64,000 bases of DNA from Hymenobacter edaphi (lineage in GTDB: Bacteria > Bacteroidota > Bacteroidia > Cytophagales > Hymenobacteraceae): contig NZ_QHKM01000015.1 in assembly GCF_003258365.1 (NCBI RefSeq), positions 1 through 64,000 of the forward strand. The letters are read 5' to 3'. Below the pieces are notes generated by a model. It saw only the letters and a program-made list of their open reading frames with translations, did no database searches and was not told the DNA's origin. The position numbers were made by a program, and so were the translations under genes. Shown here in pieces: positions 1 to 64,000 of this stretch; position 1 is the first letter of the stretch, and every line of letters starts with the position of its first letter.

Positions 1-210
1 AAGGTGGCCGTAGAACGGACGGGGGATGCTCATGTTTGCCGGGCTCGGCTGGCCCCAGGCCTCTAATCCATCTTACTCCCGTCCGTTGCGTCGTGGTCTA
101 AGTTTAAGCATCCGCTCAAACATAGGACCCTCTAAGCTGGCTTCCAGCTATCATATTTATCAACAGAGATGGAGCAGCTACCACCTATTTTAACGGCGTC
201 TGGTGCTATT
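1..210 (+). other. Structured intergenic stretch, possible 3' part of a non-coding RNA
   Basis: No reading frame here resembles a protein. The stretch is rich in inverted repeats: a perfect 10-bp pair at 14-23 and 78-87 (54-nt spacer), a near-perfect hairpin at about 102-121, and a perfect 6-bp hairpin with 3-nt loop at 135-149. It is followed directly by a strong terminator at 211-246. Successive stems ending in a terminator suggest the tail of a plus-strand structured RNA whose 5' end may lie outside the window. I could not match it to tmRNA (no T-arm/CCA end), RNase P RNA, SRP RNA or 5S rRNA. It may equally be plain intergenic DNA. Confidence 0.25.
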
Positions 211-246
211 AAAAAAGGAGGCTGCTTGGTAGCAGTCTCCTTTTTT
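211..246. terminator. Bidirectional rho-independent terminator
   Basis: A 10-bp stem (one G-T wobble) with a 4-nt loop is flanked by A6 on the left and T6 on the right, so it can terminate transcription from both sides. On the minus strand it closes the porU-porV-M16 operon. Confidence 0.85.
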
Positions 247-265
247 CTTTTAATGAGCAGGAATG

Positions 266-1540
266 TTAGGCAGGGCCTGCAGTGACGTGGACAAAGTCAG
301 TTGGAGTAAAATACTGCTGGGCTAACCGCTGTAACTGACTGGGGGAAACAGATTCCACTTCGGTCAGGAAAGAACTGTAAAAATCCGTTGGGAGATTTAG
401 CAGGATGATTGAGCGGTATTTGTCTGCTTGCTCAAACACGGTACCTAGTTCGTTGAGAAACTTGCCTTGGATGTAGTTTTTAACCGTTTCAAGCTCGTCT
501 TCCGGAATTGCTTCCTCTTGCAGCCTGATGAGCTCCTTTTCGATTTCTTTAATAGCAATAACGGAATTTGTGGCATTGACGTCGGAGCCGATTACACACG
601 AACTGGCGTGTTCCCGGTGCACAATGCTGGCGTAAATACCATAGGTAAGCCCTTTATCCTCGCGGATATTCTTCATCAATCGGGAGCCGAAATACCCACC
701 CAGTACTTTTACCAACACCTGCAATTGGTGCGTGGAGGAGTGCTGCGCGTCGGGCCACCGGCGGCCGATGCGGATTGAGGCTTGCAAGCTGTCGGCTACG
801 GTGACATGGTCGGCAGGGGCAACGGCGGGAGCAGGGGGAGCGGCTATGGAAACGGGCTGGCTGGTGGCGGCAGAGGCCGAGAACAGCTCGTTTATCTGGG
901 TAATGTGGGCTTCTTCCAGGGCGCCACAAGCGAAGATTTCAGCCTGAGACAAGGCGTAGGCCTGCTGATAAAATTGGGTGACAGCCTCAGGCGTTATGTC
1001 GCGGAAGGCGTTTTCGTCAAATACAACGCCGTAAGGGTGGTGGGCGCCATAAAGGTTGCGCGCGAACCGCTCAGAGGCCTGGTAGCTGGTTTTCTGCCGC
1101 TCAACGCGGATGTTCTGCGCGGTGCGCGTCTTGATCTGGTCCAGCTCGGCCACCGGGAAAGTGGCGTTCAGCAGCACATCCTGCACCAGCGGCAGCAATT
1201 GGCTGAAATGCCGAGCAAGGCAGTACAGCGTCAGGGTTGCCCGGTCAAAGCCCTGCTCGCAGTCGAGCGAGGCACCGTAAAAGGCTACTTCTTCGGCTAT
1301 CTGCCGGGCCGAGCGGGTGCGGGTGCCTTCGAGCAGTGCCCGGGCGGTAAGCAGGGAGGTACCGGGCGACGGGTCATACCAGCGGCCCGCGGGCAGCACT
1401 ACCTGCAGGCGTACGACTGGCTGAGCGGTGTGGGGCAGTACGTGGAGACGGGCGCCGTTGGCCAGGTACGACACCTGGGCCGAAGGCAAATCGACCCGGC
1501 CTAGTGGCCGGGTCGGAGGGGGAGCTAGACGGTTGAGCAT
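266..1540 (-). CDS. M16 family (insulinase/pitrilysin-like) protein, non-catalytic
   Basis: A 424-residue protein with the two-lobe M16 peptidase fold: an N-terminal M16 domain (about 20-170) and a C-terminal M16C domain (about 180-360, including 'GGYFGSRLMKNIREDKGLTY', the typical substrate-binding R/Y region). The catalytic HxxEH motif of active M16 peptidases is absent; the corresponding segment reads 'SLLTARALLEGT'. It therefore resembles the inactive partner subunit of heterodimeric M16 enzymes. No signal peptide is evident. It starts 6 nt after porV and is very probably co-transcribed with porU and porV. Its 3' third is clearly less GC-rich than its neighbours. No active M16 partner lies in the window; a direct role in secretion is only suggested by position. 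Confidence 0.85.
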   Translation of the reverse strand: MLNRLAPPPTRPLGRVDLPSAQVSYLANGARLHVLPHTAQPVVRLQVVLPAGRWYDPSPGTSLLTARALLEGTRTRSARQIAEEVAFYGASLDCEQGFDRATLTLYCLARHFSQLLPLVQDVLLNATFPVAELDQIKTRTAQNIRVERQKTSYQASERFARNLYGAHHPYGVVFDENAFRDITPEAVTQFYQQAYALSQAEIFACGALEEAHITQINELFSASAATSQPVSIAAPPAPAVAPADHVTVADSLQASIRIGRRWPDAQHSSTHQLQVLVKVLGGYFGSRLMKNIREDKGLTYGIYASIVHREHASSCVIGSDVNATNSVIAIKEIEKELIRLQEEAIPEDELETVKNYIQGKFLNELGTVFEQADKYRSIILLNLPTDFYSSFLTEVESVSPSQLQRLAQQYFTPTDFVHVTAGPA

Positions 1541-1546
1541 CCAGAG

Positions 1547-2752
1547 TTAGTTTGAGGGCGTATCCTCGCTGGGAGCGGCCGAGCCGCCTTGGTTGCCGTT
1601 GAAATTGAAGTGCAGGGAAACCCGAATGGTATTGGCAAGGGGGTTGGCTTTGGAGTTCGGCACCAGGTAGGCGGCATCAGCCCCAAACACCTGATAACGC
1701 AGCCCCAGGCCGAGGCATAGGTACTGCCGGTCGCCTTTTTTGGGGTTCTCGTAGAAATATCCTACGCGGGCTGCCAGCAGGTCGTTGTACCAGTATTCGG
1801 CCCCGGCCGAGAGATTTATTTCCCGCATTTCTTCCTTGAAGCCTCCGGGCGCGTCGCTGAAGGAGCTGAGCATGCCGCTCACGATGCCTTTGTTGGCAAT
1901 TTCCTGGTTACGCGCTACCACCGCCGGGTCGTTGGGGGCTGCGCCGTCGATGTAGTACGGCGTCGGCACGAGCAGCTTGTTGGCGTCGACGGTAAGCGTG
2001 ATTTTGTTATAGGCGTCCAGTTCGCGCGTGATGGCGGTACCGATCTTGAGGTTGGTCGGCAGGAAGTCGGCCTGATCCGCTTTGGTGTAGTTGATCTTGT
2101 TGCCGATGTTGGACACGGCCGCCCCGAACGAGAGGTTGTAGTCGGACGGACCAATGGTGACGTCGCGGGTGTAGTAGGCGCCGAGGTCGACGGCAGCGGC
2201 ATTGCCGGGGCGGCTGTCCTGAATCTGGCTGCCGGTGAGGTTGGAGCGGATGTAGCGGGCGGTAGCACCCAGGCCGAAATACTGGCTCAGCTGCTGGCCG
2301 TAGGATACGCTGATAGAGTATTCCTTGGGGTTGAAGGTACCGTCGGGCTGGTTGGTCGCACTGCGGAAGTCAATCTGCCCAAGGTCGAAATAGGTAATGG
2401 CCGCGGCCAGGGCAGCGCGCTGGCCGAACTTCTTGTAGCCCGAGATAGAGGAAATGCTCATATCGTCGGTTACGTTGCGCAGCCAGGGCGAATACGACGC
2501 CGACAGGCCGTAGGGGTTGGTTTCGAATCCGAGCTTGCCGGCGTTGTGGTAGGAGGCATTGGCGTCGGGCGAAAGCGCTACGCCGGCATCACCGAGCGCC
2601 GCCGAACGCGAGTCGGGGCTGATCGTCAGGAACGGGACGGCGGTGGTGATGGTGTTGGGATCCTGCTGCGCGTGGGCGGCGGTTACGCAGCCCAGCAGCA
2701 AGGCCGGGAGCAAGTAGCGCGAAGCCGTCGGTTTCGAAAAAAGCATAAACAA
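1547..2752 (-). CDS. porV: Type IX secretion system outer membrane channel/shuttle protein PorV
   Basis: A 401-residue outer membrane beta-barrel of the FadL-like PorV (LptO/PG27) family. A signal peptide ends near residue 28 (AHAQ). The mature N-terminus contains the family signature 'FLTISPDSRSAALGDAGVA', followed by 'NASYHNAGKLGF' and alternating amphipathic strands. PorV shuttles cargo from the T9SS translocon to the attachment complex with PorU, PorQ and PorZ. It lies 45 nt downstream of porU, the conserved porU-porV pairing of Bacteroidota. Two close ATG codons (2752 and 2746) could serve as start; both give the same mature protein. Confidence 0.95.
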   Translation of the reverse strand: MFMLFSKPTASRYLLPALLLGCVTAAHAQQDPNTITTAVPFLTISPDSRSAALGDAGVALSPDANASYHNAGKLGFETNPYGLSASYSPWLRNVTDDMSISSISGYKKFGQRAALAAAITYFDLGQIDFRSATNQPDGTFNPKEYSISVSYGQQLSQYFGLGATARYIRSNLTGSQIQDSRPGNAAAVDLGAYYTRDVTIGPSDYNLSFGAAVSNIGNKINYTKADQADFLPTNLKIGTAITRELDAYNKITLTVDANKLLVPTPYYIDGAAPNDPAVVARNQEIANKGIVSGMLSSFSDAPGGFKEEMREINLSAGAEYWYNDLLAARVGYFYENPKKGDRQYLCLGLGLRYQVFGADAAYLVPNSKANPLANTIRVSLHFNFNGNQGGSAAPSEDTPSN

Positions 2753-2797
2753 GAGGGAAGAGTCGGGAAAAGCGAAGGTGAAGAAAGCAGCCGGAGG

Positions 2798-5700
2798 TTA
2801 ATTGAGCAGCACGAGCTTTTCGAATTTGCTGACCTGCGACCCGTCGTGCGGGGTGCGCACGCTCAGGCGGTACACGTAAACGCCGCGAGCCAGCTGGTCA
2901 TTGTAGTCGTCGCGGCCGTCCCACTGAATAGCGGCCACGTGCGCTTCGCTACTGGTACCCGGCACATACGCCGTGAGGGTACGCACAAGTTTGCCGGACA
3001 CGGTGAAAATCTGCACCTGCACGTCGAGCGCGTCGCCGAAGCGGTTGTGGTCGAAGTGGAAAGTGGTGTGGCCGGCAAAGGGGTTCGGGTAGTTCAGGAT
3101 GTGACTGAGGGCCAGCTTCTCGTTCTGAGCCACAATAAACTCGAGTTCCTTTTCGGAGGAGTTGTTGAACGTATCCCAGGCCTTCACGCGCAGGATGTGC
3201 GGCCCGAGCGAGAGGCTTTTGAATAGGTAGGTGACGCGGCCGCTGGTGAATTTGTCGGTGTCGGCCGTGTAGTACTCGTTCAGGATGGTCACCTTGCTGG
3301 CATCGTTGTCGAGGGTAGCCGTTAGCTCGTGGCCGATGCCGGTGCCGGCGGTGTTGATGCCGTTGGCGTCGCTGAAGCGGGCCAGCAAGGTGGTATTGGG
3401 CTTGGTGAGGCCGCCAAAGACGAACGTGGTGTCGTCCATGGCCAGGCGAATCAGGGGCGGAATGGAATCGAGCAGGGCCGTGGGCGAGGCGCCGCCGATG
3501 GTGATGCGCGGATTGGCGCCCTGGCCGTCCACGTTGCGGGCCGAATCGGCCGCGTAAAAGCTGATTTTGCCGAAACCGAAGCTGTAGTTGATGTCTTTCG
3601 GAACGACGAAGCGCACCTCGAAACGGCCGTTGGTGACGGTGGCCGAGCCGTCGTATACCACGTCCTTCTGCACGCTGACGCGGGTCGTGTCGTTCTCGTT
3701 GCCGAGCGTGAGCACGGTGGAAGGCTTCTCGTACACGGTTACCTGCACGCGGCCGTTGAACGCGGTTTGCAGGGCCGACGTGACGGGGTGTACCACCTCG
3801 CCTTCGAGGCGTACCTGCTGCAGGGCGCGGATGGTATCGATGGGGGCGTGCGTGGCATCCTGCGCGTCGCTGATGCGGGTGGTGCGCACGGTGTAGTACG
3901 GCATGGCCAGACGCATGCTCGGGTCGCCGAGCAGGGTAAAGTTGCGGTTGTACACGTCGATACCGTCCCCGTTTTTGCCCGCCACCACGGCGTCGCCCAG
4001 GCGCGGCCAGTCGCCGGTGCTGGCGTTACGGGCAAACAGCGCCGAGAGGAAGACGGTAGCCAGGGCCTGGTTGTTGGCGGCGTACACGAGGCGCGTCGTG
4101 GTAAGCAGGCCGATGCCGCCGGCGCGGGTATCGGTGAGCAGCTGCTCGCCGGCCGAGGTGAAGCCCGGGTCGTCGTACCAGGCAAAGTCGCAGGTGCCGG
4201 TGAACATAAAGGTGGGCCGCGTGGTGTTTTGCAGCGCCATCACCGAGCTGTTGGTCAGGATTTTCTCGTCCGTCCACCCCCGCGGCCCGCCGTGGCCCGC
4301 GTACGATACCATCAGGGAGCCTTGCTCAATCGAGGCATCGAGGGCTTGGTTGGCCTCGGGCGACGACTGGCCGGCCGCGCTGCTCTGCTGGGGATACATG
4401 TCCAGGTATACCTTGTTTACCTGGTAAGCCGGGCGGGTGTTTACGAGCAGGTTGGCCGGGGCTTCCGCATTGACCAGGTGCAGGTTTCGGTCGCCGTCGT
4501 CGGCCACAAAGGTGAGGCGGTTGCGCCATTTGCCCTGGGTAACGGGCTGGTCGTAGGCAATCAGCTTGTCGACCAAGGTGACGGCCTCGGCGGCCGAGTT
4601 GGGCTGGTTGATCGGGAAGCGAATCGGCAGGCGGCCCACGGCGGCATCCATCATGTCATCCACCTCAGATTCGGTCCAGGCACCTTCGTTGTCGTCCAGA
4701 AAACCGTAATAGTCATCGGAGCAGAACGAGGGCCGGAAGTACACCTTGTCGAACGACGAGTAGGACTCGTAGGTCGGGACAAAGTTCTGGTTGTCCGCGT
4801 CGCGCAACTGGCGGCTGCGCCACCAGCCGGGCAGCTGCGCGGCGTCGTTGCTGGCGTCGGACTTGTAGTCGTAGGAAGCGTCGCCGAAGAGCAGCAGGTA
4901 CAGACGCCCCGGCTGCCCGGCGCGGCGGTCGTAGAGCATCTTCATGAAGTCGCGGATGGCCGTGATGTCCTGGCCCCCAGAGCTGAATTCGTTGTAAATC
5001 TGCTGCGGCGTCACCACCAGCGTGCGGAGCTGGTCATGGTCGCGGCGGTGGTCGGCCAGGCGCTGGGCCTGAACCCGAAACACGGGCGGCGCCACGATAA
5101 CCAGGTCGATGGGCGTGGTGAGGCCGAAGGAGTGCAGGTTCTGGTTGGCCACCTTGCCGAAGGCCCGCGGCGTGTCGAAGCTGCCGTTGGGGGTGAAGGC
5201 CACGTATTCGCGCAGGGTGCTGGTCTGGGCCAGGAAGCGGCCGTTGGTATGAGCCACGCTCTGGGCCAGGCGCGGGTTGGTCACGTCCCACACCACCAGA
5301 TTGGCCGGGGCGTTCTGCACCTCAAACGCGCTGATGCGGTTGGGCCGCAGACTGTCGATGGAGCGGAACTCCAGCGGGCGGCCGCTGAGCTGCAGGCGGC
5401 GCCGGGCCTGCACCTCCAGGTAGTCGAGGTAGCCGGCGGCCGAGGCGTCGGAGGTCGAGCCGCTGTAAGTGATGTTGACGTTCAGGTCGGAGCCGGAAGC
5501 GGGGGCCACCGTGGCGTAGGTGGTTACGTCGGTGTTGGCAGCTTCGGCGTAGCAGTCCCCTTGCGTCAGGTCGCAGTATTGGCCGCGCACGGCCTGGGGC
5601 ACCCCCACGGTGCTGCCGTTCAGCTTCAGCGTGAAGGTGGTGGTGCGGCCGGGCAGCGAGGTAGCCGCTACCGAGGAAGTGAGCAGCAGCGGGGAGCTGG

Positions 5701-6766
5701 GCACCAGGTTGCTGATGCCGGCGAAGGAAAAATCCTTCTGCGCGTCGCGGTTGAAGCCTTCCCCCAGCCACTGCCGGCCCGATTTGAGCAGGTTGACCAG
5801 TTCCCGCTCGTAGAAGAAGTGGTCGGTATACTCGGTGATGGTGCTCGTGGGCGTACCGCTCACGGCGGGCCGCGCCGCCACCCGGCGCCCATTGGCCCCG
5901 CCGACGGTCAGAAAGTAGTAAGTGGTATCAGAGTAGATGTTCAGCTCGTGGCTGAAGCGGCGGTCGGTGGCCGAGTACGACCAGGTGTGCGGGCCGCGGG
6001 CGTAGAAGAGAAAGTATTCGTCGTCGTCGAACGTGGCGTTGTTGCTGCCGTTGTCGGCGAAGTAGATGGCGTTTTCGGCCAAGTCGTCGGGGCGGTCGAT
6101 GCTGTTGGCCTGGGGCAGCATGCCCAGGCCGTAGCCGAACAGCTGCAACCGGCGCGGGTCCATGGCCTGCACGGGCAGGCCGAGGTTGCGCAGGTAGTTC
6201 TTGTCGAGCCGGTAGACGCTGCCGGTACCCAGGTCGGTGTTGGTCACGCCGATTTTAAACCAGTCGCCGCTGCGCAGGGCCGAGTTCGGCGCGTATACGC
6301 GGCTGTTGGTGCGGGCCTGGGGGGCGGTGCCGGTGCGGTAGGTGTAGCCGAAGCTGACGAGCTTTTCCAGCTGACCGGTCTGGCCGTTGCGGCGCACGGC
6401 CGGCAGCTGGGCAATGGTAGCGGGCTGGCGGTTTTCGGTGCCGTGGCGCAGGGTAAACTGCTGGGTGGGGTCGGGGGCACCGGCAAAGGCCGCCGCTTCC
6501 TTGGCCGTAAACGGGGCGTAGCGCGCATCCTGCAGCTGCACCTCCGTCACGTAGCCGGAAATGTAAAGGCTGACGGCGGGCAAACGCTGGCCGGCAGCAA
6601 AAACGGCTCCCTTGAACGAAGGGACGTAGACGCCCACGCCGCGGGTGGGGAAAATCAGCTCCTGGGTGTTCCAGTTCAGCGAGACCTGCTCGACCGGCGC
6701 CTGGGCTTGCGCCGACCAGCTGAGCCCGAGGAGCACCCACAAAAGCAACGAAGTAGAAAACCGCAT
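2798..6766 (-). CDS. porU: Type IX secretion system sortase PorU (C25 gingipain-like peptidase)
   Basis: About 1322 residues. The start is set at 6766 because the signal peptide begins with MRFSTSLLLW; the 20 upstream in-frame residues do not look like part of it. A long N-terminal beta-rich region precedes the C25 caspase-like domain ('LFGDASYDYKS', 'YAGHGGPRGW', 'FTGTCDFAWYDDP'). His825 and Cys859 form the expected catalytic dyad, with spacing like that of gingipains. The C-terminus carries a T9SS sorting-domain-like module ('NYPNPF' through 'RGVYVYRLSV' and 'KFEKLVLLN'), which PorU retains. PorU cleaves cargo C-terminal domains at the cell surface and attaches cargo to anionic LPS. First gene of an operon with porV and the M16 protein. 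Confidence 0.95.
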   Translation of the reverse strand: MRFSTSLLLWVLLGLSWSAQAQAPVEQVSLNWNTQELIFPTRGVGVYVPSFKGAVFAAGQRLPAVSLYISGYVTEVQLQDARYAPFTAKEAAAFAGAPDPTQQFTLRHGTENRQPATIAQLPAVRRNGQTGQLEKLVSFGYTYRTGTAPQARTNSRVYAPNSALRSGDWFKIGVTNTDLGTGSVYRLDKNYLRNLGLPVQAMDPRRLQLFGYGLGMLPQANSIDRPDDLAENAIYFADNGSNNATFDDDEYFLFYARGPHTWSYSATDRRFSHELNIYSDTTYYFLTVGGANGRRVAARPAVSGTPTSTITEYTDHFFYERELVNLLKSGRQWLGEGFNRDAQKDFSFAGISNLVPSSPLLLTSSVAATSLPGRTTTFTLKLNGSTVGVPQAVRGQYCDLTQGDCYAEAANTDVTTYATVAPASGSDLNVNITYSGSTSDASAAGYLDYLEVQARRRLQLSGRPLEFRSIDSLRPNRISAFEVQNAPANLVVWDVTNPRLAQSVAHTNGRFLAQTSTLREYVAFTPNGSFDTPRAFGKVANQNLHSFGLTTPIDLVIVAPPVFRVQAQRLADHRRDHDQLRTLVVTPQQIYNEFSSGGQDITAIRDFMKMLYDRRAGQPGRLYLLLFGDASYDYKSDASNDAAQLPGWWRSRQLRDADNQNFVPTYESYSSFDKVYFRPSFCSDDYYGFLDDNEGAWTESEVDDMMDAAVGRLPIRFPINQPNSAAEAVTLVDKLIAYDQPVTQGKWRNRLTFVADDGDRNLHLVNAEAPANLLVNTRPAYQVNKVYLDMYPQQSSAAGQSSPEANQALDASIEQGSLMVSYAGHGGPRGWTDEKILTNSSVMALQNTTRPTFMFTGTCDFAWYDDPGFTSAGEQLLTDTRAGGIGLLTTTRLVYAANNQALATVFLSALFARNASTGDWPRLGDAVVAGKNGDGIDVYNRNFTLLGDPSMRLAMPYYTVRTTRISDAQDATHAPIDTIRALQQVRLEGEVVHPVTSALQTAFNGRVQVTVYEKPSTVLTLGNENDTTRVSVQKDVVYDGSATVTNGRFEVRFVVPKDINYSFGFGKISFYAADSARNVDGQGANPRITIGGASPTALLDSIPPLIRLAMDDTTFVFGGLTKPNTTLLARFSDANGINTAGTGIGHELTATLDNDASKVTILNEYYTADTDKFTSGRVTYLFKSLSLGPHILRVKAWDTFNNSSEKELEFIVAQNEKLALSHILNYPNPFAGHTTFHFDHNRFGDALDVQVQIFTVSGKLVRTLTAYVPGTSSEAHVAAIQWDGRDDYNDQLARGVYVYRLSVRTPHDGSQVSKFEKLVLLN

Positions 6767-6894
6767 AAAGGCTATATAAACAGCGTGGTGTGACTTCAGC
6801 AAAGCTCCCGGCGGACCCCTCAACAATCGTTCCGGCCGGAGCGTTCAGTTAGCGGCCTATACAACTGGCTGAGTGGGAAAATATTGTGCGACGC

Positions 6895-7632
6895 TTATCC
6901 TTTGGCCGGAAGCCGAACCACCGACAGCAGCACGTACAGCAGGATGATGAGCGGCACCGCCGCCGCCCGCAGCACCGCCAGCAGCACCACCGACAGGAGC
7001 AGGAACACGAAACGCAGCGAATTGTCCTGCCAGGTGAAGTTTTTAAACTTTAGGGCAAACAGCGGCAGCTCGGCCACCAGCAAACCGGACATCAGGAAGG
7101 TAATACCCAGCAGCACCCACGGGTTCAGAATGAAACCGCCCACCCCGAACGAGTCGTAGGCCAGAATCACCGGCAGGGAGGCAATCAGCATGGTGTTGGC
7201 CGGCGTCGGCACGCCGATAAAGGAGTCGGACTGCCGGGTGTCGTTGTTGAACTTGGCCAGGCGCAGGGCCGAGAAGATGCTCACGGTGAAGGCTAGGTAG
7301 GCCAGACTATCGGGCAGCGAAGTCAGCGGCAGCACGTGCTGCAGCAGCTTGAAGAGGATAGCGCCCGGCACCACGCCGAACGATACCATGTCGGCCAGCG
7401 AATCAAGGTCCTTGCCGATGGGGGAGGACACGTGCAGGGCCCGCGCCACCAGGCCGTCGAAGAAGTCAGCAATGGCGGCAATACCGATTAAGTAAGCGGC
7501 CTGCACCAGCGGCTGCCAGTCGGGCGCGGCTGTTTGGCGCGGGTCGTAGGCCAGAATCAAGCTCAGCGCCACGCAGCCGCAGAGCAGGTTCAGGCATGTA
7601 AGGGCGTTGGGCAGGTGGTTTTTGATAGCCAT
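6895..7632 (-). CDS. pssA: CDP-diacylglycerol-serine O-phosphatidyltransferase
   Basis: A 245-residue inner membrane enzyme that makes phosphatidylserine from CDP-diacylglycerol and serine, the precursor of phosphatidylethanolamine. The CDP-alcohol phosphotransferase motif D-x2-D-G-x2-A-R-x8-G-x3-D-x3-D is complete at residues 56-81 (D56, D59, G60, A63, R64, G73, D77, D81). Several hydrophobic segments follow, with the small type II size typical of Bacteroidota. It lies 12 nt downstream of the MBL-fold hydrolase gene and is probably co-transcribed with it. Confidence 0.93.
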   Translation of the reverse strand: MAIKNHLPNALTCLNLLCGCVALSLILAYDPRQTAAPDWQPLVQAAYLIGIAAIADFFDGLVARALHVSSPIGKDLDSLADMVSFGVVPGAILFKLLQHVLPLTSLPDSLAYLAFTVSIFSALRLAKFNNDTRQSDSFIGVPTPANTMLIASLPVILAYDSFGVGGFILNPWVLLGITFLMSGLLVAELPLFALKFKNFTWQDNSLRFVFLLLSVVLLAVLRAAAVPLIILLYVLLSVVRLPAKG

Positions 7633-7644
7633 CAGGCGGAATAA

Positions 7645-8283
7645 CTAGCGCAGGAAAGGATTGGACACGCGTTCGGCGCCCACCGTGGTGGCGGGGCCGT
7701 GGCCGGAGTACACGGTGGTTTCGTCGGGGAGGGTGAGCAGTTGCTCGCGGATGCTCTGGATCAGCGTGTCGTAGTCGCCGCCGGGCAGATCGGTGCGGCC
7801 GATGCTGCCGCGGAACAGCACGTCGCCGCCGAGGACGACCTGGGTGGGCGCGTGGTAGAACACCACGTGGCCGGGCGCGTGGCCGGGGGCAAAGCGCACT
7901 TCCAGCTCGGTTTCACCAAAGCGCAGCGGCTCGCCGGGCGTCAGGAAGCCGGTGGGCTCGGCCGGGTTGTAGAGCGGGAAGCCGTAGTTGGGCGCGTACG
8001 TCGGCACGGCGCGCAGCGTGGGCAGGTCGGCCTGGTGGATGAGGAAGGGCGTGCCGGGCCAGGTATCGAGTACGAACTGGTTGCCAAAGACGTGGTCGAT
8101 GTGGCAGTGGGTGTTCAGCAGCAGCTCCACGCGCAGGTGGTGGTCCTTGATGTACTGCTGCAGGGCCTGCTGCTCCCGCCGCTCGTAGCAGCCGGGGTCG
8201 ACGACGGCGCAGGCGCCCGAAGCGTCGTGAAGCAGGTAGGTATTTTCGGAAAAGGCGTTGAACGTAAAGCCCGAAACGGTCAT
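7645..8283 (-). CDS. MBL-fold metallo-hydrolase, glyoxalase II-like
   Basis: A 212-residue cytoplasmic protein of the metallo-beta-lactamase superfamily. The first metal motif T-H-C-H-I-D-H is at residues 58-64 (H59, H61, D63, H64); later ligands are visible in 'APGHAPGHVVFYH', 'GDVLFRGSIGRTDLPGGDY' and 'SGHGP'. The short single-domain architecture with 'GSIGRTDLPGGD' is that of YcbL/glyoxalase II-like hydrolases rather than true GloB with its C-terminal helical domain. The substrate is probably a glutathione-type or other thioester, but this cannot be fixed from sequence. First gene of a two-gene unit with pssA, divergent from the FAD oxidoreductase. Confidence 0.9.
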   Translation of the reverse strand: MTVSGFTFNAFSENTYLLHDASGACAVVDPGCYERREQQALQQYIKDHHLRVELLLNTHCHIDHVFGNQFVLDTWPGTPFLIHQADLPTLRAVPTYAPNYGFPLYNPAEPTGFLTPGEPLRFGETELEVRFAPGHAPGHVVFYHAPTQVVLGGDVLFRGSIGRTDLPGGDYDTLIQSIREQLLTLPDETTVYSGHGPATTVGAERVSNPFLR

Positions 8284-8383
8284 GCAAAAAGGGAAAAGCC
8301 CGCCGCGGGGGCAGGCAGAGAACGGGAGGGTAAGTTACGCAATCGGCCGCGTACCGTCGGGCAAAGTGCGTATTTTGCCCGGA

Positions 8384-9481
8384 ATGCAAGCTTACGCCGA
8401 CTACCTCATCATTGGCCACGGTCTCGCCGGCGCCACCCTGGCCCGCACCCTGCGCCAGCGCGGCCGCCGCGTGGTCGTGCTCGATGCCCCCCAGCCCGAC
8501 TCGGCCACCCGCGTGGCCGCCGGCCTTATCAACCCCGTGGCCGGCAAGCGTTTTGCCCTGGCCTGGCGCATCAACGATTTGCTGCCCGCCGCCCGGCAGT
8601 TTTACCAGCAGCTCGAAGCCGAATCGGGCCGGCGCCTGTACTTCGAAATGCCCATTCTGAAGCTGTTCAGCTCGGTGCGTGAGCAAAACGACGTGCTGGC
8701 CCGCTCGGCCGGCCACCCCTGGGGCGACTACGTGGCCGACCCCGCCCAGCCCCTGCCCGCCATACCCGGCCTCGAGCAACCCTTCGGCGGCCTGGAGCTG
8801 CGCCACGGCGGCTGGGTCGACACCGAATTGCTGCTCGACGTGCTGGCCGCCGACGCGCAGAAAAACGGGGAGCTGCGCGCCGAAACTTTTGTGCCGGAGC
8901 TACTTGTTGCCGAGGCATCCGGTGCCCGCTACGGCCCCGGCTTGCGCGTGGGGCGCGTGGTGTTCTGCGAAGGCGCCGCCGTCACCGCCAATCCGTGGTT
9001 CAGTTGGCTGCCGGTGACTCCCAACCAAGGCGAAGTGCTCGACGTGGAAGCCCCCGACCTGCCCACCGATTACGTGCTCAACCGCGGCGCCTACGTGGTG
9101 CCGCTCGGCCAGGGGCGCGTGCGCGTGGGTGCCACGTACCGCTGGCCTCCGTTCAGCCCCGAGCCCACGGCCGAGGCCCGCGAGGAACTCAGCCAGCGGC
9201 TGCGCGAGTTGACCACGGTGCCCTTCCGCATCACGGGTCAGCGGGCGGGCGTGCGGCCGGCCGTGCGCGACCGAAAACCCTTGTTGGGCACGCACCCGGC
9301 GCATCCGGCGCTGGCCGTGTTCAACGGGCTGGGCTCGAAAGGCGTGCTGCTGGCGCCCCGCCTGGCGGAGCTGCTGGCCGAGGCCCTGGAAACCGGTGCG
9401 GAACTATGGCCGGAAGTCAATATTATTCGTTATCAGGCGTTGTATCCGGTTACCTTGCCGCCGGCCGCGACGCCCGCCTGA
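8384..9481 (+). CDS. FAD-dependent oxidoreductase (DAO family)
   Basis: About 365 residues. The dinucleotide-binding motif GHGLAG is at residues 11-16 in a typical beta-alpha-beta start, followed by the acidic strand end 'VVVLDAPQP'. The DAO-type C-terminal FAD segment appears as 'GVRPAVRDRKPLLGTHP' and 'LAVFNGLGSKGVLLAPRLAELL'. I start it at the ATG at 8384; the frame extends 126 nt upstream but that part has no family similarity and overlaps the divergent promoter region. The substrate is unknown (amine or amino-acid type oxidation is the family norm). The next gene follows after 34 nt. Confidence 0.87.
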   Translation: MQAYADYLIIGHGLAGATLARTLRQRGRRVVVLDAPQPDSATRVAAGLINPVAGKRFALAWRINDLLPAARQFYQQLEAESGRRLYFEMPILKLFSSVREQNDVLARSAGHPWGDYVADPAQPLPAIPGLEQPFGGLELRHGGWVDTELLLDVLAADAQKNGELRAETFVPELLVAEASGARYGPGLRVGRVVFCEGAAVTANPWFSWLPVTPNQGEVLDVEAPDLPTDYVLNRGAYVVPLGQGRVRVGATYRWPPFSPEPTAEAREELSQRLRELTTVPFRITGQRAGVRPAVRDRKPLLGTHPAHPALAVFNGLGSKGVLLAPRLAELLAEALETGAELWPEVNIIRYQALYPVTLPPAATPA

Positions 9482-9515
9482 CCTTCTCTCTTCGACCTGC
9501 CTTTTTGCAGCCGTT

Positions 9516-12500
9516 ATGATGCACTTGTCCAATCTGACGCCCCGCCTGCGCTGGGGCATGCTGAGCCTGCCGGCCCTGGGGCTGGTGTTTCTGACCTCCA
9601 CGGAGGCAGTGCAGGCCCAGACGGCGCAGGAAAGCTTTGGCCGTACCCGCATCCAGTACAAGGATTTTGACTGGCAGCTGCTGAGCACGGCCAACTTCAA
9701 CGTGTACTACTACCAGGGCGGCGAAGCGGCGGCCCGGCGCGCGGCCGAGTACGCCGAGCAGGAGCTGCAGCGCATCACCTCGCTGATTGGGTACTACCCG
9801 TACTCGAAAACCACCGTGATGCTCTACAATTCGGTGGGCGACCTGCGCCAGAGCAACATCGGGCTGAACGACGACAAGTACCAGATGGGCGGCGAAACCT
9901 CGCTGCTGCGCATGACCAAGGTGCAGCTGGCCTTCCAGGGCCAGCAGACCCTGTTCAAGCGCGACCTGAGCTACCAGGTGACCAAGGTGCTGCTCAACGA
10001 CATGATGTACGGCGGCTCGCTCAAGGAGGTCATCCAGAGCAGCTACCTGCTGCAGCTGCCCGACTGGTTTGTGAGCGGGGCCTCGGCCTACGCCGCCGAG
10101 GGCTGGAGCGTGGAAATGGACGACTACATGCGCGACATGACGCAGAAGGTCGAAAAGGACAAGGCGTCGCAGTTTTTCCTGCGCAACCCCGAGCTGGCCG
10201 GCCAGAGCGTGTGGAACTACATTGCCGAGCGCTACGGCTACACCAGCATCCAGAACATTCTGAACCTGACGCGCATCACGCGCGACGTGGAAACGGGCAT
10301 CAGCTCCTCGCTGAACGTGCCCTACAAGCAGTTTCTGCGCGACTGGATGGGCTACTACCGGCAGCTGAACGCCCAGCCCGAAACGGCCTTCGTGCTGCCC
10401 GACGAGCAGCACCTGCTGCTGCGCCGCAACCGCCGCGGCAGCAGCTTCAACGAGCCCGTCATCAGCCCCGACGGGCAGCGCCTGGCCTTCACCACCACCG
10501 ACCGCGGCCGCTACCGCGTGTACGTGGCCAACGTGGACGGCTCGGGCAAGCACCTCGTATTTGCGGGCGGCTACAAGTCGCCCGACCAGGAAGTGGACCG
10601 CCGCCTGCCGGTGCTGACCTGGCGCAACAGCGCGCAGCTGGCCATTGCCGAAGAATCGCGCGGCAAGATGGTGCTGCGCCTGCGCTCGGCCGACAGCGGC
10701 CCGTTCGGGGCCGTGGTGCGGCTCAAGGAGTCGCTGCCGTTCGTCGGCGACCGGGGCAGCAGCGTGTTCAACCCCTACTCGCAGGTGCTGAGCATGGGTT
10801 ACTCGCCCGATGGCAAGGCCTTGGCTTTTAGCGGCGTGCGCAGCGGGCAGGCCGACCTGTACCTGCTGCGTGCCGGGGCCCGACAGCCCGAGCGCCTGAC
10901 CAACGACGTGTTCGACGACGTGCAGCCGGTATTCATGCCCGACGGGCAGTCCCTGGTGTTCAGCTCCAACCGCTGGCTGGATTCGGCCGGCACGGCCAAG
11001 GGCTCGTTCAAGGCCGTCGTCAACAACTACGACCTGTTCCGCTACCGCCTCGACGGCTCGCCCCAGCCGGTGGAGCAGCTGGTGGCCACCATCTCGAACG
11101 AAACCCGGCCGCGCGTCCTCTCGCAAAACGAAATCCTCTTCCTGAGCGAGGAAAGCGGCGTGCGCAGCGTGTACCGCTACGACCTGACCTCGCGACAGCG
11201 CAGCCCCGTCACCAGCTTCCTCAACAACGTCAAGAGCTTCGACTACAACGCAAAGTCCGGGGCGCTGGGCTTCGTGGCGGCCGACCGGGCCCGCGACTTC
11301 GTGTACGCGTACCCCAAATACGAACTGCCCCAGTACCTGACCCTGAGCAAAACGGCCCGCCAGGAAATCCTGGAGGACCGCTCGGCCGCCGCCGCGCGGC
11401 CCAAGCCCCGGCCGCAGGCGGCCCCGGCCCCCGGCGCGGGCACGACTGGCAACAACGCGGCGGGCGGCAACGTGGGCTCGGTGCAGCCGACGGTGCCCGC
11501 GCGCAAGGACCAGAACGTGAACGTGAGCGACTACCAGTTTGAGGAAGACGCCCCGCGGCCCCGGCCGCGCCGCGCCGCGCCCACGGTGGTGCAGAAGCCG
11601 GCCGCCGTCACGCCGGGCGTGACCGGCCCGATGCGCTACGACACGCGCTTCAGCCTCGACAACGTGGTGTCGACCATCTACAACGACCCGCTGCTGGGCT
11701 TCGGCTTTATCGGGCAGGCCACCATGTCGGACCTGATGGAGGACCACCGCATCCGCGCCGGCATCTTTGCCCTGACGGACCTGCGCACCAGCAGCATGTA
11801 CGCGGAGTATACCAACCTGAAGCACCGCTACGACTGGAGCATCGGCTTTCAGAAGCAGAGCTACTACGTGGCCAACGCCCTCTCGCCCAACGTGTACATG
11901 GGCCGCTACGAGATTACGCCGGGCGTTTCGTACCCGCTCTCGCCCAACATCAGCGTGCGCGGCAACCTGCGCTACGTCACCAGCACCTACTCCAACCTGG
12001 ACGACCTGGGCGCCACCGACCGGCGCGACCATTTCGTGGGCGGCAGTGGCGAGCTGGTGTTCGATAACTCCATTGCCACCGGCGTGAACATGCTGGAGGG
12101 CACCCGCATGAAGGTGGGGGTGATGAAGCTGGACGAGGTGAACACCGCCAAGGGCGACTTTGGCAAGATTTACGTGGATCTGCGCCACTACCAGAAGGTG
12201 CACCGGCAGATCATCTGGGCCAACCGCGCCAGCTACGGGCAGTTTTTCGGTAACTCGCCGAAGACGTTCCGCCTCGGCGGCATGGACAACTGGCTGAACG
12301 CGCGCACCGACGACAGCCGGCAGGTGGAGCCGCAAGTGGGCAACTCGCCGGCCGACTTCTTCTACCAGCAGTTCGTGACCAACCTGCGCGGCTTCAACTA
12401 CAACGCCCGCTCGGGCCCGAAGTACGTGCTGTTCAACTCCGAGCTGCGCATTCCCATCATCCAGTACTTCTCGCGCAAGCCCATTTACTCGGGCTTCTTC

Positions 12501-12782
12501 CGCAACCTGCAGCTGACGGCCTTCGGCGACGCGGGCACGGCCTACCGCGGGGCTAACCCGTTCAACTTCAACAACTCGGTGAACAGCCAGCTGTTTGGGG
12601 GCAACGGCAACGCCTTCTCCGGTACGGTAACTAACTTTCAGAACCCCTTCCTGATCGGCTACGGGGCGGGCATGCGCACCACCATGCTGGGCTTCTACAC
12701 CAAGCTGGACGTGGCCTGGGCCCGCGAAGACGGCAAGGAGAAAGGGCCGAAGTTCTACCTCTCGCTCGGCTACGATTTCTAG
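9516..12782 (+). CDS. Large outer-membrane protein: gluzincin-like domain, PD40 propeller and beta-barrel
   Basis: About 1088 residues with a signal peptide ending near AVQAQ; the start is chosen at MMHLSNL. Residues about 30-290 resemble a peptidase_MA/gluzincin-like domain ('NFNVYYYQGGEAAARRAAEY', 'LPDWFVSGASAYAAEGW'), but the position of the HExxH zinc motif reads 'SYQVTKVLL', so it should be inactive. Residues about 300-620 contain TolB/PD40 propeller repeats ('ISPDGQRLAFT', 'YSPDGKALAFSG', 'FMPDGQSLVFSSNR'). A Pro/Ala-rich linker (about 625-710) leads to a C-terminal barrel-like region with BamA-like strands, ending in the aromatic F expected of an outer membrane beta-signal. Often annotated as a TolB-like translocation protein; its actual role is unknown. 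Confidence 0.85.
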   Translation: MMHLSNLTPRLRWGMLSLPALGLVFLTSTEAVQAQTAQESFGRTRIQYKDFDWQLLSTANFNVYYYQGGEAAARRAAEYAEQELQRITSLIGYYPYSKTTVMLYNSVGDLRQSNIGLNDDKYQMGGETSLLRMTKVQLAFQGQQTLFKRDLSYQVTKVLLNDMMYGGSLKEVIQSSYLLQLPDWFVSGASAYAAEGWSVEMDDYMRDMTQKVEKDKASQFFLRNPELAGQSVWNYIAERYGYTSIQNILNLTRITRDVETGISSSLNVPYKQFLRDWMGYYRQLNAQPETAFVLPDEQHLLLRRNRRGSSFNEPVISPDGQRLAFTTTDRGRYRVYVANVDGSGKHLVFAGGYKSPDQEVDRRLPVLTWRNSAQLAIAEESRGKMVLRLRSADSGPFGAVVRLKESLPFVGDRGSSVFNPYSQVLSMGYSPDGKALAFSGVRSGQADLYLLRAGARQPERLTNDVFDDVQPVFMPDGQSLVFSSNRWLDSAGTAKGSFKAVVNNYDLFRYRLDGSPQPVEQLVATISNETRPRVLSQNEILFLSEESGVRSVYRYDLTSRQRSPVTSFLNNVKSFDYNAKSGALGFVAADRARDFVYAYPKYELPQYLTLSKTARQEILEDRSAAAARPKPRPQAAPAPGAGTTGNNAAGGNVGSVQPTVPARKDQNVNVSDYQFEEDAPRPRPRRAAPTVVQKPAAVTPGVTGPMRYDTRFSLDNVVSTIYNDPLLGFGFIGQATMSDLMEDHRIRAGIFALTDLRTSSMYAEYTNLKHRYDWSIGFQKQSYYVANALSPNVYMGRYEITPGVSYPLSPNISVRGNLRYVTSTYSNLDDLGATDRRDHFVGGSGELVFDNSIATGVNMLEGTRMKVGVMKLDEVNTAKGDFGKIYVDLRHYQKVHRQIIWANRASYGQFFGNSPKTFRLGGMDNWLNARTDDSRQVEPQVGNSPADFFYQQFVTNLRGFNYNARSGPKYVLFNSELRIPIIQYFSRKPIYSGFFRNLQLTAFGDAGTAYRGANPFNFNNSVNSQLFGGNGNAFSGTVTNFQNPFLIGYGAGMRTTMLGFYTKLDVAWAREDGKEKGPKFYLSLGYDF

Positions 12783-12843
12783 AAGCCGGACTGCTGACGG
12801 ATAGCAACAACGCCGTCTGACGGGCCTCTTCAACCTAGATGCA

Positions 12844-12878
12844 CCGGCCCCGGGAGCTTCGGCTGCCGGGGCCGGCGG
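12844..12878 (+). terminator. Hairpin after the propeller/barrel gene
   Basis: A perfect 10-bp GC-rich stem (12844-12853 with 12866-12875) and a 12-nt loop, followed only by a short TTT. It is a plausible but not strong terminator, 61 nt after the stop codon. Confidence 0.5.
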
Positions 12879-12964
12879 CGTTTGGGGCCGGAAAAATCGG
12901 GGCAACCTGCGGGGCACCGGGCGGTTGTGTTTCTTTGTAGCTCACCCAACACACCTCCCTTGCT

Positions 12965-14509
12965 ATGAAACGACTCCTACTGTGCGCCCTGGCGCTGCTG
13001 CTGACCGTGGCGGCGCAGGCCCAATTTCAGACCGCCGGCACCGGCCGCCGCTACACCCTGGCCCAGTTGAGCACAGCCGCCGGCGCGGGCTACCTGGCCC
13101 AGTCGGGCACCGAGTGGCGCCTGAACGACACCATCCGGCTGGCCGCCACCGACACGCTGAGCATCACCACCAACGAAACCATCCGGGCGGCGGCGCTGGC
13201 CCTGGTGTACGTCGACGGGACGCTGCTCATCACCCCGCCCGACTCGGTGAAGTTCACGGCCCAGAACACGGCAGCGCCCTGGCACGGCTTCTCGTTTTCG
13301 AACACCAGCAGCAACTCGCGCCTGCGCCGCACGGTGGTGGAGTACTGCGCCGGGCTGCGCACCATCGGCTCCAACCTGCAGCTGATCGACTGCACCATCC
13401 GGCGCAACGTGGCCACGCTCAACGGCCGGCTCATCGGCAGCGGGGCGCTGAGCCTGTCGGGCAACCGGGCGCTGGTGCAGGGCTGCCGCTTCGAGCGCAA
13501 CGCCCGCTCGGGCATCATCTCGCCGGCCAACGGCGGGGCCTCGCCCATCATCCGCGACTGTCGTTTTCTGGCCAACAACGCCGACAACGGCAACTATCCG
13601 CAGATCAACCTGGGCCCGGGCATTCCCACCGATACCATTTTCATTGAGCGCTGCCTGGTGGTGGGCGGCGGCACGGCTACCAACATGGGCGGCGGCATCA
13701 GCCTCTCCAACCTGCTGGGCGGCAGCAGCGTGAGCAAAGCGGTAATCCGGCGCAACGTCATCCGCAACAACCGCTACGGCGTGGGCATCACGGCCACCAG
13801 CTACGCGGTCTACATCACCCAGAACCTCGTCGAGAACAACAACACCAATCCCAACGCCCTGACCGGCGGCAGCGGGCTGAACTTCACCGGCACCCAGTCG
13901 CAGACCGGGGTGGTATCGCGCAACATCATCCGCGGCAACCTCTGGGGCGTGACGATTCTGCGCTCGGGCACCGGCGCGGGCGTCACGGGCGGGCCGCGCA
14001 TCAGCCTCGGCAACCTGGCCAGCGCCGATACCACCAACCGCGGCTTCAACGTGATTCTGGGCAACGGCAACGGCGGCACGGTGGCCGACCTCTACAACAA
14101 CAACGTGACCACCGACACCATCCGGGCCGAAAACAACTGGTGGGGCACGGCCTCGGTGGCCGATATCGAAGCCCACATCACGCACAAAACCGACGACAAC
14201 ACCCTGGGCTTCGTCGATTACCTGCCCTTCCGCGTGAGCGGTCCGCTGGCCGTGCGCATGGCCCGGCCGCTGGCGCTGGAAGTGTACCCCAACCCCGCCC
14301 GCGCCGCCGTGACGCTGCAGGCGCCGGCCGCCGGCCGGGTGCAGGTGTCGCTGCTCGATGCAGCCGGCCGCGTGGTGCAGCAGCGCACCCTCACGGCCAC
14401 CGCCGACGGCCGGGCGGCCCTGCCGCTGACGGGGCTGAAGACCGGGCTGTACCTGTACCGGGCCGAGCAGGGCGGGCGCACCGCCACCGGGCGGCTGCTG
14501 GTAGAGTAA
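12965..14509 (+). CDS. Secreted parallel beta-helix protein with T9SS type A sorting domain
   Basis: A 514-residue protein with a Sec signal peptide (MKRLLLCALALLLTVAAQAQ) and a long right-handed beta-helix region (about residues 100-400), seen as repeated short strands such as 'VIRRNVIRNNRYGVGI', 'YITQNLVENNN' and 'VVSRNIIRGNLWGVTI'. The last about 75 residues form a T9SS type A C-terminal domain ('LEVYPNPARAAVTL', 'TGLYLYRAEQGGRTATGRLLVE'). Cell-surface or secreted cargo of the T9SS; parallel beta-helices often bind or degrade polysaccharides, but no catalytic motif is recognised. It is closed by the terminator at 14646. Confidence 0.88.
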   Translation: MKRLLLCALALLLTVAAQAQFQTAGTGRRYTLAQLSTAAGAGYLAQSGTEWRLNDTIRLAATDTLSITTNETIRAAALALVYVDGTLLITPPDSVKFTAQNTAAPWHGFSFSNTSSNSRLRRTVVEYCAGLRTIGSNLQLIDCTIRRNVATLNGRLIGSGALSLSGNRALVQGCRFERNARSGIISPANGGASPIIRDCRFLANNADNGNYPQINLGPGIPTDTIFIERCLVVGGGTATNMGGGISLSNLLGGSSVSKAVIRRNVIRNNRYGVGITATSYAVYITQNLVENNNTNPNALTGGSGLNFTGTQSQTGVVSRNIIRGNLWGVTILRSGTGAGVTGGPRISLGNLASADTTNRGFNVILGNGNGGTVADLYNNNVTTDTIRAENNWWGTASVADIEAHITHKTDDNTLGFVDYLPFRVSGPLAVRMARPLALEVYPNPARAAVTLQAPAAGRVQVSLLDAAGRVVQQRTLTATADGRAALPLTGLKTGLYLYRAEQGGRTATGRLLVE

Positions 14510-14645
14510 CGCCACGGGGAGCCCGGTAACGACGAGGAAACTGCTGTGCCATGAAAAACCGGGCACTGATGCCAGCGCCGTTCTGCCAAAACCGGGCAAA
14601 TGTCCGGTGCATGGCCCCTTGAGTGTCAGGACCTAACATCATTGA

Positions 14646-14685
14646 GCGAGCCGACCTCTGTTGAGGTCGGCTCGCGGCTCTTTTA
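14646..14685 (+). terminator. Rho-independent terminator
   Basis: A perfect 13-bp stem (14646-14658 with 14663-14675), 4-nt loop TGTT, then CTCTTTT. It terminates the beta-helix gene and separates it from the ccm operon. Confidence 0.8.
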
Positions 14686-14741
14686 GCGTGCTCAGTATCA
14701 CATATTCAAGCGGCACCACCCCCTTTCCGCGAGTTGGGTTG

Positions 14742-14749
14742 TATCTTTG
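14742..14749 (+). promoter_or_regulatory. Promoter -7 box TATCTTTG upstream of ccmB
   Basis: Perfect match to the Bacteroidota housekeeping -7 consensus TAnnTTTG. It lies 26 nt before the GTG start of ccmB, which argues against the in-frame TTG at 14734 being the start because that would be upstream of the transcript. No clear -33 TTG is seen at the usual spacing. Confidence 0.65.
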
Positions 14750-14775
14750 CCGTCCCGCAAACCACCCGACTGCCC

Positions 14776-15438
14776 GTGCAGCTGCTCCGCGAGATTTGGT
14801 ATCTGATGCAGAAGGACTTCCGCCTGGAATGGCGGCAGCGCGCCGCCCTCAACGGCATGCTGCTCTACGTGGGCAGCACGGTGTACGTGTGCTACCTGAG
14901 CTTCGTGCGCGGGGGGCAGCTGCCAGCCCCGGCCTGGAACGCGCTGCTGTGGGTGATTCTGCTGTTTGCCGCCATCAACGCGGTGGGCAAGAGTTTCCTG
15001 CAGGAAAGCCGGGGGCGCTTGCTCTACTACTACACGCTGGTGCGGCCCGAGGCCATGATCCTGGCCAAAATTGCCTACAACGTGCTGCTGCTGCTGGGCC
15101 TGAGCTTGCTGGCTTTCGGGGCCTACGCGGTGGTGCTCGGCAACCCGGTGCAGGACGTGCCCCGCTTTGTGCTGGTGGTGGCTTTGGGCGCCGTGGGCTT
15201 TGCCACCGCCCTCACGCTGATTTCGGGCATTGCCGCCAAGGCCGCCAACAGCAACACGCTGATGCCGATTCTGGGCTTTCCGGTGGTCATTCCCATTCTG
15301 CTCCAACTCATCAAAGCCGCCAAGAACGCCCTCGACGGCCTCGATGCCTCGCCGCAGCCGCTCTACATGCTCGGCGGCCTGAGTTTGCTGGTCGTGGCCG
15401 TGTCGTACCTGCTGTACCCGTTTTTGTGGCGAACCTGA
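14776..15438 (+). CDS. ccmB: Heme exporter protein CcmB
   Basis: A 220-residue integral membrane subunit of the CcmAB ABC transporter of cytochrome c maturation system I, which releases holo-CcmE from CcmC. The N-terminus LLREIWYLMQKDFRLEWRQR is the family signature and is followed by about six hydrophobic helices. I choose the GTG start at 14776 from this signature and the -7 box just upstream. First gene of the ccmB-ccmC-ccmD-like-ccmE-ccmF cluster. The ATPase CcmA is not encoded beside it. Confidence 0.93.
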   Translation: MQLLREIWYLMQKDFRLEWRQRAALNGMLLYVGSTVYVCYLSFVRGGQLPAPAWNALLWVILLFAAINAVGKSFLQESRGRLLYYYTLVRPEAMILAKIAYNVLLLLGLSLLAFGAYAVVLGNPVQDVPRFVLVVALGAVGFATALTLISGIAAKAANSNTLMPILGFPVVIPILLQLIKAAKNALDGLDASPQPLYMLGGLSLLVVAVSYLLYPFLWRT

Positions 15439-15443
15439 TCTGA

Positions 15444-15537
15444 TAGGAGTTAGGAGTCAGAAGCTAGGAGCTAGGATGAATGTTGTTCTGCTGCCGCTTT
15501 TCGCTCCTGGCTTCTAGCTCCTAACTTCTAACTCCTC
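15444..15537. repeat. Intergenic inverted repeat with heptad-array arms (ccmB/ccmC)
   Basis: Left arm 15444-15478 is five 7-bp units (TAGGAGT, TAGGAGT, CAGAAGC, TAGGAGC, TAGGATG). Right arm 15503-15537 is five units of the complementary type (GCTCCTG, GCTTCTA, GCTCCTA, ACTTCTA, ACTCCTC). The arms pair with mainly transition mismatches around a 24-nt loop. The element begins 5 nt after the ccmB stop and ends 2 nt before the ccmC ATG. Confidence 0.85.
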
Positions 15538-15539
15538 CA

Positions 15540-16211
15540 ATGAAAAACGCCTGGTGGAAAGTGTTGACGGTGGTGCTTTTGCTCTACACCGTGGTGATGG
15601 GCCTGCTGGGCCACGCGCCGCGGCTGGCCATCCTCAACGAAACCATCCGTAACCTGTACTTCCACGTGCCGATGTGGTTCGGCATGACCATCATCCTGTT
15701 TGCCTCGGTGGTGTACTCGGTGCGCTACCTGCGCAAGCCCTCCGACCGCCTCGACGTGCTGGCCCATCATACGGCCGTGACCGGTATCGTAATGGCCGTG
15801 CTCGGGCTGGCCACGGGCAGCATCTGGGCGCGCTACACCTGGGGCACCTGGTGGACGTCTGACCCGCGCCTGAACGGGGCCGCCGTGGCCGTGATGATCT
15901 ACGGCGCCTACCTGGTGCTGCGCTCCTCCATCACCGACGAGCAGCAGCGGGCCCGCATATCGGCCGTCTACAACATTTTCGCCTTCTGCGCCGCCATTCC
16001 GCTGCTGTTCATCCTGCCCCGCCTCACCGACTCGCTGCACCCCGGTGCCGGCGGCAACCCGGGCTTCAACAAGTACGACCTCGACAACAACATGCGCCTG
16101 GTGTTTTACCCGGCCATCATTGCCTGGACGCTGCTCGGCGTCTGGATTACCAACGTGTCGGTGCGCCTGGCCCTCGTCAAACACAAGCTGTATGAAAAAC
16201 AACTGGCTTAA
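15540..16211 (+). CDS. ccmC: Heme lyase/exporter component CcmC
   Basis: A 223-residue polytopic membrane protein that loads heme onto CcmE. The Trp-rich heme-handling (WWD) signature is visible as 'RYTWGTWWTSDPRL', with conserved His residues on the flanking periplasmic loops ('YFHVPMWFGM', and 'DSLHPGAG' near residue 165). It lies downstream of ccmB across the heptad palindrome, and its 3' end overlaps the ccmD-like gene by 20 nt, indicating translational coupling. Confidence 0.94.
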   Translation: MKNAWWKVLTVVLLLYTVVMGLLGHAPRLAILNETIRNLYFHVPMWFGMTIILFASVVYSVRYLRKPSDRLDVLAHHTAVTGIVMAVLGLATGSIWARYTWGTWWTSDPRLNGAAVAVMIYGAYLVLRSSITDEQQRARISAVYNIFAFCAAIPLLFILPRLTDSLHPGAGGNPGFNKYDLDNNMRLVFYPAIIAWTLLGVWITNVSVRLALVKHKLYEKQLA

Positions 16212-16440
16212 CCCGTTCTCGCGCCGCGCCCTGCTGGCGCTGGCCGCCGTGCTGCTGCCGCTGTCGGTAGTGCTGGCCCAAACGCCCGAAGCCGGCCCCG
16301 AAATGGCCGATCAGCTGCGCCAGGACGGCAAGATCTACGTGGTGGTGGCCGTCATCGTGGTCATCGTGGTGGGGCTGCTGGCCTACCTGGTCAGCATCGA
16401 CCGGAAGGTGAGCCGCCTGGAGCGGGAGCTGCGCGACTAG
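16192..16440 (+). CDS. CcmD-like small membrane protein
   Basis: An 82-residue protein starting at the ATG inside the last codons of ccmC (20-nt overlap). An N-terminal hydrophobic segment (LLALAAVLLPLSVVLAQ) looks like a signal anchor or cleavable signal peptide. A second hydrophobic helix (VVVAVIVVIVVGLLAYLV) is followed by a charged coiled tail (DRKVSRLERELRD). Size, topology and position between ccmC and ccmE match the CcmD family, which stabilises the CcmABC-CcmE complex. Sequence conservation in CcmD is weak, so the call rests mainly on context. Confidence 0.72.
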   Translation: MKNNWLNPFSRRALLALAAVLLPLSVVLAQTPEAGPEMADQLRQDGKIYVVVAVIVVIVVGLLAYLVSIDRKVSRLERELRD

Positions 16441-16449
16441 CTCCCAGGG

Positions 16450-16542
16450 GGTGAAATTGGGCGGCGGTGAATCAGCGCGTAGCCCGGCGGGCTCACCTGA
16501 TTGGCGTCATGGTTTCCCAAGTTCACCTTTCCCAACTTCACC
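16450..16542. repeat. Intergenic inverted repeat with 15-bp (7+8) unit (ccmD-like/ccmE)
   Basis: Right arm 16513-16542 is two tandem 15-mers differing at one base (TTTCCCAAGTTCACC, TTTCCCAACTTCACC). Left arm 16450-16472 carries the complementary pattern GGTGAA-n-TTGGG-n-GGTGAA. It is the same architecture as the other gap palindromes, but it ends 89 nt before ccmE and is the least regular one. Confidence 0.7.
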
Positions 16543-16631
16543 TGTGAATTTTTCCGCCCCTCGGGGTTGTTTCAACGGGCTGGCTGCTGCGTAGCCGGTC
16601 CAATTCCGCTGCTGCTGTAGTCTTAAGCACC

Positions 16632-17057
16632 ATGAAAAAAACTCACTTGCTGGCCCTCGTGGTCATTGCCATTGCCATCAGCATCGTCATGGCCACCGCC
16701 GGCGACGCGTCGGTGTACGTCTCGTTTACGGAAGCCAAGGAACTGGCCGCCGACGGCGACCTGCGCAAGGTGCACGTGGTGGGCCGCCTGCCCCACGACG
16801 CGCAGAAGAACATCGTCGGGATGCAGTACAACCCGACGCTGGACCCGAATTACTTCGCCTTCACGCTGGTGGATACCAACCACGTGCAGCAGCAGGTGGT
16901 GTACTACAACCCCAAGCCGCAGGACTTCGACAAGTCGGAGCAGGTGGTCATCACCGGCAACATGCGCAACGACATCTTCGTGGCCGACAAAATCCTGCTG
17001 AAGTGCCCGTCGAAGTACGTGGAGAAGGAAGTGAAAGGGGCTACCGCTTCGCGGTAA
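16632..17057 (+). CDS. ccmE: Cytochrome c maturation heme chaperone CcmE, CXXXY variant
   Basis: A 141-residue periplasmic heme chaperone with an N-terminal membrane anchor (about residues 5-23) and an OB-fold beta-barrel. In typical CcmE the heme is bound covalently by His in an HxxxY motif; here the corresponding segment 'LLKCPSKY' gives Cys125 and Tyr129, a CXXXY motif, and there is no His after residue 84. CXXXY CcmE proteins are known from archaea and some sulfate reducers as a variant system I. It lies between the ccmD-like gene and ccmF with the same orientation. Confidence 0.92.
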   Translation: MKKTHLLALVVIAIAISIVMATAGDASVYVSFTEAKELAADGDLRKVHVVGRLPHDAQKNIVGMQYNPTLDPNYFAFTLVDTNHVQQQVVYYNPKPQDFDKSEQVVITGNMRNDIFVADKILLKCPSKYVEKEVKGATASR

Positions 17058-17175
17058 TGAATAATTAATAGTTAAGAACTAATAATTAGAGCTGGGGCTC
17101 TAGTTGTGGCTTAAAAGGCGCCGGGAGACGGTCATTTTCGCCAATTCTTAATTATTAATTCCTAATTATTAATTG
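17056..17175. repeat. Intergenic inverted repeat with AT-rich heptad arms (ccmE/ccmF)
   Basis: Left arm 17056-17090 is five 7-bp units (AATGAAT, AATTAAT, AGTTAAG, AACTAAT, AATTAGA) and starts inside the ccmE TAA stop. Right arm 17144-17175 is ATTCTTA, ATTATTA, ATTCCTA, ATTATTA and a partial unit, ending 6 nt before the ccmF ATG. The loop is about 53 nt and GC-rich. The AT-rich arms are strikingly unlike the surrounding GC-rich genome. Confidence 0.85.
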
Positions 17176-17181
17176 GAAAAC

Positions 17182-19761
17182 ATGAACATCGGCGACTGGG
17201 GACATTTGGGCGTTATCGTGGCCTTCGTGGCGGCGGTAGTGTCCGCGTTGGGGTATTTTATGGCGGCGCGTGGCCGGGCCCTGGGCGAGGCGGATGCCTC
17301 GTGGCAGCGGCTGGGGCGCGGCGCCTTTCTGGTGCATGGCGTGGCCGTGCTGGGCGTCATCGTGGCCCTGTTCGGCATCATCCACGGGCACCGCTACGAG
17401 TACTACTACGCCTGGTCGCACAGCAGCAACCACCTGCCGGTGTACTACATGATTTCCTGCTTCTGGGAAGGGCAGGAGGGCTCGTTCCTGCTCTGGATTT
17501 TCTGGCACGTGCTCATCGGCTTCTGGCTGATTCGCTCGGCTAAGCAGTGGGAAGCGCCGGTTATGGCCGTGTTTGCCTTCGTGCAGCTGTTCCTCACCTC
17601 CATGATTCTGGGCGTGATGCTGGGCGGCATCAAGCTGGGCTCCTCGCCCTTCATTCTGATGAAGGAGTTTATGCCCGACCTGCCGGTGTACAAGCTCAAC
17701 CCCGACTTCGTGCCGCAGGACGGCACCGGCCTGAACCCGCTGCTGCAGAACTACTGGATGGTGATTCACCCGCCCACGCTGTTCCTGGGCTTTGCTCTCA
17801 CGCTGGTGCCCTTCGCCTACGCGGTGGCCGGCCTCTGGAAAAACCAGCTGACGCAGTGGGTGCAGCCGGCCATCCGCTGGAGCCTTATCGGCGGCGGCAT
17901 CCTGGGCGTGGGCGTGATGATGGGCGCTTACTGGGCCTACGAAACGCTGAACTTCGGCGGCTACTGGAACTGGGACCCGGTGGAAAACGCCGTGTACATC
18001 CCGTGGCTGGTGCTGGTGGCGGCCCTGCACGCGCTGGTGCTCTGGCAGCGCGGCAAAACCGGCCTGCGCACCGCCTTTAGCCTGGTCGTTACCACGTTCC
18101 TGCTGGTGCTCTACGCTACCTTTCTCACCCGCTCGGGCGTGCTGGGCAACGCCTCGGTGCACTCCTTCACCGACCTGGGCCTCTCGGGCCAACTGCTGAT
18201 TTACCTGCTGGCCTTCGTGGTGCTCAGCATCGGGCTGCTGGTGTGGCGCTGGAAGCAGATTCCGGTGTCGGAAAAGGAGCTGACCATGTACCACCCCGAG
18301 CTGTGGGTGTTCATTGGGGCCACGGTGCTCTGCCTGGGCGCCTTCCAGGTGCTCGTCACCACCAGCATTCCGGTCTACAACGCCATTGTGGGCTTTTTCG
18401 GCGTGAAGTCGAACCTGGCCCTGCCCGCCGACCAGATTGCCCACTACACCAAGATTCAGCTATGGCTGGGCGTGTCCGTGGCCCTGCTCTCGGGTATTGC
18501 CCAGCTGCTGTGGTGGCAGCGCAACGACAAGGAATCGGTTAGCGCCACCTTTACCATTCCGGCTATTCTCACCCTGCTCGGGGCCAGCCTCGTCATCCTG
18601 CTGGTGCGCCAGAACGGCGACCATCAGATGTCCCTGCCCTACATTGCCCTGCTGACCACCGGTCTGTTCGGGCTGCTGGCCAACGTGAGCATGCTCATTC
18701 AGCTGCTGCGCCGCGGGGTACGCCTCTCGGGCGGGGCCGTGTCGCACATTGGCATCGCGCTGATGCTGCTGGGCATCCTGGCCTCGGCCGGCTACTCCAA
18801 GATTATTTCGCAGAACACCTCCGGCCTGCTCTACTCGCGCGAATTCTCCGAGGAGCTGAACCGCGACAACGTGCTGCTCTGGCGCAACGACGCGGCCAAA
18901 ATGGGCAAGTACGAGCTGACCTACACTGGCCAGTACTTCGACGTGCCCGGCGTGCCGGAATACGTGAACAAGGAGTTGCTGTTCCCCGTCGCCAACGACG
19001 AGTACAAAGCCATTGCCCGCGGCGAAATCAAGGCCGGGGAGAAGACCTACTACAAGGCCGGCGACACGCTGACCATTCGCCCCGAGGACACCTACTACCG
19101 CGTGACCTACAAGCAGCCCAAGACCGGCGAGGAGTTTGTGCTCTTCCCGCGCGCCCAGGCCAACGAGGAAATGGGCGGCCTGCTCGCCTCGCCCGACATC
19201 AAGCTGTTCTGGGACCACGACATCTACTCGCACATTTCGTCGGTGCCCGACCCCAACAAGGAAAAGGACTGGTCGGAGGCCAAGCAGTTCACCGTGGCCA
19301 TGAACGACACCTTGTTCCTGAACGACTACTTTGCCGTGTTTAAGAACGCCGAGCCCGCGCACAACACCGCCGGCCTGGGCCTGGCCAAGGACGACATTGC
19401 CGTGCAGGGCGACATCATCGTGTACGGCGAGAAAGGCCGGCAGTACCACGTACACCCCGTGTTCCTGGTGAAAAACGGTCTGGTGGGCCGCGTGGCCGAC
19501 GAGGTGGAAGACCTCGGCCTGCGCATCACCCTCGACAACATCGACCCGCAGAAGGGCAAGTTCACGTTCGGGGTGGCCACCACCCAGAAGGACTACATCA
19601 TCCTGAAAGCCATGGAAAAGCCCTTCATCAACCTGCTCTGGAGCGGCACGCTGCTCATGGGCCTGGGCTTCGGTATTGCGGTGGTGCAGCGCGGCCGCAA
19701 GCCCCGCCCGGTACCGGCTGGCAAAGCTTCGCGCGCCGCCAAGCAGGCGCAGGTAGCCTAG
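17182..19761 (+). CDS. ccmF: Cytochrome c heme lyase subunit CcmF
   Basis: An 859-residue polytopic membrane protein with the CcmF/CcmC/CcsA heme-handling domain. The WWD signature is 'FGGYWNWDPVENAVYIPW', and conserved His and Trp residues are seen in 'FGIIHGHRYEYYYAWSHSS' and 'MISCFWEGQEGS'. A soluble periplasmic domain occupies about residues 540-800, followed by a last transmembrane helix. It transfers heme from holo-CcmE to apocytochrome c. The ATG at 17182 is preferred over a TTG 9 nt upstream. No CcmG or CcmH gene follows; transcription ends at a perfect palindromic terminator. Confidence 0.95.
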   Translation: MNIGDWGHLGVIVAFVAAVVSALGYFMAARGRALGEADASWQRLGRGAFLVHGVAVLGVIVALFGIIHGHRYEYYYAWSHSSNHLPVYYMISCFWEGQEGSFLLWIFWHVLIGFWLIRSAKQWEAPVMAVFAFVQLFLTSMILGVMLGGIKLGSSPFILMKEFMPDLPVYKLNPDFVPQDGTGLNPLLQNYWMVIHPPTLFLGFALTLVPFAYAVAGLWKNQLTQWVQPAIRWSLIGGGILGVGVMMGAYWAYETLNFGGYWNWDPVENAVYIPWLVLVAALHALVLWQRGKTGLRTAFSLVVTTFLLVLYATFLTRSGVLGNASVHSFTDLGLSGQLLIYLLAFVVLSIGLLVWRWKQIPVSEKELTMYHPELWVFIGATVLCLGAFQVLVTTSIPVYNAIVGFFGVKSNLALPADQIAHYTKIQLWLGVSVALLSGIAQLLWWQRNDKESVSATFTIPAILTLLGASLVILLVRQNGDHQMSLPYIALLTTGLFGLLANVSMLIQLLRRGVRLSGGAVSHIGIALMLLGILASAGYSKIISQNTSGLLYSREFSEELNRDNVLLWRNDAAKMGKYELTYTGQYFDVPGVPEYVNKELLFPVANDEYKAIARGEIKAGEKTYYKAGDTLTIRPEDTYYRVTYKQPKTGEEFVLFPRAQANEEMGGLLASPDIKLFWDHDIYSHISSVPDPNKEKDWSEAKQFTVAMNDTLFLNDYFAVFKNAEPAHNTAGLGLAKDDIAVQGDIIVYGEKGRQYHVHPVFLVKNGLVGRVADEVEDLGLRITLDNIDPQKGKFTFGVATTQKDYIILKAMEKPFINLLWSGTLLMGLGFGIAVVQRGRKPRPVPAGKASRAAKQAQVA

Positions 19762-19778
19762 CCTGCGCACAACGCGCC

Positions 19779-19821
19779 AACCGCAACGGGCAGCCCAGCT
19801 GGGCTGCCCGTTGCGGTTTAT
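19779..19821 (+). terminator. Perfect palindromic terminator after ccmF
   Basis: 18-bp perfect arms (19779-19796 with 19801-19818) around AGCT, itself palindromic, giving a fully symmetrical 40-bp palindrome followed by TTTA. Located 17 nt after the ccmF stop. Confidence 0.8.
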
Positions 19822-20013
19822 AGCCTGGCCGGCGTGGCGCTGTTCCGGAGGGCGAAGGGCGTTGATCAACAACAGTGCAGCGTGAGCCAGCCGTTTGCGC
19901 TGTTCGGGCTGACTTCGCGCACAAACAGCGCAAACGCCTGGGGCGTTGTCGGCAACCAGACCATTGGCCGCCTGCCGGGCGCCACGCCTGAGCACGGAGC
20001 GGCAGCACTCCCC
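19822..20013. other. Gene-free stretch with nested inverted repeats
   Basis: Between the ccmF terminator and the terminator of the next (convergent) gene. It contains a perfect 10-bp palindrome at 19861-19870 and a perfect 13-bp inverted repeat (19892-19904 with 19924-19936); a GCGCTGTTC motif occurs twice. A 75-codon open frame on the plus strand shows no protein-like composition. I see no gene here; it may be a decayed repeat element. Confidence 0.35.
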
Positions 20014-20054
20014 AAAAAAACAACGGGCGGCCCGCCACTGCGAGCCGCCCGTTG
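20014..20054 (-). terminator. Rho-independent terminator (minus strand)
   Basis: A perfect 11-bp stem (20021-20031 with 20044-20054) with a run of seven T on the minus strand (20014-20020). It closes the cargo gene that ends at 20081. Confidence 0.85.
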
Positions 20055-20080
20055 CCGATAACCGACAAGCAGGATTACCC

Positions 20081-21967
20081 TTACTTGCTGATGCTGATGG
20101 TGCGCATCATGTACTGGTCGCCGTCGAGCACCTTGAGGGTGTAGAGGCCGTTGGCCAGGTGCGAGAGGTTGAGCTTGTTCTCGAAATTGTCGCGGGCGGA
20201 AGCCGCGTACACGCGCTGGCCGAGCAGGTTGCTTACTTCCACCTGCAGGCTGCTCTTGGCGTTGGCGCCCTGAATCTTCAGCGTGAACTCACCAGTCGAG
20301 GGGTTCGGGTACACGTTCACGGCCCCGGCCAGTGCCTTCGAGGTGCCGGTCGTCACGTTCAGCACCGCGTCGATCAGGAACGCGCCCAGGTTGCTGGAGC
20401 CCAGGTCCTGCGGCGTGTTGGCGCCGGTGGCGTTCATCGTGGTGAAGACGTAGTAAGCGCCGGTGCGGGTCGGGTTTTCGCCCTGCGTGGCAATGGGGTA
20501 GAACTGCGTCGCGCCGGTGGGGTTGGTCTGCGCAATACCCACGTAGAAGCTACCCGCGGTGAGCGACACCGGGGTGGGGAAGGTGAACGACTTGCGCGTG
20601 TTGGCGTCGGCGGCCGTCAGCACGTAATCGGGCGTGCGGGCCAGCAGCACGCCGGTGCTGCTGAGGGCCACGGCGTAAATCGTACGGCCAACGGCCGGGT
20701 TGGCCGTGGTGCCAGCGAGCAGGTAGGCATCCACGCCGGTGAGGGTGCGGGCCGAGGCAACGGTGTACTTGTTGGCCAGGGCCCCGGCGGTGTAAGCCGT
20801 GGGCAGGCCCAGGCCCGACTGGCTGTCGGGCGTCGAGCCGGCGTAGCCCAGCACGTTATCCGTCACCTCCTGGGTGAGGTTGCGCGAGTTGTTGGTCGGC
20901 GAATCGTCGGCCAAGGGCAGGTTTACGGTTACGGTGTTGGTGCCCTGGTTGGCCGGCGTAAACGCATCGAACGTGATGGTTTCGGAAGCCCCGGAGGCGA
21001 GGGTACCCGTCTGCTTGGTGTTGCTGAACGTGTTGGCACCCGTTACGCTCAGCGTAACCGGCAGGCTGGTCTGCGCCTGCACGCCCACGTTGCGCACCAC
21101 GGCCTGAATCACGTGCGCGCCCGAGCGGGGCAGCTTGCGCAGCGTGTACACCACTTGCACCTCGGCGTCGTTCTGCTGCGGCGCGCGGAAGCGGTAGGTG
21201 CGGCCCGCGTCGGGCAGCACGGCGTTGGTGGTGAAGTGCCCGGCCAGCGAGCCGGCCACCCCGGCCGTGAACGTGGAGGTGCTCCAGGCCGAAGCTGCGG
21301 ATTTGGCCACCATCAGGCGGTCGGCCACGCCGTTGCTCGAACCCTTCAGGCCAATTACGAACGGCTGGCTGGTCGCCGCGGCCGTGGTGGGCGTCCAGGT
21401 GCCGTACACGAACTCGATGGTGTTGGAGCCTTCGTACAGCTTGATCTGAAACTGCATTGTGGCGTACTGAGCCGGCACCGTGCCCGGCTTATCCGCCAGG
21501 TTCTTGAACTGAATCGTGCACACGCGGTTGCCGGCGGCGCCGGTGGTCGACACGCGGTACTCCGTCGGCGAAGTGGTCTGGTTCAGCGCCCCGTACAGGT
21601 CGGTGTACGAAATAGCCGCGAGGATATTCGTATCGGCCGGGTCGATGCCGCCGATAACGTTAAGCCCGCCGGAAGGGGCCACGTTGCCCAGCTTGATGAA
21701 GCCGTTGGTGTTCAGGATGAACTGCGTGAACGACTGCCCGTTGTAGCTGAACGAGAAGCCGATGCTCTGGACGGCCGAGTTGGCGTCGTCGGTGTTGGCC
21801 GTAGCAATGACCGAACCCGCCGAACCCAGGTCCGTGTAGGTGCCGGCCGCGTTCTGCGCGTTTGCGGCGAGGTAATTCAGGCCTTGGGCCGAGGCGGCAG
21901 TTGCGGCCAGCGTGAGCAGACCGAGCAGAGCCAAGCCGCGGCCGGCAGCGCGTTGAAGAGGAAACAT
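20081..21967 (-). CDS. Secreted T9SS cargo protein, paralogue 1 of a tandem pair
   Basis: A 628-residue protein with a signal peptide (cleavage near ATAASAQ). The N-terminal half resembles a secreted beta-rich domain ('SIGFSFSYNGQSFTQFILNT', 'IEFVYGTWTP'). The middle has CARDB/immunoglobulin-like segments ('VIQAVVRNVGVQAQTSLPVT', 'NTVTVNLPLADDSPTNNS'). A type A C-terminal sorting domain (YPNPSTGEFTLKI ... MMRTISISK) directs T9SS export and surface attachment. The function of the exported part is unknown. It shares architecture and a nearly identical C-terminal domain with the gene at 22082-24016, consistent with tandem duplication. Confidence 0.85.
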   Translation of the reverse strand: MFPLQRAAGRGLALLGLLTLAATAASAQGLNYLAANAQNAAGTYTDLGSAGSVIATANTDDANSAVQSIGFSFSYNGQSFTQFILNTNGFIKLGNVAPSGGLNVIGGIDPADTNILAAISYTDLYGALNQTTSPTEYRVSTTGAAGNRVCTIQFKNLADKPGTVPAQYATMQFQIKLYEGSNTIEFVYGTWTPTTAAATSQPFVIGLKGSSNGVADRLMVAKSAASAWSTSTFTAGVAGSLAGHFTTNAVLPDAGRTYRFRAPQQNDAEVQVVYTLRKLPRSGAHVIQAVVRNVGVQAQTSLPVTLSVTGANTFSNTKQTGTLASGASETITFDAFTPANQGTNTVTVNLPLADDSPTNNSRNLTQEVTDNVLGYAGSTPDSQSGLGLPTAYTAGALANKYTVASARTLTGVDAYLLAGTTANPAVGRTIYAVALSSTGVLLARTPDYVLTAADANTRKSFTFPTPVSLTAGSFYVGIAQTNPTGATQFYPIATQGENPTRTGAYYVFTTMNATGANTPQDLGSSNLGAFLIDAVLNVTTGTSKALAGAVNVYPNPSTGEFTLKIQGANAKSSLQVEVSNLLGQRVYAASARDNFENKLNLSHLANGLYTLKVLDGDQYMMRTISISK

Positions 21968-22007
21968 GGGCGTTGGTAAGGGGGTAAGTGTGTGGATGGT
22001 GGAGGGG

Positions 22008-22055
22008 AAAAGTACGCCAACGGGCGGGCCGGCGCAGGTGGCCGCTCGTTGGCGT
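22008..22055 (-). terminator. Terminator of cargo paralogue 2 (minus strand)
   Basis: A 9-bp perfect stem (22014-22022 with 22047-22055) with a GC-rich 24-nt loop that can fold further, followed on the minus strand by ACTTTTC. Moderately strong. Confidence 0.55.
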
Positions 22056-22081
22056 GGTTAGGGGCCGCCGTGCGGGGCGGC

Positions 22082-24016
22082 TTACTTGCTGATGCTGATG
22101 GTGCGCATCATGTACTGGGCGCCGTCTTTCACCTTGAGGGTGTAAAGGCCGTTGGCCAGGTGCGAAAGGTTGAGCTTGTTCTCGAAGTTGTCACGGGCTG
22201 CGCCCAAGTACACGCGCTGGCCGAGCAGGTTGCTTACTTCCACCTGCAGGCCGTGCTTGGCGTTGGCGCCGCGCACGTCCAGCGCAAACTCACCGGCCGA
22301 GGGGTTCGGGTACACGCTCACGGCCGTTTCCAGTGCCTTCGAGGTGCCGGTGACGGTGGTTACGGCCGCCTCGATCATGTAGCGGCCGAAGTTACGGCTG
22401 CTGGCATCGTTGGGCGTGCCGCCGGCGCCGGTGAGGGTGAAGAACGTGCCGGGGCGCGTGGGTACTTCCGCCTGGGTGCCCATGGGGAAGTAGTTGGTGC
22501 CACCGGCGGCGTTGGCCTGCACAAAACCCGCCAGGAACTCGCCCGCCGGCAGGCTGATGGGCGTGGGGAAGGTGAAGGTTTTGCGGTTGTTGGCGTCGGC
22601 CGCCGTCACCACGTAGTTGGGCGTGCGTCCGAGCAGGGCGCCGGTGCTGCTGTACGCGGCCGCGTACACCGTCTTGCCCACGGCTATCGACGTCGCGTCC
22701 TCGTAGATGTACGCCGTAATGGCGGTGAGCAGCCGCGGCCCGCCGACGGCGTACTTCACGGCGAAGGCCGATTCAAAGGCGCTGGTGCTGGCATTGAAGC
22801 CCACGGCGCCGGTGGCCGGGCCGGTCGTGGCCACGCTGAACACGTTGTTGGTGACCTGCTGGGCCGCCGTGGCGGAGTTGTTGCTGTTGTTGTTGTCGCC
22901 GAGCAGGCTCACGGTCAGGGTATTGGTGCCGGGCGCCGTGACCGTGTACCCGTCGAAGATTACCGTGGCGGCGCTGCCGGCCGTCAGCGAGGGCACCGAC
23001 TTGATGCTGGTGAAGCTGTTCGCGCCGGCTACCGTCAGCGTGACCGGAATCAGCGTTTGCGTAGCCGTGCCCACGTTGCGCACCACGGCCTGCACCACGT
23101 GCGGCGCCCCGGACGAAACCGGCAGCCGGTCCAGCGAATAAATCAGCTGCACTTCGATGTCGTTGGCGTACTGCGGCGCAAACCGAAACGTGCGGCCCGC
23201 ATCGGGCGTCACCGTGCTGCGAAAGTTCAGCGCGTTGTCCACCCGGGTCGGGCTGTTGACGTAAGGCTCGTCGATGTAGGTGATGGTGCTCCACGGGTTC
23301 ACCGAGGCGTGGCTGATCAGCAGCACCTGGCCCTGCAGCGGCCCGGTGCCCTTGAGCCCGGCCGTGGCCCAGTGCGGCGCGGCCGTGGCCGGCGCCGTGG
23401 TACCCGTAGCGGTACCGTACACGAACTCGATGACGTTGGTGGTTTCGTAGAGCTTGACCTGGAACGAGAAGTTGGCGTAGTGCTTGGGCGTCGCGCCGGC
23501 CTTGTCGCTCACGTTTTTCCACTGGATGGTGCACACCCGGTTCGGCGCGGTGCCGGTGGTAGCCACCCGGTATTCCGCCCCGCCCGCGCCGTTGCCGGCC
23601 TCCAGGTCGAAGTTGAACGGCATCAGCAGGTTCACATCGGCAGCGTTGATGCTGTTGACGGGGCCGCCCTGGGTGGGCTGGTTTTCCAGCGTAAACAGCG
23701 CGGCGCTGCTGGGCGCAGTAGTGCCCAGCTTGAGGAAACCGTTGGTGTTCAGGATGAACTGCGTAAAGCCCTGCCCGTTGTAGTTGAACCCGAAGCCGAT
23801 GTTCTGGGGCGTGGAGTTGGCGTCGTCGGTGCTGGCGGTAGCAATGGCCGTGCCCGTCGTGCCCAGGTCGGTGTAGGTGCCGGCCACGTTCTGCGCGATG
23901 GGCGCGGTGTAGTTCAGCGTCTGCGCGGTGGCGGCGGTGCCAGCCAACGTGAGCAGACCCAGCAGGGCCAGGCCGCGCCAGTTACCCAAACGGGCGACAC
24001 GTAGAGGTGAAAGCAT
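22082..24016 (-). CDS. Secreted T9SS cargo protein, paralogue 2 of a tandem pair
   Basis: A 644-residue paralogue of the neighbouring cargo gene with the same layout: signal peptide ending near TAATAQ, N-terminal beta-rich domain ('NIGFGFNYNGQGFTQFILNT'), CARDB-like middle ('VVQAVVRNVGTATQTLIPVT') and type A sorting domain (YPNPSAGEFALDV ... MMRTISISK). The N-terminal halves have diverged but the first about 250 bp from the 3' end are almost identical at DNA level to paralogue 1. It is divergent from the DUF2520 gene. Function of the exported part unknown. Confidence 0.85.
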   Translation of the reverse strand: MLSPLRVARLGNWRGLALLGLLTLAGTAATAQTLNYTAPIAQNVAGTYTDLGTTGTAIATASTDDANSTPQNIGFGFNYNGQGFTQFILNTNGFLKLGTTAPSSAALFTLENQPTQGGPVNSINAADVNLLMPFNFDLEAGNGAGGAEYRVATTGTAPNRVCTIQWKNVSDKAGATPKHYANFSFQVKLYETTNVIEFVYGTATGTTAPATAAPHWATAGLKGTGPLQGQVLLISHASVNPWSTITYIDEPYVNSPTRVDNALNFRSTVTPDAGRTFRFAPQYANDIEVQLIYSLDRLPVSSGAPHVVQAVVRNVGTATQTLIPVTLTVAGANSFTSIKSVPSLTAGSAATVIFDGYTVTAPGTNTLTVSLLGDNNNSNNSATAAQQVTNNVFSVATTGPATGAVGFNASTSAFESAFAVKYAVGGPRLLTAITAYIYEDATSIAVGKTVYAAAYSSTGALLGRTPNYVVTAADANNRKTFTFPTPISLPAGEFLAGFVQANAAGGTNYFPMGTQAEVPTRPGTFFTLTGAGGTPNDASSRNFGRYMIEAAVTTVTGTSKALETAVSVYPNPSAGEFALDVRGANAKHGLQVEVSNLLGQRVYLGAARDNFENKLNLSHLANGLYTLKVKDGAQYMMRTISISK

Positions 24017-24150
24017 GAGGCTGGAGTAAGCGTGGGTGAATAGAAAGAAGAAAAAGGGTGAAAACGGACCCGCCTCGCGCCGCCAACGGCGGCAATGGCG
24101 CTACAAAATGCGAAATTTCGGCGTCCTTTCAGCATTCAAGCCCTGGGTAC

Positions 24151-24972
24151 TTGCCTGTTTCCTTTAAAATAGCCCTGCTGGGGGCCGGCCGCGTGGCCGC
24201 CCAACTGGCCCCCGCCCTGGCCCGCGCCGGCCACCGGGTGGTGGCCGTCTGGAGCCGCCAGGCCGCTTCGGCCCGGGCCGTGGCCGACCCGCTGGGCGCC
24301 GCCGCGCTGCACGGCCCCGCCCCCGATCTGCGCCGCGCCCCCGCCGCCGACCTCTACCTGCTGGCCGTGCCCGACGACGCGGCCGCCGCCGTGCTGGCGG
24401 CCGCGCAGTGGCCCGCGGGCGCGCTGGTGGCCCACACCTCCGGCGCGCTGCCGCTGGCCGTGTTTGCGGCCCGGCCCGAGGTGCGCGGCGCCGTGTTCTA
24501 TCCCCTGCAGACCTTCAGCCCCGGCCGCGCCATCGACTGGCCGCAGGTGCCGCTGTGCCTGGAGGCGGCCGATGCGGACGGGCTGGCTGTGCTGCAGCAG
24601 GTGGCGGCCTCGCTTAGCCAGCGGGTGCTGCTGGTGGCCTCGGTGCCGCGCCGGCAGCTGCACGTGGCGGCCGTGTTTGCCAGCAATTTCACCAACCACC
24701 TGCTGGGCCTGGCCGATGCCCTGCTCACCGAAGCCCAGCTGCCCGCCGACCTGCTGACCCCGCTGGTGCGCGAAACCGTCGACAAGGCCCTGCGCAACCC
24801 GCCGTTTCAGGTGCAAACCGGCCCAGCCATCCGCCACGACGCGGCCACCATTGCCACCCACACGGCGGCGCTAGCGGCCCACCCGCGCTGGCAAGCCCTC
24901 TACACGCAGCTTACGGCCAGTATTCAGGCCAGCGCGGCGGCGCCCGGGCCCGGGCCGGCCGAGCCGGGCTAA
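24151..24972 (+). CDS. Rossmann-fold/DUF2520 domain protein
   Basis: About 273 residues. An N-terminal Rossmann motif GAGRVA in 'FKIALLGAGRVAAQLAPALA' indicates NAD(P) binding. The C-terminal half is the DUF2520 helical domain ('ASNFTNHLLGLADALL', 'PLVRETVDKALRNPP', 'QTGPAIRHDAATIATH'), related to ketopantoate-reductase-like dehydrogenases. Substrate unknown. The frame is open from a GTG at 24058, but that would leave only 41 nt for two divergent promoters, so I prefer the TTG at 24151, just before the Rossmann strand. The start is uncertain. Confidence 0.8.
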   Translation: MPVSFKIALLGAGRVAAQLAPALARAGHRVVAVWSRQAASARAVADPLGAAALHGPAPDLRRAPAADLYLLAVPDDAAAAVLAAAQWPAGALVAHTSGALPLAVFAARPEVRGAVFYPLQTFSPGRAIDWPQVPLCLEAADADGLAVLQQVAASLSQRVLLVASVPRRQLHVAAVFASNFTNHLLGLADALLTEAQLPADLLTPLVRETVDKALRNPPFQVQTGPAIRHDAATIATHTAALAAHPRWQALYTQLTASIQASAAAPGPGPAEPG

Positions 24973-25011
24973 ACATCCGGGCCGGGTTCCGACTTTATGC
25001 AGCGGCCTGCG

Positions 25012-25019
25012 TACCTTTG
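25012..25019 (+). promoter_or_regulatory. Promoter -7 box TACCTTTG upstream of the ferredoxin gene
   Basis: Perfect TAnnTTTG match, 33 nt before the GTG start at 25053. An in-frame TTG inside the box (25017) is thereby excluded as translation start. Confidence 0.7.
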
Positions 25020-25052
25020 CGGCCTTATTTTCACCTCGCAAGCAACTTTCGC

Positions 25053-25385
25053 GTGAAAGCCGTCAATATCACCTTCAAGTTTTCGGACGGGCAGCCCGAG
25101 CAGACCCACGTGGCCGCGGAAGGCGAGTCGGTACTCGACGTGGCGCTGAACAACGGCATCCAGCTGCAGCACAACTGCGGCGGCGTGTGCGGCTGCAGTA
25201 CCTGCCACGTATATGTGCTGCAGGGCGGCGACGAGCTGCCGGAAATCAGCGACAAGGAAGAGGACTTCATCGACCGCGCCGTCAATCCCCGCCTCAGCTC
25301 CCGCTTAGCCTGCCAGTGCGTGGTACAGGCCGCCAGCGAAAACCTCGTCATCGAAATTCCCCAGCAGGACTTCCTGGGCCACTAA
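25053..25385 (+). CDS. Adrenodoxin-type [2Fe-2S] ferredoxin
   Basis: 110 residues. The cluster ligands C42-x5-C48-x2-C51-x35-C87 match the vertebrate/Isc-type ferredoxin pattern; extra cysteines are C46 and C89. It is followed by iscX, as in isc operons, so a role as electron donor to Fe-S cluster assembly is likely. No iscS, iscU or hscAB genes are in the window. The GTG start is chosen from the promoter box and family length. Confidence 0.92.
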   Translation: MKAVNITFKFSDGQPEQTHVAAEGESVLDVALNNGIQLQHNCGGVCGCSTCHVYVLQGGDELPEISDKEEDFIDRAVNPRLSSRLACQCVVQAASENLVIEIPQQDFLGH

Positions 25386-25391
25386 GTTTTT

Positions 25392-25513
25392 GAAGTGCGG
25401 AATGTGGCTGCATGTGAGTAATGTGCAAAATGCCGTTCGACTCCGGTGCTGAATAGCCCTGCATCGACTCAATTCCCACATTCAATCACATTCACCCCAC
25501 ATTTCCCACACCC
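25392..25513. repeat. Intergenic inverted repeat with 9-10-bp units (fdx/iscX)
   Basis: Left arm 25392-25428 repeats an AATGTG core every 9-10 bp (GAAGTGCGG, AATGTGGCTG, CATGTGAGT, AATGTGCAA). Right arm 25472-25513 repeats CACATT with similar period. The element starts 6 nt after the ferredoxin stop and ends 6 nt before the iscX ATG. Confidence 0.75.
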
Positions 25514-25519
25514 AACAAG

Positions 25520-25756
25520 ATGACCCACTTCGAGCCGCCGATCCACTGGCAAGACCACGAGGACATTGCCATGGCCCTCTACGAAAAGTTCGGCGACGAC
25601 TTCACCGAGGCCAAAATCTACCGCATCCGCTTCACCGACCTGCTGGAGTGGGTGTTGAGCCTGCCCAACTTCGAGGGCACCCGCGAACAGGCCAACGAAG
25701 GCCACCTAGAGCAAATCCAGGCCAAGTGGGTGTACGAGTGGCGCGATAATCAATAA
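25520..25756 (+). CDS. iscX: Fe-S cluster assembly protein IscX
   Basis: A 78-residue acidic protein of the IscX/YfhJ family. The typical pattern is visible: 'HWQDHEDIAMALYEKFGDDF', 'IRFTDLLEWVLSLPNFEG' and 'ANEGHLEQIQAKWVYEW'. IscX binds IscS and iron and modulates cluster assembly. Its position directly after an Isc-type ferredoxin supports the assignment. It is followed by kdsC across another heptad palindrome. Confidence 0.92.
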   Translation: MTHFEPPIHWQDHEDIAMALYEKFGDDFTEAKIYRIRFTDLLEWVLSLPNFEGTREQANEGHLEQIQAKWVYEWRDNQ

Positions 25757-25766
25757 TCTGGCTGGC

Positions 25767-25847
25767 AAGTAGCAGGTGACACGGGACAGGTTAAGCTGGC
25801 CGAGGTGTTGCCGGTTACGTGTCACGTGTTACCTGGCGCATGTCACC
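25767..25847. repeat. Intergenic inverted repeat with heptad arms (iscX/kdsC)
   Basis: Left arm 25767-25794 is AAGTAGC, AGGTGAC, ACGGGAC, AGGTTAA. Right arm 25813-25847 is GGTTACG, TGTCACG, TGTTACC, TGGCGCA, TGTCACC. Eighteen of 22 positions of the best-paired segment match. The last units of the right arm contain the kdsC start codon (ATG 25840-25842). Confidence 0.82.
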
Positions 25848-26322
25848 TACAATCGATTTTTCTGGCATCGAGGCCTTCGTGTTCGACGTGGACGGGGTGC
25901 TCACCGACGGCACCTTGCTGGCGCTGAGCACCGGCGAGCAGGCCCGCACCTTCCACATCCGCGACGGCTACGCCATCCGGCACGCGCTGCGCCGCGGCTA
26001 CCGGGTGGTTATCATTTCGGGCCGCCAGGAGGAAGGGGTGCGCCGCCGCCTGGAGTCGCTCGACGTGACGGAAATCTACCTCGGCGTCGACGACAAGGTG
26101 AAGGTGTTCGGGGCCTGCGGCCTCGACGCGGCTCGTGTGGCCTACATGGGCGACGACATGCCCGACCTGGAGGTGATGCAGCGCTGCCACCTGGCCGCCT
26201 GCCCCGCCGATGCCGCCGCCGACGTGCGCGCCATCAGCCGGTACGTGGCCCAGCTGCCCGGCGGGCGGGGCGCCGCCCGCGAGCTGATTGAGGCCGTAAT
26301 GAAGGCGCAGGGGCGTTGGTAG
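25840..26322 (+). CDS. kdsC: 3-deoxy-D-manno-octulosonate 8-phosphate phosphatase (KdsC-type HAD)
   Basis: 160 residues, the compact C0-type HAD phosphatase lacking a cap. Motif I is DVDGVLTDG (nucleophile D16, acid D18), motif II 'VVIISGRQ', and motif III/IV 'YMGDDMPDLEVM'. The family hydrolyses KDO-8-phosphate in LPS inner-core synthesis. The ATG at 25840 is chosen from family length; the open frame begins 21 nt upstream at GTG. Specific substrate inferred from family. Confidence 0.9.
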   Translation: MSPTIDFSGIEAFVFDVDGVLTDGTLLALSTGEQARTFHIRDGYAIRHALRRGYRVVIISGRQEEGVRRRLESLDVTEIYLGVDDKVKVFGACGLDAARVAYMGDDMPDLEVMQRCHLAACPADAAADVRAISRYVAQLPGGRGAARELIEAVMKAQGRW

Positions 26323-26372
26323 CCTCCTACGCAGCTTCACGATTTATTCACAACGGGCTGGTAAGGGCAGAG

Positions 26373-26402
26373 TTGCAAGTGTGCGATATTCCGATACATT
26401 TA
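26373..26402 (+). promoter_or_regulatory. Promoter of the cold-shock gene (TTG -19- TACATTTA)
   Basis: A -33 TTG (26373-26375) and a -7 box TACATTTA (26395-26402, one mismatch to TAnnTTTG) are separated by 19 nt, the optimal Bacteroidota spacing. This leaves a 5' leader of about 30-35 nt before the ATG at 26441. Confidence 0.6.
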
Positions 26403-26440
26403 CCGGACATTTTGTTCACCTTTCTCCTTCCCGCTTACCA

Positions 26441-26635
26441 ATGAAAACAGGAACCGTCAAATTCTTTAATGAGTCGAAGGGCTACGGCTTCATTACGGAC
26501 GAGGCAACCAAAGAAGACTTTTTCGTGCACATCACCGGCCTGAACGGGGTGCAGGTGCAGCAGCACGACCGCGTTGAGTTCGAGACGCGCGAAGGCCGCA
26601 AGGGCATCAACGCTGTTAACGTCAAGAAAGTCTGA
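26441..26635 (+). CDS. Cold-shock domain protein, CspA family
   Basis: 64 residues, a single OB-fold cold-shock domain with RNP1 'KGYGFI' and RNP2 'FFVHI'. It binds single-stranded RNA/DNA and acts as an RNA chaperone. The ATG at 26441 gives the canonical N-terminus MKTGTVKFF. It is flanked by its own promoter and terminator, so it is probably monocistronic. Confidence 0.95.
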   Translation: MKTGTVKFFNESKGYGFITDEATKEDFFVHITGLNGVQVQQHDRVEFETREGRKGINAVNVKKV

Positions 26636-26678
26636 GCGACACCTCTACTCTCCCCCCCCGACACTTCCAGTACATGGT

Positions 26679-26713
26679 AAAAGCCCCTGCCGCACCGCGG
26701 CGGGGGCTTTTTT
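26679..26713 (+). terminator. Rho-independent terminator after the cold-shock gene
   Basis: A 15-bp stem with one mismatch (26679-26693 with 26697-26711), 3-nt loop and a run of six T. Confidence 0.88.
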
Positions 26714-26745
26714 CTGCCGCCCGGTGGCGCGGCGGCCCGCCGGCG

Positions 26746-26753
26746 TAGCTTTG
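26746..26753 (+). promoter_or_regulatory. Promoter -7 box TAGCTTTG upstream of the UbiA-family gene
   Basis: Perfect match to TAnnTTTG, 56 nt before the ATG at 26810. The predicted transcript would begin within a strong hairpin (26756-26793). Confidence 0.6.
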
Positions 26754-26755
26754 CG

Positions 26756-26799
26756 CGGCGCTCCGGGCGCGGCGTGCGGCGCCCGGAGCGCCGCTTTTT
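26756..26799 (+). promoter_or_regulatory. Strong leader hairpin followed by T5, possible attenuator
   Basis: A perfect 15-bp GC stem (26756-26770 with 26779-26793), 8-nt loop, then CTTTTT. It lies between the -7 box and the start codon, so it would form at or near the 5' end of the mRNA. It may act as an attenuator or a 5' stabiliser. Confidence 0.45.
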
Positions 26800-26809
26800 C
26801 CCGTTTTCT

Positions 26810-27721
26810 ATGTCTATGCCCGTGAATTCTCCCGTTGTGCCGGCTGCGGCGGGCCCGCTCGCCCGCTGGGGGCAGCTGGCCCGGCTGGTGCGCCTGCCCA
26901 ACCTGCTCATCATCGTGCTGACCATGGCCCTGACGCAGGCCTGCCTGCTGGCGCCCGAGCAGCCCCTGGCCGCCCTGCTTGACGTGCGCTTTGGGCTGGT
27001 GGTGCTGGCCACGGTGTGCGTGGCCGCCGCGGGCTATATCATCAACGATTACTACGACGTGAAAATCGACGCCATCAACCGGCCCGGCACGCTGGTGGTG
27101 GGCCAGGCCGTAGGGCGCCGCTCGGCCATGATGGCGCACCTGGTGCTGTCGGTGGAGGGCGTGGCGGTGGCCGGGGCCATGAGCCGGGTGGTGGGGCTGG
27201 TGACGGCGGGGGCGGCCCTGCTGCTGTGGGGCTACTCGGCCCGCTTCAAGCGGCTGGCGCTGGTGGGTAACCTGAGCATTGCGGCCCTCACGGCGGCCTC
27301 GGTGCTGCTGCCCGAACTGCTGCGCCGCACCGGCTCGGCGGCGGTGTGGGCCTACGCGCTGGCGGCTTTTCTGCTGACGGTGGTGCGCGAGATTATCAAG
27401 GACATCGAGGACATGCGCGGCGACGCCCAGCACGGCTGCCGCACGCTGCCCATCGTGGCCGGGGTGGCGCGCAGCAAGTGGGTGGCGGGGCTGTTTCTGC
27501 TGCTGCTGCTGGCTCTGGTGAGCGGAGCCGTGCTGGCGGCCTTCGGGCAGGGCGAATGGCGCATGGCGCTGTGGTTGCTGGGCACGGTGCTCGGGCCGGG
27601 CGCCATGCTGGGCCGGCAGCTGCTGCGCGCCGACCGCCGCCGCGACTTTGCCCGCCTGAGTTTGCTCTGCAAGCTGGTCATGCTCGGCGGCGTGCTCTCG
27701 ATGCTCGTGCTGGGCCGCTAG
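26810..27721 (+). CDS. UbiA-family prenyltransferase (geranylgeranylglycerol-phosphate type)
   Basis: 303 residues with about eight hydrophobic helices. The two Asp-rich prenyl-diphosphate/Mg motifs are present: N79-D80-Y-Y-D83-VKI-D87 and 'KDIEDMRGD' at 197-205. The protein resembles the Bacteroidota UbiA homologues annotated as geranylgeranylglycerol-phosphate geranylgeranyltransferase; the prenyl acceptor here cannot be told from sequence (quinone, heme O and chlorophyll-type enzymes share these motifs). The start at 26810 follows the leader hairpin. It converges with the next gene, 4 nt between stop codons. Confidence 0.85.
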   Translation: MSMPVNSPVVPAAAGPLARWGQLARLVRLPNLLIIVLTMALTQACLLAPEQPLAALLDVRFGLVVLATVCVAAAGYIINDYYDVKIDAINRPGTLVVGQAVGRRSAMMAHLVLSVEGVAVAGAMSRVVGLVTAGAALLLWGYSARFKRLALVGNLSIAALTAASVLLPELLRRTGSAAVWAYALAAFLLTVVREIIKDIEDMRGDAQHGCRTLPIVAGVARSKWVAGLFLLLLLALVSGAVLAAFGQGEWRMALWLLGTVLGPGAMLGRQLLRADRRRDFARLSLLCKLVMLGGVLSMLVLGR

Positions 27722-27725
27722 CGCC

Positions 27726-28604
27726 TCAGGGCTGCTGGAATTTGCGCGTCAGTACGTCGCCCCGCTTGCTCACCAGCGACACCACGTACAGGCCGCGGCC
27801 CCAGCGCTGGGCGGGCAGGGGCGAAGCCGGCAGCCCGGCGCAGGTGAACAGCCGCCGCCCCACGGCATCGGTCACCGTGGTTTGCGCCACGAGCACGTTT
27901 GAATCGGTCAGGGCCAGCTGCAGGCTGCCGTCGGGCTGCGGCTGCAATTGCAGCACGGCGGCGGGCAGCGCGGTGCGCGTCGGCAGCGGTCGGGGGCAGG
28001 GGGCCGTGGCCGGGGCGTACTGCCCGGTGTAGAGGTGCTGGGTGCCGCGGCCGGCGCAGTAGAGCACCGGCACCGGGTCGGTGCCGACGCCATCGGCCAG
28101 GTACAACAGGCTATGCTCGCTGCCGACGCCCTCAACCCAGGTTTCGCTGCCCAGGTTGCTGCCGCTCAGTACGATGCGCGTGCGGTAGCCCAGTGCCGTC
28201 CAGACCGAGTCGCGCTGCAGGACGCGCATGGGCATCTGCCGCGCCGAGCTGCCGTAAGTTAAATTGAACGTGGCTCCCGGCTGCAGCGTGAAGTCGTAGA
28301 GCAGCCGCTCCTGCGGGTCGCCGGGATAGAGAATGTATACCCGCCGCTGCGCCGCGTCTTCGCGCAGCAGAAACTGCTGGTTGAAGCGGTGGACGATGAA
28401 GTAAGTGAAGGGCCGGCCCGCAACGGTGGTGGTGCCGGCCACGACGTAGCTGTAGGGCGTGCGGGTAAAGAAGTCGTGAATGGAGCCCTGCCAGTTGGCG
28501 TTGGCGCGCAGCAGCGGGTCGTAGGGGCGGGCCTGCGCGTGGCCCGCGACAGGGGCCGCGCCGAGGGCGCACAGCAGCGGCAGGAAACAGAAATGACGCA
28601 ACAT
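27726..28604 (-). CDS. Secreted protein with T9SS-like C-terminal domain
   Basis: 292 residues. The start at 28604 gives a good signal peptide (MLRHFCFLPLLCALGAAPVAGHAQA); a longer frame to 28709 is AT-rich and not protein-like. The central part is unrecognised, with 'TYFIVHRFNQQFLLRED' and 'ETWVEGVGSEHSLLYLADG' (the EGVGS phrase is common in Bacteroidota secreted proteins). The end 'RGLYVVSLVSKRGDVLTRKFQQP' looks like a type A sorting domain. Probably T9SS-exported; function unknown. Confidence 0.78.
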   Translation of the reverse strand: MLRHFCFLPLLCALGAAPVAGHAQARPYDPLLRANANWQGSIHDFFTRTPYSYVVAGTTTVAGRPFTYFIVHRFNQQFLLREDAAQRRVYILYPGDPQERLLYDFTLQPGATFNLTYGSSARQMPMRVLQRDSVWTALGYRTRIVLSGSNLGSETWVEGVGSEHSLLYLADGVGTDPVPVLYCAGRGTQHLYTGQYAPATAPCPRPLPTRTALPAAVLQLQPQPDGSLQLALTDSNVLVAQTTVTDAVGRRLFTCAGLPASPLPAQRWGRGLYVVSLVSKRGDVLTRKFQQP

Positions 28605-28733
28605 AGAGTATTCAGATAGCGTGAAATTGACTGCACTAATAAAGCATACAAAAGATAAAATATTAGCGGTGGAGGCAGAGCTTTTTTTGGATTGCTCGTA
28701 AGAGGTCATATTCGCTCACTCCTACTATTTTCC

Positions 28734-29924
28734 ATGCGCTTTCGCCGCTTGTTCCTGTTCCTGGGCATACTGCTTCAGGCCGCTCACTCCTACGCTCAGG
28801 ACACTCCCACCACCACCCCGCCCGACGCTCCGCTGCCCGCGGAAGTGCGCCCCGCCGACAACGCCACCCTCGACGCGCGCCCGCCCAAGGACCCGAACGA
28901 CAAACCCAGCTTTATTCCCGCGCCGGTGCTCTTCTACGAGCCCGAAACCGGGGCCGCCGCCGGCGTGACTTTCCTGCCCACCTGGCGCCACGGCCGCGAC
29001 ACCACCGTGCGCAAGTCCAACGGCCGCTTCGGGGGCTGGTACTCGCAGAAAAAGCAGCTGAACCTGCAGCTTTCGCACACCATCTTCACCCGGCAGGAGC
29101 GCTACCTCATCAGCGGCGACATTCAGTTCTACGACTACCCGATCTACTTCTACGGCATCGGCAACAGCACCGACATCGACAACGAGAGCGAAATCAGCTA
29201 CAAGCTGCTCATTCTGCAGCAGCGCGGGCTGAAAAGCTTCCGCCGCTACTGGTTTGCGGGCCTGACGTACCGCCTCACCGATGCCCGCAGCATCAAGGCC
29301 GACAAGCCCCTCGACAACGAGGGCGACGGCACCAACCAGCTGCTGCTGCTCGACGAGCGGCAGCGCCAGAATACGCTTATTTCGGGCCTGGGGCCGGCCA
29401 TCGTGCACGACAGCCGCGACAATATCCTGAGCACCTACCACGGCAACTACCTGGACCTGCAGGCGCTGTTCAACGCGAAGGGCCTCGGCAGCGACTACAC
29501 CTTCACCCGCTACACCCTCGATGCGCGCCACTACCAGCCCCTGGGCTCGAACCGCACCATCTGGGCCTCGCAGCTGTACGGGCAGTTTCACAACGGCACG
29601 GTGCCCTTCCGGGAGCTGGCCAACCTGGGCGGCATCAGCCTGCTGCGGGGCATCTACGAAGGCCGGTTCCGCGACCGGCAGCTGGTTTCGGCCCAGACGG
29701 AAATCCGTCACCACCTGTTCTGGCGCATCAACGTGGCCGGCTTCGTCGGGGCGGGGCAGGTGGCCTCGCACCTCGATGATTTTGGCTCCAAGTTCAACGT
29801 GGCCGGCGGGGCCGGGGTGCGCTTTCAGTTCAACCGCCGCGACCGGATCAACATCCGCTTCGACTACGGAGTGGGTTCGGGCGGCAGCTCCGGGCTGTAC
29901 TTCGGCGTCAACGAGGCCTTCTAG
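28734..29924 (+). CDS. POTRA-less Omp85/BamA-family outer membrane protein, copy 1
   Basis: 396 residues with signal peptide (MRFRRLFLFLGILLQAAHSYAQ) and a short Pro-rich segment, then only the surface-antigen (D15) barrel with no POTRA domains. The barrel's L6-type motif is 'LLRGIYEGRFRDRQ', and the protein ends in Phe as expected of a beta-signal. Short Omp85 proteins of this type are widespread in Bacteroidota; substrate and role are unknown. The next gene is a tandem paralogue. Confidence 0.85.
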   Translation: MRFRRLFLFLGILLQAAHSYAQDTPTTTPPDAPLPAEVRPADNATLDARPPKDPNDKPSFIPAPVLFYEPETGAAAGVTFLPTWRHGRDTTVRKSNGRFGGWYSQKKQLNLQLSHTIFTRQERYLISGDIQFYDYPIYFYGIGNSTDIDNESEISYKLLILQQRGLKSFRRYWFAGLTYRLTDARSIKADKPLDNEGDGTNQLLLLDERQRQNTLISGLGPAIVHDSRDNILSTYHGNYLDLQALFNAKGLGSDYTFTRYTLDARHYQPLGSNRTIWASQLYGQFHNGTVPFRELANLGGISLLRGIYEGRFRDRQLVSAQTEIRHHLFWRINVAGFVGAGQVASHLDDFGSKFNVAGGAGVRFQFNRRDRINIRFDYGVGSGGSSGLYFGVNEAF

Positions 29925-30098
29925 CTTAACGTCCGGCAAATCCGGCCGAAACAGCTGGCCCGGGCCCCGGTGCGCCGATCCGGGGCCGGCTGCAAAGTCA
30001 GATTGACCGCGCAATTGGCGGCCTATGATTGGATAATCCGAGCAATAAGCTGGTACATTTAGCAGCCGTCCGCGTTGGGCGGCTGCTTCTGTTTACCG

Positions 30099-31277
30099 AT
30101 GTCCAGCCGGTTTTCCATTCTTGCCGCAGGCGGGCTGCTTCTGGCCGCCACGCTGCCCGCCGCCGCCCAGACTACCCCGCCGGCCACCGCCGCCGAAACG
30201 CCCGCCGCCATGCCCGCCCCTGCGCCCCCGCGCAAAGCCCGGCGGGTAAAGGTGGCGGCCCTGCCCATTGTGTTTTCGCAGCCCGAAACCGGCCTTGCCT
30301 ACGGGGCAGCCGTGCTGCCGGTGTGGCGCTTCGGCCAGGATACGCTCACGCGCAGCTCCAACGCCCGCCTGCTGGGCTACTACACCCAGCGCAAGCAGTC
30401 GAGCATGTCGCTGACTTACAATATCTTCACCCCGCAGGAAAAGTTTGTGCTGAGCGGGGAGGCCTTCTACTTCAACTTTCCCTATTACTACTACGGCACC
30501 GGCAACGACACCCGCAAGGCCGAGAAAAGCGACATTTCCTACAAGGTTGTCATCGTCACGCAGCGGGTGCTGAAGAAGATTCGCCCGCACACCTTCGCCG
30601 GGCTGAGCTTCCGCCTGACCGACCTGCACCACATCCGGCTCGACGACGACTCGACCGACGACCGGACCCGGCCCAACCTGCTGCTGCTGCGCGACCCGCG
30701 CGAGCGGCAAACCACCATCACCTCCGGCCTCGGCCCCACCTTTCTCTACGACAGCCGCGACAACGTGCTCAGCACTTACCGCGGCAGCTACCTCGAAACC
30801 GGCGCCCTGGTGATGGGCGGCTACCTTGGCAGCGACTACCGCTTCACCCGCCTGCTGCTCGATGCCCGCCACTTCCGCTCCCTGCGCAAGACGGACAACC
30901 GCACCATCCTGGCCGGGCAGCTGCAGGCGCAGTTCAACGCCGGCGGCCGGGTGCCCTTCCGGGAGCTGGCCAACCTGGGCGGCGAGAAGATGATGCGCGG
31001 CATCTACGAAGGCCGTTTTCGCGACCGGCAGATGGTGGCTGCGCAGCTGGAGCTGCGCCAGCAGCTGTTCTGGCGCCTCGGCGGGGTGGTGTTCGGCGCC
31101 GCCGGGCAGGTGCGCGACCGGCTGGGCCAGTTTCGCCCGGGCGACTTCAACGTGGCCGCGGGCGCGGGCCTGCGCATTGCCGTCAACCGCGCCGACCGCC
31201 TCGGTATCCGCATCGACTACGCCGTGGGCTCGGGGCAGTCGAGCGGGCTGTATTTCGCCTTCAACGAAGCATTTTAG
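30099..31277 (+). CDS. POTRA-less Omp85/BamA-family outer membrane protein, copy 2
   Basis: 392 residues, paralogue of the preceding gene with the same signal peptide-linker-barrel layout and shared motifs ('PFRELANLGG', 'RGIYEGRFRDRQ', 'YDSRDNVLSTYRGSYLE', terminal NEAF). The ATG at 30099 begins the signal peptide (MSSRFSILAAGGLLLAATLPAAAQ). The gap to copy 1 contains a GC hairpin (29963-29970 with 29980-29987), so the two may be separately transcribed. Function unknown. Confidence 0.85.
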   Translation: MSSRFSILAAGGLLLAATLPAAAQTTPPATAAETPAAMPAPAPPRKARRVKVAALPIVFSQPETGLAYGAAVLPVWRFGQDTLTRSSNARLLGYYTQRKQSSMSLTYNIFTPQEKFVLSGEAFYFNFPYYYYGTGNDTRKAEKSDISYKVVIVTQRVLKKIRPHTFAGLSFRLTDLHHIRLDDDSTDDRTRPNLLLLRDPRERQTTITSGLGPTFLYDSRDNVLSTYRGSYLETGALVMGGYLGSDYRFTRLLLDARHFRSLRKTDNRTILAGQLQAQFNAGGRVPFRELANLGGEKMMRGIYEGRFRDRQMVAAQLELRQQLFWRLGGVVFGAAGQVRDRLGQFRPGDFNVAAGAGLRIAVNRADRLGIRIDYAVGSGQSSGLYFAFNEAF

Positions 31278-31609
31278 GGCGAATTTGCACCGATCAGGAA
31301 CGTTGTGCGCCGCTCAGCAAGGGTGTTTGGACGGGCGGGCTGTAGCCGCGCGGCGGGCGTATGAGCGGGGCTGGGGCGGGAGTTTGGGAAGCGTCTTGGC
31401 AAGTGCGTGGGGAGTAGCCGGAAGGCCAATTGAACGGGCGAACGGAGCCGCGCGAAACCACTCGCCCGCAGTCGTTCGGAGAGGTTTGCGGGGCGCAGAT
31501 GGCGGCCTTGGCAGCTGACGGCCGGTTGACTCTGGGATGAGGGCGAATACGTAAGCCCGGCCTGCGTACAATCAGCAAACGTGCCCCGGTATAGTTACGT
31601 ACCGAGGGT
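31278..31609. other. 332-bp gene-free stretch
   Basis: Between the second Omp85 gene and the glycosyltransferase gene. Open frames here are short and lack similarity or codon structure; there is no tandem repeat and no clear promoter box beyond an AT-rich patch just before 31610. I see nothing identifiable. Confidence 0.4.
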
Positions 31610-32881
31610 ATGAATTTGCCGCAACGCTATTATTTCCGCAGTATCGATGCGCCGCCTGGAGCGGTGCCGCCCATTACGCAAGTAACGACGCCCCCCGCAG
31701 CAGAACTGGAAATCTGCGTGATTATCCCGGCCAAGGACGAGGCCGAGGCCCTGCCCGCGACGCTGGCCGCGCTGGCGGCTCAGCTTGATACCAGAGGGCA
31801 GGCGCTAAGCGGCGCCCGCTACGAAGTCATTGTGCTGGCCAATAACTGCACCGATGCCACCGCCGCCGTGGCGCGGGCCGCCGGGCGGCAGCACCCGCAC
31901 CTGCGCCTGCACGTGCTCGAAATCAGCCTACCCCGGGCCGAAGCTCACGTGGGGCGGGCCCGCCGCCTGCTCATGGACGAAGCCGCCCGCCGCCTGGCGT
32001 TGGCCGGCCGGCCCCGCGGCATCATTGCCTCCACCGACGCCGATACCCGCGTAGCCCCCGACTGGCTGGCCGCCCTGCAGCGCGAATTCGCCGCCGGCGC
32101 CGACGCCGTGGGCGGCCGCATCCTGCCCGACGCCCCGGCCAGGGCCGGCTGCCCCGCCCGCCGCCTGCACCTGCACGACGCGGCCTACCGCCTGGGCCTG
32201 GCCCGGCTGGAGCACCTGCTCGACCCCAGCGCCGCCGACCCCTGGCCGCGCCACCACCAGCACTTCGGCGGCAGCCTGGCCCTGACGGCAGCAGCCTACC
32301 ACCAGGTGGGCGGCCTGCCCGTGGTGCCTTACCTCGAAGATGAAGCCCTTTGCCAGCTGCTGCTGCGCCACGAGCTGCGCCTGCGCCACAGCCCGCTGGT
32401 GCGCGTGCACACCTCGGCGCGGCAGCAGGGGCGGGTGGCGGTGGGCCTGTCGTGGCAGCTGCGCGCCTGGGCCGCTGACGCCGCCGCCGGGCGCGAGCCG
32501 CTGGCCGAGCACCCCCAGCGGCTGGTCGCCGAGTGGCAGCTGCGGCGGCAGCTGCGCCGGGTGTGGCAGCAAGGCCAGGCCGGGCTGCCAGTGGCGCCGG
32601 CCGAGGTGCGGGCCCTGGCCGCCGAGCTGGCCGTAACGCCCGCCCGGCTGCGCACTACGCTGCGCACAGCTGGTTTCGGCCTGGCGTGGGAGGCGCTGCG
32701 GCCAGCCGCCATCGAGCGGTGGCGGGTGCAGTGGCCCCCGCTGCCGCTGACGGCGGCCCGGGCGGCGTTGCAGGGGCCGCTGCGGGCGGCCGAAGCCTCA
32801 GCGGCGGGCCAGCAGATCGAGCCGGTACTTTTCCGCCCGGTGGCCGTGCAGGTGGCGCAGCGGGCCGGTTTCGGTGGCTAA
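31610..32881 (+). CDS. Family 2 glycosyltransferase
   Basis: 423 residues, cytoplasmic GT-A fold. 'CVIIPAKDEAEALPATLAAL' is the nucleotide-sugar strand; the metal-binding DxD is D143-A-D145 in 'STDADTRVAPDW'; an acceptor/base region is 'PYLEDEALC'. No transmembrane segments are seen, unlike NodC or HasA. The last 28 codons are antisense to the convergent methyltransferase gene and look like read-through. It belongs with the neighbouring methyltransferase, deacetylase and acyl-CoA dehydrogenase genes in an uncharacterised locus; sugar and acceptor unknown. Confidence 0.88.
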   Translation: MNLPQRYYFRSIDAPPGAVPPITQVTTPPAAELEICVIIPAKDEAEALPATLAALAAQLDTRGQALSGARYEVIVLANNCTDATAAVARAAGRQHPHLRLHVLEISLPRAEAHVGRARRLLMDEAARRLALAGRPRGIIASTDADTRVAPDWLAALQREFAAGADAVGGRILPDAPARAGCPARRLHLHDAAYRLGLARLEHLLDPSAADPWPRHHQHFGGSLALTAAAYHQVGGLPVVPYLEDEALCQLLLRHELRLRHSPLVRVHTSARQQGRVAVGLSWQLRAWAADAAAGREPLAEHPQRLVAEWQLRRQLRRVWQQGQAGLPVAPAEVRALAAELAVTPARLRTTLRTAGFGLAWEALRPAAIERWRVQWPPLPLTAARAALQGPLRAAEASAAGQQIEPVLFRPVAVQVAQRAGFGG

Positions 32882-33394
32882 GCTCAAAAAGTATTCGTGC
32901 ACTTCGTCGCCGGTCAGCGGGTAATCGTGGACTTCGGGCGTCCAGTGTACCAGCAGCAGCTGCCCGTCCGGTGGCAGCGCGTCCGTAATGCGCCCGGCGG
33001 CGCGCTGCAGCGTAGGCATGTCCCAATAGTAGCCCACTTCCGACACCACAATCAGCTCGAACTGCCCGGTCGGAAACTCTGCGGGCACGGCCAGGCGGCG
33101 CAGCTCTACCTGCGGCAGTGCGGCGCAGCGCTGCCGGGCTTTGGCCAGGGCTGCCTCCGCCACGTCGACGCTGAGCAGGTGGCCGCAGCGCGGCGCCAGC
33201 CCGGCCGTCAGCACGCCCAAGGAACAGCCAATTTCGAAGGCGCGGGCGTAATGCGGCGCCGGCAGCGCGGCCAGCGTGTCGGCGTACTTAGCGTGCTCGT
33301 AGGGGCTGGTTTCGAAGTGCCAGGGGTCATCGTTGGCGCGGTACACCTCATCGAAATAGTCGGCACCCAGCGTATTGGGCTGCTTGGGGTTCAT
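32798..33394 (-). CDS. SAM-dependent methyltransferase, NodS-like
   Basis: 198 residues. The N-terminus 'YFDEVYRANDDPWHFETSPYE' and SAM motif I 'FEIGCSLGVLT' match the NodS family, which N-methylates the deacetylated glucosamine of Nod factors; post-motif elements include 'LLSVDVAEAAL' and 'QFELIVVSEVGYYW'. The C-terminus ('HRAEKYRLDLLARR') is family-like, so the 84-nt overlap with the glycosyltransferase is due to extension of the latter. Probably co-transcribed with the PIG-L and acyl-CoA dehydrogenase genes upstream. The methyl acceptor is unknown. Confidence 0.9.
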   Translation of the reverse strand: MNPKQPNTLGADYFDEVYRANDDPWHFETSPYEHAKYADTLAALPAPHYARAFEIGCSLGVLTAGLAPRCGHLLSVDVAEAALAKARQRCAALPQVELRRLAVPAEFPTGQFELIVVSEVGYYWDMPTLQRAAGRITDALPPDGQLLLVHWTPEVHDYPLTGDEVHEYFLSLATETGPLRHLHGHRAEKYRLDLLARR

Positions 33395-33421
33395 AACGGA
33401 GCGGTAGGCTGGAAAAGGAAT

Positions 33422-33501
33422 TGCTACGGGTTTTACGTTGGCAGCAAAACGTGTAGCAAGTACGTGTGCTACATTTTCTGCAGCAGGAACAACCCGTAGC
33501 A
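33422..33501. other. Multi-stem structured gap between deacetylase and methyltransferase genes
   Basis: A perfect 11-bp outer stem (33422-33432 with 33491-33501) encloses smaller stems, including GTAGCA with TGCTAC and an ACGTT/AACGT pair. GCTAC or its complement recurs several times in 80 bp. On the minus strand it would sit in the leader of the methyltransferase gene. Could be a processing site, a regulatory leader or a repeat relic. Confidence 0.4.
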
Positions 33502-33548
33502 GCTAAGTTGACCTGGCTGGACACCGCGGTGCCACCGGGAGGATGGGT

Positions 33549-34298
33549 TCAGGAAGCCGAGGTTTCGAAATACGTTTCGAAGGGCTGCGCGAAGTGAGCC
33601 AGCATGTCGGGGCCCAGCCGGAAGCCGGTCGGATCGTCGTCAATCAGGTCGGTGAGCTGGGAGCGGTGCGCTTCGATGGCCCGCTGCTTGGGCCCCAGCA
33701 CCGAATTGATGTCGAGCCGCCAGCCCTGCGCCTCGCCCGGCTGGGGCAAGTCGGCAGGCGCGGCGCGCTGCCAGGCCCACACCACGTATTCCAGCAGTCG
33801 GGGCGGCTGCGCTAGCAGCGGCAGCGCGGCCCGGGCCAGGGCGTAGGTGGCGCGGTGGTCGGGGTGCGGGTCGCGGCGCCAGGGCAGCAGCAGCGTCCGG
33901 GGTTGCTGCTCCCGGAGCCAGTGGCCCAAGGTTGCCACGGCTTCCTCGAAACCGGGCTGCCCGGGGTGATGGGGGGCGGCGCCGTCGGGCAGGCTCAGCG
34001 TCAACAATGTATCAGCGGCTACGTCCAGCTCCCTTAGCGCCAGCCGCAGCTCCTGCTCCCGCAGCTGCTGTCGGGCCGCGGGCGGGAAGCGCATCGAGTT
34101 CGGGTGCGACATGCGGCCATCCGTCACCAGCGTCACGCTCACCGGCTGGCCCGCCTGCCGCAGCAGCGCCAGCAGCCCCCCGCAGCCCAAGGACTCGTCG
34201 TCGGGGTGGGGCACCAGGATGGCGGTGGGGCCGAGGGTGGCGGCGTAGCTGGCGGGGCGCAGCGGCAGGTCGAGCAGGGCAGCGGGGCGAGTCGGCAT
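33549..34298 (-). CDS. PIG-L/LmbE family N-deacetylase
   Basis: 249 residues. The zinc motif PHPDDE is at residues 30-35 (H31, D34) and the distal 'HPDH' at 145-148, as in GlcNAc-PI and mycothiol-pathway deacetylases. The start at 34298 gives MPTRPAALLDL before the first strand; the frame stays open 150 nt upstream into the acyl-CoA dehydrogenase gene but without family similarity. Likely removes an N-acetyl group from an amino sugar; in this locus it would provide the free amine for the NodS-like methyltransferase (inference). Confidence 0.9.
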   Translation of the reverse strand: MPTRPAALLDLPLRPASYAATLGPTAILVPHPDDESLGCGGLLALLRQAGQPVSVTLVTDGRMSHPNSMRFPPAARQQLREQELRLALRELDVAADTLLTLSLPDGAAPHHPGQPGFEEAVATLGHWLREQQPRTLLLPWRRDPHPDHRATYALARAALPLLAQPPRLLEYVVWAWQRAAPADLPQPGEAQGWRLDINSVLGPKQRAIEAHRSQLTDLIDDDPTGFRLGPDMLAHFAQPFETYFETSAS

Positions 34299-34326
34299 AA
34301 TACAAATAAGGCGTCGCAGGCAGTTT

Positions 34327-35550
34327 TTAGCCCGCAGAAGACGCTGCGGAGGACGCTGAGGGAGCAGCAGTTTGCTCCGGCTCCCAGAGCTGGGCGGCGG
34401 GCGCGTCGTGGCTGAGGGCAAAGCGGCCCACGTCGGCCAGGGCGGCATCGGGGGCGGGCTGGCGCAGGTAGTGCGTCAGGTCGCGGTGCAGGCGCTCCAG
34501 CGGATGCGGGCGCAGCAGGCCGCGGGCGCCCACGCTGCGCTCGGCCAGCTGCAGCACGCGCAGGCAGATGTCCTCGATGGCGGAGCGCACCATGTTGGCG
34601 TAGGCGACAATGGGTTCGGCCTGGGCTTCTTCCGCTTCGGGGGCGGGGTAGCGGGCGGCGGCGCCCGTCAGCCAGAGCTGCCCGCTTTCCACCAGCAGGG
34701 CCATTTCGCCCAGGCGCTGGCGCTGGTAAGGGTCGTCGGTGCGGCCGAGGCCCCGCAAAAAGCCGCGGGTGGCATCGAGCACGGCGGCGGCCCCGCCGAG
34801 CTGCACCGCCGCGAAACGCACCGCCCCGCCGCTAAACCAGGGCTGGCGGTAGTAGTCGCCGGGCTGGCCGATGAGGTCGGCGGGGCCGATTTCCAACCCC
34901 GTCACATCGACGCGGAAGCTGGCCGTGGCGCGCATGCCCAGAGGCTGCCAGAACGCGGGGTCGAGCCGGGGCGGCTGCGCGTCGGCGGGCAGCACCAGCA
35001 GCTGCCAGCCGCCATCGGGCCGGGCACCGGTAAGGAGCGGGCGGGTGAGCTGCCCCGCGCCCGAGCCGAAGGTTTTGCTGCCGCGCAGGCGAAAACGGCC
35101 GTCCGGCAGCGGCTCCAGGTGCACGCCGTCCTGCGCCTCGGTGTTCCACACCCCGAACAGGTGGCCGGCCTGGGCATCGGCCGCGTAGCGCCGCAGCTGC
35201 TCCCCGGTGCCAAACCGCTCGATGAGCTGCAGGGCATTCAGGTGTCCCTCGTACACGCGCCCCACGGCCAGGTTGCCGGCCCCGATGTGCCGCAGCACCC
35301 GCAGCTGCTCGGCCAGGTGGGTAGGGTGATTGAGCCCAGCACCGCCGAGCGGGGTCGGCAGCGGGGCGGTGAGCAGGCCGGCTGCACGCAGCCAGCCAAA
35401 TTCCTCGTGCGGGAAGCCGCCTTCGTGGTCGGACTGCGGGGCGTGGGCAAACAGCCGGGGCGTAAGCTGGGCCGCGGCGGCTACGGCGGCAGCAGGGAGC
35501 ATGGGACCGGCGGCTGCGGGCGCGGCCGGCCAGGCGAGAGGAATACTCAT
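34327..35550 (-). CDS. Acyl-CoA dehydrogenase-family flavoprotein
   Basis: 407 residues with the three-domain ACAD fold: N-terminal helical domain with 'GLLTAPLPTPLGGAGL', middle beta domain ('FGVWNTEAQDGVHL', 'FRLRGSKTFGSGAGQLTRPL') and C-terminal helical bundle ('QRQRLGEMALLVESGQLWL', 'ERSVGARGLLRPHPLERLHRDL'). The C-terminal 'RDLTHYLRQPAPD' resembles DszC/HpaB-like flavin monooxygenases, so oxidation or oxygenation of something other than an acyl-CoA is possible. First gene of the minus-strand set; ATG at 35550 preferred over TTG at 35562. Confidence 0.85.
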   Translation of the reverse strand: MSIPLAWPAAPAAAGPMLPAAAVAAAAQLTPRLFAHAPQSDHEGGFPHEEFGWLRAAGLLTAPLPTPLGGAGLNHPTHLAEQLRVLRHIGAGNLAVGRVYEGHLNALQLIERFGTGEQLRRYAADAQAGHLFGVWNTEAQDGVHLEPLPDGRFRLRGSKTFGSGAGQLTRPLLTGARPDGGWQLLVLPADAQPPRLDPAFWQPLGMRATASFRVDVTGLEIGPADLIGQPGDYYRQPWFSGGAVRFAAVQLGGAAAVLDATRGFLRGLGRTDDPYQRQRLGEMALLVESGQLWLTGAAARYPAPEAEEAQAEPIVAYANMVRSAIEDICLRVLQLAERSVGARGLLRPHPLERLHRDLTHYLRQPAPDAALADVGRFALSHDAPAAQLWEPEQTAAPSASSAASSAG

Positions 35551-35701
35551 GGATAGCGGCAACTACGGAGCATACCTGCTCCAGCTACGCAGTACGGCGG
35601 CTCGGGCAAAAGGGCTGCGCCGAGCCAGAATCAGCGGCGGGTAAAGCGGGGCGTAACAATTCGGTAACATGGCCCGGGCCGCCGGGAGCGGCGGCAGGGG
35701 C

Positions 35702-35709
35702 TACCTTCG
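35702..35709 (+). promoter_or_regulatory. Promoter -7 box TACCTTCG upstream of purH
   Basis: One mismatch to TAnnTTTG, 33 nt before the purH ATG, the same distance as in the ferredoxin gene. Confidence 0.5.
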
Positions 35710-35742
35710 CGGCGCGTTTCACCCCCAAACCTTTCGTTTGCC

Positions 35743-37320
<1,578 letters not shown>

Positions 37321-37342
37321 TTTCTCAGGAAGTTAGCCGAAT

Positions 37343-37376
37343 CCGGGCCCGGCCGTATACTAGCGGCCGGGCCCGG
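37343..37376 (+). terminator. Terminator-like palindrome after purH
   Basis: Perfect 13-bp GC stem (37343-37355 with 37364-37376), 8-nt loop, followed by TGCGTTTA. No true U-run, so efficiency is uncertain. Confidence 0.55.
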
Positions 37377-37419
37377 TGCGTTTAGCGCGCTTCTCTTCGC
37401 CCAGTACAAAACGAAAGGG

Positions 37420-37449
37420 TTGGCCTTCGAAGAAGGTTGCTTACCTTTG
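37420..37449 (+). promoter_or_regulatory. mreB operon promoter (TTG -19- TACCTTTG)
   Basis: A perfect -7 box TACCTTTG (37442-37449) with a -33 TTG (37420-37422) 19 nt upstream. This is the best full promoter in the window and gives a leader of about 50 nt before the mreB ATG at 37505, excluding the longer frame that opens at 37376. Confidence 0.75.
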
Positions 37450-37504
37450 CGCACCTTTTTGCAACGCCAAAACCGGCGCTGAATTTTTCACTTGCCGCTA
37501 CTCC

Positions 37505-38527
37505 ATGGGGTTCTTCAATTTCACCAGCGACATTGCCATCGACTTGGGTACGGCCAATACGCTGATCATCCACAACGACAAAATCGTGGTCGATGAGCCC
37601 AGCATTATTGCCAAAGACCGTACGACCAACAAGGTCATTGCCGTGGGCCGGCAAGCGCAGCAAATGCACGAGAAGACCCACGATAACATCAAAACCATCC
37701 GCCCGCTGAAGGACGGCGTCATTGCCGACTTCCACGCCGCCGAGGAAATGCTCAAGGGCCTGATCCGGATGGTCAATACCGGTACGCGGCTGTTTCAGCC
37801 CTCGCACCGCATGGTTATCTGCATCCCGTCGGGCATTACGGAGGTGGAGAAGCGCGCCGTGCGCGACTCCGCCGAGCATTCCGGGGCCAAGGAAGTGTGG
37901 ATGATTCAGGAGCCCATGGCCGCCGCCATCGGCATCGGCATCGACGTGGAGCAGCCCGTGGGCTCGATGATTATCGACATCGGCGGGGGCACCACCGAAA
38001 TTGCGGTTATTGCCCTCTCGGGCATCGTCTGCGACCAGTCCATCAAGACGGCCGGGGACGTGTTCAACCAGGACATCCTCGACTACATGCGCCGGCAGCA
38101 CAACCTGCTCATCGGTGAGCGGTCGGCGGAACGCATCAAAATCGAAGTGGGCGCGGCGCTGACCGAGCTGGAAAACACCCCGCCCGACTACGAAGTGCGC
38201 GGCCGCGACCTGATGACCGGCATTCCGAAGGTTATCAAGGTGACTTCGGCCGAAATTGCCATTGCGCTGGATAAGTCGGTGGCCAAAATCGAGGAAGCCG
38301 TGCTCAAGGCCCTGGAAATTGCCCCGCCGGAGCTGTCGGCCGACATCTACGACAACGGCATTCACCTGACGGGCGGCGGCGCCCTGCTGCGCGGCCTCGA
38401 CCGGCGCCTGGCCGCCAAAACCAAGCTGCCCGTGCACGTGCCCGAAGACCCGCTGCGCGCCGTGGTGCGCGGCACTGGTGCCGCCATCAAGAACATCACC
38501 GGTTTCCGCAGCGTCCTGTTATCCTAA
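37505..38527 (+). CDS. mreB: Rod-shape determining actin homologue MreB
   Basis: 340 residues. Actin-fold signatures: phosphate-1 'IAIDLGTANTLI', 'RPLKDGVIADFHAAE', phosphate-2 'MIIDIGGGTTEIAVI' and adenosine motif 'IHLTGGGALLRGLD'. It forms membrane-associated filaments that guide the elongasome. The start is the ATG that gives MGFFNFTSDIAIDLG. First gene of the mreB-mreC-mreD-mrdA-rodA cluster. Confidence 0.97.
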   Translation: MGFFNFTSDIAIDLGTANTLIIHNDKIVVDEPSIIAKDRTTNKVIAVGRQAQQMHEKTHDNIKTIRPLKDGVIADFHAAEEMLKGLIRMVNTGTRLFQPSHRMVICIPSGITEVEKRAVRDSAEHSGAKEVWMIQEPMAAAIGIGIDVEQPVGSMIIDIGGGTTEIAVIALSGIVCDQSIKTAGDVFNQDILDYMRRQHNLLIGERSAERIKIEVGAALTELENTPPDYEVRGRDLMTGIPKVIKVTSAEIAIALDKSVAKIEEAVLKALEIAPPELSADIYDNGIHLTGGGALLRGLDRRLAAKTKLPVHVPEDPLRAVVRGTGAAIKNITGFRSVLLS

Positions 38528-38624
38528 GAAGTGAGATTTTGAGACATGAGAAGTGGGATGAACGACCTCGCAACGAGGCGGCCGTCTTACTTCTCATGTC
38601 TCATTTTCTCATGTCGCTCCACCC
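38528..38624. repeat. Intergenic inverted repeat with 7-bp-period arms (mreB/mreC)
   Basis: Left arm 38528-38561 repeats a TGA-containing unit (GAAGTGA, GATTTTGA, GACATGA, GAAGTGG). Right arm 38585-38620 is TCTTACT, TCTCATG, TCTCATT, TTCTCATG, TCGCTCC. A 15-bp segment pairs perfectly (38540-38554 with 38589-38603). Each arm contains one 8-mer among 7-mers. It fills the whole gap between the mreB stop and the mreC ATG (38625). Confidence 0.85.
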
Positions 38625-39545
38625 ATGCGTAATCTGCTCGACTTTCTGTACCGCTACCGGGGCGTCCTGGTATTCGTGCTGCTGGAAGTCGTGAGCATGG
38701 TGCTGTTTATCCGCAACAGCGCCTACCAGCGGGCGGCGTTCTTTAATTCCTCCAACGCCTACATCGGCCGGGTGCTGGAAGTGCGCACGCAGATTTACGA
38801 CTACTTCAGCCTGGCCGACAAAAACCGGGCGCTGGCTACCGAAAACGCCCAGCTGCGCCAGCGCCTCTACCGCGCCGACCTCGCCGCCCGCATGCCCGAC
38901 AGCCTCGCCGCCCCCGGCGACACCACCGGCCTGCGCCTGCGGGCCGATACGCTGCGGCTGGGCCTGCGCCCCATGCCCACGCGCCTGGTGGGCAGCCCGC
39001 TGATTCCGGCGCGCGTCATCAACCAGACCCTGCGCCGCGTGGATAACTACCTGACCCTGAACGTGGGCGCCCAGCAGGGCGTGCTGCCCGGCATGGGTGT
39101 GCTGTCGGCCGCCGGGGTGGTGGGCCGGGTGCGGCAGGTGAGCGAGCATTACGCCACTGTCACGTCGGTGCTGCACTCCAAGACCAACCTCTCGGCCAAA
39201 ATCCGGCGCGACGGCACTTTCGGCACCATCAAGTGGCTGGGCGAAGACCCCACCCACGCGCTGCTCGACTACATTCCGCGCCAGAACAAGCTGGTGCCGG
39301 GCGACACCATCGTCACCTCGGGCTACAACCAGGTGTTTCCGGAGGGCGTGCTCATCGGTACGGTGGACAACTTCACCAAGGAGCCGGACAAGAACTTCTG
39401 GACGGTGCGCGTGAAGCTGGCCGCCAATTTCTCGAACCTGACCTTTGTGTACGTGGTGGGTACCCCACCCCGCGCCGCCGAGCGCGACACGCTGGAAACC
39501 CGCTCGGGGCTGCGCGCCGCCGAGCAGGAAGGAGGCCGGCCGTAA
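38625..39545 (+). CDS. mreC: Rod-shape determining protein MreC
   Basis: 306 residues, bitopic inner membrane protein. An N-terminal transmembrane helix (VLVFVLLEVVSMVLFI), a periplasmic coiled coil (about 55-95, 'LADKNRALATENAQLRQRLY') and the two beta-barrel MreC domain ('ARVINQTLRRVDNYLTLNVG', 'GVVGRVRQVSEHYATVTSVLH', 'GDTIVTSGYNQVFPEGVLIG'). It scaffolds PBP2-RodA and MreB. The stop codon TAA shares its last A with the mreD start. Confidence 0.95.
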   Translation: MRNLLDFLYRYRGVLVFVLLEVVSMVLFIRNSAYQRAAFFNSSNAYIGRVLEVRTQIYDYFSLADKNRALATENAQLRQRLYRADLAARMPDSLAAPGDTTGLRLRADTLRLGLRPMPTRLVGSPLIPARVINQTLRRVDNYLTLNVGAQQGVLPGMGVLSAAGVVGRVRQVSEHYATVTSVLHSKTNLSAKIRRDGTFGTIKWLGEDPTHALLDYIPRQNKLVPGDTIVTSGYNQVFPEGVLIGTVDNFTKEPDKNFWTVRVKLAANFSNLTFVYVVGTPPRAAERDTLETRSGLRAAEQEGGRP

Positions 39546-40069
39546 TGGGAAACGCTCTGCAACTACTGCTTCAGGCCGCGCGCTTTCTGCTCTACGGCGC
39601 CGTGCACGTGCTACTCATCAGCCGTCTGCAGCTCTTCGACGTGGGCTGGTGCTTTTTCTATCTGGGCTTCCTCTTGTTTCTGCCCATTGCTACGCCCATT
39701 GTGGTGATGCTGGTGGTGAGCTTCCTGATGGGCTTCTCGATGGATTTGTTCTACGACACGGGCGGCCTGCACGCGGCAGCGGCGGTGCTGCTGGGCTACC
39801 TGCGCCCCTGGGTGCTGCGCATCCTCACCCCCCGCGACGGCTACGACGCGCAGGACGCGGTGAACATTCACCAGATGGGCTGGCAGTGGTTCGGCGTGTA
39901 CCTGGGCCTGCTGGTGAGCATCCACCACTTCGTGTTTTTCTTCCTGGAGCTGGGCTCGTTCTCCGCCATCGGCCTGACCTGCCTGAAGATTCTGGCCAGC
40001 ACGCTGTTTACGGGCGTGACCATGCTCATCGTGCAGCTGCTGCTGTTCCCGGCGCGGCGCCGGCGGTAG
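39545..40069 (+). CDS. mreD: Rod-shape determining protein MreD
   Basis: 174 residues, mostly hydrophobic with about five membrane helices ('FLPIATPIVVMLVVSFLMGF', 'DLFYDTGGLHAAAAVLLGY'). MreD is the integral membrane partner of MreC in the elongasome. The ATG overlaps the mreC stop by one base (TAATG), implying translational coupling. Confidence 0.92.
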   Translation: MGNALQLLLQAARFLLYGAVHVLLISRLQLFDVGWCFFYLGFLLFLPIATPIVVMLVVSFLMGFSMDLFYDTGGLHAAAAVLLGYLRPWVLRILTPRDGYDAQDAVNIHQMGWQWFGVYLGLLVSIHHFVFFFLELGSFSAIGLTCLKILASTLFTGVTMLIVQLLLFPARRRR

Positions 40070-40093
40070 GGGAGGAGAACGACAGCATTTGAA

Positions 40094-40282
40094 CGTCATT
40101 CCGAGCGAAGTTGAGGAATCCCGCTGGATAGTATTGTCATGCTGAGCTTGTCGAAGCATCTCTACCGCTTCGCCAGATAGCAACCTGATATCAGCACGCG
40201 AGATTCTCGACTTCGCTCGGAATGACGAACTGAGAAAGAGCCAACGAAGCGGTAGAGATGCTTCAACTGCGCTCAGCATGAC
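40094..40282. repeat. Two interleaved REP-like palindromes (mreD/mrdA)
   Basis: Pair 1: a perfect 17-bp inverted repeat (40094-40110 with 40211-40227), CGTCATTCCGAGCGAAG type. Pair 2: 40136-40172 with 40245-40282, the GTCATGCTGAGC ... ACCGCTTCG type, imperfect only near the middle. The arms occur in crossed order (L1-L2-R1-R2), as if one element inserted into another. Confidence 0.75.
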
Positions 40283-40305
40283 GTTCTTTTTCAGTCGTTC
40301 CACGT

Positions 40306-40347
40306 CAGCCCGCGGGATGTCTCGGCTGCGCTCGACATAACGGGCTG
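40306..40347. repeat. Third REP-like palindrome (mreD/mrdA)
   Basis: A 7-bp outer stem (CAGCCCG with CGGGCTG) encloses a further ATGTC/GACAT stem and the sequence type of common REP halves (TCGAGCGCAGCCGAGAC on the minus strand). Downstream, 40359-40376 holds a small perfect hairpin (GGCCAAAC-CT-GTTTGGCC). The rest of the 454-bp gap is unremarkable up to the mrdA promoter. Confidence 0.55.
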
Positions 40348-40464
40348 GGTTCTTCGGCCAAACCTGTTTGGCCCCGGGCGGGAGCAAAACGCGTACCTGC
40401 GTTGTTACGGGGGCGACGGACGGGTGAATCGGTTGGGAACGTAGGGATAACGCCACGGTGGTGG

Positions 40465-40472
40465 TACCTTTG
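40465..40472 (+). promoter_or_regulatory. Promoter -7 box TACCTTTG upstream of mrdA
   Basis: Perfect TAnnTTTG match, 51 nt before the TTG start of mrdA. It suggests that mrdA-rodA can be transcribed independently of mreBCD. No -33 TTG at 19 nt. Confidence 0.65.
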
Positions 40473-40523
40473 CGGGCTGATTGCACCCGGGGCAGTCAAC
40501 TCACCTTCAGTTCGTAACGCGTC

Positions 40524-42371
40524 TTGCAGTACTTAGAAGGCCGCAAATTTGTCGTGCTGGGCATTTTCCTGGCGGTGGCGGTGGTGTTTGCGGTGCGGCT
40601 CTTCCACATTCAGGTGCTCGACGGCAGCTACAAGCTGGCCGCCGACCGGAACACGCTGCAGCGCATCGTGCAGATGCCCTACCGCGGCGTCATCTACGAC
40701 CGCAACGGCAAAATCCTGGTGCAGAACACGCCGGTGTACGACCTGATGGTGGTGCCGCGCGAGGTAAAGAACCTGGATACGGCCCGCTTCTGCCAGCTGC
40801 TGCAGATGCCCGTGCAGGAGCTGCGCGACGGGCTGCGGGACGCCAAAATCTACTCCCGCGTCAAGGCTTCGCCGCTGGTGCAGAACCTGTCGACGCCCGA
40901 GCTGGCCGCCATCCAGGACAACCTGATCGACTTTCCGGGCTTCAGCGTGAAGCCGCGCATGGCCCGCTCGTACCAGACGCAGAACATGGCCCACGCCCTC
41001 GGGTACGTGGGGCCGGTGTCGCCGGTGATGCTGGCCAAGCCCAAGTACGCCAAGTACGTGCCCGGCGACTTCCTCGGCATCAGCGGCATCGAGTCGTACT
41101 ACGAAAAGGAGCTGATGGGCCGGCGCGGCGTGCAGTACCGCATGGTCAACGTGCGCGGCATCGAGAAGGGCGCTTTCCGCGACGGGGAGTTTGATACGCT
41201 GTCGGTGGCCGGGCAGGATTTGCACCTGAGCATCGACCCGGAGCTGCAGAAGTACGGCGAGTACCTGATGCAGGGCAAGAAGGGCTCGGTGGTGGCCATC
41301 GACCCGAAAACCGGCGAAATCCTGGCCTTCGTGTCGGCCCCGTCGTTTGATCCGGCCATGCTCACGGGCAAGGGCTCGGGCAACCGCTACATGGAGCTGC
41401 TGCGCGATACGGCCCGCCCCCTGTTCGACCGCCCGCTGGCGGCGGCCTACTCGCCGGGCTCGGTGTTTAAGCTGGTGAACGAGGCCATTGCCCTGCAGGA
41501 AGGCGTGGTGACGCCCTACACCGGCTTTCCGTGCAACTGGAAGCTGGTGCGCTGCACCCACCGCCACGAGTACCCGGCCAACCTCACCATTGCCACCAAG
41601 AACAGCTGCAACCCCTACTTCTACCAGGTGATGTTTGCCACCGTGCGCCAGGGCCGCTCGCCCAGCAAGTTTGAGGACGTGGCCCTGGGCCTGGCCGACT
41701 GGCGCAAGCACGTCACTTCCTTCGGGCTGGCCCAGCACCTGCAGGTGGATTTGCCCGGCGAAAGGATGGGGCTGATTCCCTCGCCCGCCTTTTACGACAA
41801 GCGCTACGGCCACCACCGCTGGACCTACAAGACCATCTACTCGCTCAGCATCGGGCAGGGCGAAATCCAGGTGACGCCGCTGCAGATGGCCAACCTGATG
41901 TGCATCTTCGCCAACCGCGGCTACTACTACGCCCCCCACTTCGTGCGCAGCGTGGGCAACCGCGGCCCCCTCTCGCGCTACCGGCAGCGGCACTACACCT
42001 CGGTCGACAGCAGCCACTTCAACGCCATCGTGCCGGGCATGGTGGCGGTGGTGGACGGCCGCGGCGGCACCGGCGAAAACGCCTCGCTGCTCGACGTGGG
42101 CATTTCGGTGGCCGGCAAGACGGGCACCGTGCAGAACTACCACGGCATCGACCACGCCACCTTCGGCGGCTTTGCCCCGGCCAACGACCCGAAAATTGCC
42201 ATTTCCGTGTTCATCGAAAACGCCGGCTTCGGGGGCTCCTCGGCCGCCCCGCTGGCGGGCCTGATGATGGAAAAGTACCTGCGCGGCAAAGTAGCGCCCT
42301 GGCGCCACCGCTGGGAAGAGTGGCTGCCCGGCTCCGCCGACCGGTTTGTGAGCAAGCGCAACAGACGATGA
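40524..42371 (+). CDS. mrdA: Penicillin-binding protein 2 (MrdA), elongasome transpeptidase
   Basis: 615 residues from a TTG start (LQYLEGRKFVVLG), preferred because no ATG or GTG precedes the transmembrane helix. An N-terminal anchor, the dimerisation domain ('MPYRGVIYDRNGKILVQNTPVYDLMVVP') and the transpeptidase domain with catalytic S313-x-x-K316 (SVFK), S361-C-N363 and K532-T-G. Cross-links peptidoglycan during lateral growth together with RodA. A promoter box lies just upstream. Confidence 0.96.
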   Translation: MQYLEGRKFVVLGIFLAVAVVFAVRLFHIQVLDGSYKLAADRNTLQRIVQMPYRGVIYDRNGKILVQNTPVYDLMVVPREVKNLDTARFCQLLQMPVQELRDGLRDAKIYSRVKASPLVQNLSTPELAAIQDNLIDFPGFSVKPRMARSYQTQNMAHALGYVGPVSPVMLAKPKYAKYVPGDFLGISGIESYYEKELMGRRGVQYRMVNVRGIEKGAFRDGEFDTLSVAGQDLHLSIDPELQKYGEYLMQGKKGSVVAIDPKTGEILAFVSAPSFDPAMLTGKGSGNRYMELLRDTARPLFDRPLAAAYSPGSVFKLVNEAIALQEGVVTPYTGFPCNWKLVRCTHRHEYPANLTIATKNSCNPYFYQVMFATVRQGRSPSKFEDVALGLADWRKHVTSFGLAQHLQVDLPGERMGLIPSPAFYDKRYGHHRWTYKTIYSLSIGQGEIQVTPLQMANLMCIFANRGYYYAPHFVRSVGNRGPLSRYRQRHYTSVDSSHFNAIVPGMVAVVDGRGGTGENASLLDVGISVAGKTGTVQNYHGIDHATFGGFAPANDPKIAISVFIENAGFGGSSAAPLAGLMMEKYLRGKVAPWRHRWEEWLPGSADRFVSKRNRR

Positions 42372-42384
42372 TAACAATACCAGC

Positions 42385-42507
42385 ACGTCATGCTGAGCCT
42401 GTCGAAGCATCTCTACCGCTTCGTCAGATAGTAAAATAGCTCAGCACGACAACCTGAATCGGGCCCAACGAAGCGGTAGAGATGCTTCGACAGGCTCAGC
42501 ATGACGT
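42385..42507. repeat. REP-like palindrome with perfect 40-bp arms (mrdA/rodA)
   Basis: 42385-42424 is exactly complementary to 42468-42507 (40 of 40), with a 43-nt loop. It is the same family as pair 2 upstream of mrdA (GTCATGCTGAGC ... CTCTACCGCTTCG). The long rodA reading frame runs into the right arm and would add a spurious N-terminus MLRQAQHDV. Confidence 0.93.
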
Positions 42508-42538
42508 TCTTCTTGACCGCAAAGCCACACCTCCTCCC

Positions 42539-43828
42539 TTGAATCAGGTTCGTTACAGCCGCAGCATCGACTGGGTCACCCTGCTCATTTACCTCGTGAT
42601 GGTGGGCGTGGGGCTGCTCAACGTGTACGCCGCCTCGTACTCCGCCGACGTGCCGTTTGAGCGCGTGTTTTCGGCCGACTGGAGCGGGTTGATGGCCTTC
42701 AACTGGTTTAAGCAGCTGGTCTGGATCGGGGTGAGCGTGCTGCTCATCATGGTGCTGCTGGTCATCGACTACAAGGCCTACGACACCTTCGCCTACGTGC
42801 TCTACGGGGGCATGATTGTGCTGCTGCTGGTCACGCTGGTCATTGCCCGGCCCATTGCCGGCTCCCGCTCCTGGCTGGAGCTGGGGCCGATGCGCCTGCA
42901 GCCGGCCGAGTTTGCCAAGTTTACCACCGCCCTGGCGGCTTCGCGCTTTATGGCGGGCATCAACCTGCGCCAGCAGGCCTTCAAGCAGCAGCTGGTGCTG
43001 GCGGGCCTCACGCTCTTGCCGCCGCTGCTCATCATTGCCTCCAACGAAACGGGGCAGGCGCTGGTGTTCGGGGCCTTTCTGCTGGCCTACTTCCGTGAGG
43101 GCATGTCGCCGCTGATTCTGCTGGTGCTGGCCGCGGCGGGGCTGGTGCTCATTCTCTCGCTGCTGGTGCCCAAGCTCTGGCTGGTGGGCGCCTTCACGGT
43201 GATTCTGGCCGCCGTGCTGGCCCTGAACCCGCGGGTGCTGCGCCACCATTTGCCGGTGGCGGCGGGCGTCTACGCCGTGGTGCTGGGCATGGTGTTCGGG
43301 GTCGACTTCTTCTACAACAACGTGCTGCAGCCCCACCAGCAGAAGCGCATCGAGGTGCTGCTGAACCCCTCGGCCGACCCGCTGGGCGTGGGCTGGAACG
43401 TGACGCAGTCCAAAATTGCCATCGGCTCGGGCGGACTGGCCGGCAAGGGCTTCCTCGAAGGCACCCAGACGCGCTTCGACTTCGTGCCCGAGCAGAGCAC
43501 CGACTTTATCTTCTGCACGGTGGGGGAGGAGTGGGGCTGGCTGGGCACCATGACGGTCATTGTGCTCTTTATGACCTTGCTGGCGCGGGTAATCTTCGTG
43601 GCCGAGCGGCAGAAATCGGTGTTTGGGCGCACCTACGGCTACTGCGTGGCCAGCATCATCTTCTTCCACTTTTGCGTCAACATCGGCATGACCATCGGGC
43701 TGGCGCCGGTGGTGGGCATTCCGCTGCCCTTCTTCTCCTACGGCGGCTCCTCGCTCTGGTCGTTCACCATCCTGCTCTTCATCCTGCTGGCCATCGACGC
43801 CTACCGCAAGCAGGACCTGGTGCGGTAA
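42539..43828 (+). CDS. rodA: Peptidoglycan glycosyltransferase RodA (SEDS family)
   Basis: About 429 residues from the TTG at 42539 (LNQVRYSRSIDWVTLL). About ten transmembrane helices; SEDS signatures 'GSRSWLELGPMRLQPAEFAK', 'NETGQALVF', 'QTRFDFVPEQSTDFIFCTVGEEWG' and 'GIPLPFFSYGGSSLWS'. Polymerises glycan strands with PBP2. The reading frame is open further upstream into the REP palindrome; that extension is an artefact. End of the elongasome cluster. Confidence 0.95.
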   Translation: MNQVRYSRSIDWVTLLIYLVMVGVGLLNVYAASYSADVPFERVFSADWSGLMAFNWFKQLVWIGVSVLLIMVLLVIDYKAYDTFAYVLYGGMIVLLLVTLVIARPIAGSRSWLELGPMRLQPAEFAKFTTALAASRFMAGINLRQQAFKQQLVLAGLTLLPPLLIIASNETGQALVFGAFLLAYFREGMSPLILLVLAAAGLVLILSLLVPKLWLVGAFTVILAAVLALNPRVLRHHLPVAAGVYAVVLGMVFGVDFFYNNVLQPHQQKRIEVLLNPSADPLGVGWNVTQSKIAIGSGGLAGKGFLEGTQTRFDFVPEQSTDFIFCTVGEEWGWLGTMTVIVLFMTLLARVIFVAERQKSVFGRTYGYCVASIIFFHFCVNIGMTIGLAPVVGIPLPFFSYGGSSLWSFTILLFILLAIDAYRKQDLVR

Positions 43829-43851
43829 GCACGGGGCAACTGCACTGCGGC

Positions 43852-44110
43852 CACGAATGATTGTCCGCGGCCCGTCGGAGGTCCAAGGTGGCTGCGGAGG
43901 ACCTCCCGGGATGTCCGGGGAAGGCGCGGATGATGCTACAGGGCCTCCCTGAAAGTCCGACGGGCCGCGGACGATTGTCCGCGCCTTCCCGGGATGTCCG
44001 GGAAGCTCGTGGATGATTGTCCGCGCCTTCCCCGGAAGTCCGACGGGCCGCGGATGATGCTACGGGGCTTCTCAGGGTGGCCGGTTGTTCGCGTATGATG
44101 GCCCGCGCCC
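43852..44110. repeat. Tandem array of about 41-bp imperfect repeats
   Basis: At least four consecutive units start at 43925, 43966, 44008 and 44049 (41, 42, 41, 41 bp), with degenerate units before (from 43852) and after (from 44090). The unit core is CGCGGATGATTGTCCGCG plus a GC-rich second half; both halves are self-complementary (CGCGGA/TCCGCG and CTTCCCGG/CCGGGAAG), so each unit can form two small hairpins. Not coding by appearance. The remainder of the gap shows nothing else except a TAACTTGG box near 44156. Confidence 0.8.
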
Positions 44111-44167
44111 GCGCCAACGGTTTGGCCGGGTAGTGGCGCAGTAGTCGGCAGCCGCTAACTTGGACCG

Positions 44168-45682
44168 ATGTTTTCCGCCGCGCGCCGCGAATGGGCGCTG
44201 ATATTGGTCCTGACCTTGCTCTGCCTGCTGCTGCCCACCCGCAACAGCACCGCCGACGCCTGGTACTACGCCGCCTGCGTGCGCTACGGCCACGATTTGC
44301 TGCTGCCCCACCACCTGCTCCACAACGCCGCGGGCTGGCTGTGGCTGCAGCTGCTGCGGCCCCTGCACCCGGAGGTTATCAGCGCCCTGCTCGCCCTCAA
44401 CGCCCTGGCCTACGGCGGCACGCTGCTGGGCTTGCGCCAGCTGCTGCGGCGGCTCACCGGCTCCGATGCCCTGCGCCTGGCCCTGCTGGCCGCCGCGGGC
44501 AGCAGCTTCGGGCTGCTGCGCTTCGCCACCGAAAACGAAACCTACGTCCTGCCCCTGCTGCTCTCGGTGGGGGGCAGTGTGGCCTGGCTGCGCCACCTGC
44601 GCACCGGCGCGCTGCCGGCACTGCTGACGGCCGGGCTGCTGGCGGCCGGGGCCTGTTTGCTGCACCAGCTGCAGGCCTGGTGGTGGCTGGGCCTGCTGAT
44701 CGGGACGGCCTTGTTCAGCCCCCGGCGCGGGGCGCTGCTATGGTTTGCTGCGCCGGCCTTGCTGGTGCCGCTGACCTACGCGCTGGCGCTGGACTACTGG
44801 CACCTGCCCCGCACCGCCGAGTCCTTGGTGCGCTTCGCCCTGCACGATTTTCTGAGCGGCTCGGCCGGGGCGCCCGCCTCGCTGCCGCAGGCCGCGCTGC
44901 TGACGGGGGCCAACGTGGTGCGCACCTTCGCGCAGATCCACGGCTCCACGCTGGCGCTGCTGCGCCAGCTGCCCGGGCTGGCCGTGGTGCCGGTGCTCGG
45001 CCTGGCGGGCGTGGCATGGGCCTGGCTGCGCCGTGCGCGCCACCCCGAAGCCCCGCGCGGTACCGGTCTGCCGCCGGTGCTCGGGCAGGCCGTGCGGCGC
45101 ACCCACGGCCTGATTCTGCTGCTGCACCTGGGGTTTGCGGCCTGGGCCTCGGGCAATGCCGAGTTTATGGTGATGCTGCCGGTGCTGCTGGCCCTGCTGC
45201 TCACGGCCGCGCCGCCCACGCTGGCCCGGCCGCTGACGGCTGCCGCCGCCGCCCTGCTGGCCTGGAACCTGGCCTTCGGTCTCGTGCCCAGTCACCGGCT
45301 CGACTTCACCAACCTGCCCCCGCTGCTGCGGCGCGTGCGGCAGGAGCCGAACACCTGGTTTTTGCTCGACAACCACAACCTGGCCCTGAACCAGCTGCAC
45401 TACCTCACCGGCCGCGACGGGGCCCCCAACGTACTGCCCGCCCCCGACCTGCTGCGCCAAAAGCGCCACTGGACGCCCGCGCAGCTGCAGCAGTGGCTGC
45501 GCAGCCAGCAGCAGGCCGGCCGCCGCCTCAGCACCGATGCCCTCGGCGGCCCCCGGCTGCTCGACCGCGCCAGCCTGCTGCGCGGAGCCGAGGCCGCCGA
45601 GCTGCTGCGCGGCTTCCGCCCCGTGGTGCGCGACACGTTTCCCACTTTCTTCGGCCCCCGCTACCTCACCGACCTGCGCTGA
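44168..45682 (+). CDS. Polytopic membrane protein, GT-C glycosyltransferase-like
   Basis: 504 residues with about ten hydrophobic segments and a C-terminal soluble tail (about 390-504). Acidic residues follow the first helix ('TADAWYYAACVRYG'), reminiscent of the first-loop Asp motif of GT-C enzymes that use polyprenyl-linked sugars. No closer family is recognised. The stop codon overlaps the next start (TGATG), so the two genes are translationally coupled and probably work together in envelope glycan assembly (inference). Confidence 0.75.
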   Translation: MFSAARREWALILVLTLLCLLLPTRNSTADAWYYAACVRYGHDLLLPHHLLHNAAGWLWLQLLRPLHPEVISALLALNALAYGGTLLGLRQLLRRLTGSDALRLALLAAAGSSFGLLRFATENETYVLPLLLSVGGSVAWLRHLRTGALPALLTAGLLAAGACLLHQLQAWWWLGLLIGTALFSPRRGALLWFAAPALLVPLTYALALDYWHLPRTAESLVRFALHDFLSGSAGAPASLPQAALLTGANVVRTFAQIHGSTLALLRQLPGLAVVPVLGLAGVAWAWLRRARHPEAPRGTGLPPVLGQAVRRTHGLILLLHLGFAAWASGNAEFMVMLPVLLALLLTAAPPTLARPLTAAAAALLAWNLAFGLVPSHRLDFTNLPPLLRRVRQEPNTWFLLDNHNLALNQLHYLTGRDGAPNVLPAPDLLRQKRHWTPAQLQQWLRSQQQAGRRLSTDALGGPRLLDRASLLRGAEAAELLRGFRPVVRDTFPTFFGPRYLTDLR

Positions 45683-47130
45683 TGCCCGCTTCTCACCGCC
45701 TGCTGTTGCTGCTGCTGGCCCTGGGCAGCGTGCTGCTCACCGCCCTAGCCGCCCACCACGGCTTTTTCTGGGACGCCGTGCTGCAGGCCTCGCGCCACGC
45801 GCAGTGGTACTACGACACGCGCTTCACCCACCTGCTGGTGCCCGAGGCCCTCGATGCGGGCCACCCGGCCCTGTTTGCGGCGGCGCTGGCCGGGGTCTGG
45901 CGGCTGTTCGGCCAAACCCTGCCCGCCGGGCATTGGGCCATGCTGCCGCTGGTGCTCGGCACGCTCTGGCAGGTTTACTGCCTGGTGCGGCGCTTCGTGC
46001 CCCGCGCCTGGGTGGGGCCCGCCGTGCTGCTGCTCTGGCTCGACGCGACCTGGCTCACCCAGAGTACCCTGGTGTCGTCCGACGTGGCGCTGCTGTTCTG
46101 CTACCTGCTGGTCCTGAACGGCCTCACCGCCCGCCGCCCCGCCCTCACCCTGGCCGGTTCGCTGCCGCTGGTGCTCCTGAGCACCCGCGGCATGATCCTG
46201 TGGGCCGCCCTGGCCCTGACGGCCGCCCTGCTCGGCTGGCTCGACGAAAACCCGTTGCGCGCCGCGCGCCGCCGGGCAGTGGCCACCGCCCGGCTACTGG
46301 GCCGTCGCCTCTGGCCGCTGCTGCCGGCCCTGCTGCTGGCCGGGCTCTGGCTGGCGCTGCACTACCGGCTGCGGGGCTGGGTGGGCTACAATGCCCGCTC
46401 GCAGTGGTCGGGCAATTACGAGCTGCTCGGGCCGCTGGGCATAGGGCGCAACGTGGCCCTCATCGGCTGGCGCCTGCTCGACCAGGGCCGGCTGGTGCTG
46501 TGGCTGAGCGGGGCCGCGGCGCTGCTGGCGCTGTGGCGCGGCGGCTGGCGCCCCGGCCCGACCACCTGGCGGCTGCTGGTGCTGTGGCTGGCGCCCGCAT
46601 TGGCGCTGTCGGGCGCGATGGTGTGGTACGCCAACCCCATCGGCCACCGCTACTACCTGCCGGTGCTGCTGCTCTTCGCCCTGTTGGTGGCCCACCTGCT
46701 GAGCGAGCTGCCCGCCCGGCGCCTGGCCCGCCCGCTCACCGGCGTGGCGCTGCTGGGTTTGCTTAGCGGCCACTTCTGGGTGTATCCCGACCACCTGGCC
46801 AACGGCTGGGACGCCACCCTGGCCCACTGGCCCTACTACCGCCTGCGCCACCGCTTCATCGGCTGGCTCGACACCCGCCGCATTCCGCTGGCCGACGTCG
46901 GCAGCAACTTTCCCAACCTCTATCCTTTGCAGCAGGTCGACCTCAACGGTGACCCGCGCCGCTTCGCCCCGGTGGATTTGCGCCGCAACCGCTACGTGCT
47001 GCAGTCCAACACCATGAACTTCGGCGACGCCGTGCTCGATTCGCTGCAGCAGCAGTGGCCGCTGCTGCACGAGGAGCGGGTCGGGCAGGTGTACTTCCGC
47101 CTCTACCAGCGCCCGGCAGCTGCCAGATAG
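45682..47130 (+). CDS. GT-C family membrane glycosyltransferase-like protein (family 39 type)
   Basis: 482 residues, N-terminal helix followed by 'HHGFFWDAVLQASRHAQWYY', an Asp in the first periplasmic loop as in PMT/ArnT-like GT39 enzymes, then about nine further helices ('YYLPVLLLFALLVAHLL' near the end) and a soluble C-terminal part. Start codon overlaps the stop of the upstream gene. Donor and acceptor unknown. Confidence 0.75.
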   Translation: MPASHRLLLLLLALGSVLLTALAAHHGFFWDAVLQASRHAQWYYDTRFTHLLVPEALDAGHPALFAAALAGVWRLFGQTLPAGHWAMLPLVLGTLWQVYCLVRRFVPRAWVGPAVLLLWLDATWLTQSTLVSSDVALLFCYLLVLNGLTARRPALTLAGSLPLVLLSTRGMILWAALALTAALLGWLDENPLRAARRRAVATARLLGRRLWPLLPALLLAGLWLALHYRLRGWVGYNARSQWSGNYELLGPLGIGRNVALIGWRLLDQGRLVLWLSGAAALLALWRGGWRPGPTTWRLLVLWLAPALALSGAMVWYANPIGHRYYLPVLLLFALLVAHLLSELPARRLARPLTGVALLGLLSGHFWVYPDHLANGWDATLAHWPYYRLRHRFIGWLDTRRIPLADVGSNFPNLYPLQQVDLNGDPRRFAPVDLRRNRYVLQSNTMNFGDAVLDSLQQQWPLLHEERVGQVYFRLYQRPAAAR

Positions 47131-47216
47131 AGCAGGATGGACTTTGGAGACAGTAGCCATTCTTTGGTTAAGCTACGAGCGGTTGATTGAGCGGTGGTGC
47201 ACGGATGAGGCCGGCA

Positions 47217-47268
47217 CTGCAAACGCCAACGGCCCGGTTTAGCTAAACCGGGCCGTTGGCGTTTGCAG
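47217..47268. terminator. Perfect 52-bp palindrome, bidirectional terminator
   Basis: 24-bp perfect arms (47217-47240 with 47245-47268) around AGCT. It lies between convergent genes, with AAA and TTT flanks within the stem. Same design (AGCT centre) as the terminator after ccmF. Confidence 0.8.
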
Positions 47269-47281
47269 TAAGCAGCATTGC

Positions 47282-48661
47282 TCAGGCGAATTTCCGTTCT
47301 ACCAGGCGTAGCAGCTTGTTTACGTGCTCGTCCTTGCGCACCCACTGGTAGCGCTGGGTCAGCTCCTCGCTGATGTAGCGCCGGGCCGCCTCGGCGGTGG
47401 GCAGCGCGTCGAGGTGCTCGATGGCGGCGTGGTACTCCATGTTCTCGCCGTTGAACAGCTCATTGATAAAGCTGAAGCGCTGGTTGATGGAAATGGCGCT
47501 GCGCAACGATTCCACTTTGGGCTGGGCCTCGGCCAGCGTGGGCGCCGCCCCGGCGCTGCTCGAGGCCAGCTTATCGGCCAGGGTGCTGGTGCGCACGTTG
47601 GCCGCCAGCTTATCGGCCAGGGTATTGGCGGGCGCCACGGTTTCAGCCAGCGGCTTGGCGCGTTCGGTCACCACCGACGGAGAGGCAACGGGCTCCGCCG
47701 GCGGGGCGGGCTGGGGCGCTGGCGCGCTGGCGGCCGGTGCAGTGGCCGCTTCGATGGCCGGGGCGGCGGGCACTTCGGCTGCGACGGGTGCGGGCTGCGC
47801 CACGGCGGGGGCCGGAGTTTCGGCCGCTGGCGCCGGGCTGGGAGCCGGGGCAACAGGGCTGTCGGCCGCGGCCGGCGCCAGTGCTGCGGCCGGCGCCTGG
47901 GCCACGACTGGCGCTTCGGCTGATTCTGCTGGCATTGCAGGCGTAGAAGCTGCCGGCTCGGCGGGCGACTCTGTTGCCGGGGCTACCGGCGGGGCGGGAG
48001 GAACGGCCGGGGCTGCCGAAGCCGTCTTAGTACGCAGCTCGTCTTCCGTCACCGGCACCACGGCGCTCAGCTCCCCGAGCAGGGCGCCCAGCGGCTGCTG
48101 CTCTTTGTAGTGGGCGTCGCGGTAGAGGCGGAAGCGGCTCAGCAGAAACTCCCGGTCCTGGGGCAGGTCGGCCGGCAGGCTGTCGATGAAGTCCTGAAAC
48201 AGCGGCTTGTTCACCTCCACGTAGCGCAGCGCGTCGCGCAGCTGGGCGGGCGTGGCCGAGGGCTGGCCCGCCGGCAGCAGCTTGGCCTCAAAGGCCGCCA
48301 GCGGGTCCAGCGCCGTCAGCAAGGTGTCGGCGGCGGCCTGGGCCAGCAGGGGCTCGTAGCTGGCGCGCGTCAGCCGGATGCGGCGCGACAACAGATTCAT
48401 GAGTTGCGTCAGGGCCTGGCGCACGGCCGGGTCCTCGTAGTCGAAATAGGGGCTGCGCAGCCGGGCCATTTCCCCGGTCCACTGCGTGAGCAGCTGCTGC
48501 ACCACGTAGAGGTTGAGTTGGCGCACCGGCGCGAGCCGCAGCACGGCGGGCCCGTCCAGGCTGCTGCCCACGGGTTGGGTGGCGAAGTATTGGTCGCAAA
48601 GGCGAGCGGCAAGCCGCTTGCCGTAAGCCTGCAGCTGGTCGTTGCTATACGTATCTTGCAT
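47282..48661 (-). CDS. Hypothetical protein with Ala/Pro-rich linker
   Basis: 459 residues, no signal peptide or membrane helix. An N-terminal helical domain (about 1-215, e.g. 'AYGKRLAARLCDQYF', 'RDALRYVEVNKPLFQDFIDSL') is followed by a low-complexity Ala/Pro/Glu linker (about 220-340). A short internal repeat TLADKLA occurs twice 14 residues apart. A conserved-looking C-terminal domain (about 385-459) contains 'SINQRFSFINELFNGENMEY' and 'ISEELTQRYQW'. I do not recognise a function; the C-terminal module is of a type common in Bacteroidota hypothetical proteins. Divergent from the second ferredoxin. Confidence 0.8.
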   Translation of the reverse strand: MQDTYSNDQLQAYGKRLAARLCDQYFATQPVGSSLDGPAVLRLAPVRQLNLYVVQQLLTQWTGEMARLRSPYFDYEDPAVRQALTQLMNLLSRRIRLTRASYEPLLAQAAADTLLTALDPLAAFEAKLLPAGQPSATPAQLRDALRYVEVNKPLFQDFIDSLPADLPQDREFLLSRFRLYRDAHYKEQQPLGALLGELSAVVPVTEDELRTKTASAAPAVPPAPPVAPATESPAEPAASTPAMPAESAEAPVVAQAPAAALAPAAADSPVAPAPSPAPAAETPAPAVAQPAPVAAEVPAAPAIEAATAPAASAPAPQPAPPAEPVASPSVVTERAKPLAETVAPANTLADKLAANVRTSTLADKLASSSAGAAPTLAEAQPKVESLRSAISINQRFSFINELFNGENMEYHAAIEHLDALPTAEAARRYISEELTQRYQWVRKDEHVNKLLRLVERKFA

Positions 48662-48701
48662 CCTCAGAAAAAGCCTGCTTCAAGTGGGCAAGTTAGCCAA
48701 A

Positions 48702-49025
48702 ATGCCTACACTAACCGTGCAAAACCTGCCCGGCGGCCCTATCAACGTACAACCCGGCCAGACGTTGCTTCGGGCCCTGCACGAAGCCGGCCACGACTGG
48801 ATGCACGCCTGCGGGGGCCGCGGCCGCTGCACCACCTGCCGCATCGAGCTGCTCAGCGGCGCCGACTGCCTGGCCCCGCCCACCGCCCACGAGCTGCGCT
48901 ACCTCACCACCGGCCGCCTCGCCGCCACCGCCCGCCTCACCTGCCAGGCCCAACTGCCTGAGGGCGAAGTCGTCGGGCGGGTGCCCGAGGCCACCAAGCT
49001 GCCGCACGTGCAGTACGCGGAGTGA
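48702..49025 (+). CDS. [2Fe-2S] ferredoxin, second copy
   Basis: 107 residues. Ligands C37-x5-C43-x2-C46 and C81 in 'HACGGRGRCTTCRIELL' and 'ARLTCQAQL'; an adrenodoxin-like/2Fe-2S plant-fold ferredoxin. The ATG at 48702 gives the family N-terminus MPTLTVQNLPGG. Monocistronic by position; electron-transfer partner unknown. Confidence 0.9.
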   Translation: MPTLTVQNLPGGPINVQPGQTLLRALHEAGHDWMHACGGRGRCTTCRIELLSGADCLAPPTAHELRYLTTGRLAATARLTCQAQLPEGEVVGRVPEATKLPHVQYAE

Positions 49026-49141
49026 AGCGGCAACACCGGCCGTCATGGCGCGCGGAACGAAGCACCCGCCGGAAGACGTAGCCAATTCTGCCTGCGGGAG
49101 CACCGCCGACGCAATATCCACAGCCCAACATCGCGCAGCCG

Positions 49142-49184
49142 AAAAACAGCGCTGCCCGAAACGGCAGTTACCAGTTTCGGGCAG
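49142..49184 (-). terminator. Terminator of recO (minus strand)
   Basis: A perfect 11-bp stem (49152-49162 with 49174-49184), then on the minus strand GCGCTGTTTTTC. It lies about 80 nt after the recO stop; the rest of the gap 49026-49263 shows nothing else. Confidence 0.65.
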
Positions 49185-49263
49185 TGGTTGTTGGCCCGTT
49201 GGCCAGGACCGGTTGCTTCGGCTGCGTCTCCCAGTGACGGCCGGGGTGGGCCGCCTTGGCGGG

Positions 49264-49983
49264 CTACAGCTCCGCCAGCACGTCCGACAGCACGTCCAGG
49301 GAGCGGACGTCGCCCATGTTTTCGACGTGCAGCTGGTAGTAGCGCAGCAGAATGGTGAGCAGCTCGCGGCGCACGCGGCCGTTGGGCACGGTGGCCGGGG
49401 CTTCGTCGCGCAGCAGCTCGTCGAAGAAGTGCTCGAACTCCTGGAAGCGCAGCACCGTGGGGCGCGAGGTGGCCGGCAGGTTGGCATCGGTGGCGAAGGC
49501 CACCTGCTCGGTTATCTGCCGGCCCGAATCCGGCCCGAAGCCCAGGTAATGGCTCAGGTGCAGCAAAAACGCCAGCGCGAAGTTCTCGAAGCCCTCTTCC
49601 TGCTCGTCGAAGGCCACAATGGACTGGTAGAGGTACGCAAACAGGGCCGCGTTTTCCTCTTCCTCGCGCAGCACCCGGCTCACCACTTCCGAAAGAAACA
49701 GCACCACGCTGCTCTTGCGCACGTCGTAGGGCAGGCTGCGGAAGGGGCGCAGGCAGCGAAACTCCGAGAGGCGCGTCAGGCCCCCGCGCGGCGACACGTA
49801 GGCCACCAGATCGAGCAGGGTGAAGGGCTGAAACAGCGCGATGCGCCCCGGCGGCTTGGCCTTGCGCACCCCGTTGACGATGTAGGACTGCACCCCGCGC
49901 TGCTCGGTGTATACGCGCGCAATGATGCTGGTTTCGCGGTATTTGAGGTAGTTCAGGACGATGCCCCGGGTCTTGATCAGCAT
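49264..49983 (-). CDS. recO: DNA repair protein RecO
   Basis: 239 residues. The N-terminal OB fold begins 'KTRGIVLNYLKYRETSIIARVYTEQ' with 'YIVNGVRKAKPP', followed by the helical domain ('FLSEVVSRVLREEEENAALF'). RecO loads RecA with RecR in gap repair. It lacks the zinc-finger cysteines found in some RecO proteins. It lies directly downstream of porZ; the gap is entirely an octad palindrome that abuts its start codon. Confidence 0.93.
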   Translation of the reverse strand: MLIKTRGIVLNYLKYRETSIIARVYTEQRGVQSYIVNGVRKAKPPGRIALFQPFTLLDLVAYVSPRGGLTRLSEFRCLRPFRSLPYDVRKSSVVLFLSEVVSRVLREEEENAALFAYLYQSIVAFDEQEEGFENFALAFLLHLSHYLGFGPDSGRQITEQVAFATDANLPATSRPTVLRFQEFEHFFDELLRDEAPATVPNGRVRRELLTILLRYYQLHVENMGDVRSLDVLSDVLAEL

Positions 49984-50087
49984 ATGGCGAGATGGTGAGG
50001 TGGTAAAATGGCGAGTTGTCGTTTGGAAGGCCGGCCCTGCACAAGCAGCACGGCACTCGCCATTTCACCACCTCACCAGTTCACTAT
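49984..50087. repeat. Intergenic inverted repeat with octad arms (porZ/recO)
   Basis: Left arm 49984-50015 is ATGGCGAG, ATGGTGAG, GTGGTAAA, ATGGCGAG. Right arm 50056-50087 is CTCGCCAT, TTCACCAC, CTCACCAG, TTCACTAT. Arms pair at 27 of 32 positions octad by octad; all but one difference are transitions. The left arm touches the recO start codon and the right arm includes the porZ stop codon (50084-50086). Confidence 0.88.
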
Positions 50088-52420
50088 TTCGTCAATACGG
50101 CCACTTTCGAGATGCAGCCGTTCTTGCCGTCCGAATCGGCCGTCAGCACCAGGTACACGCCCGACTGCACGCGGCGGCCGTTGTAGTCGGCCAGGTTCCA
50201 GACCACGGTGCCGCCGGTGGCGCGCGTCTGGTACACCAGCGTGCCGGTGATGTCGGTGATTTTAACCTCGGCGTTGTTGGCCAGGCCCGAAATGCCCACC
50301 TGCCCGCTGAAGTCCTGGCGCACCGGGTTCGGGAAGACCTTGGCGCAGCTCGGGGCGCCCTCGGTTACCGTGGCCGAGCCGCGGTACGAGACCAGGCCCG
50401 CTTCGGTGGCCACCCACACCTCGCCGGTGCGGTCGTCCACGGCCACGTCGAAGATGCGGTTGGACGGCAGCGGACTGTTCTCCACCGTGAAGTGCTGCAG
50501 GGCCTCGTCGCCGTCTTCGTTGAACAGCCACAGTCCTTTTTCGGTGCCGAACCATTTGCGGTTGGCCCCGTCCACGGCCACGCACTTGACCACCTCCGTC
50601 CAGAGCGTGCGGAAGCCCGTGCCCGCCCCGCGCCGCACAACGGGCGTGCGGAAGCCCGCGGCGCCGGGCTCAAACGCCAGGCTGGGGTCGTCGTACACGG
50701 CCGCGCCCTCGCTGGTGGCCACCCAAATGGCGCCGCGCCGGTCTTTAACCATGTCCCACACGGTGCCGTCGGGCAGCCCGTCGCCTTCCGTGAAGGTGCG
50801 CAGCGCGTTGGTTTCCGGGTTGTACGCCACCAGGCCCGTCAGCCCCCGCCGGGCCCGGCCCAGCCAGAGGTGGCCCAGGTCGTCGATGGTGAGGCGCTCC
50901 AGGTTTTCGGAGCCGGCGAAGGGCGCAACGCTCTGCCAGGTGCCCGTGGTGGGCGTGAAACGGAACACGCCCGACTGCTGGGGGAGCTGATGACGGTTGA
51001 CCACCCACACGTCGCCGTTGGGCGCCGCGGCCACATCGGTCAGGCGGGTGTACAAGGGGTCAGCTGGAATGGCGCTGAGCAGCGGCGAGCCGGCCGTACC
51101 CTGGGTGAACTGGCGCCACTGACCGGGTCCCTTCCATTCCAACAGGCCCTGGCCATAGCTGGCCACGTACAGCGTGCCGTCGGACGTGCGCACCCCCCGG
51201 CTCAGATCCTTCAGGTTCGGAAAATCCGTCGCGCTGTAGCTCTGCGCGTTGACGTTGGTCCAGCGCCCATCGGCATCATACACGTAAAACCCCAGGTAAT
51301 TGTCGCTCTGCACGTAGCCCTCGTTGTAGCCGCCCGGCAGCACCGTCACCGTTTTGCTGACGGGGTCGGGCACGATGTTGAAGGCATTAGTGGCGGCCGG
51401 CCCGTTGGCCACGAAGGTGGTAGCGTTCTGCCCGTTGGCCTCCACCCGGATCAGGCCGCTGCGGAAGTCGGCAATGTAGAGCGGGCCGCTGCTGGGCCGG
51501 ATGGCGTCGCGCGCGGCCGTCATGTAAGGCAGCTGCACACGGCTGCGCACCTGGTTGGTGCGCGTGTCGAGCAGCGTGACGCGGTCGAACTCGGTCACCA
51601 GCAGCCCGGCCGCCGAGGAGCGCAGGGCATAGCTGGTCGGAATGGTTCCCCAGCCAAAGCCCAGGCTAACCCAGCCCGCGCCCACGGCCCGGTACAGGTT
51701 GTCGCCGTTGACGCCCGCGTACACCTTGCCCCGGTGCGTGACCAGCGTGCGGTACGGGTCGCCGGTGCGGGTGCCGAAGCCGGCGGTGCTGCGCCAGTTG
51801 CTGAAGTTCAGCAGGTTGGTGTTCAGGTTGCCGCGCAGCAGCCCCGCGCTGGTGGCCGCGTAGAGCGTGTCGCCCTGCACGGCCGTGGCGTACACCTGCG
51901 GCACCGTGCCGCCCGGCCCGAAGTTGGTGTACGTGTCCTTGACCTCGAAGCGCTGCAGGTCCAGCACCACGATGCCGAAATTGGTGCTGACGAAGGCCAG
52001 GCGCCGGGCCACGTCCACGCGGTTGATGATTTTGCCGCCGGCCAGGGTTTTGCGCTTGATATCGGAGAGCGAGGCCGCCACCCGTCCCTTGCTGTTGAGG
52101 ATATCGACCTGCCCGCTGCGGTACACCACCACCACCTGCCGGGTAAGCGAGTCGTAGGCCAGCTCGCGCACGTCCACGTCGCTCAGCCCGTCGCGGCGCG
52201 AAAGGCGCTGCACGCTGCTGGTTTCCTTGTCGAACATGAAGAAGGCGTCCTCGGCGGCGGCGTACACGCGCGTGCCGGCGTCGGCCAGCACGCGGGCGCG
52301 GTTGGTGGGCAGGTGCAGCTGCCAGTCGCCGTAGCCGGCGGTGCGTTGGGCCAGGGCCGAAGAAGCCGCCGCCACGAGGCCGAAGCCGGCCAGCAGCGCG
52401 GTGCGTAGCGCTTTAGTCAT
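50084..52420 (-). CDS. porZ: Type IX secretion attachment-complex protein PorZ (A-LPS delivery)
   Basis: 778 residues, close to the size of Porphyromonas PorZ. Signal peptide (MTKALRTALLAGFGLVAAASSALA), then two beta-propeller domains made of two-component-regulator propeller repeats ('RVYAAAEDAFFMFDKETSSV', 'GTLYVASYGQGLLEWKGPG', 'DDLGHLWLGRARRGLTGLV', 'GEVWVATEAGLVSYRGSA') and a type A C-terminal sorting domain ('KVFPNPVRQDFSGQV', 'SGVYLVLTADSDGK'). PorZ binds anionic LPS and supplies it to the PorU sortase. Lies between tdk and recO on the same strand. Some generic propeller proteins share these repeats; length and order favour PorZ. Confidence 0.85.
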   Translation of the reverse strand: MTKALRTALLAGFGLVAAASSALAQRTAGYGDWQLHLPTNRARVLADAGTRVYAAAEDAFFMFDKETSSVQRLSRRDGLSDVDVRELAYDSLTRQVVVVYRSGQVDILNSKGRVAASLSDIKRKTLAGGKIINRVDVARRLAFVSTNFGIVVLDLQRFEVKDTYTNFGPGGTVPQVYATAVQGDTLYAATSAGLLRGNLNTNLLNFSNWRSTAGFGTRTGDPYRTLVTHRGKVYAGVNGDNLYRAVGAGWVSLGFGWGTIPTSYALRSSAAGLLVTEFDRVTLLDTRTNQVRSRVQLPYMTAARDAIRPSSGPLYIADFRSGLIRVEANGQNATTFVANGPAATNAFNIVPDPVSKTVTVLPGGYNEGYVQSDNYLGFYVYDADGRWTNVNAQSYSATDFPNLKDLSRGVRTSDGTLYVASYGQGLLEWKGPGQWRQFTQGTAGSPLLSAIPADPLYTRLTDVAAAPNGDVWVVNRHQLPQQSGVFRFTPTTGTWQSVAPFAGSENLERLTIDDLGHLWLGRARRGLTGLVAYNPETNALRTFTEGDGLPDGTVWDMVKDRRGAIWVATSEGAAVYDDPSLAFEPGAAGFRTPVVRRGAGTGFRTLWTEVVKCVAVDGANRKWFGTEKGLWLFNEDGDEALQHFTVENSPLPSNRIFDVAVDDRTGEVWVATEAGLVSYRGSATVTEGAPSCAKVFPNPVRQDFSGQVGISGLANNAEVKITDITGTLVYQTRATGGTVVWNLADYNGRRVQSGVYLVLTADSDGKNGCISKVAVLTK

Positions 52421-52473
52421 ACGAAGGGGTAATCACAAATCAGACGTGCGCCAATAACGCCCCGCCCGGCCAA

Positions 52474-53103
52474 TTAGTGCTTTGCCGCTTCGGCTACCGC
52501 GGTGCCGAGGGCCGTTCGTTCCTGCTGGCCTTCCAGAAAGCAGTGGCGGCAGCGGGCTTCGTAGGAATCGGTTTCGCCCAGCAGCACCTGCTCGGCCGAG
52601 GGGGTTTTGCGGAAGGAGTAGGTGGCAATGTCGCCGCAGCGCACGCACACGGCGTGCACCTTGGTCACGTATTCGGCCACGGCCAGCAGCGCCGGCATGG
52701 GGCCGAAGGGCTTGCCCTGGTAGTCCATGTCCAGCCCGGCCACGATGACGCGCACGCCGTGGTCGGCCAGCTGGTTGCACACTTCCACCAGGGACTGGTC
52801 GAAGAACTGCGCCTCGTCGATGCCCACCACGTCGCAGCTGCTGGCGGGCAGCAGCATTTCATGCGGAAAGGCAATGGGCGTGGAGCGGATGCTGGTGGCG
52901 TTGTGCGACACCACGTCCTCGGCGTGGTAGCGGGTATCGAGGGCGGGCTTGAAGATTTCCACGCGCTGGCGGGCAATCTTGGCCCGGTTCAGGCGCCGGA
53001 TCAGCTCCTCGGTTTTGCCCGAAAACATCGAGCCGACCACCACCTCAATCCAGCCCCGGCGGGGCAACTCGCGGCCATTGCCGACTCGGGGTTCAATAAA
53101 CAT
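52474..53103 (-). CDS. tdk: Thymidine kinase (type II)
   Basis: 209 residues. P-loop GSMFSGKT at about residues 24-31, the base-loop 'IDEAQFFD', '[13 protein letters not shown]', and the zinc site formed by 'CVRCG' and 'CRHCF'. Salvages thymidine to dTMP. First gene of tdk-porZ-recO. A nucleoside-permease-like transporter and nrnA/ndk are encoded a few genes away, fitting nucleotide recycling. Confidence 0.95.
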
Positions 53104-53233
53104 GCGTGGGGTGAAAAGCGGGCAGATTGGAAATCCGAAGTTACGCCGGTGCGGGCGGCTTTTTCAAGCGGCCAGCCGGGCGGGCCGCAAAAGCCGGGCA
53201 AACCCGCTGACTATTAACCCCTCGGACGCCCAA

Positions 53234-53650
53234 TCAATTCACCCGCACGATTTCCAGCTCAAACACCAGGTCGGTGTCGGGCGGGATGCGGTACTGGCTC
53301 GCGTCGTCGGGGTCGCGCTGGCCCTCGGCGCCGTAGGCCAGCCGCGCCGGAATGCGCGTCCAGACGCGGGCGCCCTGCGGCAGCAGGGGCAGCAGCTCGT
53401 CCCAGCCCGGAATGACCTCGCCGCGCCCCAGGCGCACGCGCAGCGGCCGCCGGTCGGTGGCCGACGTCTCGAAAAACTTGCCGCTGGGCAGAAAGCCGGT
53501 GTAGTGCACGCGCACCGTGGCCCGGGGGCCGGCCGGCGCGCCCTGCCCGGGGGCGCGCAGCACGTACTGCACGCCCCCGGGCGTGCGCAGGGTGTCGGGC
53601 GCGGCGGCGGGTGCGGCCGTCAGGGCCAGCAGAAGAACCGTTGATACCAT
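53234..53650 (-). CDS. FKBP-type peptidyl-prolyl isomerase, exported
   Basis: 138 residues with a signal peptide (MVSTVLLLALTAAPAAA); the start at 53650 is chosen for that reason (frame open to 53734). Single FKBP domain: 'VRVHYTGFLPSGKFFETS', 'GRGEVIPGWDELLPLLPQG', 'ARLAYGAEGQ', 'DLVFELEIVRV'. No lipobox. Third of three successive FKBP genes; a terminator lies just upstream, so it probably has its own promoter. Confidence 0.9.
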   Translation of the reverse strand: MVSTVLLLALTAAPAAAPDTLRTPGGVQYVLRAPGQGAPAGPRATVRVHYTGFLPSGKFFETSATDRRPLRVRLGRGEVIPGWDELLPLLPQGARVWTRIPARLAYGAEGQRDPDDASQYRIPPDTDLVFELEIVRVN

Positions 53651-53686
53651 CGGGGCTAAGATAAGCGGCCGGAGCAGGCAGCCGGC

Positions 53687-53722
53687 AAAAAAAAACGCAG
53701 GCCCGGGGCGGGGCCTGCGTTT
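53687..53722 (-). terminator. Terminator between FKBP genes (minus strand)
   Basis: Perfect 12-bp stem (53693-53704 with 53711-53722) with a run of nine A on the plus strand (53687-53695), i.e. U-run for minus-strand transcripts. It closes the gene ending at 53777. Confidence 0.85.
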
Positions 53723-53776
53723 CTTCGGAATCACGCGGGCGGGCCGGGCCGCCCCGCAGTGGGCTTGACGAAAGAC

Positions 53777-54319
53777 CTACTGGAAATCGATCAGCTCCAT
53801 TTCAAATTTCAGCGGCGTGAAGGGGGGAATAAACGACCCGTTGCCGCTCGGGCCGTAGGCCAGGTGCGAGGGCACCAGGATGATGACCTTGTCGCCCTTG
53901 CGCATGAGCTGCAGCATCTCGTTCCAGCCTTCGATAACGCTGCCCACGGTGAAGGAGGTGCAGCCGCAGGGCGTGCCGTTGTCAATCGACGCGTCGAAGC
54001 GGATGTCGTCGCTGAGACGACGGCCGATGTAGCGCACCTTCACCTGGCTGCCCGCTACCGGCAGGGTGGTGCCGGTGGTGCTGCGGTTTTGCCAGATGAT
54101 GTAGAGGCCGGAGTCGCGCCGCTCGTAAGTGGTGATGTTGTTGGCGGTCAGGTAGGCCTGAATGGTGGCGTCGTCCTCGGCTTTGTGCTGTTCCACGAGC
54201 TTGGCCAGCTCCTTGGCGGCGTCATCGGAGTCGTTTTTGCAGCCCGCCAGCAACAGCATCAGCGGCAGCAGGGCCCACAGCAGGGCGCGGACCGGGGCAG
54301 GGAAAGAAAGTGTACGCAT
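53777..54319 (-). CDS. FKBP-type peptidyl-prolyl isomerase, lipoprotein
   Basis: 180 residues. A lipoprotein signal ending in LAGC (Cys27) anchors it to a membrane facing the periplasm. An N-terminal helix ('AKELAKLVEQHKAEDDATIQAYL') resembles the FKBP-N dimerisation segment. The FKBP domain follows ('VKVRYIGRRLSDDIRFDASI', 'GSVIEGWNEMLQLMRKGDK', 'SHLAYGPSGNG'). Probably folding of exported proteins. Confidence 0.9.
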   Translation of the reverse strand: MRTLSFPAPVRALLWALLPLMLLLAGCKNDSDDAAKELAKLVEQHKAEDDATIQAYLTANNITTYERRDSGLYIIWQNRSTTGTTLPVAGSQVKVRYIGRRLSDDIRFDASIDNGTPCGCTSFTVGSVIEGWNEMLQLMRKGDKVIILVPSHLAYGPSGNGSFIPPFTPLKFEMELIDFQ

Positions 54320-54331
54320 GGCAATGAGCTT

Positions 54332-54376
54332 AAAAAAAACGGCGGGCGGCCGGCTACCTGAAGAGTCGGCCGCCCG
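54332..54376 (-). terminator. Terminator after the double-FKBP gene (minus strand)
   Basis: Perfect 10-bp stem (54343-54352 with 54367-54376), 14-nt loop, with A8 on the plus strand (54332-54339). Confidence 0.85.
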
Positions 54377-54417
54377 TCGGCGGGTTGCATCAGCTTCGCA
54401 ACACCAAAGATAATACC

Positions 54418-55437
54418 TTATCGGCCCTGGGGGGCACCCTGCGGCGCACCGCCGGGCATCATGCCCATGGGCGGCTGGGGCGGGGCGGCTTTCACGTCCA
54501 CCAGCTCCACGTCGAAGCGCAGCACGGCATCGGCCGGAATGTCGGCGCCGGCGCCGCGCTGGCCGTAGGCCAGGCTCGACGGAATCAGCAGGATGGCCTT
54601 GCTGCCCTTGTTGAGCAGCGGAATGCCCTCGTCCCAGCCCGGAATCACCTGGCCCACGCCGATGGGGAATTCAATCGGGCGGCCCTGCTTGGCCGAGGAG
54701 TCAAACTCCTTGCCGCTAAGCAGCTTGCCGCTGTAGTTCACCGACACGATCTGGCCCGGGGTGGGCTTGGGGCCCGTGCCCGGCTGGGTGATGACGTAGG
54801 AGATGCCCGAAGCCGTTTTCTGCACCTGCAGGTTGTTTTTCTGGGCGTACTCCTGGATGGTCTTCTCGTCGAGGGGCTTCTGCTTTTCCTCGTGCGCCTT
54901 CACCTTGGCCTGCATGTCCTGCATGGCCTTCTGCTGGGCGGCCATGGCGTCGGCCTGGTTCTGGATGGCATCGACCTTCACGAAGAGGGTCATCGTGTTG
55001 CCGTGCTTCTTGATCTGGGGGGGCGCCGGCTGGCCGGTGGTCTTCACGGAGAGCGAGTCGGCGTTGAAGCGGAACACGCCCGAGTCGCCGGGCTGCAGCA
55101 GCGAAATGGCTTCTTCCAGGCCGCCCTTGCGGGTCACGTCCTGCAGCGGCACGCGCACCGGGAAGCCCATCTGCTGCTTGCGCGACTGGAACAGCACCGA
55201 GTCCTTGGCCGTGCGGTACTCCACGTGCAGGGCAATGATCTGGCCGACGTTCTTCTTATAGGCCGCCTCCGCCGTTTCGGGCTTGATTTCCTTGGCCTTG
55301 CCGTCCTTGGTGAATACTTTGTATTCGATGCCAGACTTGGTCTTGGCAAATTTGGCGTCAGCCGGGTTACAGGCATTCAGCGCAATGGCGCCAGCTACCA
55401 GCGCGGCCGGCCACAGAAGAAGAGAGTTGCGGAGCAT
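54418..55437 (-). CDS. FKBP-type peptidyl-prolyl isomerase with two FKBP-like regions, lipoprotein
   Basis: 339 residues. Lipobox ALNAC (Cys23). A degenerate FKBP-like region (about 30-155) is followed by a charged coiled linker (about 160-200, 'AMAAQQKAMQDMQAKVKAHEEKQK') and a complete FKBP domain (about 215-320: 'VSVNYSGKLLSGKEFDSSAK', 'GVGQVIPGWDEGIPLLNKGS', 'SLAYGQRGAG'). The C-terminus is Gly/Met/Pro-rich. Periplasmic chaperone/isomerase by family. Confidence 0.9.
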   Translation of the reverse strand: MLRNSLLLWPAALVAGAIALNACNPADAKFAKTKSGIEYKVFTKDGKAKEIKPETAEAAYKKNVGQIIALHVEYRTAKDSVLFQSRKQQMGFPVRVPLQDVTRKGGLEEAISLLQPGDSGVFRFNADSLSVKTTGQPAPPQIKKHGNTMTLFVKVDAIQNQADAMAAQQKAMQDMQAKVKAHEEKQKPLDEKTIQEYAQKNNLQVQKTASGISYVITQPGTGPKPTPGQIVSVNYSGKLLSGKEFDSSAKQGRPIEFPIGVGQVIPGWDEGIPLLNKGSKAILLIPSSLAYGQRGAGADIPADAVLRFDVELVDVKAAPPQPPMGMMPGGAPQGAPQGR

Positions 55438-55573
55438 GAAAGAAGAAAAGAGAGAAAATGCGGGGCGAAGGTATTAGGAATTAGACGTAGACGCGCGGAG
55501 CTACACCGCCCAACGGCCAAGCCGCCCCGGGTAGTTCCGGCGCAGGTGCCGGGGAGCAGGCCGGCCCGGCCTG

Positions 55574-56602
55574 CTACACCGTGAGCGGGGCCGTCACCAG
55601 CTGCGGCTGGTACTCGGGCAGCAGGCGCAGGAAGCGCTGCACGGTGGGCTCCAGCGGCTCGAAGCTGATGCCGCCGGCCGCGTTGTGGTGGCCGCCGCCG
55701 TTGAAGTGCCGGCGCGAAAACTCGCTGACCGAAAACTCGCCCACCGAGCGGAAGGAAATCTTCACGGCGTTGACGCGGTCGATGAGGATGGCGGCAAACA
55801 CGATGCCCTCGATGCTCAGGGCAAAGTTCACCAGGCCCTCGGTGTCGCCGGTCTTGGAGTGGTACTGCTTCAGCTCGTCGGCCGTAATGGCGATGTAGGC
55901 CGTGTTGTACTCGCGCAGCACCGTGAGCTTGTCCTTGAGCACGAAGCCCAGGAAGCGCAGGCGCTCCTCCGAGTGCGAGTCGTAGATGCGCCGGTGCACG
56001 GCCGAGAGGTTGATGCCCGCGTCGAGCAGCTCGGCAATGATCATGTGCACGTTGCGCGAGGTGCTCGGGTGGCGGAACGAGCCCGTGTCCGTCATGATGC
56101 CCGCGTAGAGGCACTCGCCGATGGCGGGCGTAATCAGCGCCTGGTCGCCCAGGTCGCGGATAATTTCGAACACCAGCTCGGCCGTGGCGGCCGCGGAGGG
56201 GAAGGAAAACGCAATGTCGGCGAAGGGCTCGGGCTGCTCGTGGTGGTCGATGAGCACCTTGGTGGCGTGGGAGGCGCGCACGTACTCGCCCAGCTCGTGG
56301 ATGCGGCTCAGGGCCGAGAAATCCAGGCAGAACAGCACGTCCGACTCCCGCAGGATGTCCTGAATGCGCCGGTCGTTGCGGCCGGGCTCGTGCACCACCA
56401 CGTCCTCGTTGCCGGGCATCCAGCTCAGGAAGTCGGGGTAGTCCGATGGGGTAACCACCGTCACGTGGTGGCCCTTTTTGCGCAGGTAGCCCGCCAGGCC
56501 CAGCGACGAGCCCAGGGCGTCGGCGTCGGGTTTGTGGTGGGTGGTGATGAAAATGCGCCGAGGCTCCCGTAGAAGCTCTTTCAGCGCCGTGACGTCGTGC
56601 AT
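55574..56602 (-). CDS. nrnA: DHH-family bifunctional oligoribonuclease/PAP phosphatase NrnA
   Basis: 342 residues from the ATG at 56602 (MHDVTALKELL); a longer frame to 56782 lacks similarity. DHH motifs in order: 'THHKPDADALGSS' (D26, D28), 'FCLDFSAL', 'LIDHHEQP', 'MTDTGSFRH'; the DHHA1 domain carries 'FNGGGHHNAAGG'. Degrades nanoRNAs and dephosphorylates pAp, using Mn2+. Divergent from ndk. Confidence 0.93.
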   Translation of the reverse strand: MHDVTALKELLREPRRIFITTHHKPDADALGSSLGLAGYLRKKGHHVTVVTPSDYPDFLSWMPGNEDVVVHEPGRNDRRIQDILRESDVLFCLDFSALSRIHELGEYVRASHATKVLIDHHEQPEPFADIAFSFPSAAATAELVFEIIRDLGDQALITPAIGECLYAGIMTDTGSFRHPSTSRNVHMIIAELLDAGINLSAVHRRIYDSHSEERLRFLGFVLKDKLTVLREYNTAYIAITADELKQYHSKTGDTEGLVNFALSIEGIVFAAILIDRVNAVKISFRSVGEFSVSEFSRRHFNGGGHHNAAGGISFEPLEPTVQRFLRLLPEYQPQLVTAPLTV

Positions 56603-56833
56603 TGTCGGCTGATAGGTGACTGACTTTGCGGCCCTTACCGGGATGCAAGGGGGCAAATTTCGCGAACAATTCCCAAACTTGTTCCCGAGCCCAACATCGG
56701 CGCGCGGCTTTTCGGTTCGGCGGCCCGCAGAATACTGACCAGCGGGCTGATTTGGCCGCCCCGCGCCGCCGGGGCTACACATAACTTGCTTAATTACTTA
56801 GGCCCGCGGCGTGCCGCTTCCGGGACAATCCCC
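56603..56833. other. Divergent intergenic region nrnA/ndk
   Basis: Gene-free 231 bp upstream of the ndk promoter box. It must hold the nrnA promoter on the minus strand, but I could not find a convincing -7 box. It contains short GC palindromes only. Confidence 0.4.
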
Positions 56834-56841
56834 TAGTTTTG
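56834..56841 (+). promoter_or_regulatory. Promoter -7 box TAGTTTTG upstream of ndk
   Basis: Perfect TAnnTTTG match, 82 nt before the ndk ATG, giving a leader of about 75-80 nt. Confidence 0.6.
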
Positions 56842-56923
56842 CGGCCGCAAATTCAATTCTCCCGCAGCCGACCGCGGCCCTTGGCGCCGGGCGGCTCTCA
56901 CCCCTATCATTTCCCAGACCGAC

Positions 56924-57343
56924 ATGGCAACGAACCGCACGTTCACGATGATCAAGCCCGACGCGACCCAGGAAAACCACATCGGTGGCATCCTGAGCAT
57001 GATCGAGGCCGGTGGCTTCCGCATCGTAGCGCTGAAGAAAACCCTGCTGACGGCCGAGCGCGCCGGCGAATTCTACGCCGTGCACAAGGAGCGCCCCTTC
57101 TACGGCGACCTGGTGAAGTACATGTCGTCGGGCCCCATCGTGGCCGCCATCCTGGAGAAGGACAACGCCGTGGCTGACTTCCGCACCCTGATCGGCGCTA
57201 CCAACCCGGCTCAGGCCGAGGAAGGCACCATCCGCAAAAAGTACGCGAAGAGCATCGAAGCCAACGCCGTGCACGGCTCCGACTCCGACGAAAATGCCCA
57301 GATCGAAGGCAACTTCTTCTTCGGCGCGAACGAGCAGTTCTAG
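56924..57343 (+). CDS. ndk: Nucleoside diphosphate kinase
   Basis: 139 residues, full length. 'TFTMIKPDA' at the N-terminus and the active-site phosphohistidine H117 in 'NAVHGSDS'. Balances NTP/dNTP pools. Own promoter box and strong terminator, so monocistronic. Confidence 0.97.
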
Positions 57344-57402
57344 TTTTGAGGAGCTAGATCATCAAGCGCTGGAATTTCTGGCGCTGATTTCCTAGATTCG
57401 AC

Positions 57403-57440
57403 AAAAAAGCCGCTCTGCCTGGTGCAGAGTGGCTTTTTTA
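57403..57440. terminator. Rho-independent terminator after ndk (bidirectional)
   Basis: 16-bp stem with one G-T wobble (57403-57418 with 57424-57439), A6 on the left and T6-7 on the right. Serves ndk and the convergent AAA ATPase gene. Confidence 0.9.
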
Positions 57441-57487
57441 TTGTGCTGGTTTTATACTGAAAATATACCAGGTTTATACTGCCAGGT

Positions 57488-58612
57488 TTAGCCTTTGGCG
57501 CCAAAACCGATACGTTTGGGTGCCTTGCCTACCTCAAATTCCTGCTCTTCGCGGTTGTAGATGTCGGCCAGGGCGGTGGGCTCGTCCAGCGGGTTGGTGT
57601 GGCCGAGGCTGGTGGCCAGGGCCTGGGCCTTGGGCTGGGTGAGCGGCTGGAAGTGGTAGGCCGCAATCAGCCGGCCCTTGCGCAGCAGCGCGCTGTCGAT
57701 GCGCGAGAGGTCGGTGTTGAAGGTACACACGATCTGGATGTGGAAACAGTCGGCCAGCAGCCCGTCGGAGAGGTTCAGCAGGTTGCTGACGGCGCTGGGG
57801 CCGCCGCCCGCCGCGTCGCGCTTGGTCAGCAGGGCCTCGGCGTCCTCGATGATGAGGATGGAGTTGGTGTTGTCGTGGAGCAGGTTGATAAACTCCGGGT
57901 CGGCAATGCGGGCCGCCAGGTTGGGCGGGATGAACAGCTTGGGCTTATCGGTCTGGCCGCAGAGGTGGCGGATGTAGCTGGTTTTGCCGGTGCCGGGCGG
58001 GCCGTGCAAAATGACGATGCCCTTGTCCTGGGGCTGCTGCAGGCGCCGCACGATGGTATCGTGGGCGGGTAGCAGGTCGTCGTTGTAGTGGGTGCTCAGG
58101 TCCAGCTCGGGAATGTTGATGTCGAGCGGGGTAAACTCCAGGTCGTTGAAGGCCAGGCGCAGCACGTGGATGCGCTGCCGCTCCTGCTGCCCGGTTTCGA
58201 GGTGGGTGGTGAGCAGCTCCTGCAGCGCGGCCAGCTCGGCGGCCTCGGTGGCGGGGGAGTAGAACACCTGCACGCCCCGCTCGGCGTAGGGGCCGTGGTC
58301 GGTGAGCAGGATCAGCAGGTGCGGGGCCAGCAGCAGGGCCCACAGGTTCAGCTCGGGCTCCTTGCCCACTTTCTCCACGTACACCGAGTGCGCCACGGTG
58401 GCCCGTTCCAGGTCGTAGCGGGCGGCCAGGGCGGTGAGCACGGCGGTGCGCGCGTCGAGGTTGGAGAGCTGGTACATCAGCTTGCGCGGCACCACGCCGA
58501 AGGTCTGGTGAAACCAGGCCACGGGCAGGAAGTAGTGCGTCTTGTCGTAGGTGCTCGACAGGTCGGGAGCGGGGGATAAGGCCGTAGGGATGATGGGTAG
58601 GGGTGGAATCAT
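57488..58612 (-). CDS. AAA-family ATPase
   Basis: 374 residues. The N-terminal half (about 1-190) is a family-specific domain without recognised motifs. The AAA module follows: Walker A HGPPGTGKTS, Walker B 'SILIIEDAEALL', sensor-1 'VCTFNTDLSRID', and a likely arginine finger in 'LLRKGRL'. Related to orphan AAA ATPases of Bacteroidota; partner and substrate unknown. Confidence 0.88.
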   Translation of the reverse strand: MIPPLPIIPTALSPAPDLSSTYDKTHYFLPVAWFHQTFGVVPRKLMYQLSNLDARTAVLTALAARYDLERATVAHSVYVEKVGKEPELNLWALLLAPHLLILLTDHGPYAERGVQVFYSPATEAAELAALQELLTTHLETGQQERQRIHVLRLAFNDLEFTPLDINIPELDLSTHYNDDLLPAHDTIVRRLQQPQDKGIVILHGPPGTGKTSYIRHLCGQTDKPKLFIPPNLAARIADPEFINLLHDNTNSILIIEDAEALLTKRDAAGGGPSAVSNLLNLSDGLLADCFHIQIVCTFNTDLSRIDSALLRKGRLIAAYHFQPLTQPKAQALATSLGHTNPLDEPTALADIYNREEQEFEVGKAPKRIGFGAKG

Positions 58613-58629
58613 ACGCTATAAAGAAACAG

Positions 58630-58683
58630 AAAAAACGGCCGCGCCGCCGGTTGCCGCGAGTTTGGCGGCAACCGGCGGCGCGG
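58630..58683 (-). terminator. Terminator of the nucleoside-permease-like gene (minus strand)
   Basis: Perfect 19-bp GC stem (58639-58657 with 58665-58683), 7-nt loop, with A6 on the plus strand (58630-58635). Confidence 0.88.
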
Positions 58684-58708
58684 TCGGGGCTGGGGTTCGG
58701 GCAGTCGT

Positions 58709-60058
58709 TTAGGCCTGCTCCACCGACAGCAGCGGCTCGGGGTGCTCGGCCTGCGCCACTTCCTGCGGGGTGTGCTTGTGGCGGAACAGCACGACGAAGA
58801 GCACGGCAATAACCAGCGCGTAAGCGGCAAAGGCCAGCCAGATGCCGTGCCAGTCCTTGGTCACGCCGTCGGCGGCGGTGAAGTACCGCTCGATGACGAT
58901 ACCGCTGATGGAGCTGCCGAGCACGGCGCCGAAGCCGTTGGTCATCATCATGAACAGGCCCTGGGCCGAGGCGCGGATGCTGGGGGCCGTCTGCGTTTCC
59001 ACGAATAGGGAGCCGGAGATGTTGAAGAAGTCGAAGGCCATGCCGTAGACGATGCAGGAGAGGATGATCATCCACAGGCCCGATTGCAGGTCACCAAAGG
59101 CGAACAGGCCGAAGCGTAGCACCCAGGCAATCATGCTGAAGAACATCACTTGCTTGATACCGAAGCGGCGCAGGAAGAAGGGAATGGCCAGGATGAACAG
59201 CGTCTCGGAAATCTGCGAGATGGACATGATGATGGCCGGATATTTCGCAGCCAAGCCGCTGAGGGTGCTCAGGGGGCTAGATGCTAAATCAGCTAAAAGC
59301 TGTGACCAAGATTCAGTCTGGATTGGAGTTACAGTCTTGCTAGCGTCGTGCAGGAAGGTGTCGCCGTAGGCGTTGGTGAGCTGCAGGGCCGCGCCGAGCA
59401 GCAGGGCAAACAGGAAGAAGGTGAGCATCTTCGTGTCGCGCAGCAGGGCGAAGGACTTCAAACCCAGCACGTCGACCAGTGAGCGGCTCGGCGTATCGCG
59501 CGCGGTGGGCGGGCACTTGGGCAAGGTGAACGAGTATAAGCCCAGCAGGATAGCCGCTCCGGCGGCTACGTAGAACTGCCCGGACGATTTTTCCAGGCCC
59601 AGCAAACTCACCGTCCACATGGCCACAACGAAACCAACGGTGCCCCACACGCGAATGGGCGGGTAGTCCTTGACCACGTCGAGGCCCTCGCGCTTGAGCA
59701 CCGAGTACGACACGGCAATGCTCAGGGCCAGCGTGGGCATGTAGAAAATCATGTTCAGCAGCATCACCCAGAACATGGTGCCGGGGTCCGTCACCAAGGG
59801 CACGGTGCAGAGCACGATGCCGCCCAGGATGTGCAGGGCCCCGTAGAGCTTTTCGGCATTCACCCACTTATCGGCCACGATGCCCATCAGCGAGGGCATG
59901 AAGATGGACGCAATGCCCATGGTGGAGAAGATGGCCCCGAACTGCGCCCCCGACCACTGCTTGGTCTGAAACCAGTACGCGCCGATGGTTATCAGCCACG
60001 AGCCCCAGATGAAAAACTGAAGGAAGCTCAGGATGGTAAGACGCAGCTTAGTACTCAT
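58709..60058 (-). CDS. MFS transporter, nucleoside:proton symporter-like
   Basis: 449 residues, about 12 transmembrane helices. The N-terminus 'KLRLTILSFLQFFIWGSWLITIGAYWF' and 'PSLMGIVADKWVNAEKLYG' resemble NupG/XapB nucleoside permeases. A periplasmic or loop segment around residues 238-262 is encoded by a noticeably AT-richer DNA patch (about 59270-59345). Substrate by similarity only; tdk nearby fits nucleoside uptake. Confidence 0.85.
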   Translation of the reverse strand: MSTKLRLTILSFLQFFIWGSWLITIGAYWFQTKQWSGAQFGAIFSTMGIASIFMPSLMGIVADKWVNAEKLYGALHILGGIVLCTVPLVTDPGTMFWVMLLNMIFYMPTLALSIAVSYSVLKREGLDVVKDYPPIRVWGTVGFVVAMWTVSLLGLEKSSGQFYVAAGAAILLGLYSFTLPKCPPTARDTPSRSLVDVLGLKSFALLRDTKMLTFFLFALLLGAALQLTNAYGDTFLHDASKTVTPIQTESWSQLLADLASSPLSTLSGLAAKYPAIIMSISQISETLFILAIPFFLRRFGIKQVMFFSMIAWVLRFGLFAFGDLQSGLWMIILSCIVYGMAFDFFNISGSLFVETQTAPSIRASAQGLFMMMTNGFGAVLGSSISGIVIERYFTAADGVTKDWHGIWLAFAAYALVIAVLFVVLFRHKHTPQEVAQAEHPEPLLSVEQA

Positions 60059-60098
60059 GCAAGTGGGAGGGAAAGGGGGAAGGGAACGGTTTAGCCCC

Positions 60099-60126
60099 TA
60101 AAGATACAAGAAATCCGTGGTGGCAA
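60099..60126 (-). promoter_or_regulatory. Candidate promoter of the permease gene (TTG -17- TATCTTTA)
   Basis: On the minus strand TATCTTTA (60106-60099; one mismatch to TAnnTTTG) with TTG at 60126-60124. About 40 nt before the ATG at 60058. Confidence 0.5.
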
Positions 60127-60156
60127 ACACCGCCCGGCCGCGGCCCCGAAGCACAC

Positions 60157-60192
60157 AAAAAAGCCCCGCACGGCGTCGTGCGGGGCTTTTGT
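60157..60192 (-). terminator. Terminator of the superoxide dismutase gene
   Basis: Perfect 14-bp stem (60159-60172 with 60177-60190), 4-nt loop, A6 on the left. U-run on the minus strand. Confidence 0.9.
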
Positions 60193-60210
60193 AAGCGGGC
60201 AGGACCAGGA

Positions 60211-60825
60211 TTAGGCGCCCTGCGCGGCTGCGAAGCGGCGGTTCACCTCGTCCCAGTTGATCAGGTTGTAGAAGGCCTGAATGTAGTCGGGGCGGCGGTT
60301 CTGGTAGTGCAGGTAGTAGGCGTGCTCCCACACGTCGAGGCCCAGCAGGGGGGTGCCTTTGCAGCCGGAGTCGGGCATCAGCGGGTTGTCCTGGTTGGGG
60401 GTGGAGCAGATCTGCAGGTTGCCGTCCGACATCTTGCACAGCCAGGCCCAGCCCGAGCCGAAGCGCGTGGTAGCGGCTTTGGTGAATTCCTCCTTGAACT
60501 TGTCGTAGCCCCCGAAGGTATTCTGGATGGCTTCGGCCACGGCGCCGGTGGGCTCCCCGCCGCCGTTGGGCGAGAGGATGGTCCAGAACAGCGAGTGGTT
60601 CCAGTGGCCGCCGCCGTTGTTGCGCACGGCGGCCGGAGCCGCGGCAATGCTGTGCATGATTTCTTCCAGCGACTTGCCTTCCAGGTCGGTGCCGGCAATG
60701 GCGTTGTTGAGGTTGGTCACATACGCCTGGTGGTGCTTGGTGTGGTGGATTTCCATCGTCTTCGCGTCGATGTGGGGCTCCAGGGCGTCGTAGGCGTAAG
60801 GCAGGGCTGGCAGTTCGAAGGCCAT
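60211..60825 (-). CDS. Superoxide dismutase, Fe/Mn family
   Basis: 204 residues. Metal ligands H27, H78 (in '[11 protein letters not shown]'), D165 and H169 (in '[14 protein letters not shown]'). Cytoplasmic, no signal peptide. Metal specificity is not certain; the '[11 protein letters not shown]' environment fits Mn or cambialistic enzymes. Confidence 0.95.
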
Positions 60826-60967
60826 AGTGTGAGGGGGTGAGGAGGGTGATAAGATGAGTGGAGGGCCCGCCGGACCACCGGTATTGGTCCGTGGGGGGTA
60901 CGCGGGCCCGCCGAGATGCTAACCGGCGAAGCCCGGCGCGGGTTACAAAATAATCCTACGCCGGCGC

Positions 60968-60996
60968 CAAAAGTAGCTATTTCCGCCGCTCGGCAA
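60968..60996 (-). promoter_or_regulatory. Promoter of the superoxide dismutase gene (TTG -18- TACTTTTG)
   Basis: On the minus strand a perfect -7 box TACTTTTG (60975-60968) with a TTG (60996-60994) 18 nt upstream, overlapping the 3' end of tadA. Leader of about 135 nt. Confidence 0.6.
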
Positions 60997-61438
60997 AGAA
61001 GCGCTGCAGCAGCGCGGCGCATTCGGCGGCCAGCACGCCCTGCACCACCTGGCAGCGCGGGTGCAGCAGCTGGCCGTGGCGGGAGTAGCCCACCTTGGGC
61101 TCGGGCGTGCCGTACACCACCCGCGGCACCTGGGCCCAGGCCGCGGCCCCGGCGCACATCACGCAGGGCTCCACCGTCACGTACAGGGTGCAGTCGTGCA
61201 GGTACTTGTTGCCGACGAAGTTGGCCGCCGCCGTCAGGGCCAGCATTTCGGCGTGGGCCGTCACGTCGCGCAGCTGCTCGGTCTGGTTGTGCCCCCGCCC
61301 GATGATCTGGCCCGTGGCCGTGAAGGCTACCACCGCGCCAATGGGAATTTCGCCCAGGGCGTAGGCCCGCTCGGCCTCGCGCAGGGCCTGGCGCATGAGG
61401 TGTTCGTGCTGGGCCAAAGATGAAGTTGACGGTTTCAC
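60977..61438 (-). CDS. tadA: tRNA(adenine34) deaminase TadA-like
   Basis: 153 residues. Zinc deaminase motif H62-A-E64 and P91-C92-V-M-C95; 'GEIPIGAVV' and 'GRGHNQ' are typical of TadA, which converts A34 to inosine in tRNA-Arg(ACG). The frame opens at a GTG (61438); an internal ATG at 61396 (Met15) is an alternative. Some homologues deaminate guanine instead. Confidence 0.9.
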   Translation of the reverse strand: MKPSTSSLAQHEHLMRQALREAERAYALGEIPIGAVVAFTATGQIIGRGHNQTEQLRDVTAHAEMLALTAAANFVGNKYLHDCTLYVTVEPCVMCAGAAAWAQVPRVVYGTPEPKVGYSRHGQLLHPRCQVVQGVLAAECAALLQRFFAERRK

Positions 61439-61575
61439 GGCAGGCAGTTGGGGCCGGCAAAGGTAAGCAGCATTGCCCCCGACGGCAGGGCGGCGCGCAG
61501 CGGGGCCGGCTGCCTGCGGTGAAAGGCCCGGGCCGATGTCCTGCCGCGCAGGAGCCGGCAGGGCGGCTTAAACGA

Positions 61576-61607
61576 GTGGGGCCACGACTCCAAAGTCGTG
61601 GCCCCAC
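61576..61607. terminator. Perfect palindrome between tadA and the M1 gene
   Basis: 14-bp perfect stem (61576-61589 with 61594-61607), loop CCAA, no U-run. Probably ends M1 transcripts, weak by sequence. Confidence 0.55.
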
Positions 61608-61624
61608 GGCGCAATTGTCTACCC

Positions 61625-61660
61625 AATCCGGGCAATCCGACGAATCCGTCGAATCCGTGG
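61625..61660. repeat. Single-arm nonamer tandem repeat downstream of the M1 gene
   Basis: Four tandem 9-mers, AATCCGGGC, AATCCGACG, AATCCGTCG, AATCCGTGG, ending directly at the stop codon of the M1 gene (61661-61663). It has the build of one arm of the gap palindromes, but no paired arm is visible nearby. Confidence 0.75.
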
Positions 61661-64000
61661 TCAGACCTTCTTCTCCTCCGGAATCTTCACGTTGTCGTCC
61701 GGGTTGCGGTCGATGAGCTTGTTGAAGGGGTCGATGCCCACGCGCTCGGGCTTGCTGGGCACGGTCAGCTCGATGCGGTTGCGGCCGGGCTGCAGGCGGC
61801 GCTTCTGCACCAGCAGCGGCACGTCGTGCCACTTGCCGGCCTGGTCCTTCTGGCGGCCCATCACGCCCACGTCGACGAAGTCCCGGGTTTTGGCAGCCGT
61901 TTCGTTGCCCAGCGAGTCGGCGTAGAACTTCTTGGTATCCACGGTGAACTGCACGCGGTACTGGCCGTTGGGCAGCTTGCGGTAAGACGCCGAATCAACC
62001 TTGTTCTCGTAGAGCGTAATCTTCTCGAACATGTCCGTCACCAGGTACTGCAGCGAATCGGGCGTGTGCTTGCGCAGGTAGCCGATAAACTCCACCGAGT
62101 TGGTGAACGGCGGGCGCTGAAAGGCCACCTGCTGGCGGTACTCCCGGATGGCGTCGTTGACGGCGGCCTCGCCGATGTAGTCCTGCAGGGCGTACATCAC
62201 CAGGGAGCCTTTGCGGTAGTGGATGTAGGGCTGGTTTTCGACCAGGTACAGCGGCACCTCCTTCTTCTGCTCGAAGCCGCGGCCGGAGAGGTAGCTGTCC
62301 AGCTCGTAGCGCAGAAACTTCTTCATCTTCTCCGCCCCGTAGAGGCGCTTCATCACCATCAGGGCCCCGTACTGGCTCAGGGTTTCGGCCATCAGGGTCG
62401 AGCCCTGCACGTTGCCGCCGATGATCTGGTGGGCAAACCACTGGTGGGCCACCTCGTGGGCCGTCACGTAAAGCGGGTAGTCGATGTCCTTGGGGTCGGT
62501 CGAGTCCACGTCGGCCACGAAGCCGATGCTTTCGGAGAAGGGAATCGTGTTCGGGAAGGACTGCGCGAAGGACGAGTAGCCCGGAAACTCCAGGATGCGC
62601 ACCTGCCGGTGCTGGTAGGGCCCGAAGTGCGTGGTGTAGTACTGCAGGCCTTCCTTCACGCCCCGCACCATGCGCTTGAGGTTGTACTCGTGGCCGGGGT
62701 GGTAGTAGATTTCAATCGGCACGTTGTTCCACCGGTCCTTGTACACCTGGTAGCGGGCCGAGAGGAAGGAGTAGAAGTTCAGGATGGGCGCGTCCATCTT
62801 GTAGTGGAAGTAGCGGCGCCCGTCCTTGGTCCATTCCTTCTGCAGGTAGCCCGGGGCAATGGCCACCTGATCGGGCGCGGTGCTGACGGTGGTTTCGAAG
62901 CGAATCCAGTCGGCGTCGTTGCTGATGTAGGTGTTCATGCGCGCCAGCGAGTCAGTCACCGCGGCCATGCGCGGCTTGGGCTTCAGGCCCTGCTCCTTGC
63001 GGGTGTCGTCCTCGCCCAACTCCCAGTCGGCCTGGTAGCCGATGTGGGGCAGCAGCTGGGAGTTGACGAAAGTGCCGTTGTAGACGATGCTGCTGTTGGA
63101 GCCGCTGTTGCGGAAGCCGGGGTTGGTGTAGCTCAGGTCGAAGTTCAGCTGCACCGAGTCGCCGGGCTGCAGGGGCTGCTGCAGGCGCAGGATGCGGTAA
63201 TCGGCGTCGCCGATCTGGTCGTGCAGCACCTGCTGGGCGGGGCGGCCCAGGGCCAGCTGCTTCACTTCGGCCTCCGAGGCGCCCATCAGGTGCACCGAGT
63301 CGATGGCCTGCCGGGTGCGGTTGACCAGCCAGTAGGCGCCCCGGAAGCGCACGTCGCGCTCCGCGGGGAAGATGTCCACGTTCACGTTGACGGCCGAAAT
63401 GCGCGGCTGGGCGGCTTTTTCGTAGCGCTTGTACTTGCGCTCAAACGCGGCGGCCAGCTCGTCGTCCTCGTCGGAGGTGCGGTACTGGTTCAGCACGTTG
63501 GTGTTGTAGTAGATGTAGCCGCCCAGGCCCACGAAGGCCAGCAGCGCCGCGCCGGCCACCGCCGCCAGCGCCGGCGAGAAGCCGAAGCGGGCCTGCTGCC
63601 AGCGCCACGAGAAGCGCGTTTCGGTGCCGCGGGGCCACAGCAGCGCCGAGGCCAGGGCCAGCAGCACCGCGAAGGCGCTCCAGTAGAGCTTGAAGGCGAA
63701 GAACGGCCAGACGAAGTGCCCGTAGCCGTTCATGGCCGAGTAGAGTACTGCCGGGTTGGCGTTGAAAGCCAGTAGGTTGTGCTCGATGCCCAGCGTGCCC
63801 TTGAAGATGTTCAGGGCGTAGTACAGGATCATGATGAAGTGACCCATGAACTTGTTGTTGGCCAGCACCTGAATCAGCATGGCCAGCACGCACATCATCA
63901 GCATGCCGATGAGGCGGAAGCCGAACAGCTCCTTCACGTACACGTCCAGCTCGTAGTGGAAGTAGCCCTTGAACGTCTGCAGCAGCAGCCCGCAGAGCAT
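61661..64000 (-). CDS. M1-family aminopeptidase with N-terminal membrane domain (5' end outside window)
   Basis: 779 residues visible; the N-terminus lies beyond 64000. The visible start is membrane-embedded ('FRLIGMLMMCVLAMLIQVL', 'AVAGAALLAFVGLGGYIYY'), i.e. the end of an ABC-2-permease-like domain. The M1 gluzincin domain follows with the zinc motif HEVAHQW (DNA 62439-62459) and the downstream Glu in 'AETLSQYGALM'. The C-terminal part is beta-rich. This permease/aminopeptidase fusion is known in Bacteroidota; the peptide substrate is unknown. Partial at the window edge only. Confidence 0.9.
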   Translation of the reverse strand: MLCGLLLQTFKGYFHYELDVYVKELFGFRLIGMLMMCVLAMLIQVLANNKFMGHFIMILYYALNIFKGTLGIEHNLLAFNANPAVLYSAMNGYGHFVWPFFAFKLYWSAFAVLLALASALLWPRGTETRFSWRWQQARFGFSPALAAVAGAALLAFVGLGGYIYYNTNVLNQYRTSDEDDELAAAFERKYKRYEKAAQPRISAVNVNVDIFPAERDVRFRGAYWLVNRTRQAIDSVHLMGASEAEVKQLALGRPAQQVLHDQIGDADYRILRLQQPLQPGDSVQLNFDLSYTNPGFRNSGSNSSIVYNGTFVNSQLLPHIGYQADWELGEDDTRKEQGLKPKPRMAAVTDSLARMNTYISNDADWIRFETTVSTAPDQVAIAPGYLQKEWTKDGRRYFHYKMDAPILNFYSFLSARYQVYKDRWNNVPIEIYYHPGHEYNLKRMVRGVKEGLQYYTTHFGPYQHRQVRILEFPGYSSFAQSFPNTIPFSESIGFVADVDSTDPKDIDYPLYVTAHEVAHQWFAHQIIGGNVQGSTLMAETLSQYGALMVMKRLYGAEKMKKFLRYELDSYLSGRGFEQKKEVPLYLVENQPYIHYRKGSLVMYALQDYIGEAAVNDAIREYRQQVAFQRPPFTNSVEFIGYLRKHTPDSLQYLVTDMFEKITLYENKVDSASYRKLPNGQYRVQFTVDTKKFYADSLGNETAAKTRDFVDVGVMGRQKDQAGKWHDVPLLVQKRRLQPGRNRIELTVPSKPERVGIDPFNKLIDRNPDDNVKIPEEKKV

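What the first reader, a model, noticed from the sequence alone, without database searches (positions are those of the whole stretch)
15444..50087. A class of gap-filling palindromes whose arms are 7-, 8-, 9/10- or 15-bp tandem arrays
Seen directly: seven gaps (15444-15537, 16450-16542, 17056-17175, 25392-25513, 25767-25847, 38528-38624, 49984-50087) carry an imperfect inverted repeat in which each arm is a run of 3-5 copies of a short unit. The units are unrelated between loci (TAGGAGT, AATTAAT, TGTCACG, ATGGTGAG, and so on), so this is conservation of architecture rather than of sequence. All seven lie between co-directional genes, never between divergent or convergent ones, and all but one fill the gap from stop codon to start codon. 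Differences between arms are largely transitions, as if pairing is preserved. Where units contain TAG, TAA or TGA, a period of 7 or 8 puts stops in all frames. Inference: they may insulate or couple translation, or guide mRNA processing within operons. I know of no named family with this definition.
Basis: partly seen in the sequence, partly recalled or inferred. Interest (0 to 1): 0.82.

Follow-up and report, generated by a model that had tools for sequence, protein, structure and literature searches.

The report
Repeat-armed hairpins at gene junctions
In Hymenobacter and its relatives, some gaps between neighbouring genes are filled by a hairpin whose two arms are short tandem repeats, and closely related species often keep a hairpin in the same gap while its sequence has changed, which makes it a useful case for asking how structure can outlast sequence.

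Summary
The pattern is real and genome-wide, but not quite as described. Six of the seven named gaps hold an inverted repeat stronger than any of 200 shuffles; arm periodicity is firm in four, marginal in two, absent in one. In 1.66 Mb of this Hymenobacter-like genome 57 of 1,050 gaps hold such an element (43 of 655 co-directional, 6 of 188 convergent, 8 of 207 divergent), against 0 of 1,050 gene-interior windows. They are not confined to co-directional genes, and most units recur. 40 of 43 co-directional elements start within 15 nt of the upstream stop codon, 31.1 expected. In the nearest sister genome an inverted repeat is present on both sides in 26 of 30 gaps although 18 of 30 count as replaced in sequence; in a more distant one persistence is weaker (5 of 13). 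One 8-bp family has multiplied in one clade. Best reading: dispersed palindromic repeats renewed by copying and slippage, forming a stem at the stop codon if transcribed; an effect on translation is unproven. Closest precedent: the heptanucleotide-repeat P6b stem of the Nostoc tRNA-Leu intron. New variant of a known kind.

The parts
15445..15476 (+). 5' arm, TAGGAGT-type 7-bp units, ccmB-ccmC gap
   Evidence: 27 of 32 pairs, lag 7 p<0.0005
15505..15536 (+). 3' arm of the same palindrome
16450..16542 (+). ccmD-ccmE gap: possibly a decayed GGTGA-type element; palindrome not above chance here, but L009 (H. jeollabukensis) has a GGTGAAAT-type array at this place
17063..17095 (+). 5' arm, AATTAAT-type 7-bp units, ccmE-ccmF gap
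   Evidence: 28 of 33 pairs, lag 7 p=0.0005
17141..17174 (+). 3' arm of the same palindrome; the orthologous gap holds tandem-arm palindromes in 27 of 47 other loci examined
25395..25509 (+). palindrome with AATGTG-type units between a Fer2-domain gene and a Fe-S_assembly (PF04384) gene; strong inverted repeat, arm periodicity not significant as a whole
25773..25800 (+). 5' arm, GTGACAC-type 7-bp units
   Evidence: 22 of 26 pairs, lag 7 p=0.0005
25810..25835 (+). 3' arm of the same palindrome
38532..38570 (+). 5' arm, TGAGA-type units, mreB-mreC gap
   Evidence: periodicity marginal
38574..38611 (+). 3' arm of the same palindrome
49984..50022 (-). arm next to the start of the RecO gene, 8-bp GGTGA family
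   Evidence: 32 of 38 pairs, lag 8 p<0.0005
50050..50087 (-). arm at the stop of the PorZ-like gene

Best explanation
These are dispersed palindromic repeats of several families. Their arms are a few copies of a 7- or 8-bp unit; they sit next to stop codons, most often filling the space between the stop of one gene and the start of the next co-directional gene. SHOWN: abundance, position at the stop codon, polarity (5' arm G-rich, 3' arm C-rich), presence of a palindrome on both sides of an ortholog comparison although the sequence is often replaced, multiplication of one 8-bp family in one clade, and a species-specific unit variant. INFERRED: content is renewed by copying between palindromes at different sites (conversion or insertion, perhaps started by breaks at hairpins), together with unit slippage and arm-to-arm correction inside each hairpin, so that a site stays palindromic although its letters change. 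INFERRED: when transcribed, the element folds into a stem whose base lies at the stop codon, like the published ribosome termination structures, and may limit re-initiation or protect the upstream message. I give a real function about 0.35 and tolerance without function about 0.65.
For: Abundance: 57 of 1,050 gaps in 1.66 Mb versus 0 of 1,050 gene-interior windows; 44 of 533 gaps versus 0 of 533 shuffled gaps, one shuffle each. Position: 72 of 72 co-directional elements of the high-GC set start within 15 nt of the stop, non-tandem inverted repeats 48 of 108; low-GC set 17 of 18. Own genome: 40 of 43 against 31.1 +/- 2.3 expected by random placement in the same gaps. True palindromes: arm identity 0.77 in register, 0.64 one unit out of register. 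Persistence with replacement, own genome against G002: 26 of 30 co-directional ortholog gaps have an inverted repeat on both sides; 18 of 30 count as replaced and 16 of these 18 keep an inverted repeat on both sides. Dispersed family: 49 loci of the 8-bp family in about 2.6 Mb; at E<=1e-10 44 hits in G000, 48 in G002, 4 each in G005 and G006, 0 in G001, G003, G004, G007, with at most 40 candidates scored per genome. Unit variant: (TTGTGARN)x3 9 times in G006, 1 in G005, 0 in the other six, while (GGTGARNT)x3 occurs 141 times in G000 and 137 in G002.
Against: No near-identical second copy: 0 of 57 elements have another copy at 90% identity and 80% coverage in the 1.66 Mb, 4 of 57 at 80% identity; but non-tandem palindromes do no better, 0 of 86 and 9 of 86. 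The TAGGAGT elements of the window and of C11:476885 and the GAGTTTA element of C11:448330 have no relative above 75% over most of their length in the whole genome, so a donor for the replaced sequences is not seen. No transposase is tied to the elements; the one Y1_Tnp gene found was not linked to them. Persistence weakens with distance: partner inverted repeat in 5 of 13 directed own-G006 comparisons and 6 of 14 G002-G006. Some ortholog pairs look like in-place concerted change (C11:700561, ATTGCTGC versus ATGGCTGA types).
Confidence: 0.55

Rival explanations
1. Sequence-indifferent RNA hairpins under selection: the cell needs a stem between stop and start at these junctions (to insulate, couple or stabilise), and any sequence that folds will do.
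For: Stem base at the stop codon. An inverted repeat on both sides in 26 of 30 ortholog gaps, and in 16 of the 18 that count as replaced, against 11 of 24 replaced gaps that have only non-tandem inverted repeats. In 16 alignable ortholog pairs 28 double changes, 10.6 expected from the pooled rate, 13 of them pair-to-pair; arms diverge less than loops, 0.142 versus 0.209. 39 of 40 own-genome tandem gaps of 80-200 bp fold with z<-2, against 113 of 280 gaps without a strong inverted repeat.
Against: No G.U over A.C excess on the transcribed strand, 119 to 107. 44 of 56 loci have a ccmB-ccmC spacer of 60-260 bp without a palindrome and 17 of 47 lack one at ccmE-ccmF. Core orientation of the 8-bp family is near random to transcription, 23 to 18. 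Weaker persistence in the more distant species. The pooled covariation expectation ignores differences in rate among elements, which inflates the contrast; arm-to-arm correction in DNA would give the same signal.
Confidence: 0.3
2. Self-maintaining mutational structures: unit slippage plus hairpin-templated correction between arms keeps the palindrome and drifts the unit, with neither mobility nor function.
For: Unit length and sequence differ together in both arms between related species at ccmE-ccmF, 7-bp AGTTAAG and 8-bp AGTTAGAG types within Pontibacter. A mixed array at own C11:1042911 grades from GTGACAG to TTAGGAG-like units.
Against: Multiplication of the 8-bp family with a shared core in one clade. 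Abrupt changes among dissimilar units, for example C11:476885 with TAGGAGC, AATTATG and AATGTGCC types in three species. Swaps with the non-tandem CGTCATGCTGAGC-type palindrome at C11:462239 and C11:717729.
Confidence: 0.25
3. Ordinary intrinsic terminators or remnants of them.
For: They are hairpins after stop codons.
Against: The terminator scan of 14000-27000, which covers five of the seven loci, finds no sense-strand site inside these palindromes; one lies on the antisense strand inside the 17056 element (17102-17087) and one on the sense strand 10 nt behind the 16450 locus (16552-16566); 15 sites found, 11.0 expected. The flanking genes include ccm genes and mreB-mreC, where a stop of transcription between them would be odd (operon status not tested). 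Other strong inverted repeats are commonest in convergent gaps (77 of 188, co 93 of 655); these are not (6 of 188, co 43 of 655).
Confidence: 0.03

Closest known systems
P6b stem-loop of the Nostoc tRNA-Leu(UAA) group I intron (Class I TDNGATT, Class II NNTGAGT heptanucleotide repeats)
   Same: Hairpin whose arms are degenerate 7-nt repeats; similar structure while the unit class is wholly and repeatedly replaced (PMC4476775 and PMC3488679, passages only).
   Different: One intron locus in cyanobacteria; here 57 of 1,050 gaps in 1.66 Mb, between genes, with 7- and 8-bp units and many families, in Bacteroidota.
Ribosome termination structure (RTS)
   Same: Stable stem immediately after the stop codon, enriched when the next start is at least 25 nt away (PMC7518266: abstract, outline and part 2 of the Results).
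   Different: RTS is a functional category found as a folding bias, without tandem-repeat arms as a criterion; re-initiation was not measured here.
REP elements, including the CGTC-tagged class
   Same: Dispersed extragenic palindromes; those fewer than 16 nt from a stop are reported to down-regulate translation (PMC12306157, passages, which cites an earlier study). CGTC-tagged REPs: search listings of PMC3733652 only.
   Different: REPs are short conserved palindromes, many with a tag and a RAYT partner; here the arms are 7-8 bp arrays, no such tag is seen at the ends of the 8-bp consensus, and one Y1_Tnp gene was found.
TAACTGA heptamer direct repeats (Beggiatoaceae, Cyanobacteria, five Bacteroidetes) and cyanobacterial STRR
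   Same: 7-bp tandem arrays in intergenic DNA, mostly just upstream of start codons (PMC4679880, passages). The AGTTGTC family here resembles its reverse complement (my comparison by eye). STRR is recalled, not read.
   Different: They are direct repeats: 169 direct sets and one inverted in the main genome of that paper. Here both arms are present.

Membership tests
Heptanucleotide-repeat stem-loop (Nostoc P6b type) | hairpin arms are tandem repeats of a 7-nt unit | tested here: met
   periods 7 (60), 8 (42), 6 (1), 9 (1) of 104 elements, so met for 60 of 104 and nearly for 42 more
Heptanucleotide-repeat stem-loop (Nostoc P6b type) | lies in the P6b region of a group I intron | tested here: not met
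   intergenic; no Rfam match at gathering threshold in the window
REP element | dispersed extragenic palindrome in many copies | tested here: met
   8-bp family: 49 loci in about 2.6 Mb; the other families are low in copy
REP element | conserved short palindrome with GTAG or CGTC tag | tested here: not met
   by eye: several unit families and no such tag at the ends of the 8-bp consensus; feature taken from an abstract in a listing
REP element | partner RAYT transposase | tested here: inconclusive
   one Y1_Tnp match in the genome; no link to the elements examined
Ribosome termination structure | stable RNA stem directly after the stop codon | tested here: met
   predicted only:
Ribosome termination structure | controls re-initiation | not testable with these tools
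   needs reporters or ribosome profiling
MITE | terminal inverted repeats with target-site duplication, related to a transposase | tested here: inconclusive
   filled and empty gaps looked at by eye, no clear duplication; not scanned systematically

The most novel reading that the evidence does not exclude
A dedicated process writes short tandem units of changing sequence and folds them back into palindromes at stop-start junctions, so that structure is inherited at a site independently of sequence. The fixed polarity (G-rich strand running 3' towards the centre, as at fused telomere ends) would fit template-directed unit addition followed by fold-back copying. The same architecture in Nostoc plasmids would make this a process shared by two phyla.
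Probability: 0.1. Interest if true: 0.88.

Novelty: new variant of a known kind. Interest (0 to 1): 0.62.

Why it matters
It offers natural experiments in which a nucleic-acid structure stays at a site while its sequence is exchanged, between species whose shared proteins have a median identity of 95% (own genome and G002) or 92% (own genome and G006). That makes two open questions testable: whether post-stop hairpins between genes are selected as structures, and how dispersed palindromes without an obvious transposase are renewed. It also links an oddity of one cyanobacterial intron to a genome-wide class.

Tried and rejected
Rejected: exclusivity to co-directional genes; unrelated units genome-wide; preservation of RNA pairing shown by transitions; terminators; known RNA family (window: nothing at gathering threshold; L111: seven matches up to E 0.5, all below their gathering scores, the best, RF02901 at 16693-16950 and 16634-16820, not pursued); two independent arrays rather than a palindrome (register test). 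Stop triplets: 40 of 57 left units, 32.9 expected from shuffled units, a weak excess, so the idea of stops in all frames is not strongly supported. Dolichospermum plasmid (85 kb): no element.

Corrections to my own calls: the label 'co' included convergent gaps, a string-matching slip; and later are corrected, and only totals are used (44, not the 49 in my notebook). Two of the nine 'replaced' element-to-element pairs (C11:128202, C11:446154) carry the same unit family on both sides, and C11:67774 and C11:293227 carry related units, so 'replaced' overstates these four. The pair at C11:324816, counted among the 30, is a G- and C-rich palindrome that probably does not belong to the class. A few of the 57 elements may be chance: with p at most 0.01, about two among its 192 gaps with non-tandem inverted repeats.

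Limits: starts and stops come from my own gene caller (no annotation is held for the G genomes); starts are less sure than stops. Arms could reach at most 12 nt into a gene by construction. The other high-GC loci are the same ccm region in many genomes, so pooled tests are not independent. The Nostoc scan had no shuffle control.
Full report
What was checked. The window belongs to a 6.04-Mb genome; by its CcmC protein the nearest named relatives are Hymenobacter jeollabukensis and Hymenobacter sp. 15J16-1T3B, both 98%. Pfam places the named gaps between CcmB, Cytochrom_C_asm, CcmD, CcmE and a second Cytochrom_C_asm gene (ccmC and ccmF by gene order and recall), between a Fer2-domain and a Fe-S_assembly gene, between the latter and a hydrolase-type gene, between MreB and MreC, and between a PorZ-like gene and RecO.

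The seven loci. Six of seven palindromes score above all 200 shuffles; 16450-16542 does not. Arm periodicity is firm at 15444, 17056, 25767 and 49984, marginal at 38528 and 16450, absent as a whole at 25392.

Genome scan. I wrote a gene caller trained on codon use, a DNA-symmetric inverted-repeat finder and an arm-periodicity test. In the first 864 kb, 44 of 533 gaps and 0 of 533 shuffled gaps passed (its 'co' label wrongly includes convergent gaps, so only totals are used). With a stricter test (score at least 18, periodicity p at most 0.01, lag match at least 0.5) and up to four inverted repeats per gap, 1.66 Mb gave 43 of 655 co-directional, 6 of 188 convergent and 8 of 207 divergent gaps, and 0 of 1,050 windows inside genes, 55 of which held some inverted repeat of score 18 or more. 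Strong non-tandem inverted repeats are distributed otherwise: 93, 77 and 22 gaps. The odds of tandem against non-tandem, co versus convergent, differ 5.9-fold (p=2e-5), but the plain rates do not differ significantly in this genome alone (co versus convergent p=0.11, co versus divergent p=0.18). In the pooled high-GC set they do: 83 of 1,077, 5 of 260 and 10 of 261, p=2.5e-4 and 0.03. That pool repeats the ccm region in many genomes and is not independent. In low-GC relatives, again mostly the ccm region, the counts are 18 of 449, 0 of 41 and 0 of 29.

Position rule. In one search, 72 of 72 co-directional elements of the high-GC set start within 15 nt of the upstream stop codon and 61 of 72 end within 15 nt of an in-frame start; for 108 non-tandem inverted repeats the counts are 48 and 32. 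In the low-GC set 17 of 18 start near the stop. Part of this follows from elements that fill short gaps. With random placement inside the same gaps 31.1 +/- 2.3 of 43 would be expected near the stop in the own genome and 40 are seen; in the 11 roomy gaps 8 lie at the stop and 1 at the start, with 3.2 expected at the stop. All 6 convergent elements lie within 15 nt of a stop; of 8 divergent ones 3 lie within 15 nt of a start.

Anatomy. Periods are 7 (60), 8 (42), 6 (1) and 9 (1) of 104; arms match better in register (0.77) than one unit out (0.64), so these are palindromes and not two chance arrays. Unit clusters: 42 of 57 elements in 12 clusters, 15 alone. The 5' arm is G-rich, G-C against C-G pairs 785 to 197; because a palindrome reads the same on both strands, this is a fixed polarity of the element and not of transcription. 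Arrays outside elements that passed the strict test show the same polarity: in co-directional gaps, near starts C-rich 5 of 5 (own) and 8 of 8 (low-GC), near stops G-rich 3 of 3 (own), 3 of 3 (G002 and G006) and 2 of 2 (low-GC); one balanced array fills its gap and two C-rich ones lie mid-gap; in convergent gaps of the own genome 3 of 4 near a stop are G-rich and one balanced. At least two of the five own near-start arrays (C11:166123, C11:751749) belong to palindromes that only a looser test shows. Among arms of passed elements one left arm of G002 or G006 near a stop is C-rich, against the rule. Transition-type mismatches split 119 G.U to 107 A.C.

Comparison with sister species. Between the own genome and G002 (plus window and L009), 30 co-directional ortholog gaps have an element on at least one side; 26 have an inverted repeat on both, in 18 of these a tandem one on both. 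By a local-alignment score against random element pairs 18 of the 30 count as replaced, and 16 of these keep an inverted repeat on both sides; replaced gaps with only non-tandem inverted repeats keep one on both sides in 11 of 24. An earlier directed count for a smaller stretch gave a partner inverted repeat in 32 of 34 tandem gaps and in 13 of 138 gaps without one. Against the more distant G006 the partner has one in only 5 of 13 (own) and 6 of 14 (G002) directed comparisons. At own C11:476885 three species carry TAGGAGC-, AATTATG- and AATGTGCC-type arms. Some gaps swap with a different, CGTCATGCTGAGC-type palindrome (C11:462239 and C11:717729; window 25756 versus L009). In the 16 gaps that do align, arms diverge less than loops (0.142, 0.209) and double changes exceed the pooled expectation (28, 10.6), 13 of them from one pair to another.

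Deeper in the family. Of 80 loci fetched with CcmC, 47 have a ccmE-ccmF gap of 60-260 bp: 20 with a strict and 7 with a weaker tandem-arm palindrome, 3 with another palindrome, 17 with none. The unit differs by clade: AATT types in Hymenobacter, AGTTAAG and AGTTAGAG types in Pontibacter, GAGTCTT in Rufibacter. Several of the 17 keep mainly the 3' array before the start, and 8 of the 17 still fold with z<-2. At ccmB-ccmC 12 of 56 have one; of the other 44 only 3 fold with z<-2 (median -0.5). A hairpin is thus not required there.

One family is clearly dispersed. The 8-bp GGTGAAAT family has a shared core and 49 loci in about 2.6 Mb: 41 in co-directional, 5 in convergent, 3 in divergent gaps; core orientation 23 sense to 18 antisense; 38 of 41 begin between 22 nt before and 3 nt after the end of the upstream gene, three lie far off. 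A probe copy hits 44 places in G000 and 48 in G002 (a palindrome can count twice, and at most 40 candidates were scored per genome), 4 each in G005 and G006, none in the other four. Triple units of GGTGARNT: G000 141, G002 137, G006 18 (reversed control 15), G005 17, G007 4, others 0. Triple units of TTGTGARN: G006 9, G005 1, others 0. Elements of the TAGGAGT and GAGTTTA types have no close second copy.

Outside the phylum. Six tandem-arm palindromes lie in 200 kb (50 kb from each of four Nostoc plasmids: 2, 1, 3 and 0) and none in 85 kb of a Dolichospermum plasmid; the same sliding scan finds 10 in 300 kb of the own genome. Set against the annotation, one starts 7 nt before the end of a gene (L223:41081), one spans a start-to-start gap (L221:28608), one overlaps the end of a gene (L223:31288), two lie inside gaps (L222:24820, L223:41503) and one lies inside an annotated gene (L221:37727).

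Known relatives. In Nostoc the P6b stem of the tRNA-Leu intron is built of 7-nt repeats of one of two classes, with repeated whole-class replacement and similar structure (PMC4476775, PMC3488679: passages). The ribosome termination structure is the nearest functional idea (PMC7518266: abstract, outline, part of the Results). Re-initiation falls off within about 20 nt in six gene pairs of two model species (PMC10666635, abstract). In the listings I saw, searches aimed at such elements (only 17, 21 and 65 name Hymenobacter or Bacteroidetes, and 65 showed 15 of 201 papers) gave no description of them in this group; the library holds open-licence papers only.

Judgement. The class is real. Its best description is dispersed, repeat-armed palindromes at stop codons and stop-start junctions that keep their form by turnover. 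Whether the cell uses the stem is open.

Noticed in passing
window 40097-40319, 42396-42496; own C11:331866, C11:456696: A separate non-tandem palindrome type (CGTCATGCTGAGC...GCATGACG) occurs in several copies and takes the place of tandem-arm elements in some ortholog gaps. It looks like CGTC-tagged REPs (label from search listings).
   Followed up: partly
L129:1423-1974 (G000:C41 about 41082): The only Y1_Tnp match in the genome; six plasmid records match the protein, at most 41.5% identity.
   Followed up: partly
own C11:1276941 and C11:1506252: Long unpaired arrays, about 10 copies of AGTTGCC and about 12 of AGGTGGTG, in gaps; possible raw material for arms.
   Followed up: no
window 43904-44058: 83-bp tandem repeat, 1.9 copies, with inverted-repeat content between two co-directional genes.
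   Followed up: no
L044, L047, L055, L066, L076, ccmE-ccmF gap: Gaps of Pontibacter loci in which the 3' (C-rich) array before the start survives while the 5' arm is mostly lost (by eye).
   Followed up: partly
L024, L030, L035 and others, ccmE-ccmF: About 1 kb between ccmE and ccmF in many Hymenobacter loci, so an extra gene may lie there.
   Followed up: no
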